Origin: Hungatella effluvii
GTDB lineage: Bacteria; Bacillota; Clostridia; Lachnospirales; Lachnospiraceae
Direction: 5' to 3'
Assembly: GCF_003201875.1 (NCBI RefSeq)
Contig: NZ_QJKD01000026.1
Coordinates: 1-64,000, forward strand
DNA: 64,000 bases
Positions within the stretch are counted from its first letter, which is position 1; every line of letters starts with the position of its first letter. Made by a program: the position numbers and the translations under genes. This document shows, piece by piece, positions 1-64,000 of this stretch. The notes under the pieces were generated by a model. It saw nothing but the letters and a program-made list of their open reading frames with translations. It made no database searches and was not told the origin of the DNA.

Positions 1-32
1 TAATACCCAAATATAAGTTTATCATTAGAATA

Positions 33-53
33 AGCACCGGCAGAACCGGTGCT
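33..53. other. Perfect hairpin, possible terminator remnant
   Basis: Eight-base arms AGCACCGG and CCGGTGCT enclose a five-base loop. There is no strong T run on either side, so a role in ending transcription of the small minus-strand gene at 106-192 or of a gene outside the window is only possible. Confidence 0.4.
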
Positions 54-105
54 CATCATTAAACTTTTTAAGGACATTTTCAAAAATGATTGACAGAATT
101 TATAA

Positions 106-192
106 TTAAGCTTTGTGAACACCTTTGCGGATAATCGGATAGATTTCCAATGCCAGCAGTGAGAATACTACGATATAGGCCAAATATGTCAT
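106..192 (-). CDS. Tiny single-pass membrane protein (28 aa)
   Basis: This is a 28-codon reading frame beginning MTYLAYIVVFSLL and ending in a basic tail (IIRKGVHKA). A good ribosome binding site (GAGAGGTG) lies 6-7 bases before the ATG. The first 20 residues are a hydrophobic helix and the tail is positively charged, which fits a one-pass inner-membrane microprotein with the tail inside. I do not recognise a family. It stands alone downstream of the tRNA operon terminator on the same strand. The real start is taken at the RBS-preceded ATG rather than at longer upstream possibilities. The RBS and composition are seen; expression is inferred. Confidence 0.5.
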   Translation of the reverse strand: MTYLAYIVVFSLLALEIYPIIRKGVHKA

Positions 193-415
193 ATGTAACA
201 CCTCTCTTTCTTTGATACCATTATTATATACACGAGGAGGGAAAAGGGCAATCCGCATAGTATCTAAAAAATATTTAGGAAAATACCAGATAGAATACAG
301 AATATACAAAAATTTTTAGTAGGCCTAAAAATTTTTTAGATGCCGCATATTGTGTTACATAGAGTGATAAAATAATGTCAATTGAGGACATAAAAAGTGG
401 AAGCTTTACCCCACA

Positions 416-444
416 AAAAAAAGTCGTACTCGACGACTTTTTTT
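416..444 (-). terminator. Terminator of the tRNA operon
   Basis: Arms AAAAAAGTCGT and ACGACTTTTTT flank a five-base loop, with A and T runs at both ends, so it can work in both directions. It lies just after the last tRNA gene (Lys) in the direction of the operon. The 190 bases between it and the small membrane protein gene hold nothing else I can name. Confidence 0.75.
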
Positions 445-471
445 GATGGTCTTTACATACCATATCATTAC

Positions 472-544
472 TGAGACACCGGGGACTCGAACCCCGGACA
501 ACTTGATTAAAAGTCAAGTGCTCTACCACCTGAGCTAGTATCCC
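472..544 (-). tRNA. tRNA-Lys (anticodon TTT)
   Basis: A full cloverleaf reads on the minus strand. The anticodon loop CTTTTAA sits on stem CTTGA/TCAAG, the T arm is CGGGG-TTCGAGT-CCCCG, and the acceptor GGGATAC/GTGTCTC pairs with two G-U wobbles. CCA is not encoded. It is the last gene of the six-tRNA operon. Confidence 0.95.
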
Positions 545-548
545 AAAG

Positions 549-620
549 CTGGGCCAGCCAGATTCGAACTGGCGACTGCAGGAGTCAAAGTCCTGTGCCT
601 TACCGCTTGGCGATGGCCCA
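549..620 (-). tRNA. tRNA-Gln (anticodon TTG)
   Basis: The anticodon loop CTTTGAC sits on stem CAGGA/TCCTG, the T arm is GCCAG-TTCGAAT-CTGGC, and the acceptor is TGGGCCA/TGGCCCA with discriminator G. Only four bases separate it from tRNA-Lys, so the two are one transcript. Confidence 0.95.
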
Positions 621-667
621 ATATCGTATGATAATTCCAGATAAAAAAAAATTCCCTATAAGGGAAA

Positions 668-742
668 GGTGAGTAGAGGGATTCGAACCCTCGGCCTCCA
701 GAGCCACAATCTGGCGCGATAACCAACTTCGCCATACCCACC
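668..742 (-). tRNA. tRNA-His (anticodon GTG)
   Basis: The anticodon loop TTGTGGC sits on stem CCAGA/TCTGG. The 5' end carries the extra G opposite a discriminator C that marks histidine tRNAs. The T loop is TTCGAAT. Confidence 0.95.
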
Positions 743-782
743 ATAAACAAATCGCACACATCGCTGGTTAATTGATGTGAAA

Positions 783-856
<74 letters not shown>

Positions 857-859
857 ACA

Positions 860-930
860 AGCGGGTGATGGGAATCGAACCCACGTATCTAGCTTGGAAG
901 GCTAGTGTTCTACCATTGAACTACACCCGC
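860..930 (-). tRNA. tRNA-Gly (anticodon TCC)
   Basis: The anticodon loop CTTCCAA sits on stem CTAGC/GCTAG, the acceptor is GCGGGTG/CACCCGC with discriminator T, and the T loop is TTCGATT. It lies three bases upstream of tRNA-Arg. Confidence 0.95.
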
Positions 931-985
931 AGATAAACATGAGAGACAGTAGTTAAAATAACAAATGTTATCTTTATTACTATCA

Positions 986-1060
986 TCGGGGTGACAGGAT
1001 TCGAACCTGCGACCTCCTGGTCCCAAACCAGGCGCTCTAGCCAAGCTGAGCCACACCCCG
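986..1060 (-). tRNA. tRNA-Pro (anticodon TGG)
   Basis: The anticodon loop TTTGGGA sits on stem CCTGG/CCAGG, the acceptor is CGGGGTG/CACCCCG with discriminator A, and the T loop is TTCGAAT. It is the first gene of the operon, about 50 bases from the promoter. Confidence 0.95.
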
Positions 1061-1111
1061 TAAACAGAATTTCTCTGTAATTTTTATCCACCGTCTCGCG
1101 ACGCAAGAGTT

Positions 1112-1140
1112 ATTATATACGATACGACAATACTTGTCAA
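1112..1140 (-). promoter_or_regulatory. Consensus sigma-70 promoter of the tRNA operon
   Basis: On the minus strand TTGACA is followed, after exactly 17 bases, by TATAAT. Both boxes match consensus perfectly, as expected for a strong stable-RNA promoter. The stretch 1141-1181 upstream is A-rich and may act as an UP element. Confidence 0.9.
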
Positions 1141-1181
1141 CCATTATTTGAAAAAAATAAAAAATAAAAGAAAATAAAAAA

Positions 1182-1233
1182 TCCCCCCCATAAATGGGAG
1201 GGGCCGGCAGTAACCATCGAGTTACTGCCGGCC
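1182..1233. other. Two adjacent strong hairpins
   Basis: A C7/G-rich small hairpin (1182-1203) abuts a perfect 13-bp stem, GGCCGGCAGTAAC with its complement, around loop CATCGA (1202-1233). Read on the minus strand they are followed by a T-rich stretch and so resemble a terminator, but no minus-strand gene precedes them. They may insulate the tRNA promoter. The 200 bases that follow (1234-1438) hold no gene I can support. Confidence 0.5.
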
Positions 1234-1438
1234 GAGTATGAAAAATAAAAAGTCAATGTTAAAAGGGTGGGGTTCCTTTACACTATTTAGTATAGGAGAA
1301 AATTGTGTCATAAATTTGTCCGCACCATAAACATTTCATAAAAAAACTTAAAGAAATATGAGGAAATCTTGAAAAATGGGAGAAGAAATATAAAATCTGG
1401 CGGGAAGCCGCCAAACGGGTGCCGAAACCGCCTGTTTA

Positions 1439-1447
1439 TGGTATACT
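1439..1447 (+). promoter_or_regulatory. Probable extended -10 promoter for the alkyl-repair gene
   Basis: The motif TGGTATACT is an extended -10 element. No good -35 box is found 17 bases upstream. A perfect 8-bp hairpin (TCGATCGC, loop GGACT, GCGATCGA; 1463-1483) lies in the 5' leader and could be an operator or mRNA structure. Confidence 0.45.
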
Positions 1448-1500
1448 AGCCGGTAGATGACATCGATCGCGGACTGCGATCGAAGAGAACCACAGATGAT

Positions 1501-1552
1501 ATCCATAGAACGGAATATCCATAGAAAGGAAAATCCATAGAAAGGAAAATCC
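1501..1552 (+). repeat. Three 16-bp tandem repeats containing the ribosome binding site
   Basis: The unit ATCCATAGAAAGGAAA occurs at 1517 and 1533 exactly and at 1501 with three changes, followed by a partial fourth unit. Each exact unit carries an AAAGGA Shine-Dalgarno sequence. Only the last lies at a usable distance from the ATG at 1555. Confidence 0.7.
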
Positions 1553-1554
1553 CC

Positions 1555-2019
1555 ATGCTTTATTATGAATTTTACGAATCCGCACTGGGTCCGCTCACCA
1601 TAGGAGATACGGACGGAGCGGTGAGCAGTATCAGCTTCGGCAGAATCCCTCTGAAGGAGGGCGTTCAAAAGGAAACAGACTTAACGCTCCAGGCCGCCAA
1701 AGAGATTGCGGAGTATCTGGCCGGCGAGCGCACGGCATTTGATCTGCCGTTGAGACCGGAGGGAACACCATTTCAGAAAAGAGTTTGGGAAGCGCTTCTG
1801 ACCATTCCTTATGGGGAGACGAGAAGCTACAAAGACATTGCGGGGCTTGCCGGAAGCCCGAAAGGATTCCGGGCGGTGGGTATGGCCAACAACCGCAATC
1901 CCATCCCGATTCTGATTCCGTGCCACCGGGTAATCGGTGCGGATGGGAGCATGACCGGGTATGGGGGCGGACTTCCTATTAAAATAAAGCTGCTGGAAAC
2001 AGAGCGGGGAGGAGAGTAA
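1555..2019 (+). CDS. ogt: Methylated-DNA--[protein]-cysteine S-methyltransferase
   Basis: This cytoplasmic suicide repair enzyme transfers alkyl groups from O6-alkylguanine to its own cysteine. The 154 residues have the single-domain Ogt length. The active-site motif IPCHRV is present with Cys123, and the helix-turn-helix and arginine-finger region (PYGETRSYKDIAG, then FRAVG) precedes it. Asn113 also fits the family. The start is an ATG after a tandem-repeat RBS. A GT2 gene begins one base after the stop with a GTG, so the two are probably co-transcribed, although no functional link is evident. Nothing in the sequence indicates Ada-type induction. Confidence 0.93.
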   Translation: MLYYEFYESALGPLTIGDTDGAVSSISFGRIPLKEGVQKETDLTLQAAKEIAEYLAGERTAFDLPLRPEGTPFQKRVWEALLTIPYGETRSYKDIAGLAGSPKGFRAVGMANNRNPIPILIPCHRVIGADGSMTGYGGGLPIKIKLLETERGGE

Positions 2020-2020
2020 C

Positions 2021-2827
2021 GTGCAGCTGCCATTGGTGAGTATAATCGTTCCAATTCACAATTCGGCGAAGACACTGAAGCGGTGTGTTGACAGTATTTT
2101 AAAGCAGGATTACCGGGAGCTGGAGGTATTTCTGGTAGATGACGGAAGTGAAGACGGGAGTCTGGCAATATGCCGTGAGTATGCAAAGCAGGACGTCAGG
2201 ATCAAAGTAATCCGCAAGGAGCAGTCCGGGGTATCTGACGCCCGCAATCTGGCAATGGACCAGGCGGAGGGGAAATACCTGCAGTTTGTGGACAGTGATG
2301 ACTGGGTCACCCCGGATGCCACGAGGATGATGGTATCCGCGGCAGAGCATAGCTCCTGCGATATGGTCATCACCCATTTTTTCCGTGTCAACCGTGATAA
2401 AATAAGAAGAAAAGGCCATATCAAGGAATACGAGGTTATGACCAGGGAAGGCTTTGCGGAGCACATGATGGAAAAACCGGCCAATTTTTACTACGGAGTC
2501 ATGTGGAATAAACTGTACCGCCGGGACATTTTGAACACACATATGCTTCGATGCAGCAGGGAGCTGAACTGGTGTGAAGATTTTCTGTTCAACCTTCAGT
2601 ACCTCTGTTACGCGGAGCGCATCTGTGCGCTGCCGTATCCCACCTACTATTACGTGAAAACAAAGAACAGCCTGGTGGCGAAGGAAGCCACGATGAAGAA
2701 TACGATACAGACGAAAAAGTTTATTTTTACCTATTATAAAGAACTTTATGAAAATATTGACCTCTACGAGGAAAATAAGGGGAAGATCAATCGATTCCTG
2801 ATCTCCATCGCTTCGGACGGCCATTGA
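2021..2827 (+). CDS. Glycosyltransferase family 2 protein
   Basis: This is an inverting GT-A enzyme of 268 residues. It starts at a GTG preceded by GGGGAGGAG. The N-terminal nucleotide-sugar binding fold is clear: VSIIVPIHN near residue 6, VDDGSEDGS near 40, and the metal-binding DSDD motif near 92. No transmembrane helix is visible, so it is probably a cytosolic or membrane-associated enzyme that adds a sugar to a lipid-linked glycan, capsule or teichoic acid. The acceptor cannot be told. It is translationally close to the upstream repair gene. The protein ends soon after the catalytic domain, a little short for the family but without an obvious break. Confidence 0.85.
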   Translation: MQLPLVSIIVPIHNSAKTLKRCVDSILKQDYRELEVFLVDDGSEDGSLAICREYAKQDVRIKVIRKEQSGVSDARNLAMDQAEGKYLQFVDSDDWVTPDATRMMVSAAEHSSCDMVITHFFRVNRDKIRRKGHIKEYEVMTREGFAEHMMEKPANFYYGVMWNKLYRRDILNTHMLRCSRELNWCEDFLFNLQYLCYAERICALPYPTYYYVKTKNSLVAKEATMKNTIQTKKFIFTYYKELYENIDLYEENKGKINRFLISIASDGH

Positions 2828-2957
2828 GAGGCCCGTTTTCCGGCCCCGCATGGCGCGGATTCCGGCCGGTAACAAAAGGAAAATAATGAGAACATGATAA
2901 ACAGAACATAAAGTTTATTAAGAATTGTTTGTGATTCTTTCGGTTCTTTTAATACAC

Positions 2958-2986
2958 TATACAAAAGAATCTGAACATGTTATAAT
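2958..2986 (+). promoter_or_regulatory. Promoter of the lipoprotein gene
   Basis: TATACA (4 of 6 to the -35 consensus) is followed after 17 bases by a perfect TATAAT, with the TG of an extended -10 just before it. It lies 46 bases upstream of the ATG at 3033. Confidence 0.7.
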
Positions 2987-3032
2987 CCTCTTCGTCGCAA
3001 CAAGTTAAGACAGATTATGAGGAGAGATTATT

Positions 3033-3746
3033 ATGAGAAAGAACAGCAGGATCATTACGCTGGCAGTGGCGGCAGCCGTTATGATGGCAGTAACTGCGTG
3101 CGGATCAAAAGATAAGACAGAGACAACCGCTTCCACAGAGACAACGACAGAGGCAGTAACCACTACCGGGACAGAGACGACAGCATCAGAAGCTGAAAGT
3201 ACAGAGGAAGAAGACCAGGCAGAAGAGGAAGAGATGGATGAGGCCGATGAGGCCGCAGAAGAGACTACCGCATCTGCAGCGGGCGAGATCGGTTCCGACG
3301 GCGTATTTAAGGCAGCCAATGGCAAGTTTGAGATCAAAGTTCCGGCTGGCTGGACCATCGATGAGGGAAGCGACGATGAATATGTAACCTTCCTTTCCGC
3401 AAGCGGTGACGACATGCTGGAAATCATGACGATCAGCGGCAGTTCCGCAGATTCTATCCGTGAGATTTATCCGGATACAGCAGAAGAATACAAGAACATG
3501 GTGAGCCGCGGCGATGACATGGAGATTCTTTCCTATGATGTGAAGACGAAAGATGACGGAAGCCAGACTTTCCAGTACTCCATGAAATACACGAATCCTA
3601 ACGACGGGATTCACTACCTTGCTGAATCAGGTTCCTATGACGCGGCAAAGCAGACCTACTCCTGTGCGACAGGAACGGTTATGTCAACCGATGAGGCTGT
3701 TTCCAAGCAGGTCGAAGAGGCAGTAAAATCATTTAAGATTAAATAA
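3033..3746 (+). CDS. Secreted lipoprotein with Thr/Glu-rich linker and PsbP-like domain
   Basis: The 237-residue protein has a lipoprotein signal peptide ending in the lipobox VTAC (Cys23). A low-complexity Thr/Glu/Ala linker follows to about residue 85, then a compact C-terminal domain beginning FKAANGKFEIKVPAGW. That start resembles the PsbP/Mog1-type fold seen in many Firmicutes lipoproteins. It should be anchored on the outer face of the membrane with the domain held away by the linker. No catalytic motif is visible and no function is claimed. It is monocistronic: its own promoter lies upstream, and a palindromic element and a terminator lie downstream. Confidence 0.75.
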   Translation: MRKNSRIITLAVAAAVMMAVTACGSKDKTETTASTETTTEAVTTTGTETTASEAESTEEEDQAEEEEMDEADEAAEETTASAAGEIGSDGVFKAANGKFEIKVPAGWTIDEGSDDEYVTFLSASGDDMLEIMTISGSSADSIREIYPDTAEEYKNMVSRGDDMEILSYDVKTKDDGSQTFQYSMKYTNPNDGIHYLAESGSYDAAKQTYSCATGTVMSTDEAVSKQVEEAVKSFKIK

Positions 3747-3767
3747 TCCGGTTTTGACGGATTGGAA

Positions 3768-3930
3768 CTAGTATAACCCACACCAAATACCTTACTGTTT
3801 CGCTGGTCTGATTTTCCGATAGCACAGACGCAAAAGCCTCAACGTAACCCCATTACGCCTACGTTTTTGCGCCTGTACTCTCGAAAAAACATCCTCACCG
3901 AACCAGGCATTTAGTGTGGGTCATACTAGT
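3768..3930. repeat. MITE-like imperfect palindrome of 163 bp
   Basis: The ends are near-identical inverted repeats of about 26 bp, starting ACTAGTATAACCCACAC on the left and ACTAGTATGACCCACAC when read inward from the right. The inner arms also pair imperfectly (ACAGACGCAAAAG against the right-hand TTTTTGCGCCTGT), so the whole element can fold on itself. It carries no gene. A target-site duplication is not obvious. It lies between converging genes. Confidence 0.6.
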
Positions 3931-3936
3931 AAGAGA

Positions 3937-3975
3937 AAAGGGATATGACCCGGAGTGATGGGGTCATATCCCTTT
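3937..3975. terminator. Bidirectional terminator between converging genes
   Basis: Arms AAAGGGATATGACCC and GGGGTCATATCCCTTT fold around an eight-base loop, with A and T runs on both sides. The stop codon of the minus-strand ABC ATPase gene lies inside the right arm. Confidence 0.8.
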
Positions 3976-4563
3976 TTCTTCTGCCGTAAGGCGGATCAGA
4001 CTGCCGCCAAGAAGGGGGACATCCTCCTCCTGATGAGTACTGATAATTGCCAGCTTTTTGGCTGTCTTCTGTTTGACAAATTCTATGACCTTTCTTCGCG
4101 TGTCTTCATCCAGACCGGTAAACGGCTCATCCATGAGGACCGCATCAAATGGCACCGCCAGCGCCCTGCAGACGGCGACACGCCGTTTCATTCCGCCGCT
4201 TAAGGTGGAGACCGGCCGGTAGATGGATTCTTCAGGGAGAAGTTTACATAAATCTTCCTTTACGGCCTCCCGTATTTCCTTTGTTACCTTCGGGAAGACC
4301 ATCAGCACATTATCGAGAGAAGAGAAAGATTCACACAGGCGGTTCTCCTGGAAGACCGCCGAGAGAAAGGCACCCTCTGTCCCGGATACGGTTCCGCTGT
4401 CAGGCTGGTCGAGTCCGAGGAGAATCCGGAAGAAGGTGGTCTTTCCCGAGCCGGAAGTGCCCATGAGGCAGTAAATGTCTCCGGTCCGGAATGTCTGGCT
4501 GACCTGGCTGAAGACTTTTCGCCCGTCAAATGATTTAGAGAGATTCATTACTGTAATTTCCAT
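3964..4563 (-). CDS. ABC transporter ATP-binding protein (NitT/TauT type)
   Basis: This is the nucleotide-binding subunit of an importer. The Walker A motif GTSGSGKT, the signature TLSGGMKRR, and Walker B VLMDEPFTGLDE followed by STHQEED are all present in about 200 residues, short but complete for this family. It is the last gene of a three-gene minus-strand operon (binding protein, permease, ATPase). The upstream permease gene ends at 4574, just before the ATG used here. An in-frame GTG at 4581 would overlap the permease by eight bases and is an alternative start. It should sit on the cytoplasmic face with the permease. Confidence 0.88.
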   Translation of the reverse strand: MEITVMNLSKSFDGRKVFSQVSQTFRTGDIYCLMGTSGSGKTTFFRILLGLDQPDSGTVSGTEGAFLSAVFQENRLCESFSSLDNVLMVFPKVTKEIREAVKEDLCKLLPEESIYRPVSTLSGGMKRRVAVCRALAVPFDAVLMDEPFTGLDEDTRRKVIEFVKQKTAKKLAIISTHQEEDVPLLGGSLIRLTAEEKGI

Positions 4564-4573
4564 AGTGATTGGC

Positions 4574-5341
4574 TCACGCACCCCGCTTTCTTTTCGCTCT
4601 GTTCTGTCGTTCTGCCGCCTTTAGAAGCTCGATGAAGACCTTTTCAAACAGGCCGCTGATGACAATGATTACCAGAGTCCAGGCGAATAAATCCGCTGTG
4701 CTCAAATAGATTTTCGCCATGTAGAGTTTTTCACCGATAGAGTGGTCGGGCACACCGATGACCTCGGCTGCGATGCCGGATTTAAAGCTCATGCCCAGAC
4801 TGATATTGGCGCCGCTTATGAGATAGGGAAGCAGGGCCGGCCAGTAAATGTAACGGAATTTCTTCCAGCCCGACATATGAAAGACCCTGGCCATCTCCAG
4901 AAGCTGGGGCTCCGCGCTGTGAAGCCCGGCGATGGTATTGATGTAGATCATGGGAAATACCACCAGAAATGCGATAAAGACCGAAAGGTTTCTGGAACCG
5001 ATCCAGATCAGCGCCAGAATGACAAAGGAAGCCACCGGTACCGATTTGACCAGAACCATGACAGGTTCCAGCAAATCCTTTAAGAATGGAAAACGGCAGG
5101 CAGCGCTTCCCGTCAGGATGCCGGCCAGGAACGCGCCTAAGAATCCGGTGCTGATTTTGCCGAAAGTAAGACCGATCGTCCTCCAGAATTCCACCGTGGA
5201 GATCTGTGCAATCAGCGCTCCCGCAACCTCTGCGGGGCCGACCAGGATGATGGAATTGTGAACGGCAATACTGATAAACTGCCAGAGCACCAGCCAGAAA
5301 CAGATGATGCCGGCTTTTCGCCCCAGACCTGATGGTTTCAT
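4574..5341 (-). CDS. ABC transporter permease (NitT/TauT type)
   Basis: The 255-residue membrane protein has about six predicted helices and the cytoplasmic coupling sequence of BPD-type permeases (residues around EMARVFHMSGWKKFRYIYWP). The start is the ATG at 5341, preceded by GGAGG. It forms the channel of the importer encoded by its neighbours. A 128-base gap with a GC-rich hairpin separates it from the binding-protein gene upstream. The family transports sulfonates, nitrate, pyrimidine precursors and similar small molecules; the substrate here is not evident. Confidence 0.88.
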   Translation of the reverse strand: MKPSGLGRKAGIICFWLVLWQFISIAVHNSIILVGPAEVAGALIAQISTVEFWRTIGLTFGKISTGFLGAFLAGILTGSAACRFPFLKDLLEPVMVLVKSVPVASFVILALIWIGSRNLSVFIAFLVVFPMIYINTIAGLHSAEPQLLEMARVFHMSGWKKFRYIYWPALLPYLISGANISLGMSFKSGIAAEVIGVPDHSIGEKLYMAKIYLSTADLFAWTLVIIVISGLFEKVFIELLKAAERQNRAKRKRGA

Positions 5342-5424
5342 GGTGTGTCCCTCCTTGCTGTGCAAATGTAACTGTTTTAACTTAACCGTACTAAATTTAC
5401 CAACCAGCTTACTGCAAAAATTCA

Positions 5425-5443
5425 GCGGCCGGAGACCGGCCGC
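5425..5443 (-). terminator. Intercistronic hairpin, possible partial terminator
   Basis: A perfect GCGGCCGG / CCGGCCGC stem with a three-base loop is followed on the minus strand by TGAATTTTTG. It lies between the binding-protein and permease genes and may lower expression of the downstream genes or protect the upstream mRNA. Confidence 0.5.
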
Positions 5444-5469
5444 CGGATACATACTTACCTATTCATTAT

Positions 5470-6567
5470 TTATGGCATATAAAAGAAGTCTTTCGTAGGA
5501 AGCTCACCGCCCACTGTGGTCGGGTCCATTTCATACAGAGCGGAAAGATACCCGTAGAGCATGTTTTTCATGTCGCTGCCGTCAATATAGGTGATGCTGC
5601 AGTATGGAATCGCTTTTTCTGCAACCGGGGCCTTTTCGATGATGCCCGCGGCTGCTACGAGTTTGGCTGTCTCAGCTACGTTCTCATTGGCAAATGCGGC
5701 AGATGCTTTCTGTTCTTCCATAAATGTTTTGACTGCATCGGAATGTTCTTCGAATAATTCGCCGCGGCAGATGGTTACGCCCGTTACGAGGCTTCCGCCG
5801 TCCTCACCGGATACGGCTTCCCATTCCCTGGTCAGATCGAGCACCATTTTGAGGGCGTCATTCTGGGCCATGGCCACTGTGACGAATGGCTGCGGAAGAA
5901 GTCCGATGGCATCCGGCTTTTCTTTTAAGAGAGCGGCAACCTCGGTCGGCTCTGATTTGTATTCGAGAGTGACGTCATCCGTGGTCATGCCATTTGCCTT
6001 CAATAAGTACTGAAGTGCGTAATCCGGTGTCGTTCCCTTGCCGGTTAAGTAAACGGTTTTTCCTTTTAAATCCGCGATGGATTTGATGGAGTCATCGGAC
6101 GATATTACGTACAGAACTCCCAGAGTATTGATATTTAAAACATTAACGCCGTGGTTGGTCTTGTTGAAAATGATGGAGGCCATGTTGGAAGGCACCAGAG
6201 CGATATCGAGATCTCCGCTTACGATCTTTCCAAGCAGTTCATCGGCTGCGGTCACCATGGTGAATTCATAGGAACCTTTTGCCTCACCCTTTGACGCCTG
6301 ATCCATCAGCTCGACCAGTCCCATGGAGGTAGGCCCTTTTAAGGAACCGACACGGAGCGTAAAGTCAGAAGACGCAGCGCCGGCGCTTTCCGTCCCTGCT
6401 TCCGTTTCAGGAGCTGTTGTGATTTCTTCTTCCGTTGTCTCGGCAGCAGTCTCTGTGGCAGCCGCTGTTGTGGTTTCTGCCGCTGTCTCACCGCCGTTCT
6501 TTGCACAGCCGGTAAGAGCCGCCGCCGTCATGGCAAGAGCCATGAGTACAGGTAATACTTTTTTCAT
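5470..6567 (-). CDS. ABC transporter substrate-binding lipoprotein (NMT1/SsuA-like)
   Basis: The 365-residue extracytoplasmic binding protein has a lipoprotein signal peptide ending LTGC (Cys23), a Thr/Glu-rich linker to about residue 70, then a type-2 periplasmic-binding fold beginning LRVGSLKGPTSMGL. The start MKKVLP is chosen because GAGG lies nine bases upstream; an earlier ATG is too close to it. It delivers substrate to the permease and ATPase downstream. Its leader carries an intrinsic terminator that looks like an attenuator, so it is probably under riboswitch-type control. The ligand is not identifiable from sequence. Confidence 0.85.
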   Translation of the reverse strand: MKKVLPVLMALAMTAAALTGCAKNGGETAAETTTAAATETAAETTEEEITTAPETEAGTESAGAASSDFTLRVGSLKGPTSMGLVELMDQASKGEAKGSYEFTMVTAADELLGKIVSGDLDIALVPSNMASIIFNKTNHGVNVLNINTLGVLYVISSDDSIKSIADLKGKTVYLTGKGTTPDYALQYLLKANGMTTDDVTLEYKSEPTEVAALLKEKPDAIGLLPQPFVTVAMAQNDALKMVLDLTREWEAVSGEDGGSLVTGVTICRGELFEEHSDAVKTFMEEQKASAAFANENVAETAKLVAAAGIIEKAPVAEKAIPYCSITYIDGSDMKNMLYGYLSALYEMDPTTVGGELPTKDFFYMP

Positions 6568-6648
6568 AATTATCATCCTCGCTTTCTGTCCGTTTCAATA
6601 ACCCGGCGGCATAGTCACTTGACTATGAAATAAAAAAACCACACCAAA

Positions 6649-6690
6649 AAGGCATGGGGAATCCCGCGATCGATGATTTCTCCTCGCCTT
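6649..6690 (-). terminator. Intrinsic terminator in the leader of the ABC operon
   Basis: On the minus strand AAGGCGAGGAGAA pairs with TTCCCCATGCCTT (11 of 13 positions), followed by a T run. It lies between the promoter at 6731-6760 and the binding-protein gene, the usual place of an attenuator. Confidence 0.7.
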
Positions 6691-6760
6691 CTCCGTCAGG
6701 TAATCCTTTCGGGTTAGAACGAACAATTCCAGTATACCATTACCTGGCAGGTTTTGTCAA
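6691..6760 (-). promoter_or_regulatory. Promoter and candidate short riboswitch-like leader
   Basis: On the minus strand TTGACA (6755-6760), an 18-base spacer and TATACT (6731-6736) form a good promoter. The transcript then has only about 40 bases before the terminator. These include a GAAA-capped hairpin (AACCCGAAAGGATT region) and the segment CCTGACGGAGAAGGCG. I could not match this to a known riboswitch: the TPP core CUGAGA is absent. A 7-bp perfect palindrome ATAGTCA-CT-TGACTAT at 6611-6626 lies downstream of the terminator. Confidence 0.5.
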
Positions 6761-6786
6761 AATGTTACTGGTTTCCATTTTTCCTG

Positions 6787-6815
6787 TTCAGATCTATTAA
6801 AAATTGTGATATACT
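6787..6815 (+). promoter_or_regulatory. Promoter of the purine salvage genes
   Basis: TTCAGA is followed after 17 bases by TATACT with a TG extension. Transcription would start about 45 bases before the PNP start codon. Confidence 0.6.
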
Positions 6816-6868
6816 GTAATTACTTATACTTATATCACAGAAAGGAAATGAAGGAGGATAAAGACAAG

Positions 6869-7699
6869 ATGAACGAAGTATATGAGAAACTGCAGGGCTG
6901 TTTAAAGAGTGTGCGGGAAAAGACAGATTTTAAGCCGGAGATTGCACTGGTTTTAGGCTCCGGTCTGGGAGAATACGCGGAGGAGATTGAGGTTGCCGCG
7001 GCCATTGATTACAAAGATATCGAAGGGTTTCCGGTGTCTACGGTGCCGGGACACAAGGGCAGGTTTATCTTCGGCTATGTAAACGGCGTTCCGGTTGTGA
7101 TCATGCAGGGCCGCGTTCACTTCTACGAGGGGTATCCGATGAGCGATGTGGTACTTCCCGCACGGCTTATGGGACTTATGGGGGCGAAGATCCTGTTTCT
7201 GACCAACGCCTCCGGTGGAATTAACAGCACATTCCACGCAGGCGATTTCATGCTGATACGCGACCATATCGCCTCCTTTGTGCCGTCACCTCTGATTGGC
7301 GCCAACATCGACGAATTGGGACCGAGATTCCCTGACATGAGCGATATCTACAGAAGAGAGCTGCGTGACATCATAAAAGAGACGGCGAAGGAAGAGGGCA
7401 TTGAGTTAAAAGAGGGCGTGTATTTACAGCTTACCGGCCCCAGCTATGAATCCCCTTCCGAGGTATCCATGTGCAGGATGCTGGGAGCGGATGCGGTCGG
7501 TATGAGCACGGCCTGTGAGGCTGTGGCGGCAAACCACATGGGAATGGCTGTCTGCGGTATTTCCTGCATCACCAACATGGCGTGCGGCATCAGTAAGGAG
7601 CCTCTGAGCCATACCGAGGTCCAGGAGACAGCAGAACGTGTGGCGCCTCTGTTTAAGCGTCTGATTACGGCTTCTGTCACAAAGCTGGCAGGCAGATAG
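6869..7699 (+). CDS. punA: Purine-nucleoside phosphorylase
   Basis: This cytoplasmic trimeric-type PNP splits purine nucleosides with phosphate to free base and ribose-1-phosphate. The 276-residue protein has the phosphate-binding loop LVLGSGLG, the motif VPGHKGRF, the ASGGIN segment and the base-site region GMSTACEAVAA, all typical of the family. The start at 6869 follows GGAGG by 11 bases; an upstream ATG at 6848 with its own AAAGGA is a weaker alternative. Adenine deaminase begins 28 bases after the stop, so the pair forms a purine salvage operon. Confidence 0.92.
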   Translation: MNEVYEKLQGCLKSVREKTDFKPEIALVLGSGLGEYAEEIEVAAAIDYKDIEGFPVSTVPGHKGRFIFGYVNGVPVVIMQGRVHFYEGYPMSDVVLPARLMGLMGAKILFLTNASGGINSTFHAGDFMLIRDHIASFVPSPLIGANIDELGPRFPDMSDIYRRELRDIIKETAKEEGIELKEGVYLQLTGPSYESPSEVSMCRMLGADAVGMSTACEAVAANHMGMAVCGISCITNMACGISKEPLSHTEVQETAERVAPLFKRLITASVTKLAGR

Positions 7700-7727
7700 T
7701 CAGTACAGAAAGGGGAATATTGATCTT

Positions 7728-9479
7728 ATGGATAAGAAACTGTCAGAGCGGATTCTGGCTTCTGCCGGAGCGAAGAAGGCGTCTCTGGTACTGAAGCATG
7801 GAACCGTTGTAAATGTATTTACCGCCGGACTGGAACAGGCGGATATCGCCATCGAGGACGGCTGTATCGTGGGACTGGGGGATTATGAAGGGGTAACGGA
7901 AATAGATTTAAAGGGAGCAGTCGTCTGTCCCAGCCTGATAGACGGCCACATTCATCTGGAGAGCTCCATGGTGGCGCCGGGAGAATTTGAGCGCACTGTC
8001 ATTCCCCACGGCACCCAGGCCGTCATCACCGATCCCCATGAGATCGCCAACGTGGCGGGCACCCAGGGAATCCAGTTTATGATGGAGCGGACGGAGGGGC
8101 TGACGCTGGATGTCTTCTTTATGCTCCCATCCTGTGTGCCGGCTACCGGTCTGGATGAGTCTGGAGCCGTGTTGTCCGCAGATAAGCTGGAACCATTTTA
8201 TAAAGAAGAGCGTGTGCTGGGTCTTGCGGAGCTGATGAATTCCTACGGCACCACGAGGGCGGACCGTGGGATTCTCGACAAGCTTTCGGGCGCTCTCGAC
8301 AGAAATAAGCTGGTGGACGGCCACGCCCCCGGCCTTTCCGGCAAGGAACTGAACGCCTACGTGACAGCCGGAGTGCAATCGGATCACGAGTGTTCCGATG
8401 CTTCCGAAGCGATCGAGAAGCTGAGCCGCGGCCAATGGATCATGATTCGGGAGGGCACGGCTGCGAGGAACCTAGAGGCGCTGATTCCGCTGTTTCAGGA
8501 GCCATATTACCACCGGTGCATGCTGGTGACGGACGACAAGCATCCGGGTGATTTACTCCGCCTTGGCCACATCGATTATATCATCCGGAGAGCCATAAGC
8601 CTTGGCGCTGATCCGGTTCACGCCGTGATTATGGGTTCCTACAACGCGGCTCAGTATTTCGGATTAAAAGACAGGGGAGCGGTTGCGCCGGGATACAAGG
8701 CGAATCTTATCGTAGTATCGGATCTTGAGAATTTCCGTGTGGAGCAGGTATATAAAAATGGAAAGCTGGTAGCGGAAAATGGTTCCATGAAAGAAGGAAT
8801 CCTGGCTGCGGAGATAAAGCACATAGACACGCCCGTAAGGGTCGGAGATTCCTTTCATTTAAAGGAGATCGTGCCGGAGCAGCTCCATATAGAAAAAAAG
8901 AGTGATCAGGTGCGGGTATTATGTTTAACGCCAGGCGAGCTGACCACTACGGAACGTCTGGTATCATGGACCGAAAAAGAGGGATACGCCCCAGGTGTGG
9001 ACGTGGATCAGGACATCGTAAAAATGGCAGTATTTGAGCGCCACCACGACACCGGTCACATAGGGCTGGGCTTCCTGGGCGGCTATGGACTGAAAAACGG
9101 TGCGGTAGCGACCAGCATTGCCCACGATTCCCATAATTTAATCATTGCGGGAACCAACGATGCCGACATGGTTCTGGCTGGAAACACGGTACGAAAGAAC
9201 CGCGGAGGCCTGGCGGTAGTAGCGAATGGAAAAGTCCTGGGCGAGCTGGCCCTGCCCATTGCCGGATTAATGAGTGAAGAGGCGGCGGAAGAAGTAGATG
9301 AAAAGCTGGAGAAGTTAAAAGAAGAAGCTGGGAAACTGGGAATCTCGAATTCGATCGACCCGTTTATGACGCTGGCATTCGCCAGTCTTCCGGTAATTCC
9401 GAAGCTGAGGTTAAACACATATGGACTGATAGACGCAGAAAAGCAGGAGATCGTGGATGTCATGGTTGGATGTATGTGA
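7728..9479 (+). CDS. ade: Adenine deaminase
   Basis: The enzyme converts adenine to hypoxanthine and ammonia in the cytoplasm. At 583 residues it has the usual length of the bacterial Ade family. The amidohydrolase metal motif DGHIHLESSM lies near residue 72, DPHEIANV near 103 and GHAPGL near 203, and the C-terminal domain has the characteristic GHIGLGFLGGYGL segment. The preceding PNP can release adenine from nucleosides, so the two genes make a short purine salvage route. The RBS (GAAAGGGG) is moderate and somewhat distant. Confidence 0.95.
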   Translation: MDKKLSERILASAGAKKASLVLKHGTVVNVFTAGLEQADIAIEDGCIVGLGDYEGVTEIDLKGAVVCPSLIDGHIHLESSMVAPGEFERTVIPHGTQAVITDPHEIANVAGTQGIQFMMERTEGLTLDVFFMLPSCVPATGLDESGAVLSADKLEPFYKEERVLGLAELMNSYGTTRADRGILDKLSGALDRNKLVDGHAPGLSGKELNAYVTAGVQSDHECSDASEAIEKLSRGQWIMIREGTAARNLEALIPLFQEPYYHRCMLVTDDKHPGDLLRLGHIDYIIRRAISLGADPVHAVIMGSYNAAQYFGLKDRGAVAPGYKANLIVVSDLENFRVEQVYKNGKLVAENGSMKEGILAAEIKHIDTPVRVGDSFHLKEIVPEQLHIEKKSDQVRVLCLTPGELTTTERLVSWTEKEGYAPGVDVDQDIVKMAVFERHHDTGHIGLGFLGGYGLKNGAVATSIAHDSHNLIIAGTNDADMVLAGNTVRKNRGGLAVVANGKVLGELALPIAGLMSEEAAEEVDEKLEKLKEEAGKLGISNSIDPFMTLAFASLPVIPKLRLNTYGLIDAEKQEIVDVMVGCM

Positions 9480-9546
9480 AAAAGTACAGCACAGATGAAG
9501 TTTTTTGATTGATAATAATATGTCAATGTGAGATAATGTACGCAAA

Positions 9547-9690
9547 GGGCAGAGCCAGGCAGATACACCCGAAGCCGGCGCGGAATATGAAAAGCCGTTT
9601 TTGCCTTTCATATTCCGTGCCGGCTTCGGGTGTATCTGTATGGCGAGCGAAGCGACCCTGGAATGCCGGAGGCATTTCAGGGCTCTGCCC
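9547..9690. repeat. Cloverleaf-like palindromic intergenic element
   Basis: An outer stem GGGCAGAGCC / GGGCTCTGCC closes two internal hairpins. One has arms of about 33 bp with one mismatch, from CAGATACACCCGAAGC to its complement at 9606-9638. The other is CCCTGGAATGCC / GGCATTTCAGGG (9657-9680). No gene is encoded. The remaining bases of the 320-base gap (9480-9800) hold a CAC/CAT-rich low-complexity tract at 9740-9777 before the hydrogenase operon and nothing else. Confidence 0.65.
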
Positions 9691-9800
9691 GCACCCCCGC
9701 CACTATGAGCGACCATTCAAACTAAGTATTTTATTTACTTACACCACACCCATCACCATCACCACCACAACCAAACACAAGATATTGGAGGGAGATTTTC

Positions 9801-10040
9801 ATGAGAGTTACAATCTGTATAGGAAGCGCATGTCATTTAAAAGGTTCCAGAGAAATCATCGCCCAGCTCCAGCAGTTGGTAAAGGAGAATCATTTAGAAA
9901 GCAAAGTAGACTTAAATGGTTCCTTCTGCAGCGGAAACTGTGTCAACGGGGTTTGTGTAACCGTAGACGGCCAATTATTCTCTTTAAAACCAGAAGACAC
10001 AAAGGAGTTTTTCGATAAAGAAATCGTAGGGAGGCTGTAA
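9801..10040 (+). CDS. Thioredoxin-like [2Fe-2S] ferredoxin (NuoE/HydC-like small subunit)
   Basis: The 79-residue protein has the four-cysteine pattern of thioredoxin-fold [2Fe-2S] proteins: Cys6 and Cys11 in CIGSAC, and Cys43 and Cys47 in CSGNC. It resembles the C-terminal half of NuoE-type subunits without the helical N-terminal part. It starts after a GGAGGGAG RBS and ends two bases before the sensory hydrogenase gene, so it probably passes electrons to or from that protein. A stand-alone role elsewhere cannot be excluded. Confidence 0.8.
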   Translation: MRVTICIGSACHLKGSREIIAQLQQLVKENHLESKVDLNGSFCSGNCVNGVCVTVDGQLFSLKPEDTKEFFDKEIVGRL

Positions 10041-10042
10041 TC

Positions 10043-11776
10043 ATGGCGATTATTGATTTCAAGGCTACGAAATGCAAGCACTGTTACAAATGTGTCCGCA
10101 ACTGTGAAGTCAAGGCAATCATGATTAAAGATGAGCGGGCCGAGATTATGCCGGACAAATGCATTTTATGCGGAAAATGCATGCAGGTCTGTCCACAGTC
10201 AGCGAAAACGCTGGTAAGCGATTTAAACACTGTAAAAGGTTACATAGCGAATCACATCCCAACCGTCGTATCCATCGCCCCATCCTATATGGGATTATTA
10301 AAATACAAGACCATCGGCCAGATCAATGCCGCTCTACGCAAGCTCGGTTTCACAGACGTCCGTGAGACGTCGGAAGGAGCAGCCATGGTGACGGCTGAAT
10401 ATGCGCGGCTTCTGGAAGAGGGGGAGATGGAAACGATCATAACCACCTGCTGTCCGAGCGTCAATGACTTAATTGAAATCTATTATCCACAGCTGGTTCC
10501 TTACATGGCGCCGGTGGTTTCGCCGATGATTGCACACGGCAAGATGCTGAAGGAAGAGCTGGGATCGAATGTAAAGGTCGTATTCTTAGGCCCGTGTATC
10601 GCCAAGAAGAAAGAAGCGGGCGATGACCGCCACGATTCCTGTATCGACGCGGTCTTAAACTTCAACGATATTAACCGCTGGCTGAATGAGGAAGAGATCA
10701 CTATCGAGGACTGTGAAGACATTCCGTTCCGCCATCTGGATCCCAAGGTCAACCGCCTCTATCCGGTCACCAACGGAGTCGTGAATTCCGTTCTTGCCAC
10801 AGAGGAGAAGAAGGATGGCTATCGCAAATTCTACGTTCACGGCGCCAGGAACTGCATCGATCTATGTGAAAGCATGGTACGCGGTGAGATAAAAGGCTGT
10901 TTCATCGAGATGAACATGTGCTCCGGCGGCTGCATCAAGGGACCGACCGTAGAGGACGAGAGCATATCCAGATTCAAGGTGAAGCTGGATATGGAAGAGA
11001 CCATCGAAAAAGATCCTGCAAAAAAGAGCGAGGTTGAGGAGATCGTCAATAAAATCTCCTTCAACAAGATCTTCATGGACCGTTCTCCGAGAGAACCGAT
11101 GCCAACAGAGGCCCAGATCCAGGAGATCCTTAAGAAGACGGGTAAGACGAAACCGGAGGACGAGTTAAACTGCGGCGCCTGCGGTTATTCCACCTGCCGC
11201 GAAAAAGCCATCGCCGTATTCCAGAAGAAAGCCGAACTGGGCATGTGTATTCCGTTTATGCATGAAAAGGCCGAATCCTTATCGAACCTGGTTATGGAGA
11301 CATCACCGAATATCGTTCTAATAGTAGATAAAGACATGAAGGTTCTGGAGTATTCTGCGGTAGGAGAGAAGTATTTCGGGAAGACGAGGCAGGAAGCCTT
11401 AAATATGTATTTGTATGAATTCATCGATCCGTCGGATTTCCAGTGGGTCTACGATTCCCACCAGAATATTCATGGAAAAAAGGTGACCTATAGCGAATAT
11501 AATTTCTCCATGCTCCAGAATATCGTTTATATTGAAAAAGAGGACGTGGTGCTCGCCACATTTATCGATATCACGAAGGAAGAGGAGCTGGCGAAGCAGG
11601 AGTATGAAAAGAAGCTGGAGACCATCGATCTGGCGCAGCGGGTAATCCATAAGCAGATGATGGTAGCCCAGGAAATTGCCGGTCTGCTGGGTGAAACGAC
11701 AGCGGAAACAAAGACTACGCTTACAAAGCTCTGCCGGTCCCTGCTGGATGAAGGAAGTGAAAGCGAGGTCAAGTGA
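10043..11776 (+). CDS. Sensory-type [FeFe] hydrogenase with PAS domain
   Basis: The 577-residue protein has, in order, two 4Fe-4S ferredoxin motifs (CKHCYKCVRNC and CILCGKCMQVC, residues 11-55), an H-cluster domain (about 75-330), a further four-cysteine cluster CGACGYSTC near residue 377, and a PAS domain from about 410. The H-cluster motifs are altered from catalytic enzymes: TTCCPS near residue 134 in place of TSCCPxW, then LGPCIAKKKE and MNMCSGGC. Altered motifs plus a PAS domain mark the group C or HydS hydrogenases, thought to sense H2 or redox state. It overlaps the SpoIIE-like phosphatase gene, its likely output partner. Confidence 0.85.
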   Translation: MAIIDFKATKCKHCYKCVRNCEVKAIMIKDERAEIMPDKCILCGKCMQVCPQSAKTLVSDLNTVKGYIANHIPTVVSIAPSYMGLLKYKTIGQINAALRKLGFTDVRETSEGAAMVTAEYARLLEEGEMETIITTCCPSVNDLIEIYYPQLVPYMAPVVSPMIAHGKMLKEELGSNVKVVFLGPCIAKKKEAGDDRHDSCIDAVLNFNDINRWLNEEEITIEDCEDIPFRHLDPKVNRLYPVTNGVVNSVLATEEKKDGYRKFYVHGARNCIDLCESMVRGEIKGCFIEMNMCSGGCIKGPTVEDESISRFKVKLDMEETIEKDPAKKSEVEEIVNKISFNKIFMDRSPREPMPTEAQIQEILKKTGKTKPEDELNCGACGYSTCREKAIAVFQKKAELGMCIPFMHEKAESLSNLVMETSPNIVLIVDKDMKVLEYSAVGEKYFGKTRQEALNMYLYEFIDPSDFQWVYDSHQNIHGKKVTYSEYNFSMLQNIVYIEKEDVVLATFIDITKEEELAKQEYEKKLETIDLAQRVIHKQMMVAQEIAGLLGETTAETKTTLTKLCRSLLDEGSESEVK

Positions 11777-12957
11777 TGGGAGTAACAGTAGACGTTGCAT
11801 ACAAAAGCCTGAATAAGTTCAACGAGGTTCTGTGCGGCGATAAGGTGGAACTGCTCCAGACGGAGAATTCCAACATCATGATTCTCGCCGACGGCATGGG
11901 AAGCGGAGTCAAGGCTAATATTCTGGCGACCCTGACCTCGAAGATATTAGGAACCATGTTTTTAAACGGAGCGACTCTGGAGGAATGCGTGGAGACAATT
12001 GTGGAGACGCTTCCGGTCTGCCAGGTGCGGCAGGTGGCATATTCCACTTTCAGCATTCTGCAGGTATTCCATAACGGAGACGCCTATCTGGTGGAATTTG
12101 ACAATCCGAGCTGTATCTTTATCCGCGCCGGAGAGCTGGTTCCGATTCCCCAGAATATCCGCGTGATTCAGAACAAAAAGATCAACGAGTACCGTTTCCG
12201 GGTAAAAAAAGGAGATGCTTTAGTTCTGATGAGCGACGGCACCATCCATGCCGGAGTGGGGCAGCTATTAAACTTTGGCTGGCTCTGGGAAGACATCGCC
12301 GCCTATGCGCTGAAACAGTACCGGATCACGATCTCTGCGATCCGTCTGGCTACGGCGCTCAGCCGGGCCTGCGACGAACTGTACCAGTTCCGTCCGGGAG
12401 ATGACACGACGGTGGCTGTCATGCGTATCATTGACAGGAAACCGGTGCATCTGATGACGGGACCCGCCAGGAACCCGGAGGATGACACCGCCATGGTGGC
12501 TGATTTCATGTCGGGAGATGAATTTACCAAGCGGGTGGTCTGCGGCGGAACCAGCGCCAATATTGTGGCCAGAACCACGAAGAAGAGCCTGGATGTCTCG
12601 CTGGATTACAATGATCCCGATATCCCGCCGATCGCCTACATCGATGGCATTGAGCTTGTCACGGAAGGCGTTCTCACCTTAAACCGCGTTCTTCAGCTGC
12701 TGAGGCGTTATGTGAAGAACGAGGCGGTCACAGAAGAATTTTTCCTGGAACTGGATAAACCAAACGGTGCGTCCATGGTGGCGAAGATGCTGATCGAGGA
12801 CTGTACGGAACTGAAGCTGTACGTTGGAAAAGCCATCAACAGCGCATATCAGAACCCTGGTCTTCCATTTGATCTCGGTATTCGCCAGAATCTGGTGGAG
12901 CAGTTAAAACACACGGTGGAAGAGATGGGAAAAAAAGTTACGGTAACTTATTATTAA
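11776..12957 (+). CDS. SpoIIE family serine/threonine phosphatase
   Basis: The 393-residue PP2C-type phosphatase has the metal-binding motif ILADGMGSG near residue 35 and LMSDGT near 153, then DDTTVAV near 213. The C-terminal third has no domain I can name. The ATG overlaps the stop of the sensory hydrogenase gene; an in-frame GTG three bases upstream is an alternative. In known hydrogenase clusters such phosphatases accompany HydS-type sensors, so it may relay a hydrogen or redox signal by dephosphorylating an unknown target. No transmembrane segment is visible. Confidence 0.82.
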   Translation: MGVTVDVAYKSLNKFNEVLCGDKVELLQTENSNIMILADGMGSGVKANILATLTSKILGTMFLNGATLEECVETIVETLPVCQVRQVAYSTFSILQVFHNGDAYLVEFDNPSCIFIRAGELVPIPQNIRVIQNKKINEYRFRVKKGDALVLMSDGTIHAGVGQLLNFGWLWEDIAAYALKQYRITISAIRLATALSRACDELYQFRPGDDTTVAVMRIIDRKPVHLMTGPARNPEDDTAMVADFMSGDEFTKRVVCGGTSANIVARTTKKSLDVSLDYNDPDIPPIAYIDGIELVTEGVLTLNRVLQLLRRYVKNEAVTEEFFLELDKPNGASMVAKMLIEDCTELKLYVGKAINSAYQNPGLPFDLGIRQNLVEQLKHTVEEMGKKVTVTYY

Positions 12958-13018
12958 TGAAATTTGCTATAGATATCCATTCTGCTTCCGGCAGATGGAA
13001 GTTACGAGGAGGAAAATT

Positions 13019-14470
13019 ATGGTAACAAACGATGCAACATTACTTCGCATAAAACATCAGGTATTGTACGAGGTGGCGAAAATGGCGTGGGAAGGTTGTC
13101 TGGAGCAGCACAGGGAAGAGATTCCCTACAAGATGCTTCCGGGCCCGAAAGCACAGTTCCGCTGCTGTATCTACAGGGAACGTGAGATCATCAGAGAACG
13201 TGTTCGCCTTGCAGAGGGCTTATGCCCCAGTGGAAAAGATACGAAGAACATTGTACAGGTTATCAGCTCCGCCTGTGAGGGATGTCCCATTGCCCGCTAC
13301 GTCGTAACCGACAACTGCCAGAAGTGTATGGGAAAGGCATGTCAGAATTCCTGTAACTTCGGAGCCATTTCCATGGGCCATGACCGTGCCTATATCGATC
13401 CTGAGAAATGTAAGGAGTGCGGCAAATGTTCCCAGGCATGTCCATATAACGCAATTGCAGACCTGACCCGTCCGTGTAAGAGAAGCTGTCCGGTGGACGC
13501 CATCACTATGGATGAGGACGGTATCGTTGTAATCGACGAGAGCAAATGCATCCAGTGCGGCGCCTGTATCCACAGCTGTCCGTTCGGAGCGATCGGTTCC
13601 AAGACATTCCTGGTGGATGTCATCAACTTGATCAAGGCAGGCAAGAAGGTAGTTGCCATGGTGGCGCCGGCAACAGAAGGCCAGTACGGACCGGAGATTA
13701 CCATGGCCAGCTGGAGGACTGCGCTTAAGAAGATCGGCTTTGCAGACATGGTAGAGGTTGCCCTGGGCGGCGATTTAACCGCGGCTGCGGAAGCGGCAGA
13801 GTGGGCGGAGGCGTATAAAGAGGGGAAGAAGATGACGACTTCCTGCTGTCCGGCTTTTGTCAACATGATTAAGCAGCACTATCCGATGCTGCTCGATAAC
13901 ATGTCAACGACAGTATCCCCGATGTGCGCCGTATCCAGAATGTTAAAGGAAGAGGATCCGGAGACCATCACCGTCTTCATCGGGCCGTGTATCGCAAAGA
14001 AGAGCGAGACTCTGGATTTAAATATTAAAGACAATGCGGACTATGCCATGACGCTGGGCGAGGCACACGCCATGATGGTGGCAAAGGGCGTGGATTTAGA
14101 GCCGGAAGAGAATACACTTCAGCAGGGCTCCGTATTCGGAAAGCGTTTCGGCAACGGCGGCGGCGTAACGGCAGCAGTTCTGGAATGCTTAAAGGAGACC
14201 GGCGAAAATGCCGATATCAACGTCATGAAGTGCAACGGAGCCGCAGAATGCAAGAAGGCCCTGATGCTGCTTAAGATAGGCAAGCTGCCCGATGATTTCG
14301 TGGAAGGCATGGTCTGTGTGGGCGGCTGTGTCGGCGGCCCCAGCAAGCACAAGAGTGAGACCGAAGCCAAGAAAGCCAGGGATTTACTGATCGGCCAGGC
14401 GGATAAGAGAGAAGTTCATGAGAACTTAAAGATGCAGGGCGCAGAGCAGGTGGCAATGCACCGGCATTAG
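13019..14470 (+). CDS. [FeFe] hydrogenase (group B-like)
   Basis: The 483-residue iron-only hydrogenase probably evolves or oxidises H2 with ferredoxin in the cytoplasm. The N-terminal part is cysteine-rich with several 4Fe-4S motifs (CKECGKCSQAC and CIQCGACIHSC among them). The H-cluster motifs are L1 TSCCPAF, L2 IGPCIAKKSE, and L3 VGGCVGGPSKH, close to catalytic forms but with the group B variant around SPMCAVSRM. The start is set by GAGGAGG before the ATG at 13019. It lies 61 bases after the phosphatase gene and may be the target of the regulatory pair upstream. A strong terminator follows. Confidence 0.88.
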   Translation: MVTNDATLLRIKHQVLYEVAKMAWEGCLEQHREEIPYKMLPGPKAQFRCCIYREREIIRERVRLAEGLCPSGKDTKNIVQVISSACEGCPIARYVVTDNCQKCMGKACQNSCNFGAISMGHDRAYIDPEKCKECGKCSQACPYNAIADLTRPCKRSCPVDAITMDEDGIVVIDESKCIQCGACIHSCPFGAIGSKTFLVDVINLIKAGKKVVAMVAPATEGQYGPEITMASWRTALKKIGFADMVEVALGGDLTAAAEAAEWAEAYKEGKKMTTSCCPAFVNMIKQHYPMLLDNMSTTVSPMCAVSRMLKEEDPETITVFIGPCIAKKSETLDLNIKDNADYAMTLGEAHAMMVAKGVDLEPEENTLQQGSVFGKRFGNGGGVTAAVLECLKETGENADINVMKCNGAAECKKALMLLKIGKLPDDFVEGMVCVGGCVGGPSKHKSETEAKKARDLLIGQADKREVHENLKMQGAEQVAMHRH

Positions 14471-14482
14471 TGAGATGGCAGA

Positions 14483-14530
14483 AATGGAAGCCCCGGCGGC
14501 TGAGTGAATCAGACCGGGGGTTCCATTTTT
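14483..14530 (+). terminator. Terminator of the hydrogenase operon
   Basis: AATGGAAGCCCCGG pairs with CCGGGGGTTCCATT, followed by a T run, starting 13 bases after the hydrogenase stop codon. Confidence 0.85.
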
Positions 14531-14544
14531 ATTTTGATTATATT

Positions 14545-14919
14545 TCTGTGATCTCGAGACATATTAAAAATGTCTTTCAGGAAGAAGTCGAGAAGAAAAG
14601 TGATTTGCACCTTTTGCAAATTGCTAATTCAGACAAACCGGTTGCCAGTTACAGCCTGGATGTCATTATATATGTGGGATACCGGGTTAAATCAAAACGC
14701 GGAGTAGAATTCCGCAGGCGAGGCGATCATGTCCTGAAAGACTACATAATTCGCGGTTGCGCGGTCAACCAAGGCTGCATGGACCAGTTAGGAGGGATCA
14801 TCAGAATCATGAAAAGAGTGGATGAATGTCTGGATACGAGACAGGTTTTACACGTAATCGTTCCGGTCCAGTATTGGGGCAAGCATCAGACGTTCGGAGG
14901 AAAGGAAAATGATGGTTAA
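14545..14919 (+). pseudogene. Fragment of a RhuM-family gene
   Basis: The reading frame after the terminator matches the middle of RhuM (virulence-associated) proteins: ISRHIKNVFQEE, then YSLDVIIYVGYRVKSKRGVEFRR-like sequence and LKDYIIRG, then IMKRVDECLDTRQVLHVI. The N-terminal start of the family is missing, and the Fic/Doc-like C-terminal part is replaced by unrelated sequence and a stop. It has no credible RBS. It is therefore a decayed remnant of a mobile-island gene, and the longer frame that reads back through the terminator should not be called a gene. Confidence 0.65.
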
Positions 14920-14966
14920 TCTGGTGATGAAGTGTCTGGTTTGAATATTGATATATGTTTTTTATA

Positions 14967-14991
14967 ACTCCGGGAATATATTTCCCGGAGT
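14967..14991. other. Hairpin between RhuM remnant and lacI-type gene
   Basis: ACTCCGGGAA and its complement (TTTCCCGGAGT) fold around TATA, followed on the plus strand by TTTT. It may end transcription of the minus-strand regulator or plus-strand read-through. Confidence 0.5.
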
Positions 14992-15014
14992 TTTCCGCAA
15001 CTCGTATTTTGTAC

Positions 15015-16022
15015 CTAAACCCGCGAAGCAGTGGAGGCCCTCTCAACTAACTGTACATCCAGTACAATGTTTTCTGCAGGGGCTCCTGCATCTTTGATGT
15101 GGCGGAAAAGGATTTCGACGGCTAATTCTGCCTTTCGGTGTACATCCTGTGAAATTGTGGTCAACTGTGGTGTCAGGAATCTGCCGATGGGCTGGTTATC
15201 AAAGCCCATGATCGAATAATCGGCAGGGATCTGGAAACCGGCGTGGTGCAGATCCTGAATAAGATTTGCAGCAATGACATCGCTGGCCGCAAATATGGCC
15301 GTCAATTCACCATGACGCCGGCGAATATCTTCCAGTGCCAGGGCCATGTGTTCTTCGGTGTCACTGGTATAAGCTGTAATTGCCTCGCTGGGGATTCCCA
15401 AATCGTTGAGACCGAGACAGAATCCTTCGTAGCGGTGACGAATAACCCCGTTTTCCTGAATGGATGGGCCGATAAAGGCAAATTGCCTGTGTCCCAGCCC
15501 TGCCAGATGAGCCGCCGCCAGGCTGCCCCCCTTAAAATCATCAATTCCGACGTTGATGATCTGCCTCATGCTGCTGTAGCTGTCCGTAAAGACAAGAGGA
15601 ATCTTGTTGTCATTCTGAATCTGAAGCATCTCGCTGTCAAATACCCCTAAAAAAATAGCTCCCTCCGAATGCCAGGATCGAAGGCTGGGGGTAATGTCCT
15701 GAAAAGTATCCACAAGGCGAACCATAAGGCAGTACCCCTCCTGCTGGACTGCGTTAGCGATAACTCCGAGAAGCTCCGCATTATAGGGAGATTCCAACGG
15801 GTTTTCATAATGACGTTTGGAAACCAGAACCGTTATGATGTGAGAAGAACTGCCCACGAGGCTTCTGGCGGAGGCATTGGGAACGTATCCCATTGTATCT
15901 ATAATTTCCTGTATTTTTGCACGTGTTTCCTGGGAAACGCCTGAGGTGTTGCCGTGAATGACTCTTGATACAGTCATGGCACTGACACCGGCGGCTTTGG
16001 CGACATCTTTCAGTGTTACCAT
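15015..16022 (-). CDS. LacI family transcriptional regulator
   Basis: The 335-residue cytoplasmic DNA-binding repressor has an N-terminal LacI helix-turn-helix (VTLKDVAKAAGVSAMTVSRV), a hinge with NASARSL, and a periplasmic-binding-like effector domain to the end. GGAGGG lies at the expected distance from the ATG. It is divergent from a sugar ABC transporter operon. A perfect GTTAAC-GTTAAC palindrome lies in the shared region just downstream of that operon's promoter, the typical layout for a local repressor. A related half site (AGTTAACG at 16051) lies close to its own start, suggesting autoregulation. The inducer is probably a sugar imported by the neighbours. Confidence 0.92.
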   Translation of the reverse strand: MVTLKDVAKAAGVSAMTVSRVIHGNTSGVSQETRAKIQEIIDTMGYVPNASARSLVGSSSHIITVLVSKRHYENPLESPYNAELLGVIANAVQQEGYCLMVRLVDTFQDITPSLRSWHSEGAIFLGVFDSEMLQIQNDNKIPLVFTDSYSSMRQIINVGIDDFKGGSLAAAHLAGLGHRQFAFIGPSIQENGVIRHRYEGFCLGLNDLGIPSEAITAYTSDTEEHMALALEDIRRRHGELTAIFAASDVIAANLIQDLHHAGFQIPADYSIMGFDNQPIGRFLTPQLTTISQDVHRKAELAVEILFRHIKDAGAPAENIVLDVQLVERASTASRV

Positions 16023-16158
16023 AATGATGCCCTCCTTACTGCGTATTTAAAGTTAACGATATATCTTTGAGCATGCATTTATTATAATATAAAAAAAGAA
16101 AAAATGCAATATTATCCAGATCTATTCAAAATTAATTTTAAAATATTACTAAATACAC

Positions 16159-16207
16159 TTGACAAATATGGAACACAGTAGTAAGTTATAAACAGTTAAC
16201 GTTAACT
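16159..16207 (+). promoter_or_regulatory. Promoter with LacI-type operator
   Basis: TTGACA at 16159-16164 is a perfect -35; the -10 is weak (TAAGTT at 16182). The palindrome AGTTAACGTTAACT at 16194-16207 lies right after it, where a bound repressor would block initiation. A second half site AGTTAACG at 16051-16058 allows looping. Confidence 0.75.
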
Positions 16208-16287
16208 TAAGATACGACAAACGATTTAAAATCTGTAACCAAGAGTTTCACAATGATTATAAATCTATGAGAGAGGTAAGGGGTAAC

Positions 16288-17613
16288 ATGAAAAAGAGAA
16301 TTATAGCAGTACTGCTGGCAGCAGCAACAGCCATATCCACAACAGCCTGTAAAGCACCGGCAGGTCAGGAATCCACTGGTGCAGAGAAAACGGAAGCAGC
16401 CGTGCCTGCAGAAAACGGAAGCATGAAAACGGATCCGGTGACGATTCATTACTTTGGCCATGCCAACAGCAATGGAGCAAATGAACAGATTATTTCAGAT
16501 TTTCAAAAGGAGTATCCGTGGATTACTGTGGAATTGGTAGACTTGCCTAATGATACGGCGCAGAAGCTTTCCACCATCAGCACCATTCTCCAGGCAAAAG
16601 ATTCTTCCATTGATGTTATGGTTATGGATGGAACGTGGACAACTAATTTTATGAGTGCGGGATGGCTGGAACCGTTAACAGGAAAAATTACGGATGAACA
16701 GTTAGGAACGTATGTGGATGGGGCCATTTCCGGATGTTATCTGGGAGATGAGCTTTATGCCCTCCCGTTCTATTTAAATGTCAGCTCACTTCTCTATAGA
16801 AAAGATATCCTGGATAAATACGGATTTGAACCGGCAAAAACCTGGGATGAGCTGATTGAACAGTGCAGGGTAATTACAGCCGGAGAAGAAAATATGTCTG
16901 GTTTCACGGCGGCCTGGAAGCAAAATGAATCCCTGACATGTACGGGACTCGAATACGTATGGGCTTTTGGCGGAGACGTCCTTGATGAAAAGGGGACATG
17001 CATTATTAATTCCAATGAGACGAAAGCGGGATTAAAGATGATGAAGCGTCTGGTTGATGAAGGAATCACCGTTGAAGGAATCACCGGATTTACCTCTGCC
17101 GATATGAGGGCTCCGTTTTATGCCGGTAATGTAGTGTATGCAAGGGACTGGGCGACCGGTTATGTCGGAGCAACTGACGAGAAACAGTCCGGCATCGCGG
17201 ATCAGGTTGGAATTGCACCTCTTCCGGGAGGAAAGGACCAGGATACGAACTACAACTGTTCCGGCGGATGGAATATGGGAGTATCTGCATTTTCGGAACA
17301 CAAAGAGGAAGCGGAATTATTTGCAGCATACGCCTGCGGCTATGATGCGAACGTGACGCAGACCTCGATGAACGGTGATATTCCGACCAATCTGGAAGTG
17401 CTGAAGAGTGAGAAGGTATTAGAAGCGCGGCCATATATGGCAGAACTTGCCGACATGACGGCAAAATGTAAGAATCGCCCTTCCTCACCTTATTACGAGG
17501 AAGTATCTGCGGCATTCCAGAACGGAGTTGGCAATTATCTGGCGGGTAATGTCGAGCTGGATCCCATGCTGGAAGAAATGCAGAAGACAATTGATGAAAT
17601 TATGTCCAGATAA
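16288..17613 (+). CDS. Sugar ABC transporter substrate-binding lipoprotein
   Basis: The 441-residue family-1 extracellular sugar-binding protein has a lipoprotein signal ending TTAC (Cys21). The mature part begins with an Ala/Glu-rich linker and then ITIHYFGH-like sequence typical of MalE-type proteins (VTIHYFGHANSNGANEQII region). Trp- and Tyr-rich segments such as GGWNMGVSAF fit a carbohydrate site. The start MKKRII is set by AGGTAAGGGG. It is the first gene of an operon with two permeases and a glycosidase, controlled by the divergent LacI protein. No ATPase is encoded here, so a shared MsmX-type ATPase elsewhere is likely. Confidence 0.9.
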   Translation: MKKRIIAVLLAAATAISTTACKAPAGQESTGAEKTEAAVPAENGSMKTDPVTIHYFGHANSNGANEQIISDFQKEYPWITVELVDLPNDTAQKLSTISTILQAKDSSIDVMVMDGTWTTNFMSAGWLEPLTGKITDEQLGTYVDGAISGCYLGDELYALPFYLNVSSLLYRKDILDKYGFEPAKTWDELIEQCRVITAGEENMSGFTAAWKQNESLTCTGLEYVWAFGGDVLDEKGTCIINSNETKAGLKMMKRLVDEGITVEGITGFTSADMRAPFYAGNVVYARDWATGYVGATDEKQSGIADQVGIAPLPGGKDQDTNYNCSGGWNMGVSAFSEHKEEAELFAAYACGYDANVTQTSMNGDIPTNLEVLKSEKVLEARPYMAELADMTAKCKNRPSSPYYEEVSAAFQNGVGNYLAGNVELDPMLEEMQKTIDEIMSR

Positions 17614-17666
17614 CTCAGAGGGGCGTCTGACCTTAAGACGCCCCGGATTTTACAGGAGGCTTTTCT

Positions 17667-18545
17667 ATGTATCAGAAAAAACGTCAGCGGGTTGCCTATT
17701 TGTTTTTAATACCGGCCATGGTGCTGTTCCTGCTGTTTGTGGCGTATCCCGTGCTCAATACTTTAAAAACCAGTCTTTATTCCCTGCGGATTCAGACGCT
17801 CAGTCAGGGCGGTAAATTTGTGGGATTTCAGAATTTTATAAAACTGGCTCAGGATAAGACCATGTTAACTTCGCTGGTGTTTACGGTGGGATTTACAGTC
17901 GTTTCCGTAATACTGGAAACGGTGCTGGGCATGGCGTGTGCGCTGATCATGAACCGCACTTTTAAGGGACAGGGCTTTGTGAGAGCGATGATCCTGATTC
18001 CGTGGTGTATTCCCACCATTGTATCTGGTCTTATGTGGTCCTATATGTTCTCGGAATCCTTTGGAGTAATCAATCAGGCTTTAAAGGCGATTGGACTTTC
18101 GCCGGTCATGTGGGTAACCGGGGCAAAAGGTGCATTTTCTTCCATGATCATAGCCGACGTGTGGAAAACAAGTCCCTATATGTCGCTGCTGCTTCTTTCC
18201 GGATTAAAGACCGTTCCGGGAGATATCTATGAAGCAGCCGCCATAGATGGTGCTGGAAAGATACAGCAGTTCTTTTTTATTACACTTCCGGTTATCAAAC
18301 CGGTAGTTCTGGTCTCTGTCATGTTCCGGACCATACAGAGTTTTCGTATTTACGATCTCGTCAAAGTCCTTACGGACGGCGGTCCTAACAGCGCAACGCA
18401 GAGCCTGACTATGTATACAATGAAACAGTATTTTACATTCGGAGACTTAGGATATGGCGCGGCGCTTGCGGTTCTCACATTTGCTGTATCCCTGATAATT
18501 GCCATGTTCTTTTATGATGGTATGAAATCAAAACTGGAGGTGTAA
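17667..18545 (+). CDS. Carbohydrate ABC transporter permease (MalF type)
   Basis: The 292-residue protein has six predicted membrane helices and the permease coupling motif (EAAAIDGAGKIQQFFFITLP region near residue 190). The start follows GGAGG. It forms one half of the membrane channel with the next gene, whose ATG begins directly after its stop. It would sit in the cell membrane and accept sugar from the binding protein encoded upstream. Confidence 0.92.
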   Translation: MYQKKRQRVAYLFLIPAMVLFLLFVAYPVLNTLKTSLYSLRIQTLSQGGKFVGFQNFIKLAQDKTMLTSLVFTVGFTVVSVILETVLGMACALIMNRTFKGQGFVRAMILIPWCIPTIVSGLMWSYMFSESFGVINQALKAIGLSPVMWVTGAKGAFSSMIIADVWKTSPYMSLLLLSGLKTVPGDIYEAAAIDGAGKIQQFFFITLPVIKPVVLVSVMFRTIQSFRIYDLVKVLTDGGPNSATQSLTMYTMKQYFTFGDLGYGAALAVLTFAVSLIIAMFFYDGMKSKLEV

Positions 18546-19382
18546 ATGGCAATGAATAAGAAAAAATTGTGCCGGTTTGGTCTGGCCGTGTTTCAGATTG
18601 TGTTTCTTTCCATGATGATACTTCCGTTTCTCTGGCTGATCTTGGGATCCTTTAAAAATATGAGAGAGCTTTCGGCTATTCCGGTTAAGATATTTCCTGA
18701 GGTATGGAGTTTAGACAATTTCAGGCAGGCGTTTGAGGAACAGCCATTTGCAAGGTATATTTTTAACAGTGTTGTTGTGGCGGCCTTAACGACGGTTCTC
18801 ATTATTGTTGTAGCCTCCATGACGGCCTACTCTCTGGCGAGAACCAAGATAAAGGGCAAAAAGCTGATACTGATTCTGCTTCTTTCTGTATCGCTGCTTC
18901 CTCCGGTTACACTGCTGAATCCTCTGTATTATATGCTCAGCAATATGAAGCTGCTGAACAGTCTGATCGGGCTATCATTGGTTCTGACTGTGGTAGAGCT
19001 GCCCACTGCAGTATGGTTCTTAACCAGCTTCTTCCAGACTGTGCCTATCGATATGGAAGAAAGTGCAATGATCGACGGCGCGGGGATTCTAAAGACATTT
19101 ACCAGTATCATCCTTCCTCTGATAGGACCGGGGATTTTTACAATCAGCATCATGACGTTTATTAATGCGTGGAATAATTATATCTTTCCGTCAGTCTTCA
19201 ATCCATTACCGAAGGCTCGTACCGTGACCGTGGCATTAACTCTTTATTCTACGGAAACGATGGTGCCGTGGCACCTGATCTCAGCCGCCGCCGTGGTGGT
19301 GACACTTCCGCTGGTGATCGTAGTATTGCTGCTTCAGAAAAAAATTATTTCCGGAATTATGGATGGCGGAGTGAAGGGCTAG
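18546..19382 (+). CDS. Carbohydrate ABC transporter permease (MalG type)
   Basis: The 278-residue partner permease has six predicted helices and the coupling segment ESAMIDGAGILKTFTSIILP near residue 175. It begins immediately after the MalF-type gene; GGAGGTG at the end of that gene serves as its RBS. It completes the channel. The glycosidase gene follows 13 bases later in the same operon. Confidence 0.92.
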   Translation: MAMNKKKLCRFGLAVFQIVFLSMMILPFLWLILGSFKNMRELSAIPVKIFPEVWSLDNFRQAFEEQPFARYIFNSVVVAALTTVLIIVVASMTAYSLARTKIKGKKLILILLLSVSLLPPVTLLNPLYYMLSNMKLLNSLIGLSLVLTVVELPTAVWFLTSFFQTVPIDMEESAMIDGAGILKTFTSIILPLIGPGIFTISIMTFINAWNNYIFPSVFNPLPKARTVTVALTLYSTETMVPWHLISAAAVVVTLPLVIVVLLLQKKIISGIMDGGVKG

Positions 19383-19395
19383 GGGGAGAAGGTAA

Positions 19396-22308
19396 ATGAG
19401 AAATCTGGAGATATATAAGGAGTATCTTCCTGACTGGGGACCGTATTCCAAGAAATACATGGGGGTATCCCGGGCCTGCGAAGACGGACAGATTCCCGGA
19501 GCCAGGTTTGATCTGGTGGTATTTCCGACACTGGCCAACAGTGGTGTGCCGGTACCCAATGTGACCGTTCCAAGCAATTACCATCCGTGGCAGGCCGCGG
19601 CCGATCTGCGTTATTACAGTTATCGATACGATTTGGAGTGGAAGGATCAGTGTTACGCGGAGGTATCATTTTCCCAAATGGAAGCAGGGAAGGTGGTAAT
19701 CAGGACCGAGTTTGTCAACAGGACGAAGGAAGCTCAGTATGGCTGCCTGAATTATTTTGCAGCTATGGAATATCCTTATCCATATGAGTATTATCTCGCA
19801 TTGCCTGATAAGTGCGAGTTTTGGGACGCGGTATCTTATGATGCGTATGAGTATGCCAGACCCAGACCATGGGACTGTTTAAATCCCGATGGAACGAAAA
19901 AGGGAGAGTTTTACGATCCCGATTTTATTGGTCATCATGGACTGGGAGACCGGGTCAATAAAGATTTCGTCTTTGAAATCCGCCACTGGGATTTCCGTTC
20001 CTTTGGGGCAGATGAGGGTGATTTTGTCAGGTACCGTAGAAATACTGCAAAAGATTATGTGAGTGGAGTGCTGTATATACGGGCGCTGATCAAAGAGGAT
20101 AGAGAAGATGCTTTCTATTTGCTGGAGATCCGGGACGACGAGAGGAACCGGTTGAATTTTCGGAAAAATGTGGTATTCCGGAAAGACGGCAGTGTTATCG
20201 TTGATAGCAATGATACCGGAGGCGGCGCGGACAGGAAAACAGTGGCGGCGGACTCTGAATGCCGGCGTGCAGTCAGAGAAAAAAAGGATTGTTCTGCCGC
20301 CTCGGATGAGGCGGCACGGGCCAGGACAAGGGCTGCGGAGCAGGGCTGTCCCATATTGTATGAAATTCCAATTGGGAGATTACCGGAAGGACTGCATACG
20401 ATATCTCTGATTTCCCATGGGAATTCGGCCTTGGAGCTGGACTGCTTTGCCCTGACAGAATGGGAGGACCGGTCGGTTGTCCGGGCGGAACGCAAGGAGT
20501 ACGAGGTTCATCCTGCAATCAGTCATGAGGAGGGGACTCTGACTTACGAATACGGCGCGTGTGATACAAAAATATGTTTTGCTCTGCTCAGCCCATTAGT
20601 TAAGTTTCGGAACATTGAGTCAGGGGTCCTGGAAGATGCATGGATATCGAGACTTTCCAACGGAGATGAGACCTTTGACGATGTGCTTGCACCGTTTGGA
20701 AATGCATTTCCCAGAAAACACAGCAGTCCGGGATATTATCATAATTCTATGATCCCATCCATTTTTATTAAGCCAGGAGAGAGCCGCGTTGAATATGCAG
20801 TAATTGGAGATGAGCGGTGGGAGATTTCGATAGAGGATTGTGAACGGATCTATCGGGAGTGCCGGGCAGATGCATTTTCTTTTCAGTTAAAGGAAGACGG
20901 CAGGCCATATGAACTCAGTACCCGCATTCTGGGAGCGACAGAGCTTACAAATGTGGTGTATCCAATCCATTTAGATGATGGATTTATCAAGCACCATACG
21001 CCGGGAAAACGATGGGACAGCCTGTATACATGGGATTCCGGGATGATCGCCATGGGGCTGCGTGATATGAACCAGGGACTGGCAGAATACATTCTGGACA
21101 CGTATCTTGCGGAATTGGATAACAAAAATTACGCATTTGTCCACCATGGAACCCCGATTCCGACTCACCTGTATCTTTATCAGGAGATGCTGAATCATAC
21201 GGAGGAGAAAGACCACCTCCTGGCGTATTATGACAGAGCCAAACGGTATTATGAGTTTTTGGCTGGAAGGGGCGACGGGTCCGTAACGGCCAGGTTTCAG
21301 AGCAGTCTGACGACGACCTTCGATTACTTTTTTAATTGCAGCGGTATGGACGATCTGCCGCCGCAGATGTACGTAAAGGAGCACGCGGCGGCCGGAGGAA
21401 TCGCACCGGTTATTTCCACCTGTCAGGTGATCAGAACTGCAAAAATACTTCTTATGGCTGCGGAACATCTGGGATACGGGGAAGACGTGAGACAGTACGA
21501 ACAGGATATGAACAGGCTGACCGATGCGCTTTCACAGGCCTGGGATGAGGAAAGCGGATACTTCGGCTATCTGGTTCACGACGAAGAGGGGAGAGCGGAT
21601 CATATCCTCAGAACAGAAGACGGAGAAAATTATAACAAGACGGTGGAAGGGATCTATCCTCTGATTGCGGGAGCGTGTTCCGGGGAACAGGAGGAACGGC
21701 TTCTGGCGCATCTCAAGAATCCGGAGGAGTTATTTTCCAGAGCAGGCATCAGTTCTGTGGATCAGTCAGCGAGTTATTTTATAAAAGATGGTTATTGGAA
21801 TGGAAATGTGTGGTTTCCGCATCAGTGGTTTATCTGGAAGACAATGCTGGATATGGGAGAAGGAGAATTTGCCTATGAAATTGCGCATCGGGCACTGGAA
21901 GTCTGGAAACAGGAGGTTGACCGAAGCTATTATACATTTGAGCAGATAAATATAGAGACGGGACGCGGCGGCTGGTTTCATCATTTCAGCGGACTTTCCT
22001 CTCCGGTCTCTGTATGGGCGTCAGCCTATTACCGTCCGGGGAATGTCAGCACAGGGTTTGATCTGTGGATAGAGTTTATAAGATTTAATGATACCACAGA
22101 GGAATGCTGCCTGAAATTTCGGAAATATTCCCATCGATCCTGCGTGATCCTGGTTTCCATGGCAGCGCGTAAAGAAGGATATTCGGTTTACTTTACCGAT
22201 GATTTCGGTCTTGTGGAGAGCCGGGCGGAATTTAAGGAGCGTACGAAAGGAACCCTGGAAATCTCTTTGGCTGAAGAACGGATGGATGGAATCTTGAGGA
22301 TTTTCTGA
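19396..22308 (+). CDS. Large glycoside hydrolase, MGH1/GH63-like toroid
   Basis: The 970-residue intracellular enzyme has no signal peptide. The N-terminal half is beta-rich. The C-terminal half, from about residue 510, has the alpha/alpha-toroid sequence of MGH1-like/GH63-type hydrolases: KRWDSLYTWDSGMIAMGL, HHGTPIPTHLYLYQEML, then DGYWNGNVWFPHQWFIWK near residue 795. Acidic residues in the WDSG and GYWNGNVW regions fit the catalytic area of the clan, but I do not assign them. It probably cleaves an oligosaccharide brought in by the adjacent transporter. The exact bond is not determinable. It is the last gene of the LacI-controlled operon, followed by a terminator. Confidence 0.8.
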   Translation: MRNLEIYKEYLPDWGPYSKKYMGVSRACEDGQIPGARFDLVVFPTLANSGVPVPNVTVPSNYHPWQAAADLRYYSYRYDLEWKDQCYAEVSFSQMEAGKVVIRTEFVNRTKEAQYGCLNYFAAMEYPYPYEYYLALPDKCEFWDAVSYDAYEYARPRPWDCLNPDGTKKGEFYDPDFIGHHGLGDRVNKDFVFEIRHWDFRSFGADEGDFVRYRRNTAKDYVSGVLYIRALIKEDREDAFYLLEIRDDERNRLNFRKNVVFRKDGSVIVDSNDTGGGADRKTVAADSECRRAVREKKDCSAASDEAARARTRAAEQGCPILYEIPIGRLPEGLHTISLISHGNSALELDCFALTEWEDRSVVRAERKEYEVHPAISHEEGTLTYEYGACDTKICFALLSPLVKFRNIESGVLEDAWISRLSNGDETFDDVLAPFGNAFPRKHSSPGYYHNSMIPSIFIKPGESRVEYAVIGDERWEISIEDCERIYRECRADAFSFQLKEDGRPYELSTRILGATELTNVVYPIHLDDGFIKHHTPGKRWDSLYTWDSGMIAMGLRDMNQGLAEYILDTYLAELDNKNYAFVHHGTPIPTHLYLYQEMLNHTEEKDHLLAYYDRAKRYYEFLAGRGDGSVTARFQSSLTTTFDYFFNCSGMDDLPPQMYVKEHAAAGGIAPVISTCQVIRTAKILLMAAEHLGYGEDVRQYEQDMNRLTDALSQAWDEESGYFGYLVHDEEGRADHILRTEDGENYNKTVEGIYPLIAGACSGEQEERLLAHLKNPEELFSRAGISSVDQSASYFIKDGYWNGNVWFPHQWFIWKTMLDMGEGEFAYEIAHRALEVWKQEVDRSYYTFEQINIETGRGGWFHHFSGLSSPVSVWASAYYRPGNVSTGFDLWIEFIRFNDTTEECCLKFRKYSHRSCVILVSMAARKEGYSVYFTDDFGLVESRAEFKERTKGTLEISLAEERMDGILRIF

Positions 22309-22336
22309 TACAAAGAACAGGCAGAGAAAGAAAAAA

Positions 22337-22366
22337 CTCCGGGAGAACGTCGTTCCCGGAGCTTTT
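22337..22366 (+). terminator. Terminator after the glycosidase operon
   Basis: CTCCGGGA and TTCCCGGAG pair around an eight-base loop, followed by CTTTT. Confidence 0.8.
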
Positions 22367-22426
22367 CATTATTTATGCATTCATGCTTCTTCCTGCTGAT
22401 ACACAATCACATTATCTTACAATCAA

Positions 22427-23341
22427 CTATCTCACAATCACATAAATCAAATACACCAGATACATCGCCAGCATGAAAGCCCCCTCCATACGGCTGATAC
22501 GGTTCCGGCTGCGGCAGAGGATCCATGTAATGGCGCTGGCAATGATTAAGAATCCTATATCATAAACCGAGAACGGGTTGACAAGGAGCGGGTGGATCGC
22601 GGCGGAGGCGCCGAGAACCATTAAAATATTAAAGATATTGGAGCCGATGACATTTCCCAGGGCGAGGCCATTCTCGCCTTTTCGGGAGGCGACGATGGAG
22701 GTGACGAGCTCGGGGAGAGATGTGCCCAGGGCGACGATGGTCAGTCCGATCAGGTTCTGGCTTAAACCGAAAGACGCGGCAATGGCGCTGGCATTTTCCA
22801 CGACTAAGTCACCGCCCCAGACGATGGCGGCCAGTCCGCCCACGATGTAGACGGCGCAGCGCAGCGGCGGAAGCGTTTTGACCTCCTCGGTGGTGACGAT
22901 CCGGTTGACCAGGGCGTCGCGGACGGTCAGCCCGACAAATGCCGCAAACAGGACCAGAAGGAGGATGCCATCCACGCGGCCGACGGTCTGATCGAATAAG
23001 ATCATTGCGAACAGGACAACCGCTACAGCTGCCGAGGCCGCATAGTCCCAGCGAAGCTTGACGGCAAACGGGCGGATCGCACCGCAGGCTCCCAGTACGA
23101 CCAGGAGATTAAACAGGTTGGAACCGATCACATTTCCAACCGCGATATCATTATTTCCTGCGATGGAAGCGGATATGCTGACCGATAATTCCGGCGCACT
23201 GGTTCCAAATGCCACGATGGTGAGTCCAATGATGATGCTGGGAATGCGCAGTGCTCTGGCGACAGAGGAACTGGCCTCCACAAAGTAATCGGCTCCCTTG
23301 ATCAGCAGCAGGAAACCCAGAATCAGAAATACGTACATCAT
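22427..23341 (-). CDS. Calcium/sodium (or Mn2+) antiporter, CaCA family (YrbG type)
   Basis: The 304-residue membrane exchanger is made of two repeated halves. Each carries the ion-binding alpha-repeat motif: AFGTSAPELSVSISAS near residue 48 and ALGTSLPELVTSIVAS near 195, with GNVIGSN following in both halves. The start is the first of two adjacent ATGs after GAGGG. Its leader holds a probable yybP-ykoY riboswitch, which in known cases turns on Mn2+ exporters of this and other families. The physiological substrate may therefore be Mn2+ as well as Ca2+; that is inference from the regulation. Confidence 0.9.
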   Translation of the reverse strand: MMYVFLILGFLLLIKGADYFVEASSSVARALRIPSIIIGLTIVAFGTSAPELSVSISASIAGNNDIAVGNVIGSNLFNLLVVLGACGAIRPFAVKLRWDYAASAAVAVVLFAMILFDQTVGRVDGILLLVLFAAFVGLTVRDALVNRIVTTEEVKTLPPLRCAVYIVGGLAAIVWGGDLVVENASAIAASFGLSQNLIGLTIVALGTSLPELVTSIVASRKGENGLALGNVIGSNIFNILMVLGASAAIHPLLVNPFSVYDIGFLIIASAITWILCRSRNRISRMEGAFMLAMYLVYLIYVIVR

Positions 23342-23402
23342 AAATAATTTCCCTCTTTCGTTTGTTAAGTGCTCTTGCTTAAAAGGAAGAAGGCCAAAAA
23401 AA

Positions 23403-23454
23403 AGCGAGACTTTTATTGCACGATAAACTAAGATCATGCAATAAAAGTCTCGCT
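23403..23454 (-). terminator. Expression-platform terminator of the antiporter leader
   Basis: A perfect 18-bp stem, AGCGAGACTTTTATTGCA with its complement, around a 16-base loop is flanked by A and T runs. Its upstream arm, in the direction of transcription, includes the 3' strand of the riboswitch P1 helix. Forming P1 would thus break this terminator, the layout of an ON switch. Confidence 0.85.
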
Positions 23455-23572
23455 TTTTATATGTGCACCGGTTTCCGGCAAAATTTTGTTCCCGGTGGAA
23501 CAGAGCTTTTGCGGAAACGGGAATGTCGGCTACACAGGACACGAATTAACGTGCAAGCTACTCCCTTTTACC
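23437..23572 (-). promoter_or_regulatory. yybP-ykoY (manganese) riboswitch aptamer
   Basis: On the minus strand the leader begins TAAAAGGGAGTAGC and closes with GCGAGACTTTTA, the P1 signature of the yybP-ykoY class (consensus close to AAAGGGGAGUAG and ..GACUUU). Between them lie CCGACATTC and ACCGGTG, which fit the conserved metal-site loops. A promoter TTGACT-17-TATACT (23580-23608) sits just upstream and the CaCA antiporter gene downstream. This is a class recognised from memory; a covariance search would settle it. Confidence 0.75.
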
Positions 23573-23579
23573 GGGTATT

Positions 23580-23608
23580 AGTATATCCAGTTTTCGGGGA
23601 AAAGTCAA
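23580..23608 (-). promoter_or_regulatory. Promoter of the riboswitch-antiporter transcript
   Basis: TTGACT, a 17-base spacer and TATACT on the minus strand lie immediately before the aptamer. Confidence 0.75.
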
Positions 23609-23637
23609 GCGGCTTTTCATGCAGCAGCTTCTACAAC

Positions 23638-24171
23638 CTAATGTAGCAGCTTCTGCAGCTCCTCCGATATTCTTCCCAGCACGGCAATAACCTCGGATGT
23701 ATTTTCATTCCGATTCTCGGAAAATGCATAGTATGCGCCATAAATCTGATAGCTCAGGATTATATTTCTGATCGGATCATTCCGGTATTCCGGCAGTCGT
23801 TCAAAGATCAGCTCTTTGATACCGGCCTCAATCTTCTGGATCAGGCACCCGCTCCGGCTTCCTGAAAACAGTGTCTGGATCAACGCATCTCTGGAAAGAT
23901 AGGCGAGGAAGAGCTCTTGGGTAAAAGCGCCGGGATGTTCAATTATATACTCGGGATGATCCAGTGAATTGATGATGGAAGTCACGATTTCCGTCTCCAG
24001 AGAGTCGGACAGCTCATAGATGTCCGCGTAATGGAAATAGAAAGTTGACTTATTGATCATGGCCTTTTCACACAGCTCCTTAACCGTGATCTTCTCCAGG
24101 GGCTTCCCGGAGCGCAGAGCGAGGAAGGCATTGACAATACTCTGTCTGGTTTTTTCTATTCTTAAGTCCAC
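23638..24171 (-). CDS. TetR/AcrR family transcriptional regulator
   Basis: The 177-residue DNA-binding protein has the N-terminal TetR helix-turn-helix (RQSIVNAFLAL, then ITVKELCEKAMINKSTFYFH-like sequence) and a helical C-terminal domain of the type found in DhaS-like regulators. The start is taken at a GTG preceded by GGAAAGGAG; a longer frame from 24216 lacks an RBS. It lies upstream of the antiporter on the same strand but is separated by the riboswitch promoter, so it need not control it. Its ligand is unknown. Confidence 0.85.
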   Translation of the reverse strand: MDLRIEKTRQSIVNAFLALRSGKPLEKITVKELCEKAMINKSTFYFHYADIYELSDSLETEIVTSIINSLDHPEYIIEHPGAFTQELFLAYLSRDALIQTLFSGSRSGCLIQKIEAGIKELIFERLPEYRNDPIRNIILSYQIYGAYYAFSENRNENTSEVIAVLGRISEELQKLLH

Positions 24172-24393
24172 AAGATACTCCTTTCCGACGATTTTACAAA
24201 AAAGTCGTTTATCCAACTGTTTTACAGAAATGGTGATGGATTATAGGTACTAAATTTTATATAATCAATTATAGTAGGAAATCAGACGGTTGTCTATTAT
24301 CTTAGACGGTAAACTCAGCTGTTTGTATGCACGGCTTATCTTTTAAGAGTAATTACGATCAGGACTAATTACTAATTTGCAGGAGGTATCATC

Positions 24394-26226
24394 ATGGATT
24401 ACTATGGGTTTTATACGGGGAAAGAGTTTTCGGCCTATGAATATTTGGGGGCACACGTACTGGAAAGCGGGACTGTGTTCCGAACATTTGCGCCGAATGC
24501 GGTACGGATTTCCGTAATCGGTGAGTTTAATGATTGGCAGGAAACGCCTATGGATAAGGTGTATGACGGGAATTTTTGGGAGTGTACGGTGTCAGGGGCA
24601 AAAGCCGGGATGATGTACAAGTACAGAATATACAGGCGTGATGGCTCTTTTATTGATCACTGCGATCCCTATGGCTTCTTTATGGAACTGCGGCCGCACT
24701 CGGCCTCTGTCATCATCAGCTTAAGCGGATATGAGTTCCGTGATTCCAAATGGCAGAAGAAGCACAGAACAGGGCAGGATAAACCACTCAATATTTACGA
24801 AATACATGCCGGTTCCTGGCGGAGAAAAGAGCGGGTGGACGGTGTGGAAAAGGACGGAGAAAATGATGTGGAAGGGGGGCTGGTAAATGGCTGGTATTCC
24901 TATACTGAGCTGGCGGATTTACTAATCCCGTATCTGGAGGAAAACAGCTATAATTATGTGGAACTGATGCCGCTGTCGGAGCACCCATCCGATGAGTCGT
25001 GGGGCTATCAGAATACCGGCTTTTTCAGCCCGACCTCTCGGTACGGAACCCCGGATGAGTTAAAAGCGTTTGTCGATCAGTGCCACTCTCATGAGATCGG
25101 GGTGATTATGGATTTTGTGCCGGTACATTTTGCAGTGGATGATTATGCGCTCTGGAACTATGACGGTACCGCGCTTTACGAGTATCCCCACAGTGATGTG
25201 GGAAGAAGCGAGTGGGGAAGCTGCAATTTCATGCATTCCCGTGGGGAGGTCAGAAGCTTCCTTCAGTCTGCGGGAAATTACTGGCTGAAGGAATTTCATT
25301 TTGACGGTCTGCGCATGGACGCAGTGAGCAATTTAATCTACTGGCAGGGCGATACCGCAAGAGGGGAAAACAGAAATGGAATTCAGTTTCTTCAAGAGAT
25401 GAACAAAGGCCTTAAAAGTCTGCATCCGGAGGCGCTTCTGATTGCTGAGGATTCTTCCGTCTATCCGGGCGTCACAAAACCGGTGGAACACGGCGGTCTC
25501 GGCTTCGATTATAAGTGGGATATGGGCTGGATGAACGATACCCTGTCATACTTACAGGCACCTCCGTCGGAGAGGAAAGAGAGGTATCATCAGCTCACAT
25601 TCTCCATGCAGTATTTTTATCATGAACATTACCTGCTTCCCTTGTCCCATGACGAGGTAGTCCATGGAAAAGCGACCATCCTGCAGAAAATGTACGGGGC
25701 GTATGAGGGGAAATTTCCTCAGGCCCGCGCGCTTTACCTTTATATGTATGCCCATCCCGGAAAAAAACTGAATTTTATGGGGAATGAGTTTGGCCAGCTC
25801 CGCGAGTGGGAGGAAAAGAGGCAGCAGGACTGGGAGATATTACGTTATCCGGTCCACGATGCGTTTCACCGCTTCATGGAGGATTTAAACCGCTTGTATT
25901 TAAACAGTCCGGCTCTGTATGAGCGGGATTATGAACCGGACGGCTTTAAATGGCTGGACTGTCATCAGGAGGAGCGGCTGATCTATGCGTTTGAACGACG
26001 AAGCGAAAAACAGCGGATTGTAGCCGTCTTCAATTTTTCGGAGGAGGAACAGGAGGAGTATGAACTGAGGGTGGAAGACGCAGACCGTTTATCACTGCTT
26101 CTGTCGAGCGAGACAGCGAGATACGGAGGCGGGCAATCAGAGGCAGAAGTCCTACCGGTTGTGGAAGGAGCGGTAGTGCTGGCAATGCCGCCATACTCCG
26201 GACGGTATTATGCGGTGGAGATTTGA
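24394..26226 (+). CDS. glgB: 1,4-alpha-glucan branching enzyme
   Basis: This GH13 enzyme makes alpha-1,6 branches in glycogen in the cytoplasm. The 610 residues carry a CBM48-like N-terminal domain (GTVFRTFAPNAVRISVIGEFNDW), then the GH13 barrel with the conserved regions DFVPVHF, GLRMDAV (nucleophile Asp near residue 308), AEDSS (acid Glu) and LSHDEVVH. GGAGG lies upstream of the ATG. It is solitary, without other glycogen genes next to it, and followed by its own terminator. The length matches short GlgB enzymes of Clostridia. Confidence 0.93.
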   Translation: MDYYGFYTGKEFSAYEYLGAHVLESGTVFRTFAPNAVRISVIGEFNDWQETPMDKVYDGNFWECTVSGAKAGMMYKYRIYRRDGSFIDHCDPYGFFMELRPHSASVIISLSGYEFRDSKWQKKHRTGQDKPLNIYEIHAGSWRRKERVDGVEKDGENDVEGGLVNGWYSYTELADLLIPYLEENSYNYVELMPLSEHPSDESWGYQNTGFFSPTSRYGTPDELKAFVDQCHSHEIGVIMDFVPVHFAVDDYALWNYDGTALYEYPHSDVGRSEWGSCNFMHSRGEVRSFLQSAGNYWLKEFHFDGLRMDAVSNLIYWQGDTARGENRNGIQFLQEMNKGLKSLHPEALLIAEDSSVYPGVTKPVEHGGLGFDYKWDMGWMNDTLSYLQAPPSERKERYHQLTFSMQYFYHEHYLLPLSHDEVVHGKATILQKMYGAYEGKFPQARALYLYMYAHPGKKLNFMGNEFGQLREWEEKRQQDWEILRYPVHDAFHRFMEDLNRLYLNSPALYERDYEPDGFKWLDCHQEERLIYAFERRSEKQRIVAVFNFSEEEQEEYELRVEDADRLSLLLSSETARYGGGQSEAEVLPVVEGAVVLAMPPYSGRYYAVEI

Positions 26227-26321
26227 GAAAATAAGACGACTGAGCTGGCAGAGGAACAACACACAGCAGTACAACATACAGAAATACAAAAAGCAGAGAC
26301 GCAACATGCAACGACACAAAA

Positions 26322-26367
26322 GGAGCAGTAGACGGATTCAGTATTCGCCGGGCTGCTTCTTTTTTTG
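26322..26367 (+). terminator. Terminator after glgB
   Basis: GGAGCAG pairs with CTGCTTC, with an inner CGG/CCG pair, followed by a run of T. The 95 bases before it (26228-26321) are CA-rich without a gene; 26368-26467 is AT-rich without a gene. Confidence 0.65.
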
Positions 26368-26467
26368 AATTTTTTGTCGGTGGGAACATGAATATTTGAT
26401 CATTTATCCCTGTCTATAAAGACAATATAATAGTAAAAAACATAGATTATGCTGAAAAAGATTAAAA

Positions 26468-26523
26468 TATCATCATATTATGATAAATTTACTCTTGTGA
26501 AATAATGATAATTACAATAGTAT
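26468..26523 (+). promoter_or_regulatory. Promoter region of the sulfatase operon
   Basis: TTGTGA (26495) and TAGTAT (26518) are 17 bases apart. A palindrome TATCAT-N6-ATGATA (26468-26485) lies just upstream, a plausible activator site, perhaps for the interrupted AraC-type regulator of this operon. Confidence 0.5.
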
Positions 26524-26590
26524 CAGGTTATAACACATCGACAAAAATTCGGCCGGATTTTGATGTTAACTAAAAACAAGGAGAAGATTT

Positions 26591-28153
26591 ATGAAGAAAA
26601 ACAATATGTTAAAAAAGGGGTTATGCATGGCTGCTTCCGTAACAATGGCAGTGTCACTTCTGTCGGCATGCAGTCCTGGAAATGCAGATTCACCAGCTAC
26701 ATCCGCAGAAGAAAAGACTACGTCAGCCGCGGATAACGGGAATGGTGAAACGACGGCCGGTGAGTCGGGGGAGCCAGTTGAACTGACATTGTTTCTGGAT
26801 AATATGAACATTACGGACGGTTCCTATGTGAAAACGGAGATCGAGAGAATTACAAATACGAAATTAAACATAATCCAGGCAACACCGGATGAGATGGATA
26901 ATAAGCTGAATATCATGCTTGCTTCAGGAAACATACCAGATATCTTCCAGTGTGAGACGACGACCATGGAAGGAAAGCTGCTGTCCTCCGATATCCTTTT
27001 ACCCATCAATGAATACTGGGATAATTATCCAAATATAAAAAACGGGCGTGATGAAGAAATCTGGGAACTGATGAAGTACAAGGATGGCAATATCTACAGC
27101 ATTGGCGTCGATGGTCAGAATCCGCTGGAGATTATGGCTTACAGAGGGGACTGGCTGGAGAAATTTAATATGGATGTACCGGAAACGCTGGACGAGTACT
27201 ATGAATTTGCAAAAAAAGCCGCGAAAGAAGACCCGGATGGAAATGGGATTGACGATACGTTCGCGTTTGGCGCTTATCAGCCGCTACTCTTTAAATGGCT
27301 GGATCATATATTCGGGGCATACGGAGTACTGCCGAATTACTGGATGGAGGTTGACGGAAAGATCGTTGACGGCGCGGTGCTCCCGGGAGCAAAAGACGCG
27401 CTGGTATATTTGAATAAAATGTACTCGGAAGGTCTGATTGATCCGGAATTTGTGACGGATGATGCTTATCGCTGGCAGTCGAAGGTGAAGTCAGGCGTAT
27501 TTGGCGCAGGACCGACGAAGCTACAGATATTTGACAAGAACAACTGGAGAAACTATTACCAGCCATTTATCCAGAGTAATCCGGAAGGAAAGATGGTCTA
27601 TGGTCCTGTCTTGAAGGGCGGATGTGACGCTCCTGTCGGCGAGAGGATGGACAGCCGGAGAGGCTGGGTCAGAACGTTTGTTTATAAAGATTCTCCCAAT
27701 GTGGAGGCAGCGCTGCGGTTGATTGACTATCTGATGTCGGAAGAAGGAAATCTCTTCATCATGTATGGAAAAGAGGGGGAGCACTATAAATGGGAAGGAG
27801 ACAAAGTTGTACGTCTGATTGATAATGCCAAAGCCCAGGAGCTGGATCTTGAAAAATTCTATATTGCGCAGAAAACACTGTTTTTACATTCTTCCGATGA
27901 ACTGTTCGATGCGATGGAATTTTTAAAGGGAGAGGGAGTCGCCACACCGAATCCGGTGGATGGAATCTTCATAGACGAGTTGAGCGATATCTACCCTGAT
28001 CTGCAGGACCTGACGGTTACGAGGTTTGTCGAAATGATCATAGGCGAGGTCCCTGTCGAGACCGGTTTCGATAAATTTGTCCAGGAGTGGTACGCCAAGG
28101 GCGGAACAGAACTGGAAGAAGCCATCAATAAAGCCTGCAAAGAGTGGAAATAG
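26591..28153 (+). CDS. Extracellular solute-binding lipoprotein (LplA type)
   Basis: The 520-residue binding protein has a lipoprotein signal ending LLSAC (Cys26), a Ser/Thr/Glu linker, then the long LplA-type family-1 binding fold (LTLFLDNMNITDGSYVKTEI and later segments). The RBS AAGGAG lies eight bases from the ATG. This family captures oligosaccharides of complex polysaccharides and works with LplB/YtcP permeases, both encoded downstream. With a sulfatase and an unsaturated glucuronyl hydrolase in the same operon, the likely ligand is an unsaturated, sulfated uronate oligosaccharide. Confidence 0.88.
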   Translation: MKKNNMLKKGLCMAASVTMAVSLLSACSPGNADSPATSAEEKTTSAADNGNGETTAGESGEPVELTLFLDNMNITDGSYVKTEIERITNTKLNIIQATPDEMDNKLNIMLASGNIPDIFQCETTTMEGKLLSSDILLPINEYWDNYPNIKNGRDEEIWELMKYKDGNIYSIGVDGQNPLEIMAYRGDWLEKFNMDVPETLDEYYEFAKKAAKEDPDGNGIDDTFAFGAYQPLLFKWLDHIFGAYGVLPNYWMEVDGKIVDGAVLPGAKDALVYLNKMYSEGLIDPEFVTDDAYRWQSKVKSGVFGAGPTKLQIFDKNNWRNYYQPFIQSNPEGKMVYGPVLKGGCDAPVGERMDSRRGWVRTFVYKDSPNVEAALRLIDYLMSEEGNLFIMYGKEGEHYKWEGDKVVRLIDNAKAQELDLEKFYIAQKTLFLHSSDELFDAMEFLKGEGVATPNPVDGIFIDELSDIYPDLQDLTVTRFVEMIIGEVPVETGFDKFVQEWYAKGGTELEEAINKACKEWK

Positions 28154-28172
28154 ATGATTGGAGGAATTTACG

Positions 28173-29084
28173 ATGGCGGGACACAGAACGGTCGCTAAAA
28201 GAAAGTGCTATATCTGCTTTTACTTCATGATGCTTCCAGGGATATTATATTTTATCATATTCCGGTACCTGCCAATGTTTGGTCTTGTGATTGCCTTTAA
28301 AGATTACGATATCTTTAAAGGCATCTGGGCCAGTGACTGGGTGGGCTCGGAAAATTTTAAAAAGCTGTTTTTTTCAGATGATTTCTGGAATGTGTTATCG
28401 AATACTTTAAAAATAAGTTTTGTCAAGATTATCGTTGGATTTCCAATTCCGATTCTTCTGGCAATTATGTTGAATGAGATGAGAAGCTTAAGATTTAAGA
28501 AGATTATACAAACGCTTCTGTATCTGCCGCATTTCCTGTCGTGGGTTGTTATCGGCGGAATCATGTTAAACCTGTTTTCTCCGGTATTTGGACTTGCAGG
28601 AACGTTTTTCAGAACCTTTGGCCTTGATCCGGTGAACATTATGGCTCAGAAGAATACCATTTTTGGCGTTGTCATTCTTTCCGATGTCTGGAAAGAGTGC
28701 GGCTGGAGTACAATCATCTTTTTGGCCGCATTGACCCAGGTGGATGGAAGCTTATACGAAGCCGCAAAGATTGATGGAGCCAACCGTCTGAAACAGATGA
28801 TTTATATCACAATACCGGCAATATCCGGGGTAATTATCTTAATGCTTATTCTGCGGATCGGAAAGATTATGAACGCGGGATTTGAACAGATTCTGGTTCT
28901 GCAGAATTCCGTTACGAGAGAGTGCATTGATATTTTTGATACATACGTGTACCGTGAGGGGCTGGGACGCGGAAAATACAGTTTTTCATCGACCGTGGAT
29001 ATGTTTAAATCAGTTGTCGCATTTATTATGGTCACATGCGCGGATAAATTCAGCAAAAAAGTTGGAGGGGAGGGGATCTTTTGA
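28173..29084 (+). CDS. LplB-type sugar ABC transporter permease
   Basis: The 303-residue permease has six predicted helices, and the coupling segment YEAAKIDGANRLKQMIYITI is near residue 195. The ATG at 28173 follows TTGGAGG by eight bases. It forms the channel with the next gene, which overlaps its stop by four bases. An ATPase is not encoded nearby, as is usual for this family. Confidence 0.9.
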   Translation: MAGHRTVAKRKCYICFYFMMLPGILYFIIFRYLPMFGLVIAFKDYDIFKGIWASDWVGSENFKKLFFSDDFWNVLSNTLKISFVKIIVGFPIPILLAIMLNEMRSLRFKKIIQTLLYLPHFLSWVVIGGIMLNLFSPVFGLAGTFFRTFGLDPVNIMAQKNTIFGVVILSDVWKECGWSTIIFLAALTQVDGSLYEAAKIDGANRLKQMIYITIPAISGVIILMLILRIGKIMNAGFEQILVLQNSVTRECIDIFDTYVYREGLGRGKYSFSSTVDMFKSVVAFIMVTCADKFSKKVGGEGIF

Positions 29085-29938
29085 GAAAGAAAAGAGTATC
29101 AAAGTTTTCTGTTTTTAACTACACATTCTTTGTAATTTTAGGATTGGTGATGCTGTATCCATTTTGGTATGTGGTTATGTATTCAGTCAGTGATCCCTCC
29201 CGCACCTCCTTATCTGATTTATACTTAATTCCCAATGGGCTGTCCTTTGAAACCTATAAATTTGCGCTGCAGAAGAGTACGCTGCTGACTGGCTTCAGAA
29301 ACACCGTGTTTTTAGCGGTCGTAGGAACCGGGCTGGATATGGCTTTTTCAATCCTGCTGGCCTACCCGCTCTCCCAGGAGGAATTTCCAGGGAAGAAATA
29401 CGTTCATGCCTTTATTATCTTCCCAATGCTTTTCGGAGGAGGGATGATTCCGACGTACCTCGTCGTTAAGCAGCTTGGATTAATCGATTCTCTATGGTCT
29501 CTGGTGTTTGTATCACTGGTAAATGTGTATAATCTTCTGATCCTGTGTAAGTTTTTTAAAGGCATACCCCAGTCGCTGATTGAAGCCGCCAGAATTGACG
29601 GATGCGGGGAACTGCGGATCCTGACCAGGATCGTACTTCCTCTGTCAAAGGCGGCGCTGGCTACTATTTCGCTTTTTTACGCGGTACAGCATTGGAATGG
29701 TTTTCTGGAGGCTACAATCTACATCAATACGGACAGCCGCTGGCCGCTTCAGGTTGTGCTGCGAAACATTATACAGATGGTTTCTGCCGACTTGAGCGGT
29801 GGAGAAACACTGTTTATGAATCCGGAAAATTTCAAAATGGCTGCAATTGTAATTACGGTACTTCCAATAATCTGTGTCTATCCGTTTTTGCAGAAGCATT
29901 TTACACAGGGAGTGATGCTGGGGGCGGTGAAAGGATGA
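29081..29938 (+). CDS. YtcP/LplC-type carbohydrate ABC transporter permease (TTG start)
   Basis: The 285-residue partner permease has six predicted helices and the coupling segment EAARIDGCGELRILTRIVLP near residue 170. It starts at a TTG after GGAGGGGAGGGG and overlaps the LplB-type gene. The sulfatase gene begins inside its stop codon, so translation of transporter and enzyme is coupled. Confidence 0.9.
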   Translation: MRKKRVSKFSVFNYTFFVILGLVMLYPFWYVVMYSVSDPSRTSLSDLYLIPNGLSFETYKFALQKSTLLTGFRNTVFLAVVGTGLDMAFSILLAYPLSQEEFPGKKYVHAFIIFPMLFGGGMIPTYLVVKQLGLIDSLWSLVFVSLVNVYNLLILCKFFKGIPQSLIEAARIDGCGELRILTRIVLPLSKAALATISLFYAVQHWNGFLEATIYINTDSRWPLQVVLRNIIQMVSADLSGGETLFMNPENFKMAAIVITVLPIICVYPFLQKHFTQGVMLGAVKG

Positions 29939-31350
29939 GTACACAGAGGAAAAACCTGTTATTTCTTATGACGGATCATCAGCGTTATGATACAATTGAC
30001 ATGATACAGTCAGGGCGTGAGGTGACTCCGAATCTAAATAAAATGGCCCGCTCGGGGATCAGCTGTGAAAGGGCCTATACGACATGTCCGCTCTGTGTAC
30101 CGGCAAGAACCGCTCTGGCTTCCGGAGTATATCCGACGGCCAGCGGTGTCGTATACAACGACTGGGAAGACCGAACTGCGAAACCCATGGCTACGATCCA
30201 TGATATTTTAAAACAGAACGGTTATAGGGTGGGACATATTGGAGTTGATCACATTAAAGTACTGCCGCCGTTAAAGGACCGGGGGTATGACTGTTTTTAC
30301 AGCGACCGGGAATACGAGCAGGAGGCAAAAGAAAAAGGTCTGATTTTAAAAGACAGGGAAGATATTACATATGTACAGGAAAAATGTGATGATATTATGG
30401 GAACACAAGGCTACAGCGGTGTCCGTGTCAGTGAATGGGCCTATCCGACAGAGGAATTTAAAGATATTTGTTTTCTGAAGCAGGCTGTTCAGTTCCTGGA
30501 ACAGGCGGAGGAAGAACGGCCGTTTGCACTGTTTGTCTATTTGTGGGCGCCTCATCCGCCGCTTAAGGTTCCCAAACCGTATTCGGAGATGTATAATCCC
30601 GATGAACTGGTCCTTCCGGATCATATCGGGGTTCCTGCGTGGAGAGAACCTCAGTCGAGACGGCTCGGCCCCGCCGCACAGCTGGCGGAAGGGGTGCCTG
30701 AGGAGCACTGGAAGCGGGTATGGGCCGCTTACTTAGGGCTGACCTCGCTGGCCGACGATGTGATAGGAAAACTTATGGAAAAAATAGAGGAGATGGGGGT
30801 AAAGGAAGAGACAGCTGTCATCTTTACCGCTGACCACGGGGATAATTTAGGACAGCACCGGATGTATCAGAAAATGGAGATGTACGAGGAGTGTATTCAT
30901 ATTCCACTTATTCTGCATTTGCCGGGACAGGGGAGCGGAACCATAAAAGAACTGGTCTCTCACCTGGATATTGTTCCCACCGTATGTCAGATAGCCGGTG
31001 TGCAGTGCAGCGGACTGGAGGGGATCTCGCTGTATGAATTTTTAAAGCCAGGGCGAAGCATAGACCGGCATGCGGTGTTCTCACAGTATTCCGGCACCTA
31101 CGGCTACGGTTTTATCCGCAGGGCGGTGATTACGGAAACAAAAAAATACGTGTTCGACGAATATGGACAGGAGGAGTATTACCGTCTGGATGAAGATCCG
31201 TGCGAGAGGAAGAATCTGGCCGGCGATCCTATTTACAGGAAAGAGACAAAACGGCTGCATGAAATGTGCAAATCGTATCATCAGGCACGCGGCGATTATT
31301 TCCAATGGGAAAAAGCAGAAGAGAGGAGAGTTGGGAATGGAGTGGTTTGA
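29935..31350 (+). CDS. Sulfatase (type I, formylglycine-dependent)
   Basis: The 471-residue enzyme removes sulfate esters from a sugar. The active-site signature CVPARTALASG is present with Cys54, which must be converted to formylglycine by an anaerobic sulfatase-maturating enzyme encoded elsewhere. N-terminal LLFLMTDHQRYDTI supplies metal ligands, and FTADHGDNLGQH near residue 300 is the second metal motif. No signal peptide is seen, so it acts in the cytoplasm on imported oligosaccharides. It starts by ATGA overlap with the permease gene and overlaps the GH88 gene by 14 bases. Position and sulfate specificity cannot be read from sequence. Confidence 0.92.
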   Translation: MSTQRKNLLFLMTDHQRYDTIDMIQSGREVTPNLNKMARSGISCERAYTTCPLCVPARTALASGVYPTASGVVYNDWEDRTAKPMATIHDILKQNGYRVGHIGVDHIKVLPPLKDRGYDCFYSDREYEQEAKEKGLILKDREDITYVQEKCDDIMGTQGYSGVRVSEWAYPTEEFKDICFLKQAVQFLEQAEEERPFALFVYLWAPHPPLKVPKPYSEMYNPDELVLPDHIGVPAWREPQSRRLGPAAQLAEGVPEEHWKRVWAAYLGLTSLADDVIGKLMEKIEEMGVKEETAVIFTADHGDNLGQHRMYQKMEMYEECIHIPLILHLPGQGSGTIKELVSHLDIVPTVCQIAGVQCSGLEGISLYEFLKPGRSIDRHAVFSQYSGTYGYGFIRRAVITETKKYVFDEYGQEEYYRLDEDPCERKNLAGDPIYRKETKRLHEMCKSYHQARGDYFQWEKAEERRVGNGVV

Positions 31351-32446
31351 CCAGGCGCTTCTTCAGTGCATGGAGAAAGTAGAGAAGAATATTGAACTGA
31401 TCGGAGAGCATTTTCCACACGTTTCAATTGGGGGAGTTTATAATCATGAGGAGCCCGGTTTCTGGACCGCTGGTTTCTGGCCGGGGATTTTGTGGCTCCG
31501 CTATCTAAATACGGGGGATGAGAAATCTGTTGGCCTGGCAGGTAAGCTGGAGAAACGATTGGATCAGGTGATGGAGGAATTTGAAAATCTTCACCACGAT
31601 GTAGGTTTCATGTGGCTGCCAACCGCGGTAATGCACTATAAAGCGGACGGAAATCTCCAGTCACGGTTAAGGGGATTGAAAGCCGCCAGCCTTCTGGCAG
31701 GTCGTTTTAATCCCGCGGGAAATTTTATACGGGCATGGAACGACAGTATTAAACCGGATTCTCAGGGATGGGCGATTATCGACTGTTTGATGAATCTACC
31801 GTTACTTTATTGGGCTTCAAATGAGACTGGTGACGCGAGATTTAAAAATATAGCGGTCAGACACTCGGACACGGTCCTGAAACATTTCATGCGGCAGGAC
31901 TGCACGTTTCCTCATATTGTATCTTTCGATCCTGAAAGCGGTGCAAAGATTGAAAATCTGGCAGGTCAGGGGAAAACGCCGGACTCCGTGTGGGCGAGAG
32001 GTCAGTCGTGGGCTCTGTACGGCTTTGCGGCAGGATACCGGGAAACAGGGCTCGAGATGTATGCAGAGACAGCCAAAAGAACCGCAGATAAGGTCGTACA
32101 GCTTATGGGAGAGGACAAGGTACCGTGCTGGGACTACTGTGCCTGTGGTGAGGAACGCGGTGCAAAAGATTCCTCCGCCGCGGCGTGCGCAGCCAGCGGA
32201 ATGCTGCTTCTCTCGGACCTGCTTGAAAACGAGGCGGAAAAGAAGAGGTATCGTGATAATGCACTGATAATTTTAAAGGGTCTGTATGAGGAGTATACTG
32301 ATTTTTCAGACAGGGAGCAGGGAATTCTGATGAAGGGGACGGTTTCTTATCCTGACCGGAGACATATCAATGTGCCGATTATCTATGGGGATTACTTCTT
32401 TATAGAAGCATTGATGAGGGTGAGAAGCGGGATTACAGTTTTTTAA
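31337..32446 (+). CDS. Unsaturated glucuronyl hydrolase (GH88)
   Basis: The 369-residue cytoplasmic alpha/alpha-barrel enzyme hydrates and releases the unsaturated uronic acid left by polysaccharide lyases. Asp88 (in HHDVGFMW) and Asp149 (in AIIDCLMNL) fall at exactly the residue numbers of the two essential aspartates of the studied Bacillus UGL. The segment ARGQSWALYGF is also conserved. It starts inside the end of the sulfatase gene after GAGGAGAG. With the sulfatase and transporter it forms the core of a pathway for sulfated glycosaminoglycan-like oligosaccharides such as heparan or chondroitin fragments; the exact glycan is inference. Confidence 0.93.
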   Translation: MEWFDQALLQCMEKVEKNIELIGEHFPHVSIGGVYNHEEPGFWTAGFWPGILWLRYLNTGDEKSVGLAGKLEKRLDQVMEEFENLHHDVGFMWLPTAVMHYKADGNLQSRLRGLKAASLLAGRFNPAGNFIRAWNDSIKPDSQGWAIIDCLMNLPLLYWASNETGDARFKNIAVRHSDTVLKHFMRQDCTFPHIVSFDPESGAKIENLAGQGKTPDSVWARGQSWALYGFAAGYRETGLEMYAETAKRTADKVVQLMGEDKVPCWDYCACGEERGAKDSSAAACAASGMLLLSDLLENEAEKKRYRDNALIILKGLYEEYTDFSDREQGILMKGTVSYPDRRHINVPIIYGDYFFIEALMRVRSGITVF

Positions 32447-32467
32447 AAAACGGGGGAATGAAAAAGC

Positions 32468-33079
32468 ATGCTGAAGCTGAGACCAAAAAGTAAAACATTT
32501 TATAAGATGTATATCATCAATATCGCACTGATGATATGCTTCATCAGCGTGCTTTCCTTTACCTGTACAAAATACAGTTCTAAATTCATTTTAAATAATA
32601 TAACAGATTTTAACCAGAAGATAATCGATGGCAGAAGAGATATTCTGGATGATAAAATCCGGCAGCTCAATGAAGTGGCGGATGCGGCAGTGGCGGATGA
32701 CGATGTCATCCGGCTAATTCTGGCAGATTCCAATCAGTATTACTCTTCACTTAAAATGATGAATATTATTGGGAGCCTGAAGGAGATTTGTTCCAACTAC
32801 AGCATTGTCGACGAGATAAGCATAGTGGATTATGACCGTGGAATCGTGATAACAAACCGCACGAAATTCCCACTGAGTGAGCTGGAATCCCGGAATTTTA
32901 TAAATACCGATCCCCTGTTTTTTCTGGAAGAGGATGGGGAGATTAAAGTGCGGTATATCAAGAAATTAAATCCGGTTCAGAATAATAAGAAGCTTAGTAT
33001 TATCCTTACGGTCAATCAGGCAGCCCTCAAAGATAACTTATTTTCTAAAAATTCAATGATTATCTCGGAAAGCCCTTGA
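32468..33079 (+). pseudogene. 5' half of a membrane sensor/AraC-type regulator, cut by the ICE
   Basis: The frame has an N-terminal membrane helix (about residues 14-33) and the first part of an extracellular sensing domain. At residue 195, inside the 13-bp repeat, it runs into ICE sequence and stops nine codons later. The other half lies at 61215-62792. Joining them at the repeat gives one 720-residue protein: helix, extracellular domain, second helix, HAMP-like linker and C-terminal AraC helix-turn-helix. Regulators of this architecture normally activate LplABC-type sugar operons like the one here. In the integrated state no DNA-binding product can be made from this half. Confidence 0.9.
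33040..33052 (+). repeat. attL core direct repeat
   Basis: The 13 bases ATTTTCTAAAAAT are identical to 61202-61214. The T4-CT-A5 form fits the AT-rich bent targets used by Tn916/Tn1549 integrases. Both copies are in the same phase of the interrupted gene (codons F-S-K-N). A nearby 10-bp sequence TGATTATCTC (33057-33066) recurs inverted at 61178-61187, a candidate integrase or Xis site. Confidence 0.88.
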
Positions 33080-33111
33080 TTTACGGGCGTTTTCAAAGGA
33101 TTGTAGGCTGA

Positions 33112-33131
33112 TTTTACTACCAATTTACTAC
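33112..33131 (+). promoter_or_regulatory. Candidate integrase arm sites, left end
   Basis: TTTTACTAC at 33112 and TTTACTAC at 33124 form a tandem pair 12 bases apart. The same octamer occurs at the right end, as expected for arm-type sites bound by the N-terminal domain of Tn916-family integrases. Confidence 0.6.
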
Positions 33132-33250
33132 TTACGGAGTTAGCTTTGATATGCCGCCGAAATCCTTTTGAAGATAGACCCCATACCGCCGTTTGGAAAT
33201 GGCGTGGCACATCAACAATCAAATAGAGAAGCACAACACACCACCAGACA

Positions 33251-33299
33251 GGCGGCGTTACCTATTCCCACACGGGAAAACAGGAACGCCGCTTTTTTT
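33251..33299 (+). terminator. Intrinsic terminator upstream of repA
   Basis: GCGGCGTT pairs with AACGCCGC, with an inner TTCCC/GGGAA stem, followed by seven T. It sits in the 400-base region between attL and the first ICE gene, which otherwise contains only the folded element at 33309-33422. Confidence 0.75.
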
Positions 33300-33308
33300 A
33301 TGCCCTCA

Positions 33309-33422
33309 TGTCACGCAGTAGGGGCAAAGGAAGCCTTGTATCATGGGGCTTTGCGGGCGCAGTTTTGACCGGGCAAGGGAAATATACCTAATCCCTCAAA
33401 AACGCCATTCTACCGCGTGACA
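33309..33422 (+). repeat. 114-bp folded element, copy 1 (three-way junction)
   Basis: The ends TGTCACGC and GCGTGACA pair, and the stem continues with GTAG/CTAC. Inside are two hairpins: AAGCC..GGGGCTT and AGGGA..TCCCT. It aligns without gaps to 53230-53343 (about 80 of 114 bases alike). The outer pair GTAG/CTAC here is ATAG/CTAT there, a compensating change. It ends 27 bases before the repA start codon. Confidence 0.7.
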
Positions 33423-33449
33423 ACCCCACAGCAAAGGAGTGATGAAGCT

Positions 33450-34370
33450 ATGGCAGTTTTCCGCGTGGAGCGAAACAAGGGCTATACCGTAATGAGCAAC
33501 CACCACCTACGCAACAAGGAGCTGACGCTAAAGGCAAAGGGCTTGTTGTCGCAAATGCTGTCCTTGCCGGAGGATTGGGACTATACCCTTGCGGGGCTGT
33601 CCTACATCAACCGGGAAAGCATAGACGCTATCCGTACCGCCATATGGGAGCTTGAAAAAGCCGGATATATCACAAGGCGGCAGGGACGCGACGACAAAGG
33701 CAAAATGACCGCTATCGAGTACACCATATACGAGCAGCCGCAGCCCCCGCCGGAATTGGATTGTCCGATATTGGAAAATCCAACAGCGGCTAACCCGGTA
33801 TTGGAAAATCCGACAACGGATAAACCGACGACGGAAAATCCAATGCAATTAAATAAAGAGATACAAAGAACTGACTTACCCAAAACAGATTTATCAACTA
33901 CGGATTTATCAAGTACCCATTCCATTCCTATCCTTTCCCCTGCCCCCTCACCTTTGGGACAGGACGCGGCAGAGCCGCCGGAATGGAAAGGAACGGGAAA
34001 GAACGACGCATACAAAATCTATGAGGAAATCATCAAGGACAATATCGAGTATGACTTTCTCTTGCAGGACAGCAGCATTGACAGCGACCGCCTGAATGAG
34101 ATTGTAGACCTCATGCTTGAAACGGTATGCACCGCAAGAAAGACAATCCGTATTGCCGGGGACGACTACCCCGCCGAGCTTGTGAAAGCAAAGTTTATGA
34201 AGCTGAACAGCTCACACATTCAATTTGTGTTTGACTGTATGCGGGAGAACACCACCAAAATCCGCAACATCAAGCAGTATTTACGGGCGGTACTCTTTAA
34301 CGCCCCGACCACCATTGACAGCTATTACACCGCCCTTGTCGCTCACGACATGGCAAGCGGAAAAGTTTGA
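33450..34370 (+). CDS. repA: Replication initiator protein A (RepA N-terminal/DUF6017 type)
   Basis: The 306-residue protein has a winged-helix N-terminal domain (MAVFRVERNKGYTVMSNHHL, then LSLPEDWDYTLAGL), typical of the RepA-like proteins that open this ICE family. A Thr/Pro-rich linker carries repeats of the form xxNPxxENPTT (about residues 105-150), followed by a helical C-terminal DUF6017-like domain. It may start replication of the excised circle. The start is set by AAAGGAGTG; the longer frame from 33417 overlaps the folded element and lacks an RBS. Confidence 0.88.
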   Translation: MAVFRVERNKGYTVMSNHHLRNKELTLKAKGLLSQMLSLPEDWDYTLAGLSYINRESIDAIRTAIWELEKAGYITRRQGRDDKGKMTAIEYTIYEQPQPPPELDCPILENPTAANPVLENPTTDKPTTENPMQLNKEIQRTDLPKTDLSTTDLSSTHSIPILSPAPSPLGQDAAEPPEWKGTGKNDAYKIYEEIIKDNIEYDFLLQDSSIDSDRLNEIVDLMLETVCTARKTIRIAGDDYPAELVKAKFMKLNSSHIQFVFDCMRENTTKIRNIKQYLRAVLFNAPTTIDSYYTALVAHDMASGKV

Positions 34371-34384
34371 AAGGAGATACGACC

Positions 34385-34603
34385 ATGAAACAGGGAGCCT
34401 TGATTTTTGACGAAACCACCGACCGCTACGACATTCGCTTTGACCTTGCCGATTACTACGGCGGCTTGCATTGCGGGGACTGTTTCGACGTGATGATTGG
34501 CGGCAAATGGAAGCCGACCCGCATTGAAATGAACATGGAACAGGAATGGTATCTTGTGGGGGTACGCGCCGGGGACTTGAACGGCTTACGGGTGCGGCTG
34601 TAA
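34385..34603 (+). CDS. DUF5348 family protein
   Basis: The 72-residue protein begins MKQGALIFDETTDRYDIRF and has the conserved core YYGGLHCGDCFDV followed by GGKWKPTRIEM. It is a small beta-rich protein always found next to repA in this ICE family; its function is unknown. GAAAGGAG lies upstream. A strong intrinsic terminator follows, separating it from the transfer genes proper. Confidence 0.8.
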   Translation: MKQGALIFDETTDRYDIRFDLADYYGGLHCGDCFDVMIGGKWKPTRIEMNMEQEWYLVGVRAGDLNGLRVRL

Positions 34604-34628
34604 GCCCATGCGCCGCAGCACAGACTGG

Positions 34629-34657
34629 GACAGCCAGAAAAGCGGCTGTCTTTTTTT
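34629..34657 (+). terminator. Internal terminator between DUF5348 gene and pcfB
   Basis: GACAGCC / GGCTGTC with an eight-base loop and seven T, followed by CATGCC. Similar T7-CATGCC or T6-CATACC tails occur after the terminators at 33299 and 37438. Confidence 0.8.
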
Positions 34658-34717
34658 CATGCCGCAAAGCGGCGTACCACCCTAAAGCAGACCAATACCG
34701 GGAAAGGAGGACGGTAA

Positions 34718-35200
34718 ATGCAAGATGAAGTAAACGAAAAGACCGTTGCTATATCCATAAAGGCAACCAAACTGACGGCGGCACTCTTACAAGCTGCCAT
34801 GAAAAAGCTGCTTGCACAGGCGAAAAAGCAGCTTGACAAACAGGCAACGCCCCACGGCAAGCAGACCCTAAAGCAGCTTATGAAGCAGAACGCGGGCGTG
34901 TCGAATATCGAAATCACCGACAGCAATATCAAAGCCTTTGAGAGTACGGCGAAGAAGTACGGCGTTGATTTTGCGCTGAAAAAGGACGCGACGGAAACCC
35001 CGCCCCGTTACCTTGTGTTTTTCAAAGGCAGGGACGCGGACGTTCTGACCGCCGCCTTTAAAGAGTTTTCCGCAAAGAAGCTGACGCAGGAGCAAAAGCC
35101 CTCAATCCGCAAGGCATTAGCCGCCTTTAAGGAAAAGGCAAAGCTGCTGAACGCCAGCCGGGAAAAGGTGAAGGACAAGGACAGGGGGCGCGAATTATGA
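34718..35200 (+). CDS. PcfB family protein (DUF3801)
   Basis: The 160-residue Lys/Ala-rich protein has the PcfB pattern: an N-terminal helical region (VAISIKATKLTAALLQAAM) and the conserved C-terminal part YLVFFKGRDADVLTAAFKEF. PcfB-type proteins accompany the coupling protein in conjugative plasmids and ICEs and are thought to help process or recruit DNA. GGAAAGGAGG precedes the start. Its stop overlaps the VirD4 start by four bases. Confidence 0.88.
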   Translation: MQDEVNEKTVAISIKATKLTAALLQAAMKKLLAQAKKQLDKQATPHGKQTLKQLMKQNAGVSNIEITDSNIKAFESTAKKYGVDFALKKDATETPPRYLVFFKGRDADVLTAAFKEFSAKKLTQEQKPSIRKALAAFKEKAKLLNASREKVKDKDRGREL

Positions 35201-36987
35201 GCAACGTCAATCTGAAAAAGCTGATACTTCCCAATCTGCCCTATCTGCTCTTTGTCTATCTCTTTGACAAGGCGGCACAGGCGGCGCGGCTTGCACCGGG
35301 CGCGGACTTTTCCGCAAAGGTTTTGTCCATTGGGGAGGGCTTCACCGCTGCCTTTTCCTCATTCGCGCCGAGCCTTAACCCCGTGGATATGCTTGTCGGC
35401 GTTGCCGGGGCTGTCCTTATCCGGCTGATTGTCTACTTCAAGGGCAAGAACGCGAAGAAGTACCGCAAGAATGTAGAGTACGGTTCTGCCCGTTGGGGAA
35501 ACGCCGAGGATATACGCCCCTATGTAGACCCGGTATTTGAAAACAATATCCTCTTGACGCAGACCGAACGGCTGATGATGAGCAGCCGCCCGAAGCTGCC
35601 AAAGTACGCGAGGAACAAGAACGTCCTTGTGATCGGCGGTTCCGGCAGCGGCAAGACCCGGTTTTTCGTGAAGCCTAACCTCATGCAAATGCACAGCAGC
35701 TATGTAGTGACCGACCCCAAAGGGACGGTTTTAGTCGAGTGCGGCAAGCTCTTACAGCGGGGCGGCTACAAGATAAAAGTGCTGAACACCATCAATTTCA
35801 AAAAGAGTATGCGCTACAACCCCTTTGCCTATCTCCGCAGCGAAAAGGACATTTTGAAGCTCGTCAATACCCTAATCGCCAACACCAAAGGCGACGGGGA
35901 GAAATCCGGCGAGGATTTTTGGGTGAAAGCGGAACGGCTCTTTTATTGCGCCCTAATCGGCTATATCTGGTATGAAGCCCCGGAAGAAGAAAAGAACTTC
36001 ACGACCCTGCTTGACATGATAAACGCCAGTGAAGCCCGCGAGGACGACCCGGAATTTCAAAGCCCTGTTGACCTCATGTTTGAACGCTTGGAGGAAAAAG
36101 ACCCGGAACACTTTGCCGTGAAGCAGTATAAAAAATTCCTGTTAAGCGCGGGCAAGACCCGTTCCTCAATCCTTGTCAGTTGCGGCGCAAGGTTAGCCCC
36201 TTTTGACATTCGGGAATTGCGGGAGCTAATGGAAAACGACGAAATGGAGCTTGACACCATAGGCGACCGAAAGACCGCCCTGTTTGTCATTATCAGCGAC
36301 ACCGACGACACCTTTAACTTTGTTGTTTCAATCCTCTACACGCAGCTTTTCAACCTGTTATGCGACAAAGCCGACGACGTGTACGGCGGGCGGCTTCCCG
36401 TCCATGTGCGCTGTCTGCTTGACGAGTTCGCCAATATCGGGCAGATACCGAAGTTTGAAAAGCTCATAGCCACCATACGGAGCCGGGAAATATCAGCCTG
36501 TATCATTCTGCAATCACAGTCACAGCTAAAAGCAATTTACAAGGACAACGCCGACACCATAGTAGGGAATTGCGACACGACCCTTTTCTTGGGCGGCAAG
36601 GAGAAAACCACCCTCAAAGAAATATCGGAAATCTTGGGGAAAGAAACGATAGACAGCTTCAATACAAGCGAGAACCGGGGGCGGGAGGTTTCCCACGGGC
36701 TGAACTATCAGAAATTGGGAAAGGAGTTAATGACGCAGGACGAAATCGCGGTCATGGACGGCGGGAAATGTATCATGCAGCTTAGAGGGGTACGCCCCTT
36801 TTTCAGTGACAAGTACGACATAACGAAGCACCCGAAATACAAGTACCTGTCCGACTTTGACAAGAAGAACGCCTTTGACATGGAAAAGCACTTGCGCCGC
36901 CGCCCCGCAATCGTGAAGCCGGACGAAACATTTGACTACTACGAAATCGACACGGCAGAGTTGCAGGAGGACACCGAAAATGAATAA
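35197..36987 (+). CDS. virD4: VirD4-like coupling protein (TraG/TraD, CD1115 family)
   Basis: The 596-residue membrane-anchored ATPase links the relaxase-DNA complex to the secretion channel. Two N-terminal hydrophobic segments (about residues 9-25 and 65-85) are followed by the marker NVEYGSARWG, Walker A GGSGSGKT at 147-154, the VVTDPKGT motif near 170, and Walker B CLLDEFANIG near residue 405. This is the normal size and order for the family in Tn1549-like elements. It is translationally coupled to PcfB and to the small frame downstream. Confidence 0.94.
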   Translation: MSNVNLKKLILPNLPYLLFVYLFDKAAQAARLAPGADFSAKVLSIGEGFTAAFSSFAPSLNPVDMLVGVAGAVLIRLIVYFKGKNAKKYRKNVEYGSARWGNAEDIRPYVDPVFENNILLTQTERLMMSSRPKLPKYARNKNVLVIGGSGSGKTRFFVKPNLMQMHSSYVVTDPKGTVLVECGKLLQRGGYKIKVLNTINFKKSMRYNPFAYLRSEKDILKLVNTLIANTKGDGEKSGEDFWVKAERLFYCALIGYIWYEAPEEEKNFTTLLDMINASEAREDDPEFQSPVDLMFERLEEKDPEHFAVKQYKKFLLSAGKTRSSILVSCGARLAPFDIRELRELMENDEMELDTIGDRKTALFVIISDTDDTFNFVVSILYTQLFNLLCDKADDVYGGRLPVHVRCLLDEFANIGQIPKFEKLIATIRSREISACIILQSQSQLKAIYKDNADTIVGNCDTTLFLGGKEKTTLKEISEILGKETIDSFNTSENRGREVSHGLNYQKLGKELMTQDEIAVMDGGKCIMQLRGVRPFFSDKYDITKHPKYKYLSDFDKKNAFDMEKHLRRRPAIVKPDETFDYYEIDTAELQEDTENE

Positions 36988-37174
36988 GCGTATCAGAAAG
37001 AAAAAAGAGAAACAGCAGCTTGCATGGACTATCCGGGAGCTTGTCACAGAAACCTTGCGTCATGGAAATGTGGATAACAGGCTATTGCACTATGGAAAAC
37101 GCCATTCACAGCACATGGAAAAGCAGGAACAGCTTTCCCACGTCCTGCAAACAGCGTTTCCCACAGTTCCATAA
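36980..37174 (+). CDS. Small basic protein, unknown
   Basis: The 64-residue protein starts MNKRIRKKKEKQQLAW inside the end of the virD4 gene (eight-base overlap). It is strongly basic and His/Gln-rich, with no membrane segment. It may bind nucleic acid; no family is recognised. The overlap and GGAGG upstream (36966) support real translation. Confidence 0.5.
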   Translation: MNKRIRKKKEKQQLAWTIRELVTETLRHGNVDNRLLHYGKRHSQHMEKQEQLSHVLQTAFPTVP

Positions 37175-37408
37175 GACAGCCAGTTACCCACATTCCCACA
37201 ACGCCTGCTACGACGGAAACAGCCCCTTTTCTGCCTGTCATTAGAAAAGCAAAACCTTAAAGGAGGTGGTTTGAAATCAAAGCTGTAAACATTGGTTACA
37301 TGGTACGCGCCCCTACTTGGTAGGGCGGCAAAGTGCTATCACACACCGCATTTACACATATACAACTGAATACCGCCGCGCCGCAGCACTTGACGCAGCG
37401 CGGGGACA

Positions 37409-37438
37409 GCCGCCGGATAAGAAAACGGCGGCTTTTTT
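37409..37438 (+). terminator. Internal terminator upstream of the Maff2 gene
   Basis: GCCGCCG / CGGCGGC with a ten-base loop and six T. It lies in a 325-base stretch without a gene (37175-37499) that otherwise shows only an AGGAGG sequence at 37261 without a following frame. Confidence 0.8.
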
Positions 37439-37499
37439 CATACCCCAAAACACAATCAAACAATTTGACAGCCGCACAGCGGCAGAAAGTGAGGACTAT

Positions 37500-37718
37500 A
37501 TGGCATTTTTTACTTCGGCAATCGGCGTTTTGCAGACTTTGGTAATCGCGCTTGGCGCGGGCTTGGGTATCTGGGGCGTTATCAATCTTTTGGAGGGCTA
37601 CGGCAACGACAATCCGGGGGCTAAATCACAGGGCATGAAACAGCTCATGGCGGGGGGCGGGGTTGCCCTTATCGGCATGGTGCTTGTACCGCTGCTGTCC
37701 GGCCTGTTCACTGTATAA
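37500..37718 (+). CDS. Maff2 family membrane protein
   Basis: The 72-residue protein begins MAFFTSAIGVLQTLVIALG, the sequence that names the family, with two hydrophobic helices separated by a short Gly/Asn-rich loop (GYGNDNPGAKSQG). The size and two-helix hairpin resemble VirB2-like pilin subunits, so it may be the pilin-like component of the mating channel. That role is inference from position between coupling protein and VirB6-like protein. Confidence 0.88.
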   Translation: MAFFTSAIGVLQTLVIALGAGLGIWGVINLLEGYGNDNPGAKSQGMKQLMAGGGVALIGMVLVPLLSGLFTV

Positions 37719-37734
37719 GCGCGGGTAACAGCCT

Positions 37735-38604
37735 ATGCAGAGCATACTTGACGCGATTAACGAATGGATAAAAGAAATCCTAATCGGAGCGATAAACGGT
37801 AATCTGTCAACTATGTTCGGGGACGTAAACGAGAAAGTCGGCACAATCGCAGGGCAGGTAGGGCAGACCCCGCAGGGGTGGAATGGTAATATCTTTTCCA
37901 TGATACAGACCCTTTCCGAAAATGTAATCGTACCCATTGCGGGGCTTGTCATTACCTACGTCCTATGCTACGAGCTAATCAGCATGGTAACGGAAAAGAA
38001 CAATATGCACGACGTTGACACGTCCATGTTCTTTAAGTGGTTTTTCAAGGCGTGGGTGGCGGTATTCCTCGTCACCCACACCTTTGATATAACAATGGCG
38101 GTGTTCGATATGGCGCAGCACGTCGTATCGGGCGCGGCGGGGGTAATCGGCGGCAACACGAACATAGACGTTGCCGCCGCCCTTGAAGCCATGCAGCAGG
38201 GGCTTGACGCAATGGAAATCCCCGAACTTTTACTGCTCGTCATGGAAACAAGCCTTGTCAGCCTTTGCATGAAAATCATGTCGGTGCTGATAACGGTTAT
38301 CCTGTACGGCAGAATGATAGAAATATACCTGTACTGTTCCGTTTCCCCTATCCCGTTCGCAACTATGACAAACCGGGAGTGGGGGCAGATTGGGAACAAC
38401 TACCTCAAAGGCTTAATAGCACTCGGCTTTCAAGGCTTCCTGATTATGATATGCGTCGGCATTTATGCGGTACTGGTGAATGACATGATAATAGCGGACA
38501 ATCTGCACAGCGCGATTTTTTCCCTTGCAGCCTATACCGTTATCCTCTGCTTTTCCCTGTTCAAATCCGGCGCGCTTGCAAAGTCGGTATTTTCCGCGCA
38601 TTAG
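37735..38604 (+). CDS. VirB6/TrbL-like conjugal transfer membrane protein (CD1112 family)
   Basis: The 289-residue protein has about six predicted membrane helices and the family pattern EWIKEILIGAINGNLSTMF at its start and MIEIYLYCSVSPIPFATM in the second half. It forms part of the inner-membrane channel of the type IV secretion system. It follows the Maff2 gene by 16 bases. Two strong hairpins lie between it and PrgI. Confidence 0.9.
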   Translation: MQSILDAINEWIKEILIGAINGNLSTMFGDVNEKVGTIAGQVGQTPQGWNGNIFSMIQTLSENVIVPIAGLVITYVLCYELISMVTEKNNMHDVDTSMFFKWFFKAWVAVFLVTHTFDITMAVFDMAQHVVSGAAGVIGGNTNIDVAAALEAMQQGLDAMEIPELLLLVMETSLVSLCMKIMSVLITVILYGRMIEIYLYCSVSPIPFATMTNREWGQIGNNYLKGLIALGFQGFLIMICVGIYAVLVNDMIIADNLHSAIFSLAAYTVILCFSLFKSGALAKSVFSAH

Positions 38605-38605
38605 C

Positions 38606-38717
38606 CGCGTGTCAAGGGCAGGGTGGAGATTTTGCAGGGCAAAATACGACCCGACCTTGACGCGCTAACACCTAAACACCCTATGGACAGGGCAGACGGC
38701 ACACTTGACCGTTGCCC
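38606..38717 (+). other. Two strong intercistronic hairpins
   Basis: The first has outer stem CGCGTGTCAAGG / CCTTGACGCG with a one-base bulge and inner ATTTTGC-AGG-GCAAAAT (38606-38664). The second is GGGCAGACGG / CCGTTGCCC (38690-38717). Neither has a T run. They may stabilise mRNA or lower expression between the VirB6-like and PrgI genes. Confidence 0.6.
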
Positions 38718-38769
38718 TTGATTACCCTATGGGGAACTATCAACAGCCAACAGCGAAAGGAGGTATTCA

Positions 38770-39186
38770 ATGGCGTATGTACCCGTACCCAAAGACTTAA
38801 CAAAAGTCAAAACAAAGGTTGCATTAAACCTTACCAAACGGCAGCTTATATGTTTCAGCGCGGCTCTCCTTATCGGACTGCCGCTTTTCTTTTTACTCAA
38901 AGACAGCGCAGGGACGAGCCTTGCGGCGTTCGTGATGATACTTGTCATGCTGCCCTGTTTCCTCATTGCCATGTATGAGAAACACGGACAGCCCCTTGAA
39001 GTGGTGGTAAAAAACATCATTCAGACAAAGTTTGCCCGACCAAAGGAACGCCCCTACCAGACAGAAAACCTATACGCCGTTATCGAACGGCAGCGAAAAC
39101 TTGAAAAGGAGGTATCAGCGATTGTCAAAGGCACAGCACACAAAGAAACAAGGCGCGGCGCAGGAAGCAAGCCCCGCAAAGGCTAA
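38770..39186 (+). CDS. PrgI family protein (VirB3-like)
   Basis: The 138-residue protein has the PrgI start (VPVPKDLTKVKTKVALNLTKRQ) and two membrane helices (about residues 33-70), then a cytoplasmic tail FARPKERPYQTENLY. PrgI proteins take the place of VirB3 next to VirB4 in Gram-positive conjugation systems. AAAGGAGG precedes the ATG. Its 3' end overlaps the VirB4 gene by 65 bases in another frame. Confidence 0.92.
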   Translation: MAYVPVPKDLTKVKTKVALNLTKRQLICFSAALLIGLPLFFLLKDSAGTSLAAFVMILVMLPCFLIAMYEKHGQPLEVVVKNIIQTKFARPKERPYQTENLYAVIERQRKLEKEVSAIVKGTAHKETRRGAGSKPRKG

Positions 39187-41548
39187 ACGCAAACTGACCC
39201 GCGCCGAAAAGAAACAGATCACCGCCCTTATCCAAAAAGCAAAGGGCGACGGAAAGGCGCACACCGCGCAGCAGACTATCCCCTACTTGCAGATGTACCC
39301 GGACGGTATCTGCAAGGTGTCGGAAAAGAAATACAGCAAGTGTTTGGAGTACGACGACATTAACTATCAGCTTGCACAGGCTGATGATAAAACGGCTATC
39401 TTTGAAAACTGGTGCGACTTCCTCAATTACTTTGACGCTTCCGTGTCGGTGCAGCTCTCTTTCATCAATCAGGGGACGCAGCACGACAAGGCGCAAAAGG
39501 CGATTGACATTGCCCCGCAGGACGACGCTTTCAACTCTATCCGCACCGAATACGCGGATATGCTGAAAAATCAGCTTGCAAAGGGCAACAACGGGCTTGA
39601 AAAGCACAAATACATCACATTTTCTATCGAAGCCGACAATCTGAACGCGGCAAAGGCGCGGCTTGCCCGCATTGAAACCGACATACTGAACAATTTCAAA
39701 GTGCTTGGCGTGTCTGCCCGCCCCATGACGGGCTATGACCGCTTGCAGACCCTACACGGCGTATTCCACCCGGAGGGCGAACCGTTCACGTTTGATTGGG
39801 CTTGGCTTGCCCCGTCCGGGCTTACCACAAAGGACTTTATCGCCCCGTCCTCTTTCCGCTTTGGCGAGGGGCGCACGTTCCGCATGGGGCGCAAAGTCGG
39901 CGCGGTATCGTTCTTACAGATACTTGCGCCGGAGCTGAACGACCGTATGCTTGCGGACATTCTCGACCTTGAAACAGGCGTGATTGTCAATCTGCATATC
40001 AAGAGTATCGACCAGACCGAAGCAATCAAGACCATTAAGCGCAAGATAACCGACCTTGACAAGATGAAGATTGAAGAACAGAAAAAAGCCGTCCGCAGCG
40101 GGTACGACATGGATATTATCCCCTCTGACCTTGCCACGTTCGGCGCAGAAGCAAAAAATCTCTTGCAGGACTTACAGAGCCGCAATGAAAGAATGTTCCT
40201 CTTGACGTTCCTTGTGGTGAACATGGCAGACACGAAGCAGAAACTTGAAAATGACGTGTTCGCGGCGGCAGGTATCGCGCAGAAATATAATTGTGCGCTG
40301 ACCCGCCTTGACTATCAGCAGGAAGCGGGGCTTATGTCAAGCGTCCCTATCGGTGAGAACCTTATCCCCATTCAAAGGGGCTTGACGACGAGCAGCACCG
40401 CAATTTTCATTCCTTTTATCACGCAGGAGCTTTTTCAGCAGGGCGAAGCCCTCTACTACGGGCTGAACGCTTTAAGCAACAACATGATTTTATGCGACCG
40501 CAAGCAGCTCAAAAACCCGAACGGGCTTATCTTGGGAACCCCCGGAAGCGGTAAATCCTTTGCGGCAAAGCGGGAAATGACAAATGCGTTCCTCATTACC
40601 GACGACGACATTATCATTTGTGACCCGGAAGCCGAGTATTACCCCCTTGTGCAGCGGCTACACGGACAGGTTATCCGCATTTCGCCCACAAGCACACAGT
40701 ATGTAAACCCTATGGACATAAACCTCAATTACAGCGAGGACGACAACCCCCTTGCTCTGAAAAGCGATTTTATCCTTTCCCTTTGCGAGCTTGTGATTGG
40801 CGGCAAGGAGGGCTTGCAGCCCGTAGAAAAGACCGTCATTGACCGCGCCGTGAGGAACGTGTACCGCCTGTTTTTGGCAGACCCCGACCCGGCGAAAATG
40901 CCGATATTGGGCGACCTGTACGACGAGCTGTTGAAGCAGCCGGAGCCGGAAGCGGCGCGGATTGCGGCGGCGTTGGAGCTTTATGTTTCCGGCTCTCTGA
41001 ACGTCTTTAATCATAGAACCAACGTGGAGCTTGAAAACCGCCTTGTCTGCTTTGACATTAAGCAGCTTGGGAAGCAGCTCAAAAAGTTAGGTATGCTTAT
41101 CGTGCAAGACCAGACTTGGAACCGGGTAACAATCAACCGCGCCGAGAAAAAGGCGACCCGCTACTACATGGACGAATTTCACTTGCTGCTCAAAGAGGAA
41201 CAGACCGCTGCTTACAGCGTGGAAATCTGGAAGCGTTTTCGTAAATGGGGCGGTATTCCGACAGCAATCACGCAGAATGTCAAAGACTTATTGAGCAGCC
41301 GCGAGGTGGAGAACATCTTTGAAAACAGCGACTTTGTGTTAATGCTCAATCAAGCCGCCGGCGACCGGGCTATCCTTGCGAAGCAGCTTTCCATTTCGCC
41401 GCAGCAGATGAAGTATGTCACCCACACCGAAGCGGGCGAGGGCTTGATTTTCTTTGGTAACGTGGTGCTGCCCTTTGTAGACCGCTTCCCGACCAACACG
41501 GAGCTTTACAGGGTAATGACGACAAAGCCGGAGGAAACAGGCGTATGA
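39122..41548 (+). CDS. virB4: VirB4-like conjugation ATPase (CD1110 family, TTG start)
   Basis: The 808-residue motor ATPase of the type IV secretion system has Walker A GTPGSGKS at residues 472-479, DPEAEYYPLV shortly after, and Walker B YYMDEFHLLL near residue 683. The start is assigned to a TTG at 39122 because AAAAGGAGGT lies eight bases upstream; an earlier ATG at 39032 lies deep in the prgI gene without an RBS. The Mom-like gene starts by ATGA overlap at the stop. Confidence 0.94.
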   Translation: MSKAQHTKKQGAAQEASPAKAKRKLTRAEKKQITALIQKAKGDGKAHTAQQTIPYLQMYPDGICKVSEKKYSKCLEYDDINYQLAQADDKTAIFENWCDFLNYFDASVSVQLSFINQGTQHDKAQKAIDIAPQDDAFNSIRTEYADMLKNQLAKGNNGLEKHKYITFSIEADNLNAAKARLARIETDILNNFKVLGVSARPMTGYDRLQTLHGVFHPEGEPFTFDWAWLAPSGLTTKDFIAPSSFRFGEGRTFRMGRKVGAVSFLQILAPELNDRMLADILDLETGVIVNLHIKSIDQTEAIKTIKRKITDLDKMKIEEQKKAVRSGYDMDIIPSDLATFGAEAKNLLQDLQSRNERMFLLTFLVVNMADTKQKLENDVFAAAGIAQKYNCALTRLDYQQEAGLMSSVPIGENLIPIQRGLTTSSTAIFIPFITQELFQQGEALYYGLNALSNNMILCDRKQLKNPNGLILGTPGSGKSFAAKREMTNAFLITDDDIIICDPEAEYYPLVQRLHGQVIRISPTSTQYVNPMDINLNYSEDDNPLALKSDFILSLCELVIGGKEGLQPVEKTVIDRAVRNVYRLFLADPDPAKMPILGDLYDELLKQPEPEAARIAAALELYVSGSLNVFNHRTNVELENRLVCFDIKQLGKQLKKLGMLIVQDQTWNRVTINRAEKKATRYYMDEFHLLLKEEQTAAYSVEIWKRFRKWGGIPTAITQNVKDLLSSREVENIFENSDFVLMLNQAAGDRAILAKQLSISPQQMKYVTHTEAGEGLIFFGNVVLPFVDRFPTNTELYRVMTTKPEETGV

Positions 41549-42369
41549 GCAGCCGGAAAGGAGCAAACAGCAGCCCCCGTCTTACGGTAAAGGAACTTGA
41601 CCCGGAAACGGCAGTTTCCTTTATCCGGGCATACCACTATTCAAAGGTGCTGCCCCGTCTGACCCGCTGCTACTTGGGATTTTACAGGGGCGGGGAGCTT
41701 TCCGGCGTGGTATCGCTTGGGTGGGGGACGCAGCCGTTACAGACCATAAAAAAGATTTTCCCGCGCCACACCCTTTTGACCGCTGACTACTTGGAAATCG
41801 GGAAAATGTGCTTCCTGCCGTCCGAGAACGGCAACCAGTATTTCGGCAGCCTTGCCCTCTCTGCCCTTATCGGGTGGTTACGGGAGCATACGGGCTGTCT
41901 TTTTCTTTACACCCTTGCGGACGGCATAATGGGAAAATGCGGCTATGTCTATCAGGCGGCGAACTTCCGCTATCTTGGGAGCTTCACCACAAGCGTTTAC
42001 CGCCATACCGCAACCGGGGAAAAGATACACCCCCGCAGCGCAGGGCAGCTTTTGGCGGAAAACGCCGCCTTTGACGGCGTGGCAAAGCGGCACTGGCTGA
42101 CCCATGAATTTTGCAGCATGAAAGGCATTGAGAAAATCAACGGGCGAATGTTCCGCTACATCTACCCGCTGACAAAGGAAGCCTTGAAAATCCTGCAAAG
42201 CTACCCGCAGTACCGACACATGACCTATCCAAAGGAGAAAGACCTTTCCTTTGCCGTCCGCACCGGGCGCAGACAGTACACAGAAATACCGCCGCCGCGC
42301 TTCAACCGGGAAGCGTGCTGTTATAACCCGCAGAAGTGCGGCGGCGCACAAGGAGGTGTGAACTTTTGA
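41545..42369 (+). CDS. Mom-like DNA modification protein
   Basis: The 274-residue protein resembles the Mom family of phage Mu, which adds a carbamoylmethyl-type group to adenine in DNA and protects it from restriction. Visible family traits are the GNAT-like core with RAYHYSKVLPRLTRCYLG near residue 28, YLEIGKMCFLP near 80 and the GSLALSALIGWLR helix. It is tightly coupled at both ends (four-base overlaps with virB4 and the CHAP gene), so it is made together with the secretion apparatus. A role in shielding transferred DNA is inference. Confidence 0.75.
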   Translation: MSSRKGANSSPRLTVKELDPETAVSFIRAYHYSKVLPRLTRCYLGFYRGGELSGVVSLGWGTQPLQTIKKIFPRHTLLTADYLEIGKMCFLPSENGNQYFGSLALSALIGWLREHTGCLFLYTLADGIMGKCGYVYQAANFRYLGSFTTSVYRHTATGEKIHPRSAGQLLAENAAFDGVAKRHWLTHEFCSMKGIEKINGRMFRYIYPLTKEALKILQSYPQYRHMTYPKEKDLSFAVRTGRRQYTEIPPPRFNREACCYNPQKCGGAQGGVNF

Positions 42370-44450
42370 AGCAATACAAACCCCGCGATAAAATCACGCA
42401 GAAAATGACCCGCGACGGCTTGGTGGAAGTCAACGAAGCGCAGCAGACCGCCGAGCGTATCAGCCGCCGGGAACAGGACGCGGACTTTCAGAAAACCCCG
42501 GAGCAGCAAGCGGCACAGGACGCGGCGGTGCAGCTTAACCCCTTATCGTCCGGCACGTCGCCGCCCCATGCGCCGGGGCTTGCCATGAAGCCGGACACGG
42601 GAACCGCCGAACAGGTTTTTGAACATATCGACGGGCGGCACACCCGCAAGGCGGCAAAAAAAGCAGCGCGGAAAGCACAGCAGGAAGCCACCGCACGAAC
42701 GAAGTCGTCCCGTCTGCAATTCACCGACGAGGAACGCGCCACCCCGGAGCTTGAAACGTATATCAAGAAATTCGACAAAGCCGCCGACCGTCTGGACGCG
42801 GCAAAGGCGGCTATCCCCAAAAAGAAAACCCTTGCCGCAGAACGCACCTTTGACGAAGCCACAGGCAGGGGCAAGACCCGGCTTCACTTTGAGGAAAAGG
42901 AAAAGCCCATGCCCGGAAAGCCCGCCAAAAACCCGCTGTCCCGCCCCGCGCAGGAAGCGGGCATTTTCGTACACAACAAAATCCACAGCGTCGAAAAGGA
43001 TAATTCCGGCGTGGAGGGGGCGCACAAATCCGAGGAAGCCGCCGAGCGTTTAGGGAAGTACACGACCCGCAAAATCAAACAGGGCTACCGCAGCCACAAG
43101 CTGAAACCCTACCGGGCGGCGGCGAAAGCGGAAAAAGCGGCGGCAAATGCAAACGTCAATTTCCAGTACCACAAGGCACTTACCAATAACCCGCAGCTTG
43201 CAAGCAACCCCGTTTCCCGCCTATGGCAGAAGCAGCAAATCAAGCGGCAGTATGCAAAGGCGGCAAGGGCGGGCGGCGCAAAGGGCATACGCGGCGCAGC
43301 CGAGAACGTCCGCAGGACGGCAAAGAAAACCGCTGAAAAAACAAGGCAGACGGCAGCGTTCGTTGCCCGCCACCCGGCGGGGGTAATCATTGCCATTGCC
43401 GCGTTGCTCTTATTCATCATGGTATTTGCGGGGCTGTCCTCTTGTTCCTCTATGTTTTCCGGCACGTTAAACGGCGTGTTGGGAACGTCCTACACGTCGG
43501 AGGACAGCGACCTTGTAGCCGTGGAAAACGCCTATGTTTCCAAAGAAAACGAGCTGCAAAGCCGGATAGACAATATCGAGCGCGACTATCCCGGCTATGA
43601 CGAGTACCGCTATGACCTTGCGGCAATCGGGCATAACCCCCATGAATTAGCGTCCTACCTCACCGCCCTTTTACAGACCTACACCCCGGAAAGCGCACAG
43701 GCAGAACTAAACCGCGTCTTTGATAAGCAGTACACCCTTACCATAACGGAAACCGTGGAAATCCGCTACCGCACCGAAACAAGCACTGACGAGGACGGGA
43801 ACACCACCACCGAGGAAGTCCCTTACGAGTATTACATTCTCAATGTGAAGCTGACAAATAAGCCCATATCGTCCCTTGCGCCGGAGCTGCTTACCCCGGA
43901 ACAGCTTGAAATGTTCCGTGTCTATCTGGAAACAAGCGGCAACAAGCCGCTGATATTCGGCGGCGGCTCTCCAGACGGAACCCCGTCGGAGGATTTAAGC
44001 GGCGTGGACTTTGTAAACGGCACACGCCCCGGCAATACCGCCGTTGTAGACATAGCGAAAGCGCAAGTCGGCAACGTGGGCGGCTATCCCTATTGGAGCT
44101 GGTACGGCTTCAACAGCCGCGTGGAATGGTGCGCCTGTTTCGTGTCATGGTGCTATAACCAGATGGGGAAAAGCGAACCCCGCTTTGCCGCCTGCCAGTC
44201 GCAGGGTATTCCGTGGTTCCAGTCACACGGGCAATGGGGCGACCGCAGCTATCCAAACATAGCCCCCGGCGACGCTATCTTTTTTGACTGGGATTTAGAC
44301 GGAAGCGCAGACCATGTAGGGATTGTCATAGGCACAGACGGGAGCCGTGTCTACACCGTCGAGGGCAATTCCGGCGACGCTTGCAAGGTAAAGAGCTATT
44401 CCCTTGACTATGCCTGTATCAAGGGCTACGGGCTGATGAACTGGAACTGA
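42366..44450 (+). CDS. CHAP-domain cell-wall hydrolase of the conjugation system (CD1108 family, TTG start)
   Basis: The 694-residue protein starts at a TTG eight bases after AAGGAGGTG. A long Lys/Arg/Ala-rich cytoplasmic region (1-335) is followed by one membrane helix (about 340-362, GVIIAIAALLLFIMVFAG), a coiled extracellular domain, and a C-terminal CHAP amidase domain with catalytic Cys in EWCACFVSWC and His in SADHVGIV. It is expected to open peptidoglycan locally for the mating channel, like VirB1. Its start overlaps the Mom-like gene. Confidence 0.9.
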   Translation: MKQYKPRDKITQKMTRDGLVEVNEAQQTAERISRREQDADFQKTPEQQAAQDAAVQLNPLSSGTSPPHAPGLAMKPDTGTAEQVFEHIDGRHTRKAAKKAARKAQQEATARTKSSRLQFTDEERATPELETYIKKFDKAADRLDAAKAAIPKKKTLAAERTFDEATGRGKTRLHFEEKEKPMPGKPAKNPLSRPAQEAGIFVHNKIHSVEKDNSGVEGAHKSEEAAERLGKYTTRKIKQGYRSHKLKPYRAAAKAEKAAANANVNFQYHKALTNNPQLASNPVSRLWQKQQIKRQYAKAARAGGAKGIRGAAENVRRTAKKTAEKTRQTAAFVARHPAGVIIAIAALLLFIMVFAGLSSCSSMFSGTLNGVLGTSYTSEDSDLVAVENAYVSKENELQSRIDNIERDYPGYDEYRYDLAAIGHNPHELASYLTALLQTYTPESAQAELNRVFDKQYTLTITETVEIRYRTETSTDEDGNTTTEEVPYEYYILNVKLTNKPISSLAPELLTPEQLEMFRVYLETSGNKPLIFGGGSPDGTPSEDLSGVDFVNGTRPGNTAVVDIAKAQVGNVGGYPYWSWYGFNSRVEWCACFVSWCYNQMGKSEPRFAACQSQGIPWFQSHGQWGDRSYPNIAPGDAIFFDWDLDGSADHVGIVIGTDGSRVYTVEGNSGDACKVKSYSLDYACIKGYGLMNWN

Positions 44451-44482
44451 CAGGCATTGAAAACTGAAAGGAGTATCACAGA

Positions 44483-44740
44483 ATGGAAAACAAGAAAATT
44501 GACCGTATCGACCGGGAAATCCAAAAGACCCGCGAGAAAATTACCGAATACCAGAACAGGCTGAAAGGGCTTGAAGCGCAGAAAACCGAAGCGGAAAACC
44601 TGCAAATCGTTCAGCTTGTGCGTTCCATGCGGCTGTCCCCGCAGGAGCTTACCGCCATGCTTGGGAAAGAGCCTATCCCCGGCATTGCCACCGTACCCGC
44701 CGATCACAACGGACAGGAGGAAACCGAAGATGAAGAATAA
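44483..44740 (+). CDS. DUF4315 family protein
   Basis: The 85-residue protein has an N-terminal coiled coil ([20 protein letters not shown], then [17 protein letters not shown]) and the motif [12 protein letters not shown]. It is found at this position in Tn1549-like elements and has no known function. GAAAGGAG precedes it, and it overlaps the DUF4366 gene by 11 bases. Confidence 0.85.
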
Positions 44741-45443
44741 GAAGATTTTTAGAACGCTCACCGTACTTTGCGCCGCCCTTATCCTCATGGGCGGCTTTTC
44801 CGTCACCGCCTACGCGCAGACCCCGGAGGAAACCCCGCCCGAAACCACCGCAGAGCCGGACACGCCGCCTTTAACGCCAGAGGGCAACGCGACCCTTGTT
44901 GACGATTACGGCGGCAACAAGCAGCTTATCACCGTCACCACCAAAAGCGGCAACTACTTTTATATCTTGGTAGACCGCGCCGCCGAGGGCGAAAACACCG
45001 TCCATTTCTTAAATCAGGTAGACGAAGCCGACCTTATGGCACTCATGGAGGACGGGGACGGCAAGACCGAAACGCCGCCCGCTGTCTGCAACTGTACCGA
45101 CAAATGCGAAACCGGGAAAGTCAACCTTTCCTGCCCTCTCTGCAAAACCGACACAAGCGGCTGCACAGGCAGGGAAGCCGCCCCCGTCGAGCCGGAGCCG
45201 GAGGAAGAACAACCGGAAAAGAAAAGCAGCCCGGCGGGTATGCTGCTTGTGGTGCTTCTCGTTGCCGGACTTGGCGGCGGGGCGTTTTATTATTTCAAAA
45301 TCCTAAAGCCGAAGCAGAGCGTCAAGGGCGGCACTGACCTTGAAGATTTCGACTTTGACGAATACGGTGAGGACGAGCAGCCGGAAGCCGACAGCGACGG
45401 AAGCCCCGGCGAACAGGAGGACGAAGCGGAGGACACCCTATGA
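44730..45443 (+). CDS. DUF4366 family membrane-anchored protein
   Basis: The 237-residue protein has a signal peptide ending near AYA (residue 28), a Pro/Thr/Glu-rich segment, a small extracellular domain with [18 protein letters not shown], and four to six cysteines in CNCTDKC and [14 protein letters not shown]-terminal helix follows ([20 protein letters not shown]) with an acidic cytoplasmic tail. It is a surface-exposed accessory of the conjugation machine; function unknown. GGACAGGAGG lies upstream. Confidence 0.85.
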
Positions 45444-45628
45444 CATGGTTCACCGACAGCGTTTATGAAAAAATGATGACCCAAAGACCGAACGGGCGGC
45501 GTGACAGTGCGCCGCCCGTTCCCCATTCCCCGGCTTGCAAGGGCTGTCCCTACAAGGGGCAAGCCCCTTGTGTGGGCTACTGTATCAAACAGCTAAAGGA
45601 AACGAAACACACAGAGCCGGAACGATAA
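45440..45628 (+). CDS. Small cysteine-rich protein
   Basis: The 62-residue protein overlaps the DUF4366 stop by four bases. Its middle is encoded by a strong hairpin (AACGGGCGGCG / CGCCGCCCGTT). The C-terminal half has [16 protein letters not shown], a likely zinc or iron-sulfur site. No family is recognised. The coupling to both neighbours supports translation. Confidence 0.6.
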
Positions 45629-45643
45629 AAGGAGGACAATTCT

Positions 45644-47728
45644 ATGCAGTTAGTAATCGCAGAAAAACCGAGCGTCGCCCAGAGTATCGCCGCCGTGTTG
45701 GGCGCAAAGGAAAAGAAAGACGGATATATGGAGGGCGGCGGCTGTCTTGTATCATGGTGTGTCGGGCATTTGATAGGGCTTGCACAGGCTGACGCTTACG
45801 GGGAACAGTACAAGAAGTGGAGCTATGAAGCCTTACCTATCCTGCCCCATGACTGGCAGTACACCGTTGCCGCCGACAAGGGCAAGCAATTCAAAATCCT
45901 AAAAGACCTCATGCACCGGGGCGACGTTTCCGAAGTCGTCAACGCTTGCGACGCAGGGCGCGAGGGAGAACTGATTTTCCGCTTTGTCTATGAAGTGGCG
46001 AAGTGCGAAAAGCCCATGCGCCGCCTTTGGATTTCCTCAATGGAGGACGACGCAATCAGACAGGGCTTTGCTTCCCTCAAAGACGGGAACGAATATGACG
46101 CGCTCTTTGCGTCCGCGCTATGCAGGGCAAAGGCTGACTGGATAATTGGTATCAATGCAACCCGGCTTTTCTCTGTCCTGTATGGCAAGACCTTGAATGT
46201 GGGGCGGGTGCAGACCCCCACACTGAAAATGCTTGCCGACCGGGACGCGGCAATCACTTCATTCCAGAAAGAAAAATACTACCATGTGCGCCTTGCCCTT
46301 GACGGCGCGGAAGCGGCAAGCGGGAAGCTGCCTGCCGCCGAAGAAGCGGAAACACTCAAAGCGGCTTGTGAAAGCGCACAGGCGGTATGCGTTTCCGTTG
46401 CAAAAGAGAAAAAGACTGTTGCCCCGCCGAAGCTCTTTGACCTGACGAGCTTGCAGCGGGAAGCCAACAAAATTTATGGCTACACCGCGAAGCAGACCCT
46501 TGACCTTGCACAAGCCCTGTATGAAAAACGGCTGCTGACCTATCCCCGGACAGACAGCCAATTCCTCACCGACGACATGGGCGACACGGCGACGAATACC
46601 GCCGCCCTGCTTTGCGGCAAGCTGCCGTTCATGGCGGGCGCGGACTTTACCCCGGAGATCGCCCGCACCCTTGACAGCAAAAAGGTATCAGACCACCACG
46701 CAATCATACCCACCACCGAGCTTGCAAAGATCGACCTTTCCGCGCTGCCGGAAAGTGAAAGGAATATCCTCACCCTTGCCGGGGCGCGTCTGCTCTTTGC
46801 CGCCGCCGAGCCGCACACCTTTGAAGCAGTCACGGCGGTTTTTTCATGCGCCGATACCGAGTTTACCGCAAGGGGAAAGACGGTACTATGCGCCGGGTGG
46901 AAAGACCTTGAACAACGCTACCGGGCAACGCTGAAAGCAAAGCCAGACCCGGAGGACGGGGACGGAGAAAACACCCTGCCGCCCTTTACGGAGGGGCAGA
47001 CCTTTGAACGCCCTGCCGCAAGGGTGACGGAGCATGACACCACCCCGCCAAAGCCCCACACGGAAGCAAGTCTTTTATCTGCTATGGAACGAGCCGGGAA
47101 CGCGGAAACCGACCCGGACGCGGAACGCCGGGGGCTTGGCACTCCCGCCACCCGCGCCGCCGTCATTGAAAAGTTAGTGTCTGCCGGATTTGCCGAGCGC
47201 AGGGGAAAGCAGCTACTTCCCACCAAAGACGGGAACAACCTTGTATGCGTCCTGCCGGAAACGCTCACTTCCCCGCAGCTTACCGCCGAATGGGAAAACG
47301 CCCTGACGCAGATAGCAAAGGGAGCCGCCGACCCGGAGGGCTTCATGCAGGGGATTGAAGAAATGACGCGGGTGCTTGTGGAAACCTACTCTGCCGTTCT
47401 GGACGATAAGAAAGACCTGTTCCGGGAGGAAAAGCCCATACTTGGCAAGTGTCCCCGTTGCGGCGGCGACGTGTACGAGGGCAAGAAAAACTACTATTGC
47501 GGGAACCGGGATTGCGCCTTTGTCATGTGGAAGAACGACCGCTTTTTCGAGGAACGCAAAACCGCCTTTACCCCGAAGATTGCCGCCGCCCTGCTGAAAA
47601 GCGGCAAGGCGAACGTGAAGAAGCTCTATTCCCCGAAAACGGGCAAAACCTACGACGGGACGGTGCTTTTAGCCGACACAGGCGGGAAGTACGTCAATTA
47701 CCGCATTGAGATACCGAAGAAAAAATAA
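45644..47728 (+). CDS. topB: DNA topoisomerase III (type IA)
   Basis: The 694-residue type IA topoisomerase cuts one DNA strand through Tyr300 (in LLTYPRTDS). The TOPRIM motifs are present: VIAEKPSVAQ at the start and CDAGREGELIF near residue 102. The LNVGRVQTPTL segment follows. The C-terminal zinc finger CPRCGGDVYEG..CGNRDC is present. Enzymes of this subfamily are standard cargo of Tn1549-like ICEs and probably relax or decatenate transfer intermediates. AAAGGAGG precedes the start. Confidence 0.95.
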   Translation: MQLVIAEKPSVAQSIAAVLGAKEKKDGYMEGGGCLVSWCVGHLIGLAQADAYGEQYKKWSYEALPILPHDWQYTVAADKGKQFKILKDLMHRGDVSEVVNACDAGREGELIFRFVYEVAKCEKPMRRLWISSMEDDAIRQGFASLKDGNEYDALFASALCRAKADWIIGINATRLFSVLYGKTLNVGRVQTPTLKMLADRDAAITSFQKEKYYHVRLALDGAEAASGKLPAAEEAETLKAACESAQAVCVSVAKEKKTVAPPKLFDLTSLQREANKIYGYTAKQTLDLAQALYEKRLLTYPRTDSQFLTDDMGDTATNTAALLCGKLPFMAGADFTPEIARTLDSKKVSDHHAIIPTTELAKIDLSALPESERNILTLAGARLLFAAAEPHTFEAVTAVFSCADTEFTARGKTVLCAGWKDLEQRYRATLKAKPDPEDGDGENTLPPFTEGQTFERPAARVTEHDTTPPKPHTEASLLSAMERAGNAETDPDAERRGLGTPATRAAVIEKLVSAGFAERRGKQLLPTKDGNNLVCVLPETLTSPQLTAEWENALTQIAKGAADPEGFMQGIEEMTRVLVETYSAVLDDKKDLFREEKPILGKCPRCGGDVYEGKKNYYCGNRDCAFVMWKNDRFFEERKTAFTPKIAAALLKSGKANVKKLYSPKTGKTYDGTVLLADTGGKYVNYRIEIPKKK

Positions 47729-47735
47729 GTTACGC

Positions 47736-47835
47736 AGCAAGCATAGGAAGTGTGGCTACACTTCCGTAAAACCCCCGTACTTTCCCGTTGGGAAATGCGG
47801 GGATTTTGCTTGTTGGGAAGTTTCCCAAACCCTCT
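47736..47835 (+). promoter_or_regulatory. Folded leader element A, upstream of the antirestriction gene
   Basis: Stem CAAGCA/TGCTTG encloses hairpin 1 (GGAAGTGT-GGCT-ACACTTCC) and hairpin 2 (AAAACCCCCG / CGGGGATTTT with inner TTTCCC/GGGAAA). Hairpin 3 (TTGGGAA-GT-TTCCCAA) follows. The same layout occurs inverted at 55691-55788 upstream of mobC. In both places the element is in the sense direction of the next gene. It begins seven bases after the topB stop. Confidence 0.75.
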
Positions 47836-47871
47836 ATAAAACCGAACCAAAACGATTGAAGAAAGGACGTG

Positions 47872-50800
47872 ATGAAACCTATGTCATATTCCAGATACGA
47901 CCGCGACAAACTGGAAGCCGCCGACACCATGAGGATAGAACGCACGATATACTTTGAAGCCAAAAAAACGGATATTTCCACATTTACCGCCTTGACCGTG
48001 GAACAGTTACAGGCAATGCGCGAGGAAAGCGCGGCGGCTGAACAGGCAATTTTTGAAAACCTGCAAGCGCAAGCCGCCGCATGGGAGGAACAGGCAGGAA
48101 AGACCCTGTTTCTTGACAAGGCGATTGAATACGCGAGGACACCCGCCGCCGAGCATACGGCGAACCAGTGGGAGCAGCCGGACGAATACCGCCATGTACG
48201 GAGCAACATGGTTTACAAAATGGATTACCGCATATCCGAAAATACCCGGTACGACAAAGCGTCGGGGCAATCCATTCCTTACTCTTACACCCTGTCTTGG
48301 AGCGTCCGCACCAACAGCCCGGACGGATATAATCAGGCGAAAATCGCAGGGCAGGATAAAAAAGTCTTTGCGGACAAGGCAGCTATGGAAAAGTATCTGA
48401 ACGGGCGCATTAAGGCATACAGCCATTTGTTTACGGAGCTGTCCCCGCCTATCCCGCCGGAGTACGCGCAGCATTTCCGGGTGAACGGGGTACTTCTCCC
48501 CGGCTACACCGTGGAGGGCGAGGAACCAGAGCAGCCCGGACAGAACACCAGACAGGCAGAAACAACCCCGGCAGAACAGGCAGCGGAGCCGGACACCGGG
48601 CAGAGAAAGGAGCGTGAGGAAATGAACAAGCCCTTTGAAATATTGATTGACAGCCGTACCCGCTTTGAAACAGGCGAACCGGGCGGCGTGTGGCTTCCCA
48701 TGCCCGCCACAGCGGGGCAGCTTCACAACGCTATGGAAAGCATCGGCGTTACCGCAGACAACCCGCAGGATTTTTTCATCAATGGGATTGCGAGTAGTGA
48801 GGACTGCCCCTTTGATGTGCCGCTTGAAGTGATACAGCGCGGAAGCGTGGACGAGCTGAACTATTTAGGGAAGCTCTTGGAAATGCAGGGCGACGGCGAC
48901 CGGGAGAAATTCACGGCGGCGGTTACACACGGCGCGTATGCCGGGAACTTAAAAGACTTAATCAACCTTGCACAGAACCTTGACTGCTACTGGTTATATC
49001 CCACCGTCCACAGTGAAGCAGACTACGGCGTTTACCTTATTGATGAACTGGACGAACTGGAACTGCCAGAGGAAGCAAAAAAGTATTTCAAGTATGAGGA
49101 ATACGGGCATGACGCGGTTAGCAGGGACAAGGGGATTTTCACCGGACAGGGCTATATCTATCAAAATGAAAACACCTTTACCGAATGGTACGGCGGGCGG
49201 GACGTGCCGGAGGAATACCGCATTATGAGCTACCCACAGCCCCCACAGCGACCCGACCCGGAAAAGGCAGACCTTGAAGCCGCCCCCGCAGGACAGGCGG
49301 CACTGACCGCCGAACCGCCGGAGCCGAAGCCCGTCACCCCGATTATCCTGAACGCGGAGAAACCCGCCGAAAAACTTAAAGAGATTACCGACCGTTTGGA
49401 GCAGGGCATTTCAGAACTCTTTGAAAGCGACCGTTACAAAGAGTATCTAAGCGTCATGTCAAAATTCCATAATTACAGTTTCAACAACACCGTGCTGATC
49501 GCCATGCAGAAGCCGGACGCAACGCTTGTTATGGGCTATAACGCATGGAAAGATAAAGCGATTGGGCGGCACGTTAAAAAAGATGAAAAGGGCATTAAAA
49601 TCATTGCCCCGTCGCCGTTCAAGGTAAAGAAGCAAATGGAGAAAATCGACCCGAAAACACAGCGCCCCATTATCGGCAGGGACGGGAAACCCGTCACCGA
49701 GGAAAAGGAAGTCACAATCCCCGCCTTTAAGGTGGTATCTGTCTTTGACGTGTCGCAGACCGAGGGCAGGGAGCTTCCCAACCTTGCCGTGGACGCGCTG
49801 ACGGGCGACGTGGATAAATACAGGGACTTTTTCGCCGCCCTTGAAAAGACTTCCCCTGTTCCTGTTGGCTTTGAGAAAATCGTGGGCGGCGCACACGGAT
49901 ATTATCATTTGGAGGAAGAACGCATTGCGCTGAACGAGGGCGAAAGCCAGTTGCAGAGCCTTAAAACCTTGATACATGAAATCGCCCATGCGAAGCTGCA
50001 CAGCATTGACTTGAATATCCCTCTTGACGAGCAGCCGAACCGCCCCGACCGCCGCACACGCGAAGTCGAAGCGGAAAGTATCGCCTACACCGTCTGCCAG
50101 CACTACGGGCTTGACACGTCGGACTATTCCTTTGGGTACGTCGCCGGGTGGAGCAGCGGCAAGGAGCTTACGGAACTGAAAAATTCCCTTGAAACAATCC
50201 GCCGCACCGCCGCCGAGATTATAGGCAGCGTGGACGGGCATTTAGCCGAGCTTCAAAAGACACAGGACAGGGAGCAGACCGCCGGACAGGAAGTACCCGC
50301 GCCGGAGAACGCCCCGGAGCAGAAAACGCCCATACGGGAAACCGCCGCCGCGTCGGAGAAACCCGCCTTTTCCCCCGAAACCATTTACCGGGTACGGAAA
50401 GACCCGTACAGCGACCGCCGGGAAAACAGTTATCTCCTGCAAGCCTATGTGACGCAGGAAAACGGCAGGGCAAAAATGGGCGACGTACTGTTTACGGGTA
50501 CGCCGGAGAAATGCCGTGAGCTAATGGGGAAACTGGAAACCGGAGAGCTGACACAGGGGCAAATCAAGGAACTGTATGCAAAAGCACAGGAGCCGGAGCA
50601 GACCGCCCACGCTTTTGATATGCCAGACCCGACTATCAGCATGGAAGAAATGCAGGGATACGGTTATTCCTATACTGGTATGCTGCCCTTACGGGAAGCT
50701 GCTGCATGGGAACTTTTTGAAAAAGAGGATATGCAGGTTTATTGTCTGTATGAGGACGGAAGCGAAACAGCCGTTGAAAGTGCCGTGGAGCTTCACAGCC

Positions 50801-51729
50801 ATGCAGAAAAAAACGGCATTTTCGGCGTTGAGAAAGATGACTGGAACGCCCTTTCGGAATACAGGGCAATGCGGCAGGGGCTAAATGAAAGCGAAGCGGC
50901 AAAAGAAGCCCTGCTGTTCTACGGTAAAAATGACACCTACGGCATTTATCAGCTAACGGGCGGCGACAAAACGCGGGACTTCCGCTTTGAGCCTTACGAC
51001 CGCTTACAGGCGGCGGGGCTTGCCGTGGACAAGGGAAATTATCAGCTTGTCTATACCGCACCCCTTACGCCGGACATGAACTTAGAGGGCATATTTGAAA
51101 AATTCAATCTCGACCACCCGAAAGACTTTAAGGGACACAGCCTATCCATTTCCGACGTGATAGTGCTTCATCAGAACGGGCAGGACACCGCCCACTATGT
51201 AGACAGTGGAGCGGGCTTCCGTCAAGTGCCGGAGTTTTTGCGGGAGCCGCAGAAAGAACTTGCCCCCGACAACTATCTGACCGGGGAGAAAGTCACAACG
51301 CCGAGGGGCAGCTTCCGCTTAACTTCCATGAGCCGGGAGCAAATGGAAGCCGCCGGATATGGCTTTCATCACCAGTCGGAGGACGGGAAACATTTCATCA
51401 TGGGGAACGGCACACAGGCGTTTGCAGTCGCCGCAGAGCAGCCGGAAAACTACTTAAAAACCGCCGAGCAAACCACCGAACAAAGTTATGACATGATTGA
51501 CGGGCAGATAAACAACACGCCCACCGTGGACGAACTGGAAGCAAAGGTAAAAGCCGGGGAGCAGATTTCCTTAACCGACCTTGCCGCCGCTATCAAGACA
51601 GACCGGGAGAAAGGAAAGGAAGCGGAGCCGGGAAAGAAGCCCTCTATCCGGGCGCAGCTTAAAGCCGACAAGGAACGGGCAAAGAAGAAACCCACAAAGA
51701 ACAAGTCACAGGACTTGGAAAGGAGCTGA
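47872..51729 (+). CDS. Giant antirestriction-type fusion: ArdA-like, ArdC-like/IrrE peptidase, YodL, DUF4316
   Basis: The 1285-residue soluble protein joins several domains. Residues 1-245 are an uncharacterised region. About 251-450 resembles ArdA (PFEILIDSRTRF, then KYFKYEEYGHDAVSRD and YIYQNENTFTEWYGG). About 480-790 is an ArdC-like ssDNA-binding domain (HNYSFNNTVLIAMQKPDA) with a zinc-peptidase motif HEIAHAKLH at 702. About 1020-1130 is a YodL domain (GHSLSISDVIVLHQNGQDTA), and the end is DUF4316-like (YDMIDGQINNTPTVDELE). ArdA mimics DNA to block type I restriction; ArdC protects incoming ssDNA. An internal AAAGGAG plus ATG at 48622 could also yield a shorter product starting at the ArdA domain. 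A folded leader precedes the gene. Confidence 0.85.
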   Translation: MKPMSYSRYDRDKLEAADTMRIERTIYFEAKKTDISTFTALTVEQLQAMREESAAAEQAIFENLQAQAAAWEEQAGKTLFLDKAIEYARTPAAEHTANQWEQPDEYRHVRSNMVYKMDYRISENTRYDKASGQSIPYSYTLSWSVRTNSPDGYNQAKIAGQDKKVFADKAAMEKYLNGRIKAYSHLFTELSPPIPPEYAQHFRVNGVLLPGYTVEGEEPEQPGQNTRQAETTPAEQAAEPDTGQRKEREEMNKPFEILIDSRTRFETGEPGGVWLPMPATAGQLHNAMESIGVTADNPQDFFINGIASSEDCPFDVPLEVIQRGSVDELNYLGKLLEMQGDGDREKFTAAVTHGAYAGNLKDLINLAQNLDCYWLYPTVHSEADYGVYLIDELDELELPEEAKKYFKYEEYGHDAVSRDKGIFTGQGYIYQNENTFTEWYGGRDVPEEYRIMSYPQPPQRPDPEKADLEAAPAGQAALTAEPPEPKPVTPIILNAEKPAEKLKEITDRLEQGISELFESDRYKEYLSVMSKFHNYSFNNTVLIAMQKPDATLVMGYNAWKDKAIGRHVKKDEKGIKIIAPSPFKVKKQMEKIDPKTQRPIIGRDGKPVTEEKEVTIPAFKVVSVFDVSQTEGRELPNLAVDALTGDVDKYRDFFAALEKTSPVPVGFEKIVGGAHGYYHLEEERIALNEGESQLQSLKTLIHEIAHAKLHSIDLNIPLDEQPNRPDRRTREVEAESIAYTVCQHYGLDTSDYSFGYVAGWSSGKELTELKNSLETIRRTAAEIIGSVDGHLAELQKTQDREQTAGQEVPAPENAPEQKTPIRETAAASEKPAFSPETIYRVRKDPYSDRRENSYLLQAYVTQENGRAKMGDVLFTGTPEKCRELMGKLETGELTQGQIKELYAKAQEPEQTAHAFDMPDPTISMEEMQGYGYSYTGMLPLREAAAWELFEKEDMQVYCLYEDGSETAVESAVELHSHAEKNGIFGVEKDDWNALSEYRAMRQGLNESEAAKEALLFYGKNDTYGIYQLTGGDKTRDFRFEPYDRLQAAGLAVDKGNYQLVYTAPLTPDMNLEGIFEKFNLDHPKDFKGHSLSISDVIVLHQNGQDTAHYVDSGAGFRQVPEFLREPQKELAPDNYLTGEKVTTPRGSFRLTSMSREQMEAAGYGFHHQSEDGKHFIMGNGTQAFAVAAEQPENYLKTAEQTTEQSYDMIDGQINNTPTVDELEAKVKAGEQISLTDLAAAIKTDREKGKEAEPGKKPSIRAQLKADKERAKKKPTKNKSQDLERS

Positions 51730-51733
51730 CCGC

Positions 51734-52672
51734 ATGAACAAGTTTGAAAACGTGGATATAATCGCTTCCCTTGACGCTATCATGCGGGAGAACACCGCAT
51801 TTTACCAGAGCGATTTTGAGATTGACAAAGAGATGATACAAAGAGCAGCGGCAAGCCAAAATGCCGGGGATAAAACGCTTCTTTGGTTTTCCCGCCCGTC
51901 CGGGACGCAATGCAGCCGGGAGCGCGACGTTCTTTTGAAAGACACCGCCCCGCACAATACATGGCGGTATTTCGGAGAGCAGACCCGCGACCATATCCTT
52001 GCCTATGCCGTGACTATTACCGGCACAGAGGACGGGACAATTAGGGGCAACCTTTACGAACTTGATTTCCGGCAACATTTTCAGCACGTCATGAAACAGG
52101 CGTTGCCCGCAGACACCTATACCCTTATCTATGAACAGGGGGAACGGAAACAGCCCGCGAAGCAGTATTTTGACGGCAATCCCGACCCGCAGCTTGGGGA
52201 GTTTGAACGCTATGAAGCGAAGCCCAATGACCCCGACGCTTTGCGCTTCCTGCTTCAGCAGGAGCAGCGCAGCCGGGAACGGCTGAAGCCGGGGAACTTT
52301 AAGGAACATACCGCCGCCCTGCATGACAGCCGGATAAGGCGGGAAGCCGGGCGCGTTTTATCGGAACTGCAAGACCTCAAAGAGCCGAACAGCCCGGACA
52401 AGACACATTTCATGGTGGAGCTGTCGCCGTATTTTACGGCGATTGCGTCAAGCAAAGACACCGACCGCCTGTTATCCATGCTGCCATTCAAAAAGCTGTC
52501 CCTTTCCAACTTGAAAGAACGTCATGGCATTTATGCCTTTCTCCCAAAGGACGAGAACCGGGACAAGGGCTTACGCAAGCCCCGCCAGTCAATCCGGGCG
52601 CAGCTTGCCGCAGACAAAGCCGCCCCGAAAAAGGCGGCGGCAAAATCAAAACATCACGATATGGAGGTATGA
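51734..52672 (+). CDS. ICE-conserved hypothetical protein with basic tail
   Basis: The 312-residue soluble protein starts MNKFENVDIIASLDAIMREN four bases after the giant fusion gene. Its last residues (RQSIRAQLAADKAAPKKAA) match the C-terminal tail of that fusion (PSIRAQLKADKERAKKK), which suggests a common tail signal or shared ancestry. No catalytic motif is visible. It is a regular member of this ICE family and may be a DNA-processing or antirestriction accessory; that is inference. Confidence 0.7.
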   Translation: MNKFENVDIIASLDAIMRENTAFYQSDFEIDKEMIQRAAASQNAGDKTLLWFSRPSGTQCSRERDVLLKDTAPHNTWRYFGEQTRDHILAYAVTITGTEDGTIRGNLYELDFRQHFQHVMKQALPADTYTLIYEQGERKQPAKQYFDGNPDPQLGEFERYEAKPNDPDALRFLLQQEQRSRERLKPGNFKEHTAALHDSRIRREAGRVLSELQDLKEPNSPDKTHFMVELSPYFTAIASSKDTDRLLSMLPFKKLSLSNLKERHGIYAFLPKDENRDKGLRKPRQSIRAQLAADKAAPKKAAAKSKHHDMEV

Positions 52673-52674
52673 GC

Positions 52675-52881
52675 ATGAACAGATTTACCGTTGAGGAAAT
52701 GAACCTTTTACACATCTACCACGACAGCAGCAGACAGGAACTTGTCGGCAACATTAACGCCGCGCTGCCGTTCATGGAACCGGATATGCGGGGGCTTGCC
52801 GCCCGCACCCTTGCCAAAATCGACGCGCTGACCGAAGCGGAGTACGCGGAGCTTGCCGTTTATGCCGCTGACGAGGTATGA
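52675..52881 (+). CDS. Transposon-transfer assisting protein (TTAP type)
   Basis: The 68-residue protein has the family pattern RFTVEEMNLLHIYHDSSRQEL and MRGLAARTLAKIDAL. The start is the second of two nearby ATGs: GGAGGT at 52663 touches the first and lies six bases from the second. It overlaps the next gene by ATGA. Its molecular role is unknown, although the family name refers to conjugative transposons. Confidence 0.8.
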   Translation: MNRFTVEEMNLLHIYHDSSRQELVGNINAALPFMEPDMRGLAARTLAKIDALTEAEYAELAVYAADEV

Positions 52882-53264
52882 CCGGGGTAAGGCGGCTTGC
52901 GCCGCCCCAAAGCCGCAGGGTGAACGCCCTTGTACGCCGGGAGTGCTGCAACTATGATTGCGGCAACTGTATTCTTCTGGACGACGGCGACGAGTGCGTT
53001 TGCCCGCAGACCATTTCCTTTTCCCTGCTCTGCAAGTGGTTCCGCGCCGCTGTCCTGCCCCTTGATAAAGAACTGTATGCAGATCTCTACGCCCCGGAGG
53101 ACAGGCGGCGTTGTGAAGTGTGCGGCGCGCCCTTTGCGTCAAGTTCAAACAGCGTCAAATACTGCCCGGACTGTCGGAAACGAATACAGCGCAGACAAGC
53201 CGCAGAACGCAAGCGGAAACAGCGGCTATTGTCACGCAATAGGGGCGAAAAAGCCCTTGTATAA
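52878..53264 (+). CDS. Cysteine-rich VLP domain protein
   Basis: The 128-residue protein has two likely zinc sites: CCNYDCGNC with CVCP, and CEVCGAPF followed by YCPDCRKR, and a basic C-terminal tail. The VLP family is named for a conserved Val-Leu-Pro (here AAVLPLDKEL). It is the last gene of the transfer operon. Its final 12 codons lie inside the folded element at 53230-53343, so that element has supplied the gene's 3' end. Confidence 0.82.
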   Translation: MTGVRRLAPPQSRRVNALVRRECCNYDCGNCILLDDGDECVCPQTISFSLLCKWFRAAVLPLDKELYADLYAPEDRRRCEVCGAPFASSSNSVKYCPDCRKRIQRRQAAERKRKQRLLSRNRGEKALV

Positions 53265-53343
53265 TGGGGCTTTCCGAGTGTGAAAATTAAGCGGTAAGGG
53301 ATTGATACCTTTCCCCTCAAAATCAGCGTTCTATCGCGTGACA
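53230..53343 (+). repeat. 114-bp folded element, copy 2 (three-way junction)
   Basis: It is the direct repeat of 33309-33422: outer stem TGTCACGC..GCGTGACA extended by ATAG/CTAT, hairpin AAGCCC..GGGGCTT with TATAAT in its loop, and hairpin AGGG..CCCT. It overlaps the end of the Cys-rich VLP gene and lies just before the operon terminator. Confidence 0.7.
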
Positions 53344-53371
53344 GGACGCAGGAAACAGCACCCAAAACAAG

Positions 53372-53419
53372 ACCGGGCGCGGTGGCCAGTGATTGGCTGC
53401 CGCGCCCGGTTCTTTTTGT
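53372..53419 (+). terminator. Terminator of the transfer operon
   Basis: ACCGGGCGCGG and CCGCGCCCGGT pair perfectly, followed by TTCTTTTTG. It ends the plus-strand operon and marks the border to the AT-rich module. Confidence 0.9.
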
Positions 53420-53454
53420 TTTATTCAGTTCTACAAACTGAAATTTGTCTAATT

Positions 53455-53928
53455 TTAATTGATAGCTTTTCGTCGAATGGCAAAGATAATATCAATCGTC
53501 GGTTGCTTTTTTGTACTTTTTTCGGTGTGATACTCATATTCCAAATTCAATGCTTCAAAGGAACTTGTGGGCAACCATTTTGTATAGAAATATTGTTTTG
53601 CCTCTCCAATAGAAGCACCCCACAAAAATCCCAATTTAGGCTTTACTGTGATTTTGGCGTACTCGCTGGCTGAAAGGACGTAGCTTTCTAAACCGCTTTT
53701 GTCAATCACACTGCCAATAAACAATTCAAAATCGTGGCTTTGCTCATTGTAATTTCTGGACAGGACAAAATAGGGTAACACCTTTCCCTCCGGCATGGAA
53801 ACCACGTCATGATACTGTTTAGACAGAGCATTTATATCTTTGGAAATAGTTCTGTCATTTGACTTTTGCCACAATCCGTATATTGTTTGTTGTTCGATAT
53901 ATTCTATGTTCACTTCTAAATTTGACAT
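53455..53928 (-). CDS. GyrI-like/AraC effector-binding domain protein
   Basis: The 157-residue single-domain protein is of the GyrI-like small-molecule binding fold (IEQQTIYGLWQKSNDRTISKD at the start, then YEYHTEKSTKKQPTIDIIFAIRR at the end). There is no DNA-binding part. Such proteins bind hydrophobic compounds or act on gyrase; no specific role can be given. AT-rich codon use sets it apart from the transfer genes. GGAGG lies 11 bases before the ATG. It may be read from the relaxase transcript or from a local promoter around 53980. Confidence 0.75.
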   Translation of the reverse strand: MSNLEVNIEYIEQQTIYGLWQKSNDRTISKDINALSKQYHDVVSMPEGKVLPYFVLSRNYNEQSHDFELFIGSVIDKSGLESYVLSASEYAKITVKPKLGFLWGASIGEAKQYFYTKWLPTSSFEALNLEYEYHTEKSTKKQPTIDIIFAIRRKAIN

Positions 53929-54025
53929 TATTATTTCTTCCTCCAACTTCTAATTTGTATGTCACAGTAAAATCATCTTGTGGGAAATATCATATCATAC
54001 CATAGGCTAAATGTCTATGTCCCGA

Positions 54026-55378
54026 TTATCCGCGCTCTGCTTCCTTTCCCCGTTCCGGCTCTCTGTCCTGGCGCAAAATGCTGTCAATGTTCCTCTTGAT
54101 AACGTCATATTCCCCGACCTGTTTTTTCAGCTTGCCGTAATCAGCGTACAGGGTTTCCCGCTGTTCTTGGAACTTTGCATATTCGGCTTGCAGGGCGGCG
54201 ACGCTTGGGAGCTTGCCGGATATGCCCGCCGCTTTCAACGCCTTTGCTGCCGCTTCATGAAGAATGATACTGCCCTCATAGGCGGCGCGGTGCTGTCCTT
54301 TGTTCTTTGCCTTGCGGTATGCGTCATAAACGGGCTTTGTCTTTTGGTATGTCGTGATATTTTTAATCAGCAACGCCATATCAGCAAGCCGCTTTTCCAT
54401 GCTCTTTAGTGCGTCGGAAGCCTGTTCACTTGCCGCCGTGACTTCCTCAATCCGGCTGACTAAATCCGAATACTGTTCAATCTGATGTTCCGTAAGGAAG
54501 TTGAGCGTCTTTGCCGCCTGTTTCAGATTGTGGATTTTCGCCCATTGCTCATAGCCCCGGCTCTTTCCCGCCTTGATACTGTTTTCAATATCTATCAGCA
54601 GGGACACGCCCTTTTTCTCTGCCCGTGGAGCTTTGGCGGCGCGTATGCGCTTGCCGCTTATCCGTTCGGTGATAGCTTCCTCTGTATAGTCCGCGCCGAG
54701 GGTTTTCAAACGGGTAAACCGTTCTTGTCCGGGAGCGCGGCAGGATATGTATTTGCCCCGCTTGATTTCATAGCCTGACGCTTCCAACCGCCGCAATAAT
54801 TCCTCAAAATCTGCCACTTGGGGAATGAGCGCGTCAACGGCAATCTTTAGCTTGCCTTTCCAACTCGTCCCCGTCTTTTCCGCTTGGTACTCTGCATAGC
54901 TTTTCCCCTTGCTGCCTTTGCCCGGAACGACGACGGACAAGCCATGTTCCCGGCACAGCTTGTCGCTCATGTTCCGTATGCCGTAATATGTCCGTTTGTT
55001 GGAAACGTACTTGTGGTGGTCTACGAAGTTAGCAGCACAGAAAATGATGTGGTTATGGATATGCCCCTTGTCTATGTGCGTCGTCAAAACATACTCATGC
55101 TGCCCTTTGGTTACAGCGTCGGCAAGCTGCCGCCCGATTTCATGGGCTTGTTCCGGCGTTGTTTCCCCCGGCTCAAAGGACTGTATGAGGTGGTGGGCTA
55201 AATTGCTGCCCTTATCCAATGATTGGGACAAGGTATATTCAAATTCAATGTCTGCCGTTTCATAGGAACAGCCGAACGACGACACAAGCATTTTCCCGTC
55301 TGTCTTTTCGGGATTTTGGATATAATCAAGGGCTTTGCTTAGAGTGCTTTTAATAGGCTTAATCTTTGTAACCGCCAT
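54026..55378 (-). CDS. Relaxase (MobP/VirD2-like)
   Basis: The 450-residue relaxase nicks the ICE at oriT and leads the strand into the recipient. The candidate catalytic Tyr19 is in ALDYIQNP. The three-histidine metal motif THIDKGHIHNHIIF lies near residue 100. The second half is helical and Lys-rich (coiled coil about 300-345). It overlaps the mobC gene by 40 bases on the same strand. It has the usual length for relaxases of Tn1549-like elements. Confidence 0.93.
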   Translation of the reverse strand: MAVTKIKPIKSTLSKALDYIQNPEKTDGKMLVSSFGCSYETADIEFEYTLSQSLDKGSNLAHHLIQSFEPGETTPEQAHEIGRQLADAVTKGQHEYVLTTHIDKGHIHNHIIFCAANFVDHHKYVSNKRTYYGIRNMSDKLCREHGLSVVVPGKGSKGKSYAEYQAEKTGTSWKGKLKIAVDALIPQVADFEELLRRLEASGYEIKRGKYISCRAPGQERFTRLKTLGADYTEEAITERISGKRIRAAKAPRAEKKGVSLLIDIENSIKAGKSRGYEQWAKIHNLKQAAKTLNFLTEHQIEQYSDLVSRIEEVTAASEQASDALKSMEKRLADMALLIKNITTYQKTKPVYDAYRKAKNKGQHRAAYEGSIILHEAAAKALKAAGISGKLPSVAALQAEYAKFQEQRETLYADYGKLKKQVGEYDVIKRNIDSILRQDREPERGKEAERG

Positions 55379-55668
55379 ATCTCCGCAAGCACCCCCTTAA
55401 TCTCGTCTATGTCCTCTTGGTAGACGCTGCCCGTGGCGTTCGCCCGCCGCGCTATCTGGTTGACGTTGACCCCGATTTTCTGTATCTCTGCCGTCATAGC
55501 CTTAATGTCGCTATGGTCTATCTGAATGATATAACCGTCAATCAGCATTTTCCGGGCGTATGCCGAAAAGTTTTTCGTGGGTATCAGCTTCATTTTCTGC
55601 TCTATCAATTCCCGTTCCTGTTCATTGACCGGGACGCGCAGTATAAGCGGTCTTGTCCTGTTTGCCAT
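55339..55668 (-). CDS. mobC: MobC-like relaxosome accessory protein
   Basis: The 109-residue DNA-binding protein has a ribbon-helix-helix-like start (RPLILRVPVNEQERELIEQK) and the MobC family part IQKIGVNVNQIARRANATG. It helps the relaxase open oriT. The start is set by GGAAAGGAG. The folded leader B lies 22 bases upstream, and oriT is expected in this 240-base intergenic region. Confidence 0.9.
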   Translation of the reverse strand: MANRTRPLILRVPVNEQERELIEQKMKLIPTKNFSAYARKMLIDGYIIQIDHSDIKAMTAEIQKIGVNVNQIARRANATGSVYQEDIDEIKGVLAEIWRLQRLSLLKAL

Positions 55669-55690
55669 TGTATCGCTCCTTTCCGTTTTC

Positions 55691-55788
55691 AGAGGGTTTG
55701 GGACACTTCCCAACAAGCATTTTGCCGACAAGCCGCAGGGCGAGGGCGGGCAAAATACGGAAGTGTGGCTACACTTCCTATGCTTGCT
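55691..55788 (-). promoter_or_regulatory. Folded leader element B, upstream of mobC (oriT candidate region)
   Basis: It is the inverted counterpart of 47736-47835. On the minus strand stem CAAGCAT/ATGCTTG encloses hairpin 1 (GGAAGTGT-AGCC-ACACTTCC) and a divergent hairpin 2 (TTTTGCC / GGCAAAA). Hairpin 3 (TTGGGA-AGTG-TCCCAA) follows. Hairpin 2 keeps pairing although its sequence is almost wholly changed. Confidence 0.72.
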
Positions 55789-55911
55789 ATTCTTCTTTTC
55801 ACATACTTCCACACCTAAAATGTAGATTTGCCAAACATTCCCCGAAAAAAAGAAAAACGCCGCGATTTGCGACGTTTCCAATAGCGGCACACATGAAAAA
55901 AACGGAGGATT

Positions 55912-56271
55912 TTATTCCCCCGTTTCCTTGCTGTTCGCTTCCTGTATTCCCTTTGCAGTTGCCGTCATAATTATTAAATCCCGGCTGCTCATATCGGCAA
56001 GCAGACTGTCGAGCTGCCGCTGTTGGGTAGATTTGTCTGTTTCCTCATTCGGAAAAAAGAACTGGTCTACCGACACATCTAAAAAGGTGACAAGCTCATA
56101 AAAGATTTGTAGGCTTGGGTGCTGTCCGCTGTTCTCAATGGACGCGATATAGCGCGGCGCAATGTTCAGCCTGTCCGCTAACTGGTTACGCGATATGCCC
56201 TTTGCCTTTCTTGCTTCTTTTATGGCTTGCCCGAAAGCCTTAAAATCATACTTCACTTTGTCCTGCTTCAT
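55912..56271 (-). CDS. XRE-family transcriptional regulator
   Basis: The 119-residue protein has a Cro/CI-type helix-turn-helix (FGQAIKEARKAKGISRNQLA, then LNIAPRYIASIENSGQHPSL) and a C-terminal helical tail. It is divergent from the sigma-factor gene at 56443 and upstream of mobC, and so is well placed to regulate the cargo or transfer. An in-frame GTG at 56280 is an alternative start. Its intergenic region (56272-56442) is AT-rich. Confidence 0.85.
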   Translation of the reverse strand: MKQDKVKYDFKAFGQAIKEARKAKGISRNQLADRLNIAPRYIASIENSGQHPSLQIFYELVTFLDVSVDQFFFPNEETDKSTQQRQLDSLLADMSSRDLIIMTATAKGIQEANSKETGE

Positions 56272-56442
56272 ATTTTTCACCCTATTACATTTTACCGTTC
56301 ATCTTTCTGCTTTGGATATGATTACATATATCATAGTATTGATAGTAATAGAGCATATTATTTATACGTTTATATTGCTATTATTCGTTCGACCGTATAT
56401 ACTTATTATGATACGAGTTTGAAATGAAAGGACGGTTACAAA

Positions 56443-57387
56443 ATGGAATATATTTCAACCCCGGAAGCCGCGAAAAAATGGGGCATTTCAGAACGGCGAG
56501 TACAGAAACTTTGTGAGGAAAATAGGATACCAGGTATTACCCGTATCAGCCGTATGTGGCTAATACCAAAGGACGCTGAAAAACCCAAAGATGGCAGATT
56601 AAAAAACAAAGTTAATAGTAAATCTATTACCATTGAAAGTGTCGTAAGCCAATATGGACAATATGTTTACAATTTAGCATTGAAACTGTCAGCAAATCCC
56701 GAAAATGCCGAGGATTTGGCACAGGAAACCTTGATAAAAGCATGGAAACATCTGCAAGATATAAACGATACTTCTGCAATCAAGAACTGGTTACGCACAA
56801 TCTGTATTAATGAATTTCGTATGATGTTAAGAAAAGAAAAGCGCGAAAATGTCTGCTTTGTAGAAAATATAGAGGACTTGGAAAGCGACAGTATGTTACT
56901 AGTAGATGTTCAGCCTTTGGCTCTTGATGAAATTCAAACTACGGAAGAAGTGGGTAAATTACGTGATGGTTGTTTTTTAGCAATGACACAAAAACTTTCA
57001 TTAAATCAAAGACTTGCCTTTTCGTTGATTGATATGTTTGGAATGTCATTAAAAGATGTCGCAGAAATATTAGAATTAACCCCTAAAGCGGTTAAGGGTT
57101 TATTATATAGAGCGAGAATGAATTTGGATTCATTTTTTCAAGGGCATTGTAGCTTTCTTGATATAAATAATCCCTGTAAATGTACAGCATGGATAGACTT
57201 TTTACAGACAAGAAATTCGTTACAGGAAGTAATGGAACAAACTCTTGATTATAAGAAAGCAGGATATGTATTCGACCCGAAAGTTAGGCAAAAAATATTG
57301 CATTATTATACCGATATGCCCAGTCAAAAGCCATCTCAAGAGTGGTTTGATAAGGTGATACTGCTTGTAAGAAATTTTTACAAATAA
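56443..57387 (+). CDS. HTH-ECF sigma factor fusion with C-terminal cysteine motif
   Basis: The 314-residue protein begins with a MerR/Xis-like helix-turn-helix (ISTPEAAKKWGISERRVQKL, about residues 4-50). An ECF sigma factor follows: region 2 NPENAEDLAQETLIKAWK near residue 86, and region 4 LNQRLAFSLIDMFGMSLKDV near 188 with the recognition helix. A C-terminal extension contains HCSFLDINNPCKC, a likely zinc site. AT-rich codons mark it as cargo. It probably directs RNA polymerase to promoters in or outside the ICE. The two downstream genes lie close on the same strand. Confidence 0.82.
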   Translation: MEYISTPEAAKKWGISERRVQKLCEENRIPGITRISRMWLIPKDAEKPKDGRLKNKVNSKSITIESVVSQYGQYVYNLALKLSANPENAEDLAQETLIKAWKHLQDINDTSAIKNWLRTICINEFRMMLRKEKRENVCFVENIEDLESDSMLLVDVQPLALDEIQTTEEVGKLRDGCFLAMTQKLSLNQRLAFSLIDMFGMSLKDVAEILELTPKAVKGLLYRARMNLDSFFQGHCSFLDINNPCKCTAWIDFLQTRNSLQEVMEQTLDYKKAGYVFDPKVRQKILHYYTDMPSQKPSQEWFDKVILLVRNFYK

Positions 57388-57448
57388 ATTATTTCTTACC
57401 CGTGACTTTTGAAAATAGTAAGCATCTTATATTATGAGGAGGTAAAAC

Positions 57449-57646
57449 ATGCGAAGTTATGAATTAACAGGAAGAAAATGTTATGATCATTTGGGTGGAA
57501 AATTAGGGGTTGCCATTTTCAATTTTCTAATTGAGCAAAAATGGATTGAATTGAAAGATGGAACTTCTACTACTTACATAATGACCCAAAAAGGAGAAGA
57601 GAATTTTAAAAAGATAGGTCTGAATTTACCAGTAGTAATCAAATAA
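57449..57646 (+). CDS. ArsR C-terminal-like small protein
   Basis: The 65-residue protein matches the C-terminal part of certain ArsR-family regulators (RKCYDHLGGKLGVAIFNFLI, then YIMTQKGEENFKKIGLN) but lacks the DNA-binding helix-turn-helix. It has its own GAGGAGG, so it may be a functional stand-alone domain rather than debris. It lies between the sigma factor and the decarboxylase-like gene. Confidence 0.6.
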   Translation: MRSYELTGRKCYDHLGGKLGVAIFNFLIEQKWIELKDGTSTTYIMTQKGEENFKKIGLNLPVVIK

Positions 57647-57661
57647 TACGGAGGTCAAATT

Positions 57662-57973
57662 ATGGCAAATGTAACAAATGGATTTAGCAAGTTCATGGAA
57701 GAAGCCGGAGAAACTGGCAAGGCGTATATGAACATGGTTATGCAACAGGCTCAATCAAGCGCATTAGATAAAAAAACACATGAGCTTGCATACATTTCTG
57801 TACTTTCCGCAATTAGAATGAATAGCGGATTGGATTTTCATGTAAAATCCGCGAAAGACTTAGGAGCAAGCAGGAATGAAGTTAAAAGCGCTGTTTTAGT
57901 CGGATTGCCAGTTGTAGGTATAACCTTAACTGACGCATTAGAAGCAGCATTAAAAGCATATGACGAAGAATAA
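57662..57973 (+). CDS. Carboxymuconolactone decarboxylase/AhpD-like protein lacking cysteines
   Basis: The 103-residue all-helical protein is of the CMD/AhpD fold (KKTHELAYISVLSAIRMNSG, then DFHVKSAKDLGASRNEVKSA). The CxxC redox pair of AhpD is absent (RMNSGLDFH instead), so it is not a thiol peroxidase partner. The conserved Glu and His remain. GGAGG precedes it. CMD genes accompany some ECF sigma factors in other bacteria, a pairing also seen here. Substrate unknown. Confidence 0.8.
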   Translation: MANVTNGFSKFMEEAGETGKAYMNMVMQQAQSSALDKKTHELAYISVLSAIRMNSGLDFHVKSAKDLGASRNEVKSAVLVGLPVVGITLTDALEAALKAYDEE

Positions 57974-57990
57974 ACAACAGTAATATTTGT

Positions 57991-58039
57991 ACCGCCAACG
58001 GTAAATTAAAAAAAACCGTTGTATAGGCGGCAGGTTTTT
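57991..58039 (+). terminator. Terminator 1 after the cargo genes
   Basis: CCGCCAACGGT pairs with ACCGTT and GGCGG (bulged), followed by T5-CATGCG, the same type of tail as the terminators inside the transfer operon. Confidence 0.65.
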
Positions 58040-58065
58040 CATGCGTCTAAACATACTAATAGCCT

Positions 58066-58109
58066 AACGGCGGTTTTGGAATACAATCAAAACCGCCGTT
58101 TTCTTTTTT
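58066..58109. terminator. Terminator 2 after the cargo genes
   Basis: AACGGCGGTTTTG and CAAAACCGCCGTT pair perfectly around a nine-base loop, followed by TTCTTTTTT. The stretch 58110-58463 up to the next sigma gene contains no convincing gene. Confidence 0.85.
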
Positions 58110-58463
58110 GAAAAAATGGAATACGGAGGGTGTGTTAAAGTCGCCCTTATTTAAGGATACGGCGGTATCAAGGAGGTATCGCCGTGTTTCTTTTGTATCG
58201 ACATAAACCGACAACCTTTTCATCAAAAAAAGCCCGCCCACCACCACGGAATATTCCGGCTTTATAGATGATTACACACATCATTATAATACTGTTTATA
58301 TTTCATATGCGCCCGATTGCGTTTTGCAGTCGGGCGCATTTTGTTTTGTCCGAAAAAAATTTGAAAAAGTTTGTGTTTCTCTTTGGCATTTTCCTCAAAG
58401 CGTTGTGGAAGGTCAGCGAAAGGGGATAAATAAGCCGCCCCCGGCAGGAAAGGGGGTGAGAAC

Positions 58464-58904
58464 ATGAACAATGAACGTTTTGAATGGCAGACCCGTTGTG
58501 AGTTTAATGCGTACTGCAAACACACTTTACGCAACGAACTTATCAATGCCTGTAAAGAAAGCAAGCGTCGGCAGCAACGAGAGGTAATCTTTTCAGACCT
58601 TGCGCCGCACGAAGAAAGACAGCTCTTTACCGTTGACAAATATTTTGCCAACGAGGAAAAAGACGACGCTTTCCGTGTAGGCGATTTGAAGATTACCGCG
58701 AAGTTGCTTGCCGAAGCCTTGCGGACTTTGCCGGACGAAAAACGCAAAGCCGTACTGCTGTACTATTTTGTCAACAAGTCAGACGTTGAGATTGCGGAGG
58801 AATTAGGTATTCCACGCAGCACAGTACAGTACCGCCGGACAAGCTCTTTTGAACAGCTAAAACGATATTTGGAGGAACGCGCTGATGAATGGGACGAATG
58901 GTAA
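58464..58904 (+). CDS. Sigma-70-like regulator of the ICE
   Basis: The 146-residue protein is related to small sigma-70-like factors of Tn916-type elements. The N-terminal part is Arg/Lys-rich (FNAYCKHTLRNELINACKES). The C-terminal half is a sigma region-4 helix-turn-helix (VEIAEELGIPRSTVQYRRT). It probably activates xis and int or transfer genes. AAAGGGGGTG is its RBS. The next gene starts within its last codons. Confidence 0.85.
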   Translation: MNNERFEWQTRCEFNAYCKHTLRNELINACKESKRRQQREVIFSDLAPHEERQLFTVDKYFANEEKDDAFRVGDLKITAKLLAEALRTLPDEKRKAVLLYYFVNKSDVEIAEELGIPRSTVQYRRTSSFEQLKRYLEERADEWDEW

Positions 58905-59139
58905 TAACACCGACAACGAGCGCGGCTTATTACCCTACCCGGTCATATTAGCCGCGACAAAGGGCGACCCCGACGCAATGAAAATTGTGTTGCAGCATTA
59001 CCGCAGCTACATATCCTACCTGTCTATGCGGAAAATCCGTGATGAAAACGGTAATATCTACTATGGCATAGACGAGGATTTGCAGGAACGTCTGCAAGCA
59101 AAACTCATGTTGGCAGTCCTGAACTTTACGGCAGACTAA
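58885..59139 (+). CDS. Helix-turn-helix conjugative-transposon protein (Tn916 Orf8-like)
   Basis: The 84-residue protein begins with an acidic/Asn-rich stretch and contains ILAATKGDPDAMKIVLQHYR followed by LQERLQAKLMLAVLNF, the pattern of the small conjugative-transposon helix-turn-helix domain. It overlaps the sigma-like gene by 20 bases, so translation is coupled. It likely co-regulates excision or transfer. Confidence 0.8.
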   Translation: MNGTNGNNTDNERGLLPYPVILAATKGDPDAMKIVLQHYRSYISYLSMRKIRDENGNIYYGIDEDLQERLQAKLMLAVLNFTAD

Positions 59140-59435
59140 ACCGTTCCACGGTTGGAAGCGTCCCCCTTTCAGCTTCTTAACAGTCTGCCCCTTAGCACCT
59201 TGACAAAGAAAGCGACGCAAGATAACGGCGGCGCAGCATAGGGCAAATCGGATACGTTCTTTTTGTGCCGAGCCATACGGCGGGTGCGCCATGACTTCCC
59301 CTTGCCGGGAACGAGCGACCAACACCGCGCCGGAAAGCAAGCGCAGCGGCTTGCGGGCGACGACCACACAGAAAGGCTAATGATACTCCCTTACAGCCAC
59401 AGTCCGAGCGTTAGAAGCGTCGCAGGCAATGGGTA
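59140..59435. other. Gene-free region upstream of xis
   Basis: Minus-strand open frames here have no RBS and no recognisable domain. The sequence is GC-rich with many short inverted repeats. I see no supportable gene; it may hold regulatory RNA or binding sites for Xis and sigma-like proteins. Confidence 0.4.
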
Positions 59436-59510
59436 GGGCTGCATGAGAACCATGCAGGGGTGAAATTCCCGTGGAGCTTTGCTGAAAGCCGTCCGATTAA
59501 AGCCCTTTTT
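59436..59510 (+). ncRNA. Candidate cloverleaf-like RNA/attenuator upstream of xis
   Basis: Outer stem GGGCT/AGCCC encloses three hairpins: GCATG-AGAAC-CATGC, GGG-TGAAATT-CCC, and GGAGCTTT-GCTG-AAAGCC..CC. The last outer base is followed by T5, so it can act as a terminator. It lies 44 bases before the xis start, a place for controlling excision. The fold is read by eye. Confidence 0.5.
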
Positions 59511-59554
59511 ACCTATCAACCTTTTTAGCATAGCCATGAAAGGGGGCTTAACTT

Positions 59555-59758
59555 ATGACTAATGCTGATGTGCCTATCTGGGAAAAGTACACGCTGACGA
59601 TTGAGGAAGCGTCTAAATATTTCCGTATTGGAGAGAACAAACTCCGCAAACTGGCAGAGGAAAACCCCACCGCAGGTTGGGTAATCATGAACGGCAACCG
59701 AATACAAATCAAGCGGAAACAGTTTGAAAAAATCATTGATACTTTGGACGTAATATGA
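59555..59758 (+). CDS. xis: Excisionase
   Basis: The 67-residue winged-helix protein is of the Tn916 Xis type ([20 protein letters not shown], then [25 protein letters not shown]). It bends DNA at the ICE ends and directs the integrase towards excision. The ATG follows AAAGGGGG at 59539. The int gene starts 78 bases later. Confidence 0.92.
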
Positions 59759-59836
59759 TGTAATTTTTCCTTGAATATGCTATAATAGATGTAGGCATAT
59801 CAAGGCTTTTTCCGTCATGAAAGGAGCATGACGAAA

Positions 59837-61030
59837 ATGTCAGAGAAAAGACGAGATAACAAAAACCGTATCTTACGGACAGGAGAAAGCCAGAGAAAAG
59901 ACGGAAGATATGCTTACAAATATACTGATACCTTTGAAAAGCCGCAATTTGTTTATGCTTGGAAGTTAGTACCCACGGACAAGACCCCGGCAGGAAAGCG
60001 GGACGATATTTCACTCCGGGAAAAGGAAAAAGAAATCCAGAAAGACCTTGACGACGGTATCGACCCCATAGGAAAGCAAATGACTGTCTGCCAGCTCTAC
60101 GCGAAGCAGATAAGACACCGGGCAAATGTACGGCATGGAACCACAAGGGGGCGCAAACAGCTAATGCGGATATTGGAAGAAGATAGTCTTGGAGCTTGCA
60201 GCATTGAGAACGTGAAGCTGTCCGACGCGAAAGAATGGGCGTTGCGAATGAAAGAAAAAGGCTACTCGTTCAAGACCATCAACAACCACAAGCGTTCGCT
60301 TAAAGCTGCCTTTTACACAGCCATACAGGACGATTGTATTCGGAAAAACCCGTTTGACTTCCAGTTGAACACGGTGTTAGAAGATAACACGGAACCAAAG
60401 GTGCCATTATCCCCCACGCAGGAAGCGTCTTTCCTGTCCTTTGTGCAGAATGATGTTGTCTATCAGAAGTATTATGACGAGATTATCATACTGTTAGGAA
60501 CAGGGCTTCGCATTTCTGAACTTTGCGGGCTGACTGAAACCGATATAGACTTTGAGAACAGGCTAATCAACATAGACCACCAACTTTCCAAAATTTCTGG
60601 GATTGGCTATCATGTTGACCCGCCGAAAACGAAAAGCGGTATCAGACAAATCCGCATGAGCGCAGCCGTATATGAAGCGTTGGGGCGTGTGCTGAAAAAC
60701 AGAGGACGGGCAAAGCCTATTGTAATCGACGGTTACGGAAAATTCCTTTTCCTTAACCGAAACGGCTTGCCAAAGGTAGCGGCAAACTATGAAAGTATGT
60801 TCCGGGGGCTTGTGAAGAAGTACAACAAGTGCCATGAGGAAGCATTACCGAAAGTGACTACGCCGCACACCTTACGTCATACGTTCTGCACCAATTTAGC
60901 AAACGCCGGAATGAACCCGAAAGCATTACAGTATATCATGGGACATTCCAACATCAACATGACGCTGAACTATTATGCTCATGCCACTTCTGACAGCGCA
61001 TTGGCGGAAATGGAACGGCTGATTGCGTAG
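59837..61030 (+). CDS. int: Tyrosine integrase (Tn916/Tn1549 type)
   Basis: The 397-residue site-specific recombinase has an N-terminal arm-binding domain (KDGRYAYKYTDTF near residue 20), a core-binding domain, and the catalytic residues Arg in GTGLRISELCGL, Lys in PPKTKSGIRQI, HTLRHTF, GHSN and the nucleophile Tyr in LNYYAHA. The length is that of Tn1549 Int. The start is the ATG ten bases after AAAGGAG; an ATG nine bases earlier is too close to it. It ends 171 bases before the attR core with three consecutive stop codons. Confidence 0.96.
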   Translation: MSEKRRDNKNRILRTGESQRKDGRYAYKYTDTFEKPQFVYAWKLVPTDKTPAGKRDDISLREKEKEIQKDLDDGIDPIGKQMTVCQLYAKQIRHRANVRHGTTRGRKQLMRILEEDSLGACSIENVKLSDAKEWALRMKEKGYSFKTINNHKRSLKAAFYTAIQDDCIRKNPFDFQLNTVLEDNTEPKVPLSPTQEASFLSFVQNDVVYQKYYDEIIILLGTGLRISELCGLTETDIDFENRLINIDHQLSKISGIGYHVDPPKTKSGIRQIRMSAAVYEALGRVLKNRGRAKPIVIDGYGKFLFLNRNGLPKVAANYESMFRGLVKKYNKCHEEALPKVTTPHTLRHTFCTNLANAGMNPKALQYIMGHSNINMTLNYYAHATSDSALAEMERLIA

Positions 61031-61064
61031 TAGTAAATAGAGGTTTTACTACTCTTTCTACTAC
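61030..61064. promoter_or_regulatory. Candidate integrase arm sites, right end
   Basis: GTAGTAAA (inverse of TTTACTAC) at 61030, TTTTACTAC at 61044 and TCTACTAC at 61057 repeat the octamer found near the left end. Confidence 0.6.
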
Positions 61065-61126
61065 CTTTGAACGCAGAAACATGAGGGGATATAAGAATAT
61101 TTGAAAACTTCTTCCGATATGAAAAG

Positions 61127-61161
61127 TGCCGGAAAGCCTGTAAATACAGGCTATACCGGCA
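61127..61161 (+). terminator. Hairpin after int
   Basis: Outer TGCCGG/CCGGCA and inner AGCCTGTA/TACAGGCT stems are perfect. The tail is AT-rich but not a T run, so it may end int transcription weakly. Confidence 0.5.
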
Positions 61162-61201
61162 TATAAGAACTTCTAAAGAGATAATCAAAAAGTATAGTTT
61201 G

Positions 61202-61214
61202 ATTTTCTAAAAAT
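61202..61214 (+). repeat. attR core direct repeat
   Basis: ATTTTCTAAAAAT is identical to 33040-33052 and lies in the same codon phase of the interrupted regulator gene. Confidence 0.88.
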
Positions 61215-62792
61215 AATGAGAGCTTTAAAGAGTATTTACTGGCGAAGGATGGGATGGCGCTGTCAAATGACGGCCTTGAGAGCCTGGAACACATGGAGAA
61301 ATGGGAGCCTGTCGAAGGGAAATCATACTTAAAGTCCGGTTCAGAATCCATCGTTTACAGAAGTCTGTCAGAAAAAACGGGACTTACCGTGATCGGGCTC
61401 CAGGATTATTCACAAATTACCAGTGATGCAGATAAGGTTGCTGTTTTTATTATTATCATGTGTGTCGTAATCGTAATTTTGGCGAGCCTGATACTCTACT
61501 TTTTCTCGCTATATTTTTATAAACCGTTAAAGAAATTGAGTGACCACATCTCCAATTTTGAAGTTGTAAAGCAGATTAAGACGAAGAATGAGTATGACTA
61601 TATTGAGCGTGTCGTGGATAACCTGCAGGGAGAGAAGGAGCAGATACAGAAAAAGTATGAGGAAGCCCTGCCGGTGATGATTCAGAAAACGAGCTACAGG
61701 CTGATCGTGGAAAATTATGAGGAGGAAGCGTTTCAATATCTATTGGGTATCCTGAAACGGAAAATGAGTGATAAATACTACGTCCTGCTGTTGGTTGAAT
61801 GTGAGGAAAAGGGATACCTCCATGAACTGGAGGAACACTTGCTTCATCTGATCCAGGCCGATTCCATGGAGGCAATTTACGTGGATTTGAACGTGTTTCA
61901 GGGGATGTTTCTGATCAATACTTCATTGGAGTCCCATGAATTTTTAAACTGCCTGAACCAATGGAAAAAGGAGACGGGGGATAAAAATTCGACCTGGTGT
62001 GTCAGCAGCTATTTCTCAAACAGAGATAATGTCAACCTGGTCTGCTGGGAGACGATTGACAAGCTGAAGAGGAAGTTCTTTAAAGAAAAGAACTCTGTTA
62101 TCAGTGATCTTCCCCGCCGGGAGAAAGCGGTTCCGGCCTCCGTGCAGAAGATCGAACAGCAGCTTCTCTCGGCGATCAAAGAGGGAAATGGAGGGGAGGC
62201 ACTTGGACTCCTTCATATATTTACCGAAGAACTGACGGCCATACAGGTGGAAATCAGATATACGGTGTTTATTTATTTTCAGATCTGTGACAGGCTTCTC
62301 AGCGATTTAAAAGTCGCCGATGCCATCATATCGAAGGAGTATAACGAGAAGGCCGTTTTCCTGGAATTGTTTTCTGCTGAAAATATTTATGAACTGGAGA
62401 TGATAACTGCCAGGATGATTCAGGTATGTCTTGAAAATATTGGAAAATCAGAGAAGATGTATTCGGACAGCGTGAACCGTACGCTGGATTTTATAAAGAA
62501 CAATTATCACAGAGATTTGACTTTAGAGGATATTGCAAATGAGGTATATCTTTCCGCCGGCTATTTAAGCAGCATATTTAAGGAGGAGACCGGATGTACC
62601 GTTATCGAGTATATGACGGGAGTCCGGATGAAGAAAGCCACAGAGCTTTTATTTGAAATTCCGGTAATCAAAGTAAAAGATATTGCCGAGCGTCTGGGAT
62701 ACCATAATGTGCAGAGCTTTATCCGTTATTTTAAGAAGTACTACGGGGTAGCTCCGGCCGAATTCAGAAAACGGCAGCAGATTGATGAGTAG
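61215..62792 (+). pseudogene. 3' half of the membrane sensor/AraC-type regulator
   Basis: These 525 codons continue the gene begun at 32468. They encode the rest of the extracellular domain, the second membrane helix (VAVFIIIMCVVIVILASLIL), a HAMP-like linker (YKPLKKLSDHI), a middle domain and a C-terminal AraC helix-turn-helix pair (LEDIANEVYLSAGYLSSIFK, then VKDIAERLGYHNVQSFIRYF). The first in-frame ATG is at 61254 without an RBS, so the half is probably silent while the ICE is integrated, unless transcription and translation start by chance from the ICE end. Confidence 0.9.
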
Positions 62793-62833
62793 CGGTACGC
62801 CGGCAGAGAGTATATAAAGGAGAAACAGATAGT

Positions 62834-64000
62834 ATGAATCGAGGTACCAGCATCACTTATGAGATAGATGGGCACTATAACCATCTTTATTTAGATATAG
62901 TCAGCAGCAGAAACCAGAGTATATCCCGCTATTCGGATCTGTCACCTCATCATGCCAGTATGGTTGAACAGGCCGAATTTCAGAAGGAACTGGTTTCCAA
63001 TGATTCGACAGAGAAGCCTGTGGGGGAGCGGGATATATGGTATCCTGTGGTAGATATTGATATGGATGATTCCATGTATGGTGTACTGGAACTGGAGGGA
63101 AGCGGAAACTACCAGATGAATCAGTCGCAGGAGCGTACTCTTTCAGGGAGCGAGTCCGTAGTAGTTTCATTCTCTGATCTTGAACACTGGGAAAATAATT
63201 TCGTGGCCGATAAGAACATTATGGTAAAAGATTTCAGAATCCGTAAGCGCTACAGTCATGTCGATAAGGGCCTGGAGTTTAAGATCGTTTTTTTGTCCAG
63301 CGACTGGAGCGGCAGGATTGTATTATGGAGTGATGACACTGGAGAGAAAAGTGTAGTATTTGAAGAATATCTGCAAATGAAGAACCACCCGTGGGTTCGT
63401 AAGAGTGAATCGGGAAAAAAGGAACGGTATTTAAAGGCTTTAAAGGGGTCTGTTGACTATATTCTCCGTAATCAGGTGAAGAAGAAGGACAGCCGGTATT
63501 TTCAGGGACTGAATCTTTTCTATGACCATGACGCAAAAACATACCGTCAGCCGTCATGGATCTGGACTTGGGGACCGGCTGTCAGCACCTTGCTGGAAGC
63601 AGCCGAAATACCAGGGATAGCAGGAGAATATTCCAGAGAGTTCTTATATCAGAAGGCCTGTGAGATCGGTGAAGCGTCTCTTAGGTTCCAGTTAACAGAG
63701 GATCCGTCCAGTCCGGCCTATGGACTGGTATTCTGCAGAAGGGATTACGACTTAAGGATTAAAAACTGCTGCATGGACTTTTTATCACCGCCGGATTCGC
63801 TGTTTCTGGCCGGCTGGGGCTGGATGGCACTGTATCATAAAACCGGAGAAAAAAAATATCTGGAAGCCACCAGGCTGCTGGTCGAACAGACTGCGAGGCT
63901 GTTAAAGACCAATGATGATATCATTGAACAGGATTATATGATGCCTGCCAATGAGTGGAAGGATTGGATTCTAGACGAAGCCGGTTTCGGTATGAAGGGG
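62834..64000 (+). CDS. Carbohydrate-active enzyme, alpha/alpha-toroid type (incomplete at window end)
   Basis: An open frame of 389 codons starts at an ATG after AAAGGAG and runs off the window, so only the N-terminal part is visible. The first 200 residues are beta-rich. From about residue 190 helical sequence with aromatic motifs (RQPSWIWTWGPAVSTLLEAA, then AGWGWMALYHKTGEKKYLEA) suggests a six-hairpin glycosidase or related enzyme. No signal peptide is seen. It lies 41 bases after the regulator half and is probably part of the sulfatase/GH88 operon. I do not assign a family. Confidence 0.65.
   Translation, partial: MNRGTSITYEIDGHYNHLYLDIVSSRNQSISRYSDLSPHHASMVEQAEFQKELVSNDSTEKPVGERDIWYPVVDIDMDDSMYGVLELEGSGNYQMNQSQERTLSGSESVVVSFSDLEHWENNFVADKNIMVKDFRIRKRYSHVDKGLEFKIVFLSSDWSGRIVLWSDDTGEKSVVFEEYLQMKNHPWVRKSESGKKERYLKALKGSVDYILRNQVKKKDSRYFQGLNLFYDHDAKTYRQPSWIWTWGPAVSTLLEAAEIPGIAGEYSREFLYQKACEIGEASLRFQLTEDPSSPAYGLVFCRRDYDLRIKNCCMDFLSPPDSLFLAGWGWMALYHKTGEKKYLEATRLLVEQTARLLKTNDDIIEQDYMMPANEWKDWILDEAGFGMKG

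Follow-up and report, generated by a model that had tools for sequence, protein, structure and literature searches.

On the sequence evidence assembled here, the two 114-nt direct repeats that bracket a transfer operon in Hungatella effluvii are members of a previously unclassified family of folded nucleic-acid elements of about 114 nt, which we call E, and the main partner of E is the gene for a Cys_rich_VLP protein (PF14194; VLP below). The link to VLP, which the sequence-only reading of this DNA had missed, reaches well beyond the ICE type found here, and the repeats probably control the copying or the movement of the mobile elements that carry them. The window, that is the whole stretch of DNA analysed, is 64,000 nt long, and its relevant features are collected in Table 1.

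The two repeats and the element that carries them

The upstream copy (E_A) and the downstream copy (E_B) lie 19,921 nt apart, start to start, and are identical at 82 of 114 positions in an ungapped alignment on the same strand. The sequence-only reading had described two such ungapped copies with constant ends and a compensating change in the next segment, and each of these observations was reproduced: the ends TGTCACGC/GCGTGACA were found in E_A and E_B alike, and the change from GTAG/CTAC to ATAG/CTAT was seen at columns 10/105. No other pair was reported among direct repeats of at least 40 nt in positions 33100-61080. The two copies were also the sole matches at an E-value of at most 1 in the 6.86-Mb genome, where 150 of the 1775 first-look candidates were scored with a model built from 19 copies, E_A and E_B included.

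By Pfam and NCBIfam matches the carrier has a DUF6017-first operon with VirD4, VirB4-like, CHAP and VLP genes, a relaxase gene and an integrase gene, and we take it to be an ICE of the Tn1549/CTn2-CTn4 type. The annotated sequence NZ_OY725736.1 matches this ICE in gene order and has serine recombinases at its ends, and in Monoglobus an annotated relaxase occupies the matching place and relative strand. The copies do bracket the transfer operon, as had been proposed, and the same two-copy layout occurs in five other ICEs. Copy 1 had been placed before repA; a gene indeed starts 27 nt downstream, its product being a HTH_36 + DUF6017 protein for which we infer the role of replication initiator. 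The description of copy 2 as the 3′ end of the last gene holds for its first 35 nt, which overlap the VLP frame (52878-53264), and fails for the remainder, which lies beyond that frame. The terminator that copy 2 had been said to precede corresponds to a strong terminator-like hairpin 27 nt downstream of E_B.

Table 1. Positions of E and of neighbouring features in the window
Feature	Position	Strand	Basis or remark
Terminator-like hairpin (GCGGCGTT...AACGCCGC) and T run directly before E_A	33252..33300	+	Inverted repeat
Element copy A (E_A)	33309..33422	+	114 nt
P1 arms of E_A	33309-33323 and 33408-33422		
HTH_36 + DUF6017 gene, first of transfer operon	33450..34370	+	Pfam; HTH_36 just under cut-off; start 27 nt past E_A
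Transfer operon: DUF3801/PcfB, VirD4, VirB4-like, CHAP, ArdA/LPD34, others	34718..52672	+	Pfam, annotated homologs
Cys_rich_VLP gene (PF14194), partner of E	52878..53264	+	Pfam, 98.3 bits
Element copy B (E_B)	53230..53343	+	114 nt; first 35 nt inside end of Cys_rich_VLP frame
Strong terminator-like hairpin, 27 nt past E_B	53371..53411	+	19 pairs, 13 G-C
Relaxase gene, SAG1250/MobP-like	54026..55378	-	NCBIfam, below curated cut-offs
pemK RNA (RF02913), cis-regulatory RNA in this ICE	59377-59474		
Tyrosine recombinase (integrase), ICE right end	59828..61030	+	NCBIfam, below curated cut-offs

Among 121 elements, 56 lie before a DUF6017 gene (class A), 13 in a place like that of E_B (class B) and 52 were assigned to neither gene (class C, which includes copies whose neighbour is cut by the end of the stretch; in L223 and L239, for example, the sequence shows the beginning of a DUF6017 gene); under a looser rule the first 80 elements divided into 36, 8 and 36. 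A run of at least five T within 22 nt before E was found in all 55 class A copies with enough flanking sequence. A simple terminator scan of the + strand did not list the hairpin at 33252..33300. Judged by eye, a hairpin similar to that past E_B follows the 8 other class B copies viewed, and several class C copies lie between hairpins. Scans of the + strand listed no intrinsic terminator inside E_A or E_B, and no sigma-70 promoter match was found in the region of either copy.

Conserved pairing and spread of the family

Each E consists of a domain of about 114 nt closed by a stem of 13-15 bp (P1), with an internal hairpin (P2) and a looser 3′ part. Folded as RNA, E_A and E_B gave z scores of -3.36 and -3.47 against 200 shuffles, none of which folded as well; the excess over shuffles was smaller when they were folded as DNA (z -2.93 and -2.11, with 1 and 5 shuffles as good). 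In 49 diverse copies 93.6% of the P1 cells were paired, and 12 of its 15 pairs were changed on both sides. P1 and P2 together had 71 cells changed on both sides compared with 16.3 in shuffles, none of 500 shuffles reaching this value in a test that ignores relatedness among the copies, and their covariation was far above that of slid controls as well. Covariation of the arms, on which the sequence-only reading had staked its proposal, is thus borne out on a wide alignment, and these comparisons strongly support conservation of the P1 pairing. Column 10 of P1 is G-C in 19, A-U in 12, U-A in 12 and G-U in 12 of 66 copies and mostly stays paired.

Pairing was less complete inside the domain. P2 was paired in 73% of cells, with 4 of 6 pairs changed on both sides (49 copies), and the two variable helices of P3 were paired in 72-74% of cells, which gives partial support. 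The three-way junction proposed earlier appears in the predicted fold of E_A; its third stem is partly kept in relatives and is absent from the predicted fold of E_B. The length of E is nearly constant across copies, and the absence of gaps in alignment A1 is partly a matter of selection, this alignment holding 114-nt copies only. L179 and L181 were left out of one alignment, and A4 was also made without L157 and L182. In 10 of 134 copies the P2 loop has the inverted orientation, which would be odd if this loop were read as RNA sequence.

The arms were also compared at 23 distinct VLP loci, some of them lacking E. Own arms paired better than foreign ones (mean stem score 22.3 vs 16.3, sd 0.82), and none of 100,000 permutations gave so high a value with the ungapped stem score. 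This score was adopted after RNAduplex had separated the arms weakly (mean energies -22.9 vs -19.7; 2 of 20,000 permutations), a weaker result for the same claim.

Of 291 genomes of the same class, 40 carry E; an earlier search had given matches in 26 of 299 genomes, 19 of the 26 full-length. Its setting is mobile DNA of gut Clostridia, often elements with rep and mob genes. Some genomes hold several copies, up to 11, and tandem pairs occur. Rfam 15, searched at gathering score over the whole window, reported tRNAs and pemK only and none on E; at an E-value of at most 10 the element regions gave 1 and 10 weak matches, all below gathering scores, and at an E-value of at most 0.05 twenty loci with divergent copies gave a tRNA (L177) and a sub-threshold SQ2397 (L158), both outside E. 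In this respect the earlier remark that no known feature type explains the repeats stands, and the family captured by our two covariance models went unreported by Rfam 15 in these sequences. One of the 3161 candidates of PMC8040213 may be E. In BLAST against plasmids and phages, copy 1 returned two plasmid records, copy 2 one unannotated 11.7-kb phage-labelled record that covered 46% of the copy, and one class C copy no match. In viral sequences a tighter pattern was found on 7 contigs and a GTGGAAC-type pattern on none; the at least 120 stretches (L004-L123) that matched a pattern of two 8-base ends were judged chance matches of a loose pattern.

The VLP gene and the genes that follow E

To gauge the link to VLP we used a sample drawn by the gene, in which 30 of the 35 VLP matches were taken up as loci. 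With the window locus (L332) set aside, E lay at the 3′ end of the gene and on its strand in 22 of 29 loci. The VLP stop codon fell inside E in 17 of the 22 loci with E; the overlap was read at 28 of the 30 loci, the partial matches L350 and L351 being left out. Fourteen of the 22 linked copies were less than 90% alike to every training sequence. E was present in 19 of 21 VLP genomes compared with 2.9 expected (p = 8e-17), and in one of the 19 (G538) it lay about 4 kb from the VLP gene. L335, L337, L338 and L343 are VLP loci without E, and of the 40 genomes with E, 21 had no PF14194 match, so that E need not have a VLP in its own genome. At L182 the VLP gene was confirmed as G388 and the other neighbours were judged by eye; a VLP-like frame before E at L162 had no match to PF14194. 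The link to VLP explains the placement of copy 2.

The VLP protein is small (about 120 residues) and cysteine-rich, with a zinc-finger-like stretch and a basic helix. Its structure model is modest (pLDDT 77, pTM 0.45); a fold search with it gave no convincing match and a sequence search found zinc-finger stretches only.

E often precedes genes of initiator type, among them RepA_N (L311, L324), Phage_rep_org_N (L314) and HTH_36 + DUF6017 (L313), and other copies precede no initiator gene. In every one of the 56 class A copies the DUF6017 start codon lies 26-29 nt past E; E was present at only 5 of 30 DUF6017 loci. At VLP loci, judged by eye, a gap of a few to about 30 nt separates the 3′ arm of E from the next ribosome-binding site. 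Two assignments were rejected: the gene after E in L317, by eye a helicase, is CHAP by Pfam and thus not an initiator, and the gene before E in L175, taken for a relaxase, had no relaxase match.

Candidate roles of E

The reading that we favour, tentatively and at a little below even confidence, is that E is a structured part of the mRNA to which VLP probably binds and which controls replication and transfer genes. In its basic setting E occupies the gap between the VLP gene and the replication-initiator or mobilization gene downstream of it, and it would act as RNA. Ribosomes finishing VLP, whose stop codon falls within the 5′ portion of E, would open P1, and the VLP protein would bind E and so exert feedback on the VLP message and on the gene that follows. 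The ICE described here may be a split module in which E_B stays with VLP at the operon end and E_A, placed immediately after a terminator, serves as leader to the transfer operon that begins with DUF6017. As the product of the last gene, VLP could then give a readout of the entire 20-kb operon and tune it. A broader proposal, a real possibility that we hold with more reserve, is a regulator of two parts in which VLP would be a zinc-ribbon protein and E its folded RNA or ssDNA target. The pair would travel through several unrelated mobile-element families of Clostridia, link the close of one operon to the head of the following one and time the copying and transfer of these elements.

The main rival, which the sequence-only reading had raised together with Rep sites and which is unlikely yet still to be taken seriously, makes E a signal in ssDNA, either a single-strand origin or a start for primase or RNA polymerase, read from the transferred strand and used while the mobile element moves or replicates in single-stranded form. 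E also folds as DNA, it is often found with rep and mob genes, E_A and E_B have the same orientation within the ICE, and the wobble pattern does not require RNA: over 13 core P1 pairs in 66 representatives (without L142, L147, L157, L166, L179, L181 and several weak copies) there were 35 G-U and 27 A-C pairs (p = 0.37). A lean to the + strand by G-U pairs was confined to the close set, and assignment of the + strand from it was dropped when this wider count did not support it. Against an ssDNA signal, E lies opposite to the strand of the relaxase gene here (relaxase -, E +) and in Monoglobus whereas in L311 it is on the strand of a Mob_Pre relaxase, so that one transferred strand gives no obvious rule, and a DNA origin would have no need of the overlap with the VLP stop seen at 17 of 22 loci. 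We consider it improbable that E is an RNA acting on transcription, as an attenuator or as a processive antitermination element, of which HK022 put and B. subtilis EAR are examples, that would allow RNA polymerase to pass terminators along the long operon. The T run ahead of E_A at the head of the 20-kb operon, regular in class A, would suit such a role, as would the terminator directly after E_B and the class C copies between hairpins. E_A, however, sits downstream of its terminator and therefore cannot act on it, and E had no match in Rfam 15, which may or may not hold antiterminator elements.

Quite improbable, in our judgement, is a dsDNA site made of two identical inverted half-sites that VLP or Rep would bind to form a repression loop, the likeness of the arms then stemming from their recognition by a single protein. 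Core P1 tolerates G-U and A-C similarly and the P2 loop is tolerated in either orientation, as such a site would allow, yet column 10 varies freely while mostly staying paired, which points to pairing and not to the reading of a fixed site, and conservation extends to the length and to the internal P2 stem. The earlier suggestion of remnants of a non-coding mobile unit, MITE or REP-like and scattered by a transposase, is very improbable and not supported here. Inverted ends, up to 11 copies per genome and tandem pairs would fit it, but E keeps fixed places and spacing to genes (DUF6017 in class A, the VLP stop), only two copies were found among the candidates scored in this genome, and the P1 end sequences differ between lineages. 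The chromosomal copies L160, L176, L326 and L330 share flanks of about 60-150 nt, so these copies travel within larger segments. That the copies are pieces of a longer ordinary coding duplication is hardly credible: one frame is open through some of them, but many, including E_A and E_B, contain in-frame stops, and the arms covary under a pairing constraint across the element.

Several known systems share traits with E. The rep mRNA leaders of RepA_N plasmids (pSK41 type), which are controlled by antisense RNA, are likewise structured stretches just before an initiator gene, which after E is RepA_N at two loci; unlike them, E is closed by a stem of 13-15 bp, hardly varies in length, begins at the VLP stop and is found again where the transfer operon ends. 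In autoregulatory leaders of the ribosomal-protein type a protein binds its own mRNA, and as with E one protein gene is tied to one structured element that also stands before other genes, but E is placed at the 3′ end of VLP and not ahead of it, and binding by VLP is putative. The single-strand origins ssoA/ssoU and Frpo of conjugative or rolling-circle elements are also folded elements of 100-200 nt near rep/mob genes of mobile DNA, whereas E, compared with them by description, overlaps a coding stop and has two copies in each ICE. Like E, integron attC sites and REP/MITE sequences are imperfect palindromes, about 100 nt long and variable in sequence; E differs in keeping a fixed spacing to particular genes, and no tie to an integron integrase or a transposase came to notice in an unsystematic look. 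The pemK RNA is a structured RNA within this very ICE, with no match to E.

Resistance genes spread among gut bacteria on ICEs of this type, for example vanB on Tn1549. A literature search turned up no trigger for replication and transfer in them. The defined pair of protein and element offers a direct handle: the target measures 114 nt, the protein has 120 residues and the mutants to make are clear.

Fold and distribution of the element family

Elements of about 114 nt related to the two window copies (E_A and E_B) form a family, which we call E. A BLAST search with copy A gave matches in 26 of 299 genomes of the host's taxonomic family, 19 being full-length, and nineteen 114-nt copies aligned without gaps (alignment A1). 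A covariance model built from A1 (R1) detected E in 28 of the 291 genomes sampled from the host's class, and a model built from 49 diverse copies (R2) detected it in 40 of the 291, with a maximum of 11 copies per genome. R2 also found E in 9 of 249 genomes sampled from the phylum; five of the nine lie outside the host's class. A search with an exact pattern of the shared ends retrieved at least 120 stretches in named genome contigs; among the matches listed, the titles were mostly Lachnospiraceae, Oscillospiraceae and other Clostridia. In the host genome (6.86 Mb), E_A and E_B were the only members found at E ≤ 1. No Rfam 15 family matched E, and no title or abstract among the papers listed in literature searches described it; the motif may be one of the candidates in the supplementary tables of PMC8040213. 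Structured cis elements as such are familiar; what is new to the resources searched is this family together with its tie to a protein partner.

In the closing stem (P1) pairing is kept while the sequence is widely changed (TGTTACGCAGTAG/CTACTGCGTAACA, TGTGGACAGTTAG/CTAACCGTCCACA, GTAGAAAGTTAG/CTAACTTTCTAC, TGGTCATTTAG/CTAAATGACCA). The sequence-only reading had seen a compensating change between the two copies, and in the wide alignment of 49 copies the arms do co-vary: 12 of 15 P1 pairs changed on both sides, with 93.6% of cells paired. For P1 combined with the hairpin P2, two-sided changes occurred in 71 cells vs 16.3 in shuffles, and none of 500 shuffles, which ignore kinship, reached any of five measures. 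Sliding the partner by 1–3 columns, which allows for kinship, lowered pairing from 87.7% to 37–47%. P2 (AAAGCC/GGCTTT) was paired in 73% of cells in the 49 copies, against 94.7% of those in the close set. In P3, the third stem, the helices had 73.7%, 72.5% and 100% of their close-set cells paired, the last consisting of three invariant pairs; therefore the three-way junction described earlier stands for the predicted fold of copy A, and only tentatively for the family. The P2 loop was inverted (CCGCATAAATCAA for TTGATTTATGCGG) in 10 of 134 distinct copies (L175, L333, L341, L342, L344, L347, L349, L353, L355 and, least clearly, L314), the rest of E keeping its orientation; 55 were forward and 69 unassigned.

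Two copies around a transfer operon

Judged by its genes, the 33–61 kb part of the window is an ICE of the Tn1549/CTn type, with a DUF6017-first transfer operon, Cys_rich_VLP (VLP, PF14194), relaxase and integrase. Its two copies, reported earlier as a gapless 114-base match with about 80 identities, share 82 of 114 bases, likewise with no gap, and are the only direct repeats of at least 40 nt reported in the ICE. They bracket the operon as had been claimed, E_A before the DUF6017 gene and E_B at the VLP gene that ends it, and the second copy indeed precedes a terminator.

Features of the window ICE and paired copies in other ICEs
Feature	Sequence	Position	Remark
ICE left end	window	near 33.1 kb	putative, from TTTACTAC repeats common to right end
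Terminator-like hairpin and T run	window	33252-33300	
E_A (copy A)	window	33309-33422	
Transfer operon	window	start 33450	first gene HTH_36 + DUF6017
Cys_rich_VLP gene	window	52878-53264	last of transfer operon
E_B (copy B)	window	53230-53343	
Strong terminator	window	53371-53411	
Relaxase gene	window	between terminator and integrase	minus strand
Integrase gene	window	59828-61030	
E_A/E_B pair	G345	152792 and 132862	
E_A/E_B pair	CAJTGB010000004.1	28887/49501	
E_A/E_B pair	NZ_JAAXCM010000032.1	46018/23512	
E_A/E_B pair	NZ_NNBY01000036.1	194512/215078	
E_B	NZ_OY725736.1	215502-215615	overlaps annotated cysteine-rich VLP gene 215603-215968

The same layout, with both copies on one strand about 20–22.5 kb apart, was observed in five other ICEs. 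Annotated Monoglobus pectinilyticus NZ_OY725736.1 has the gene order and relative relaxase/VLP strand of the window ICE; unlike in the latter, its end genes are serine recombinases. The simplest history would be an ancestral VLP–E–initiator block, split in two-copy ICEs with one E left to each half.

Two pairs of stretches in the window (47736-47840 and 55686-55788) are 91–94% mutually complementary, one side lying before an ArdA/LPD34 gene and the other upstream of the relaxase gene; our guess is that they are two oriT-type sites in opposite orientation. A pemK cis-regulatory RNA (RF02913, 60.9 bits) lies at 59377-59474, upstream of the integrase gene.

Genes adjoining E

When the class was sampled with the Cys_rich_VLP Pfam model, blind to E, 21 of 291 genomes gave 35 matches in 30 loci. 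With the window locus excluded, R2 placed E at the 3' end of the gene, on the gene's strand, in 22 of 29 loci, 14 of which had no training sequence at least 90% alike. E spanned the VLP stop codon in 17 of the 22, and in L331, L355, L356, L357 and L358 the match started 2 to about 112 nt past the stop of the frame read; the matches in L334 (E 0.011) and L358 (E 0.0087) were weak. R2 gave no match in L335, L337 and L338 (one subtype), in L343 or in the partial loci L350, L351 and L359. E occurred in 19 of the 21 VLP genomes vs 2.9 expected (p = 8e-17, a statistic that ignores kinship), among them G538, whose E and VLP gene are about 4 kb apart. Arms paired better within their own locus than across loci (mean stem score 22.3 vs 16.3, sd 0.82, in permutations); for 23 distinct VLP loci, some without E, none of 100,000 permutations scored as high, and an energy-based arm score pointed the same way, less strongly (2 of 20,000).

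In the VLP protein, six cysteines are invariant and three nearly so; it also has a predicted basic C-terminal helix and, by sequence, a zinc-finger resemblance in its C-terminal part. PMC10782964 places VLP among widely shared mobile genes, under the annotation label 'transcriptional regulator'. In the subtype without E, a terminator-like hairpin comes after the gene, as does a TTGGGATAGTCCCAAACCC motif that resembles window sequence around 47.8 kb.

Among the matches listed, 121 elements from named contigs were classified: 56 sat 26–29 nt upstream of a DUF6017 start codon (class A), 13 overlapped or followed VLP (class B) and 52 were given neither gene, some being truncated at the stretch end (class C). 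A run of at least 5 T preceded E in all 55 listed class A copies with enough flank. For the 36 unassigned of the first 80 elements, the largest flanking-protein family held 19 sequences and looks like the sigma-70-type protein confirmed by Pfam in L163. E as a general DUF6017 leader was ruled out because only 5 of 30 DUF6017 loci carried it.

Proposed role and rearranged copies

The VLP stop codon inside E, and an initiator-type gene or transfer operon directly behind it, recur around the element, and in the ICE so does an adjoining terminator. We propose that E may be a folded mRNA element, which would make expression of the module behind it depend on VLP translation, or on putative binding by the VLP protein; attenuation or antitermination by E would be a variant of this RNA reading. 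The main rival is that E acts as single-stranded DNA next to rep and mob genes. Behind E, Pfam identified RepA_N initiators (L311, L324), with a Mob_Pre relaxase as second gene past E in L311, a Phage_rep_org_N protein (L314), DUF6017 with HTH_36 (L313) and a CHAP protein (L317). Wobble cells in 13 core P1 pairs of 66 representatives (35 G-U vs 27 A-C) leave the strand undecided; in the close set G-U cells exceed A-C cells.

Tandem pairs 14–66 nt apart with differing P1 sequences were observed in L319, L321, L328 and L163 (genomes G314, G402 and G331); those of L319 and L321 follow a short gene whose product, by eye, is like the start of DUF6017 proteins. Solo copies in L160, L176, L326 and L330 lie amid ordinary-looking chromosomal genes with common flanks of about 60–150 nt, three with a terminator-like hairpin by eye, and resemble remnants of larger elements. 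In L132:1501-2014, two copies in opposite orientation, 286 nt apart, adjoin a sigma-like gene and enclose remnants of DUF6017, which would fit a fusion of two ICE ends.
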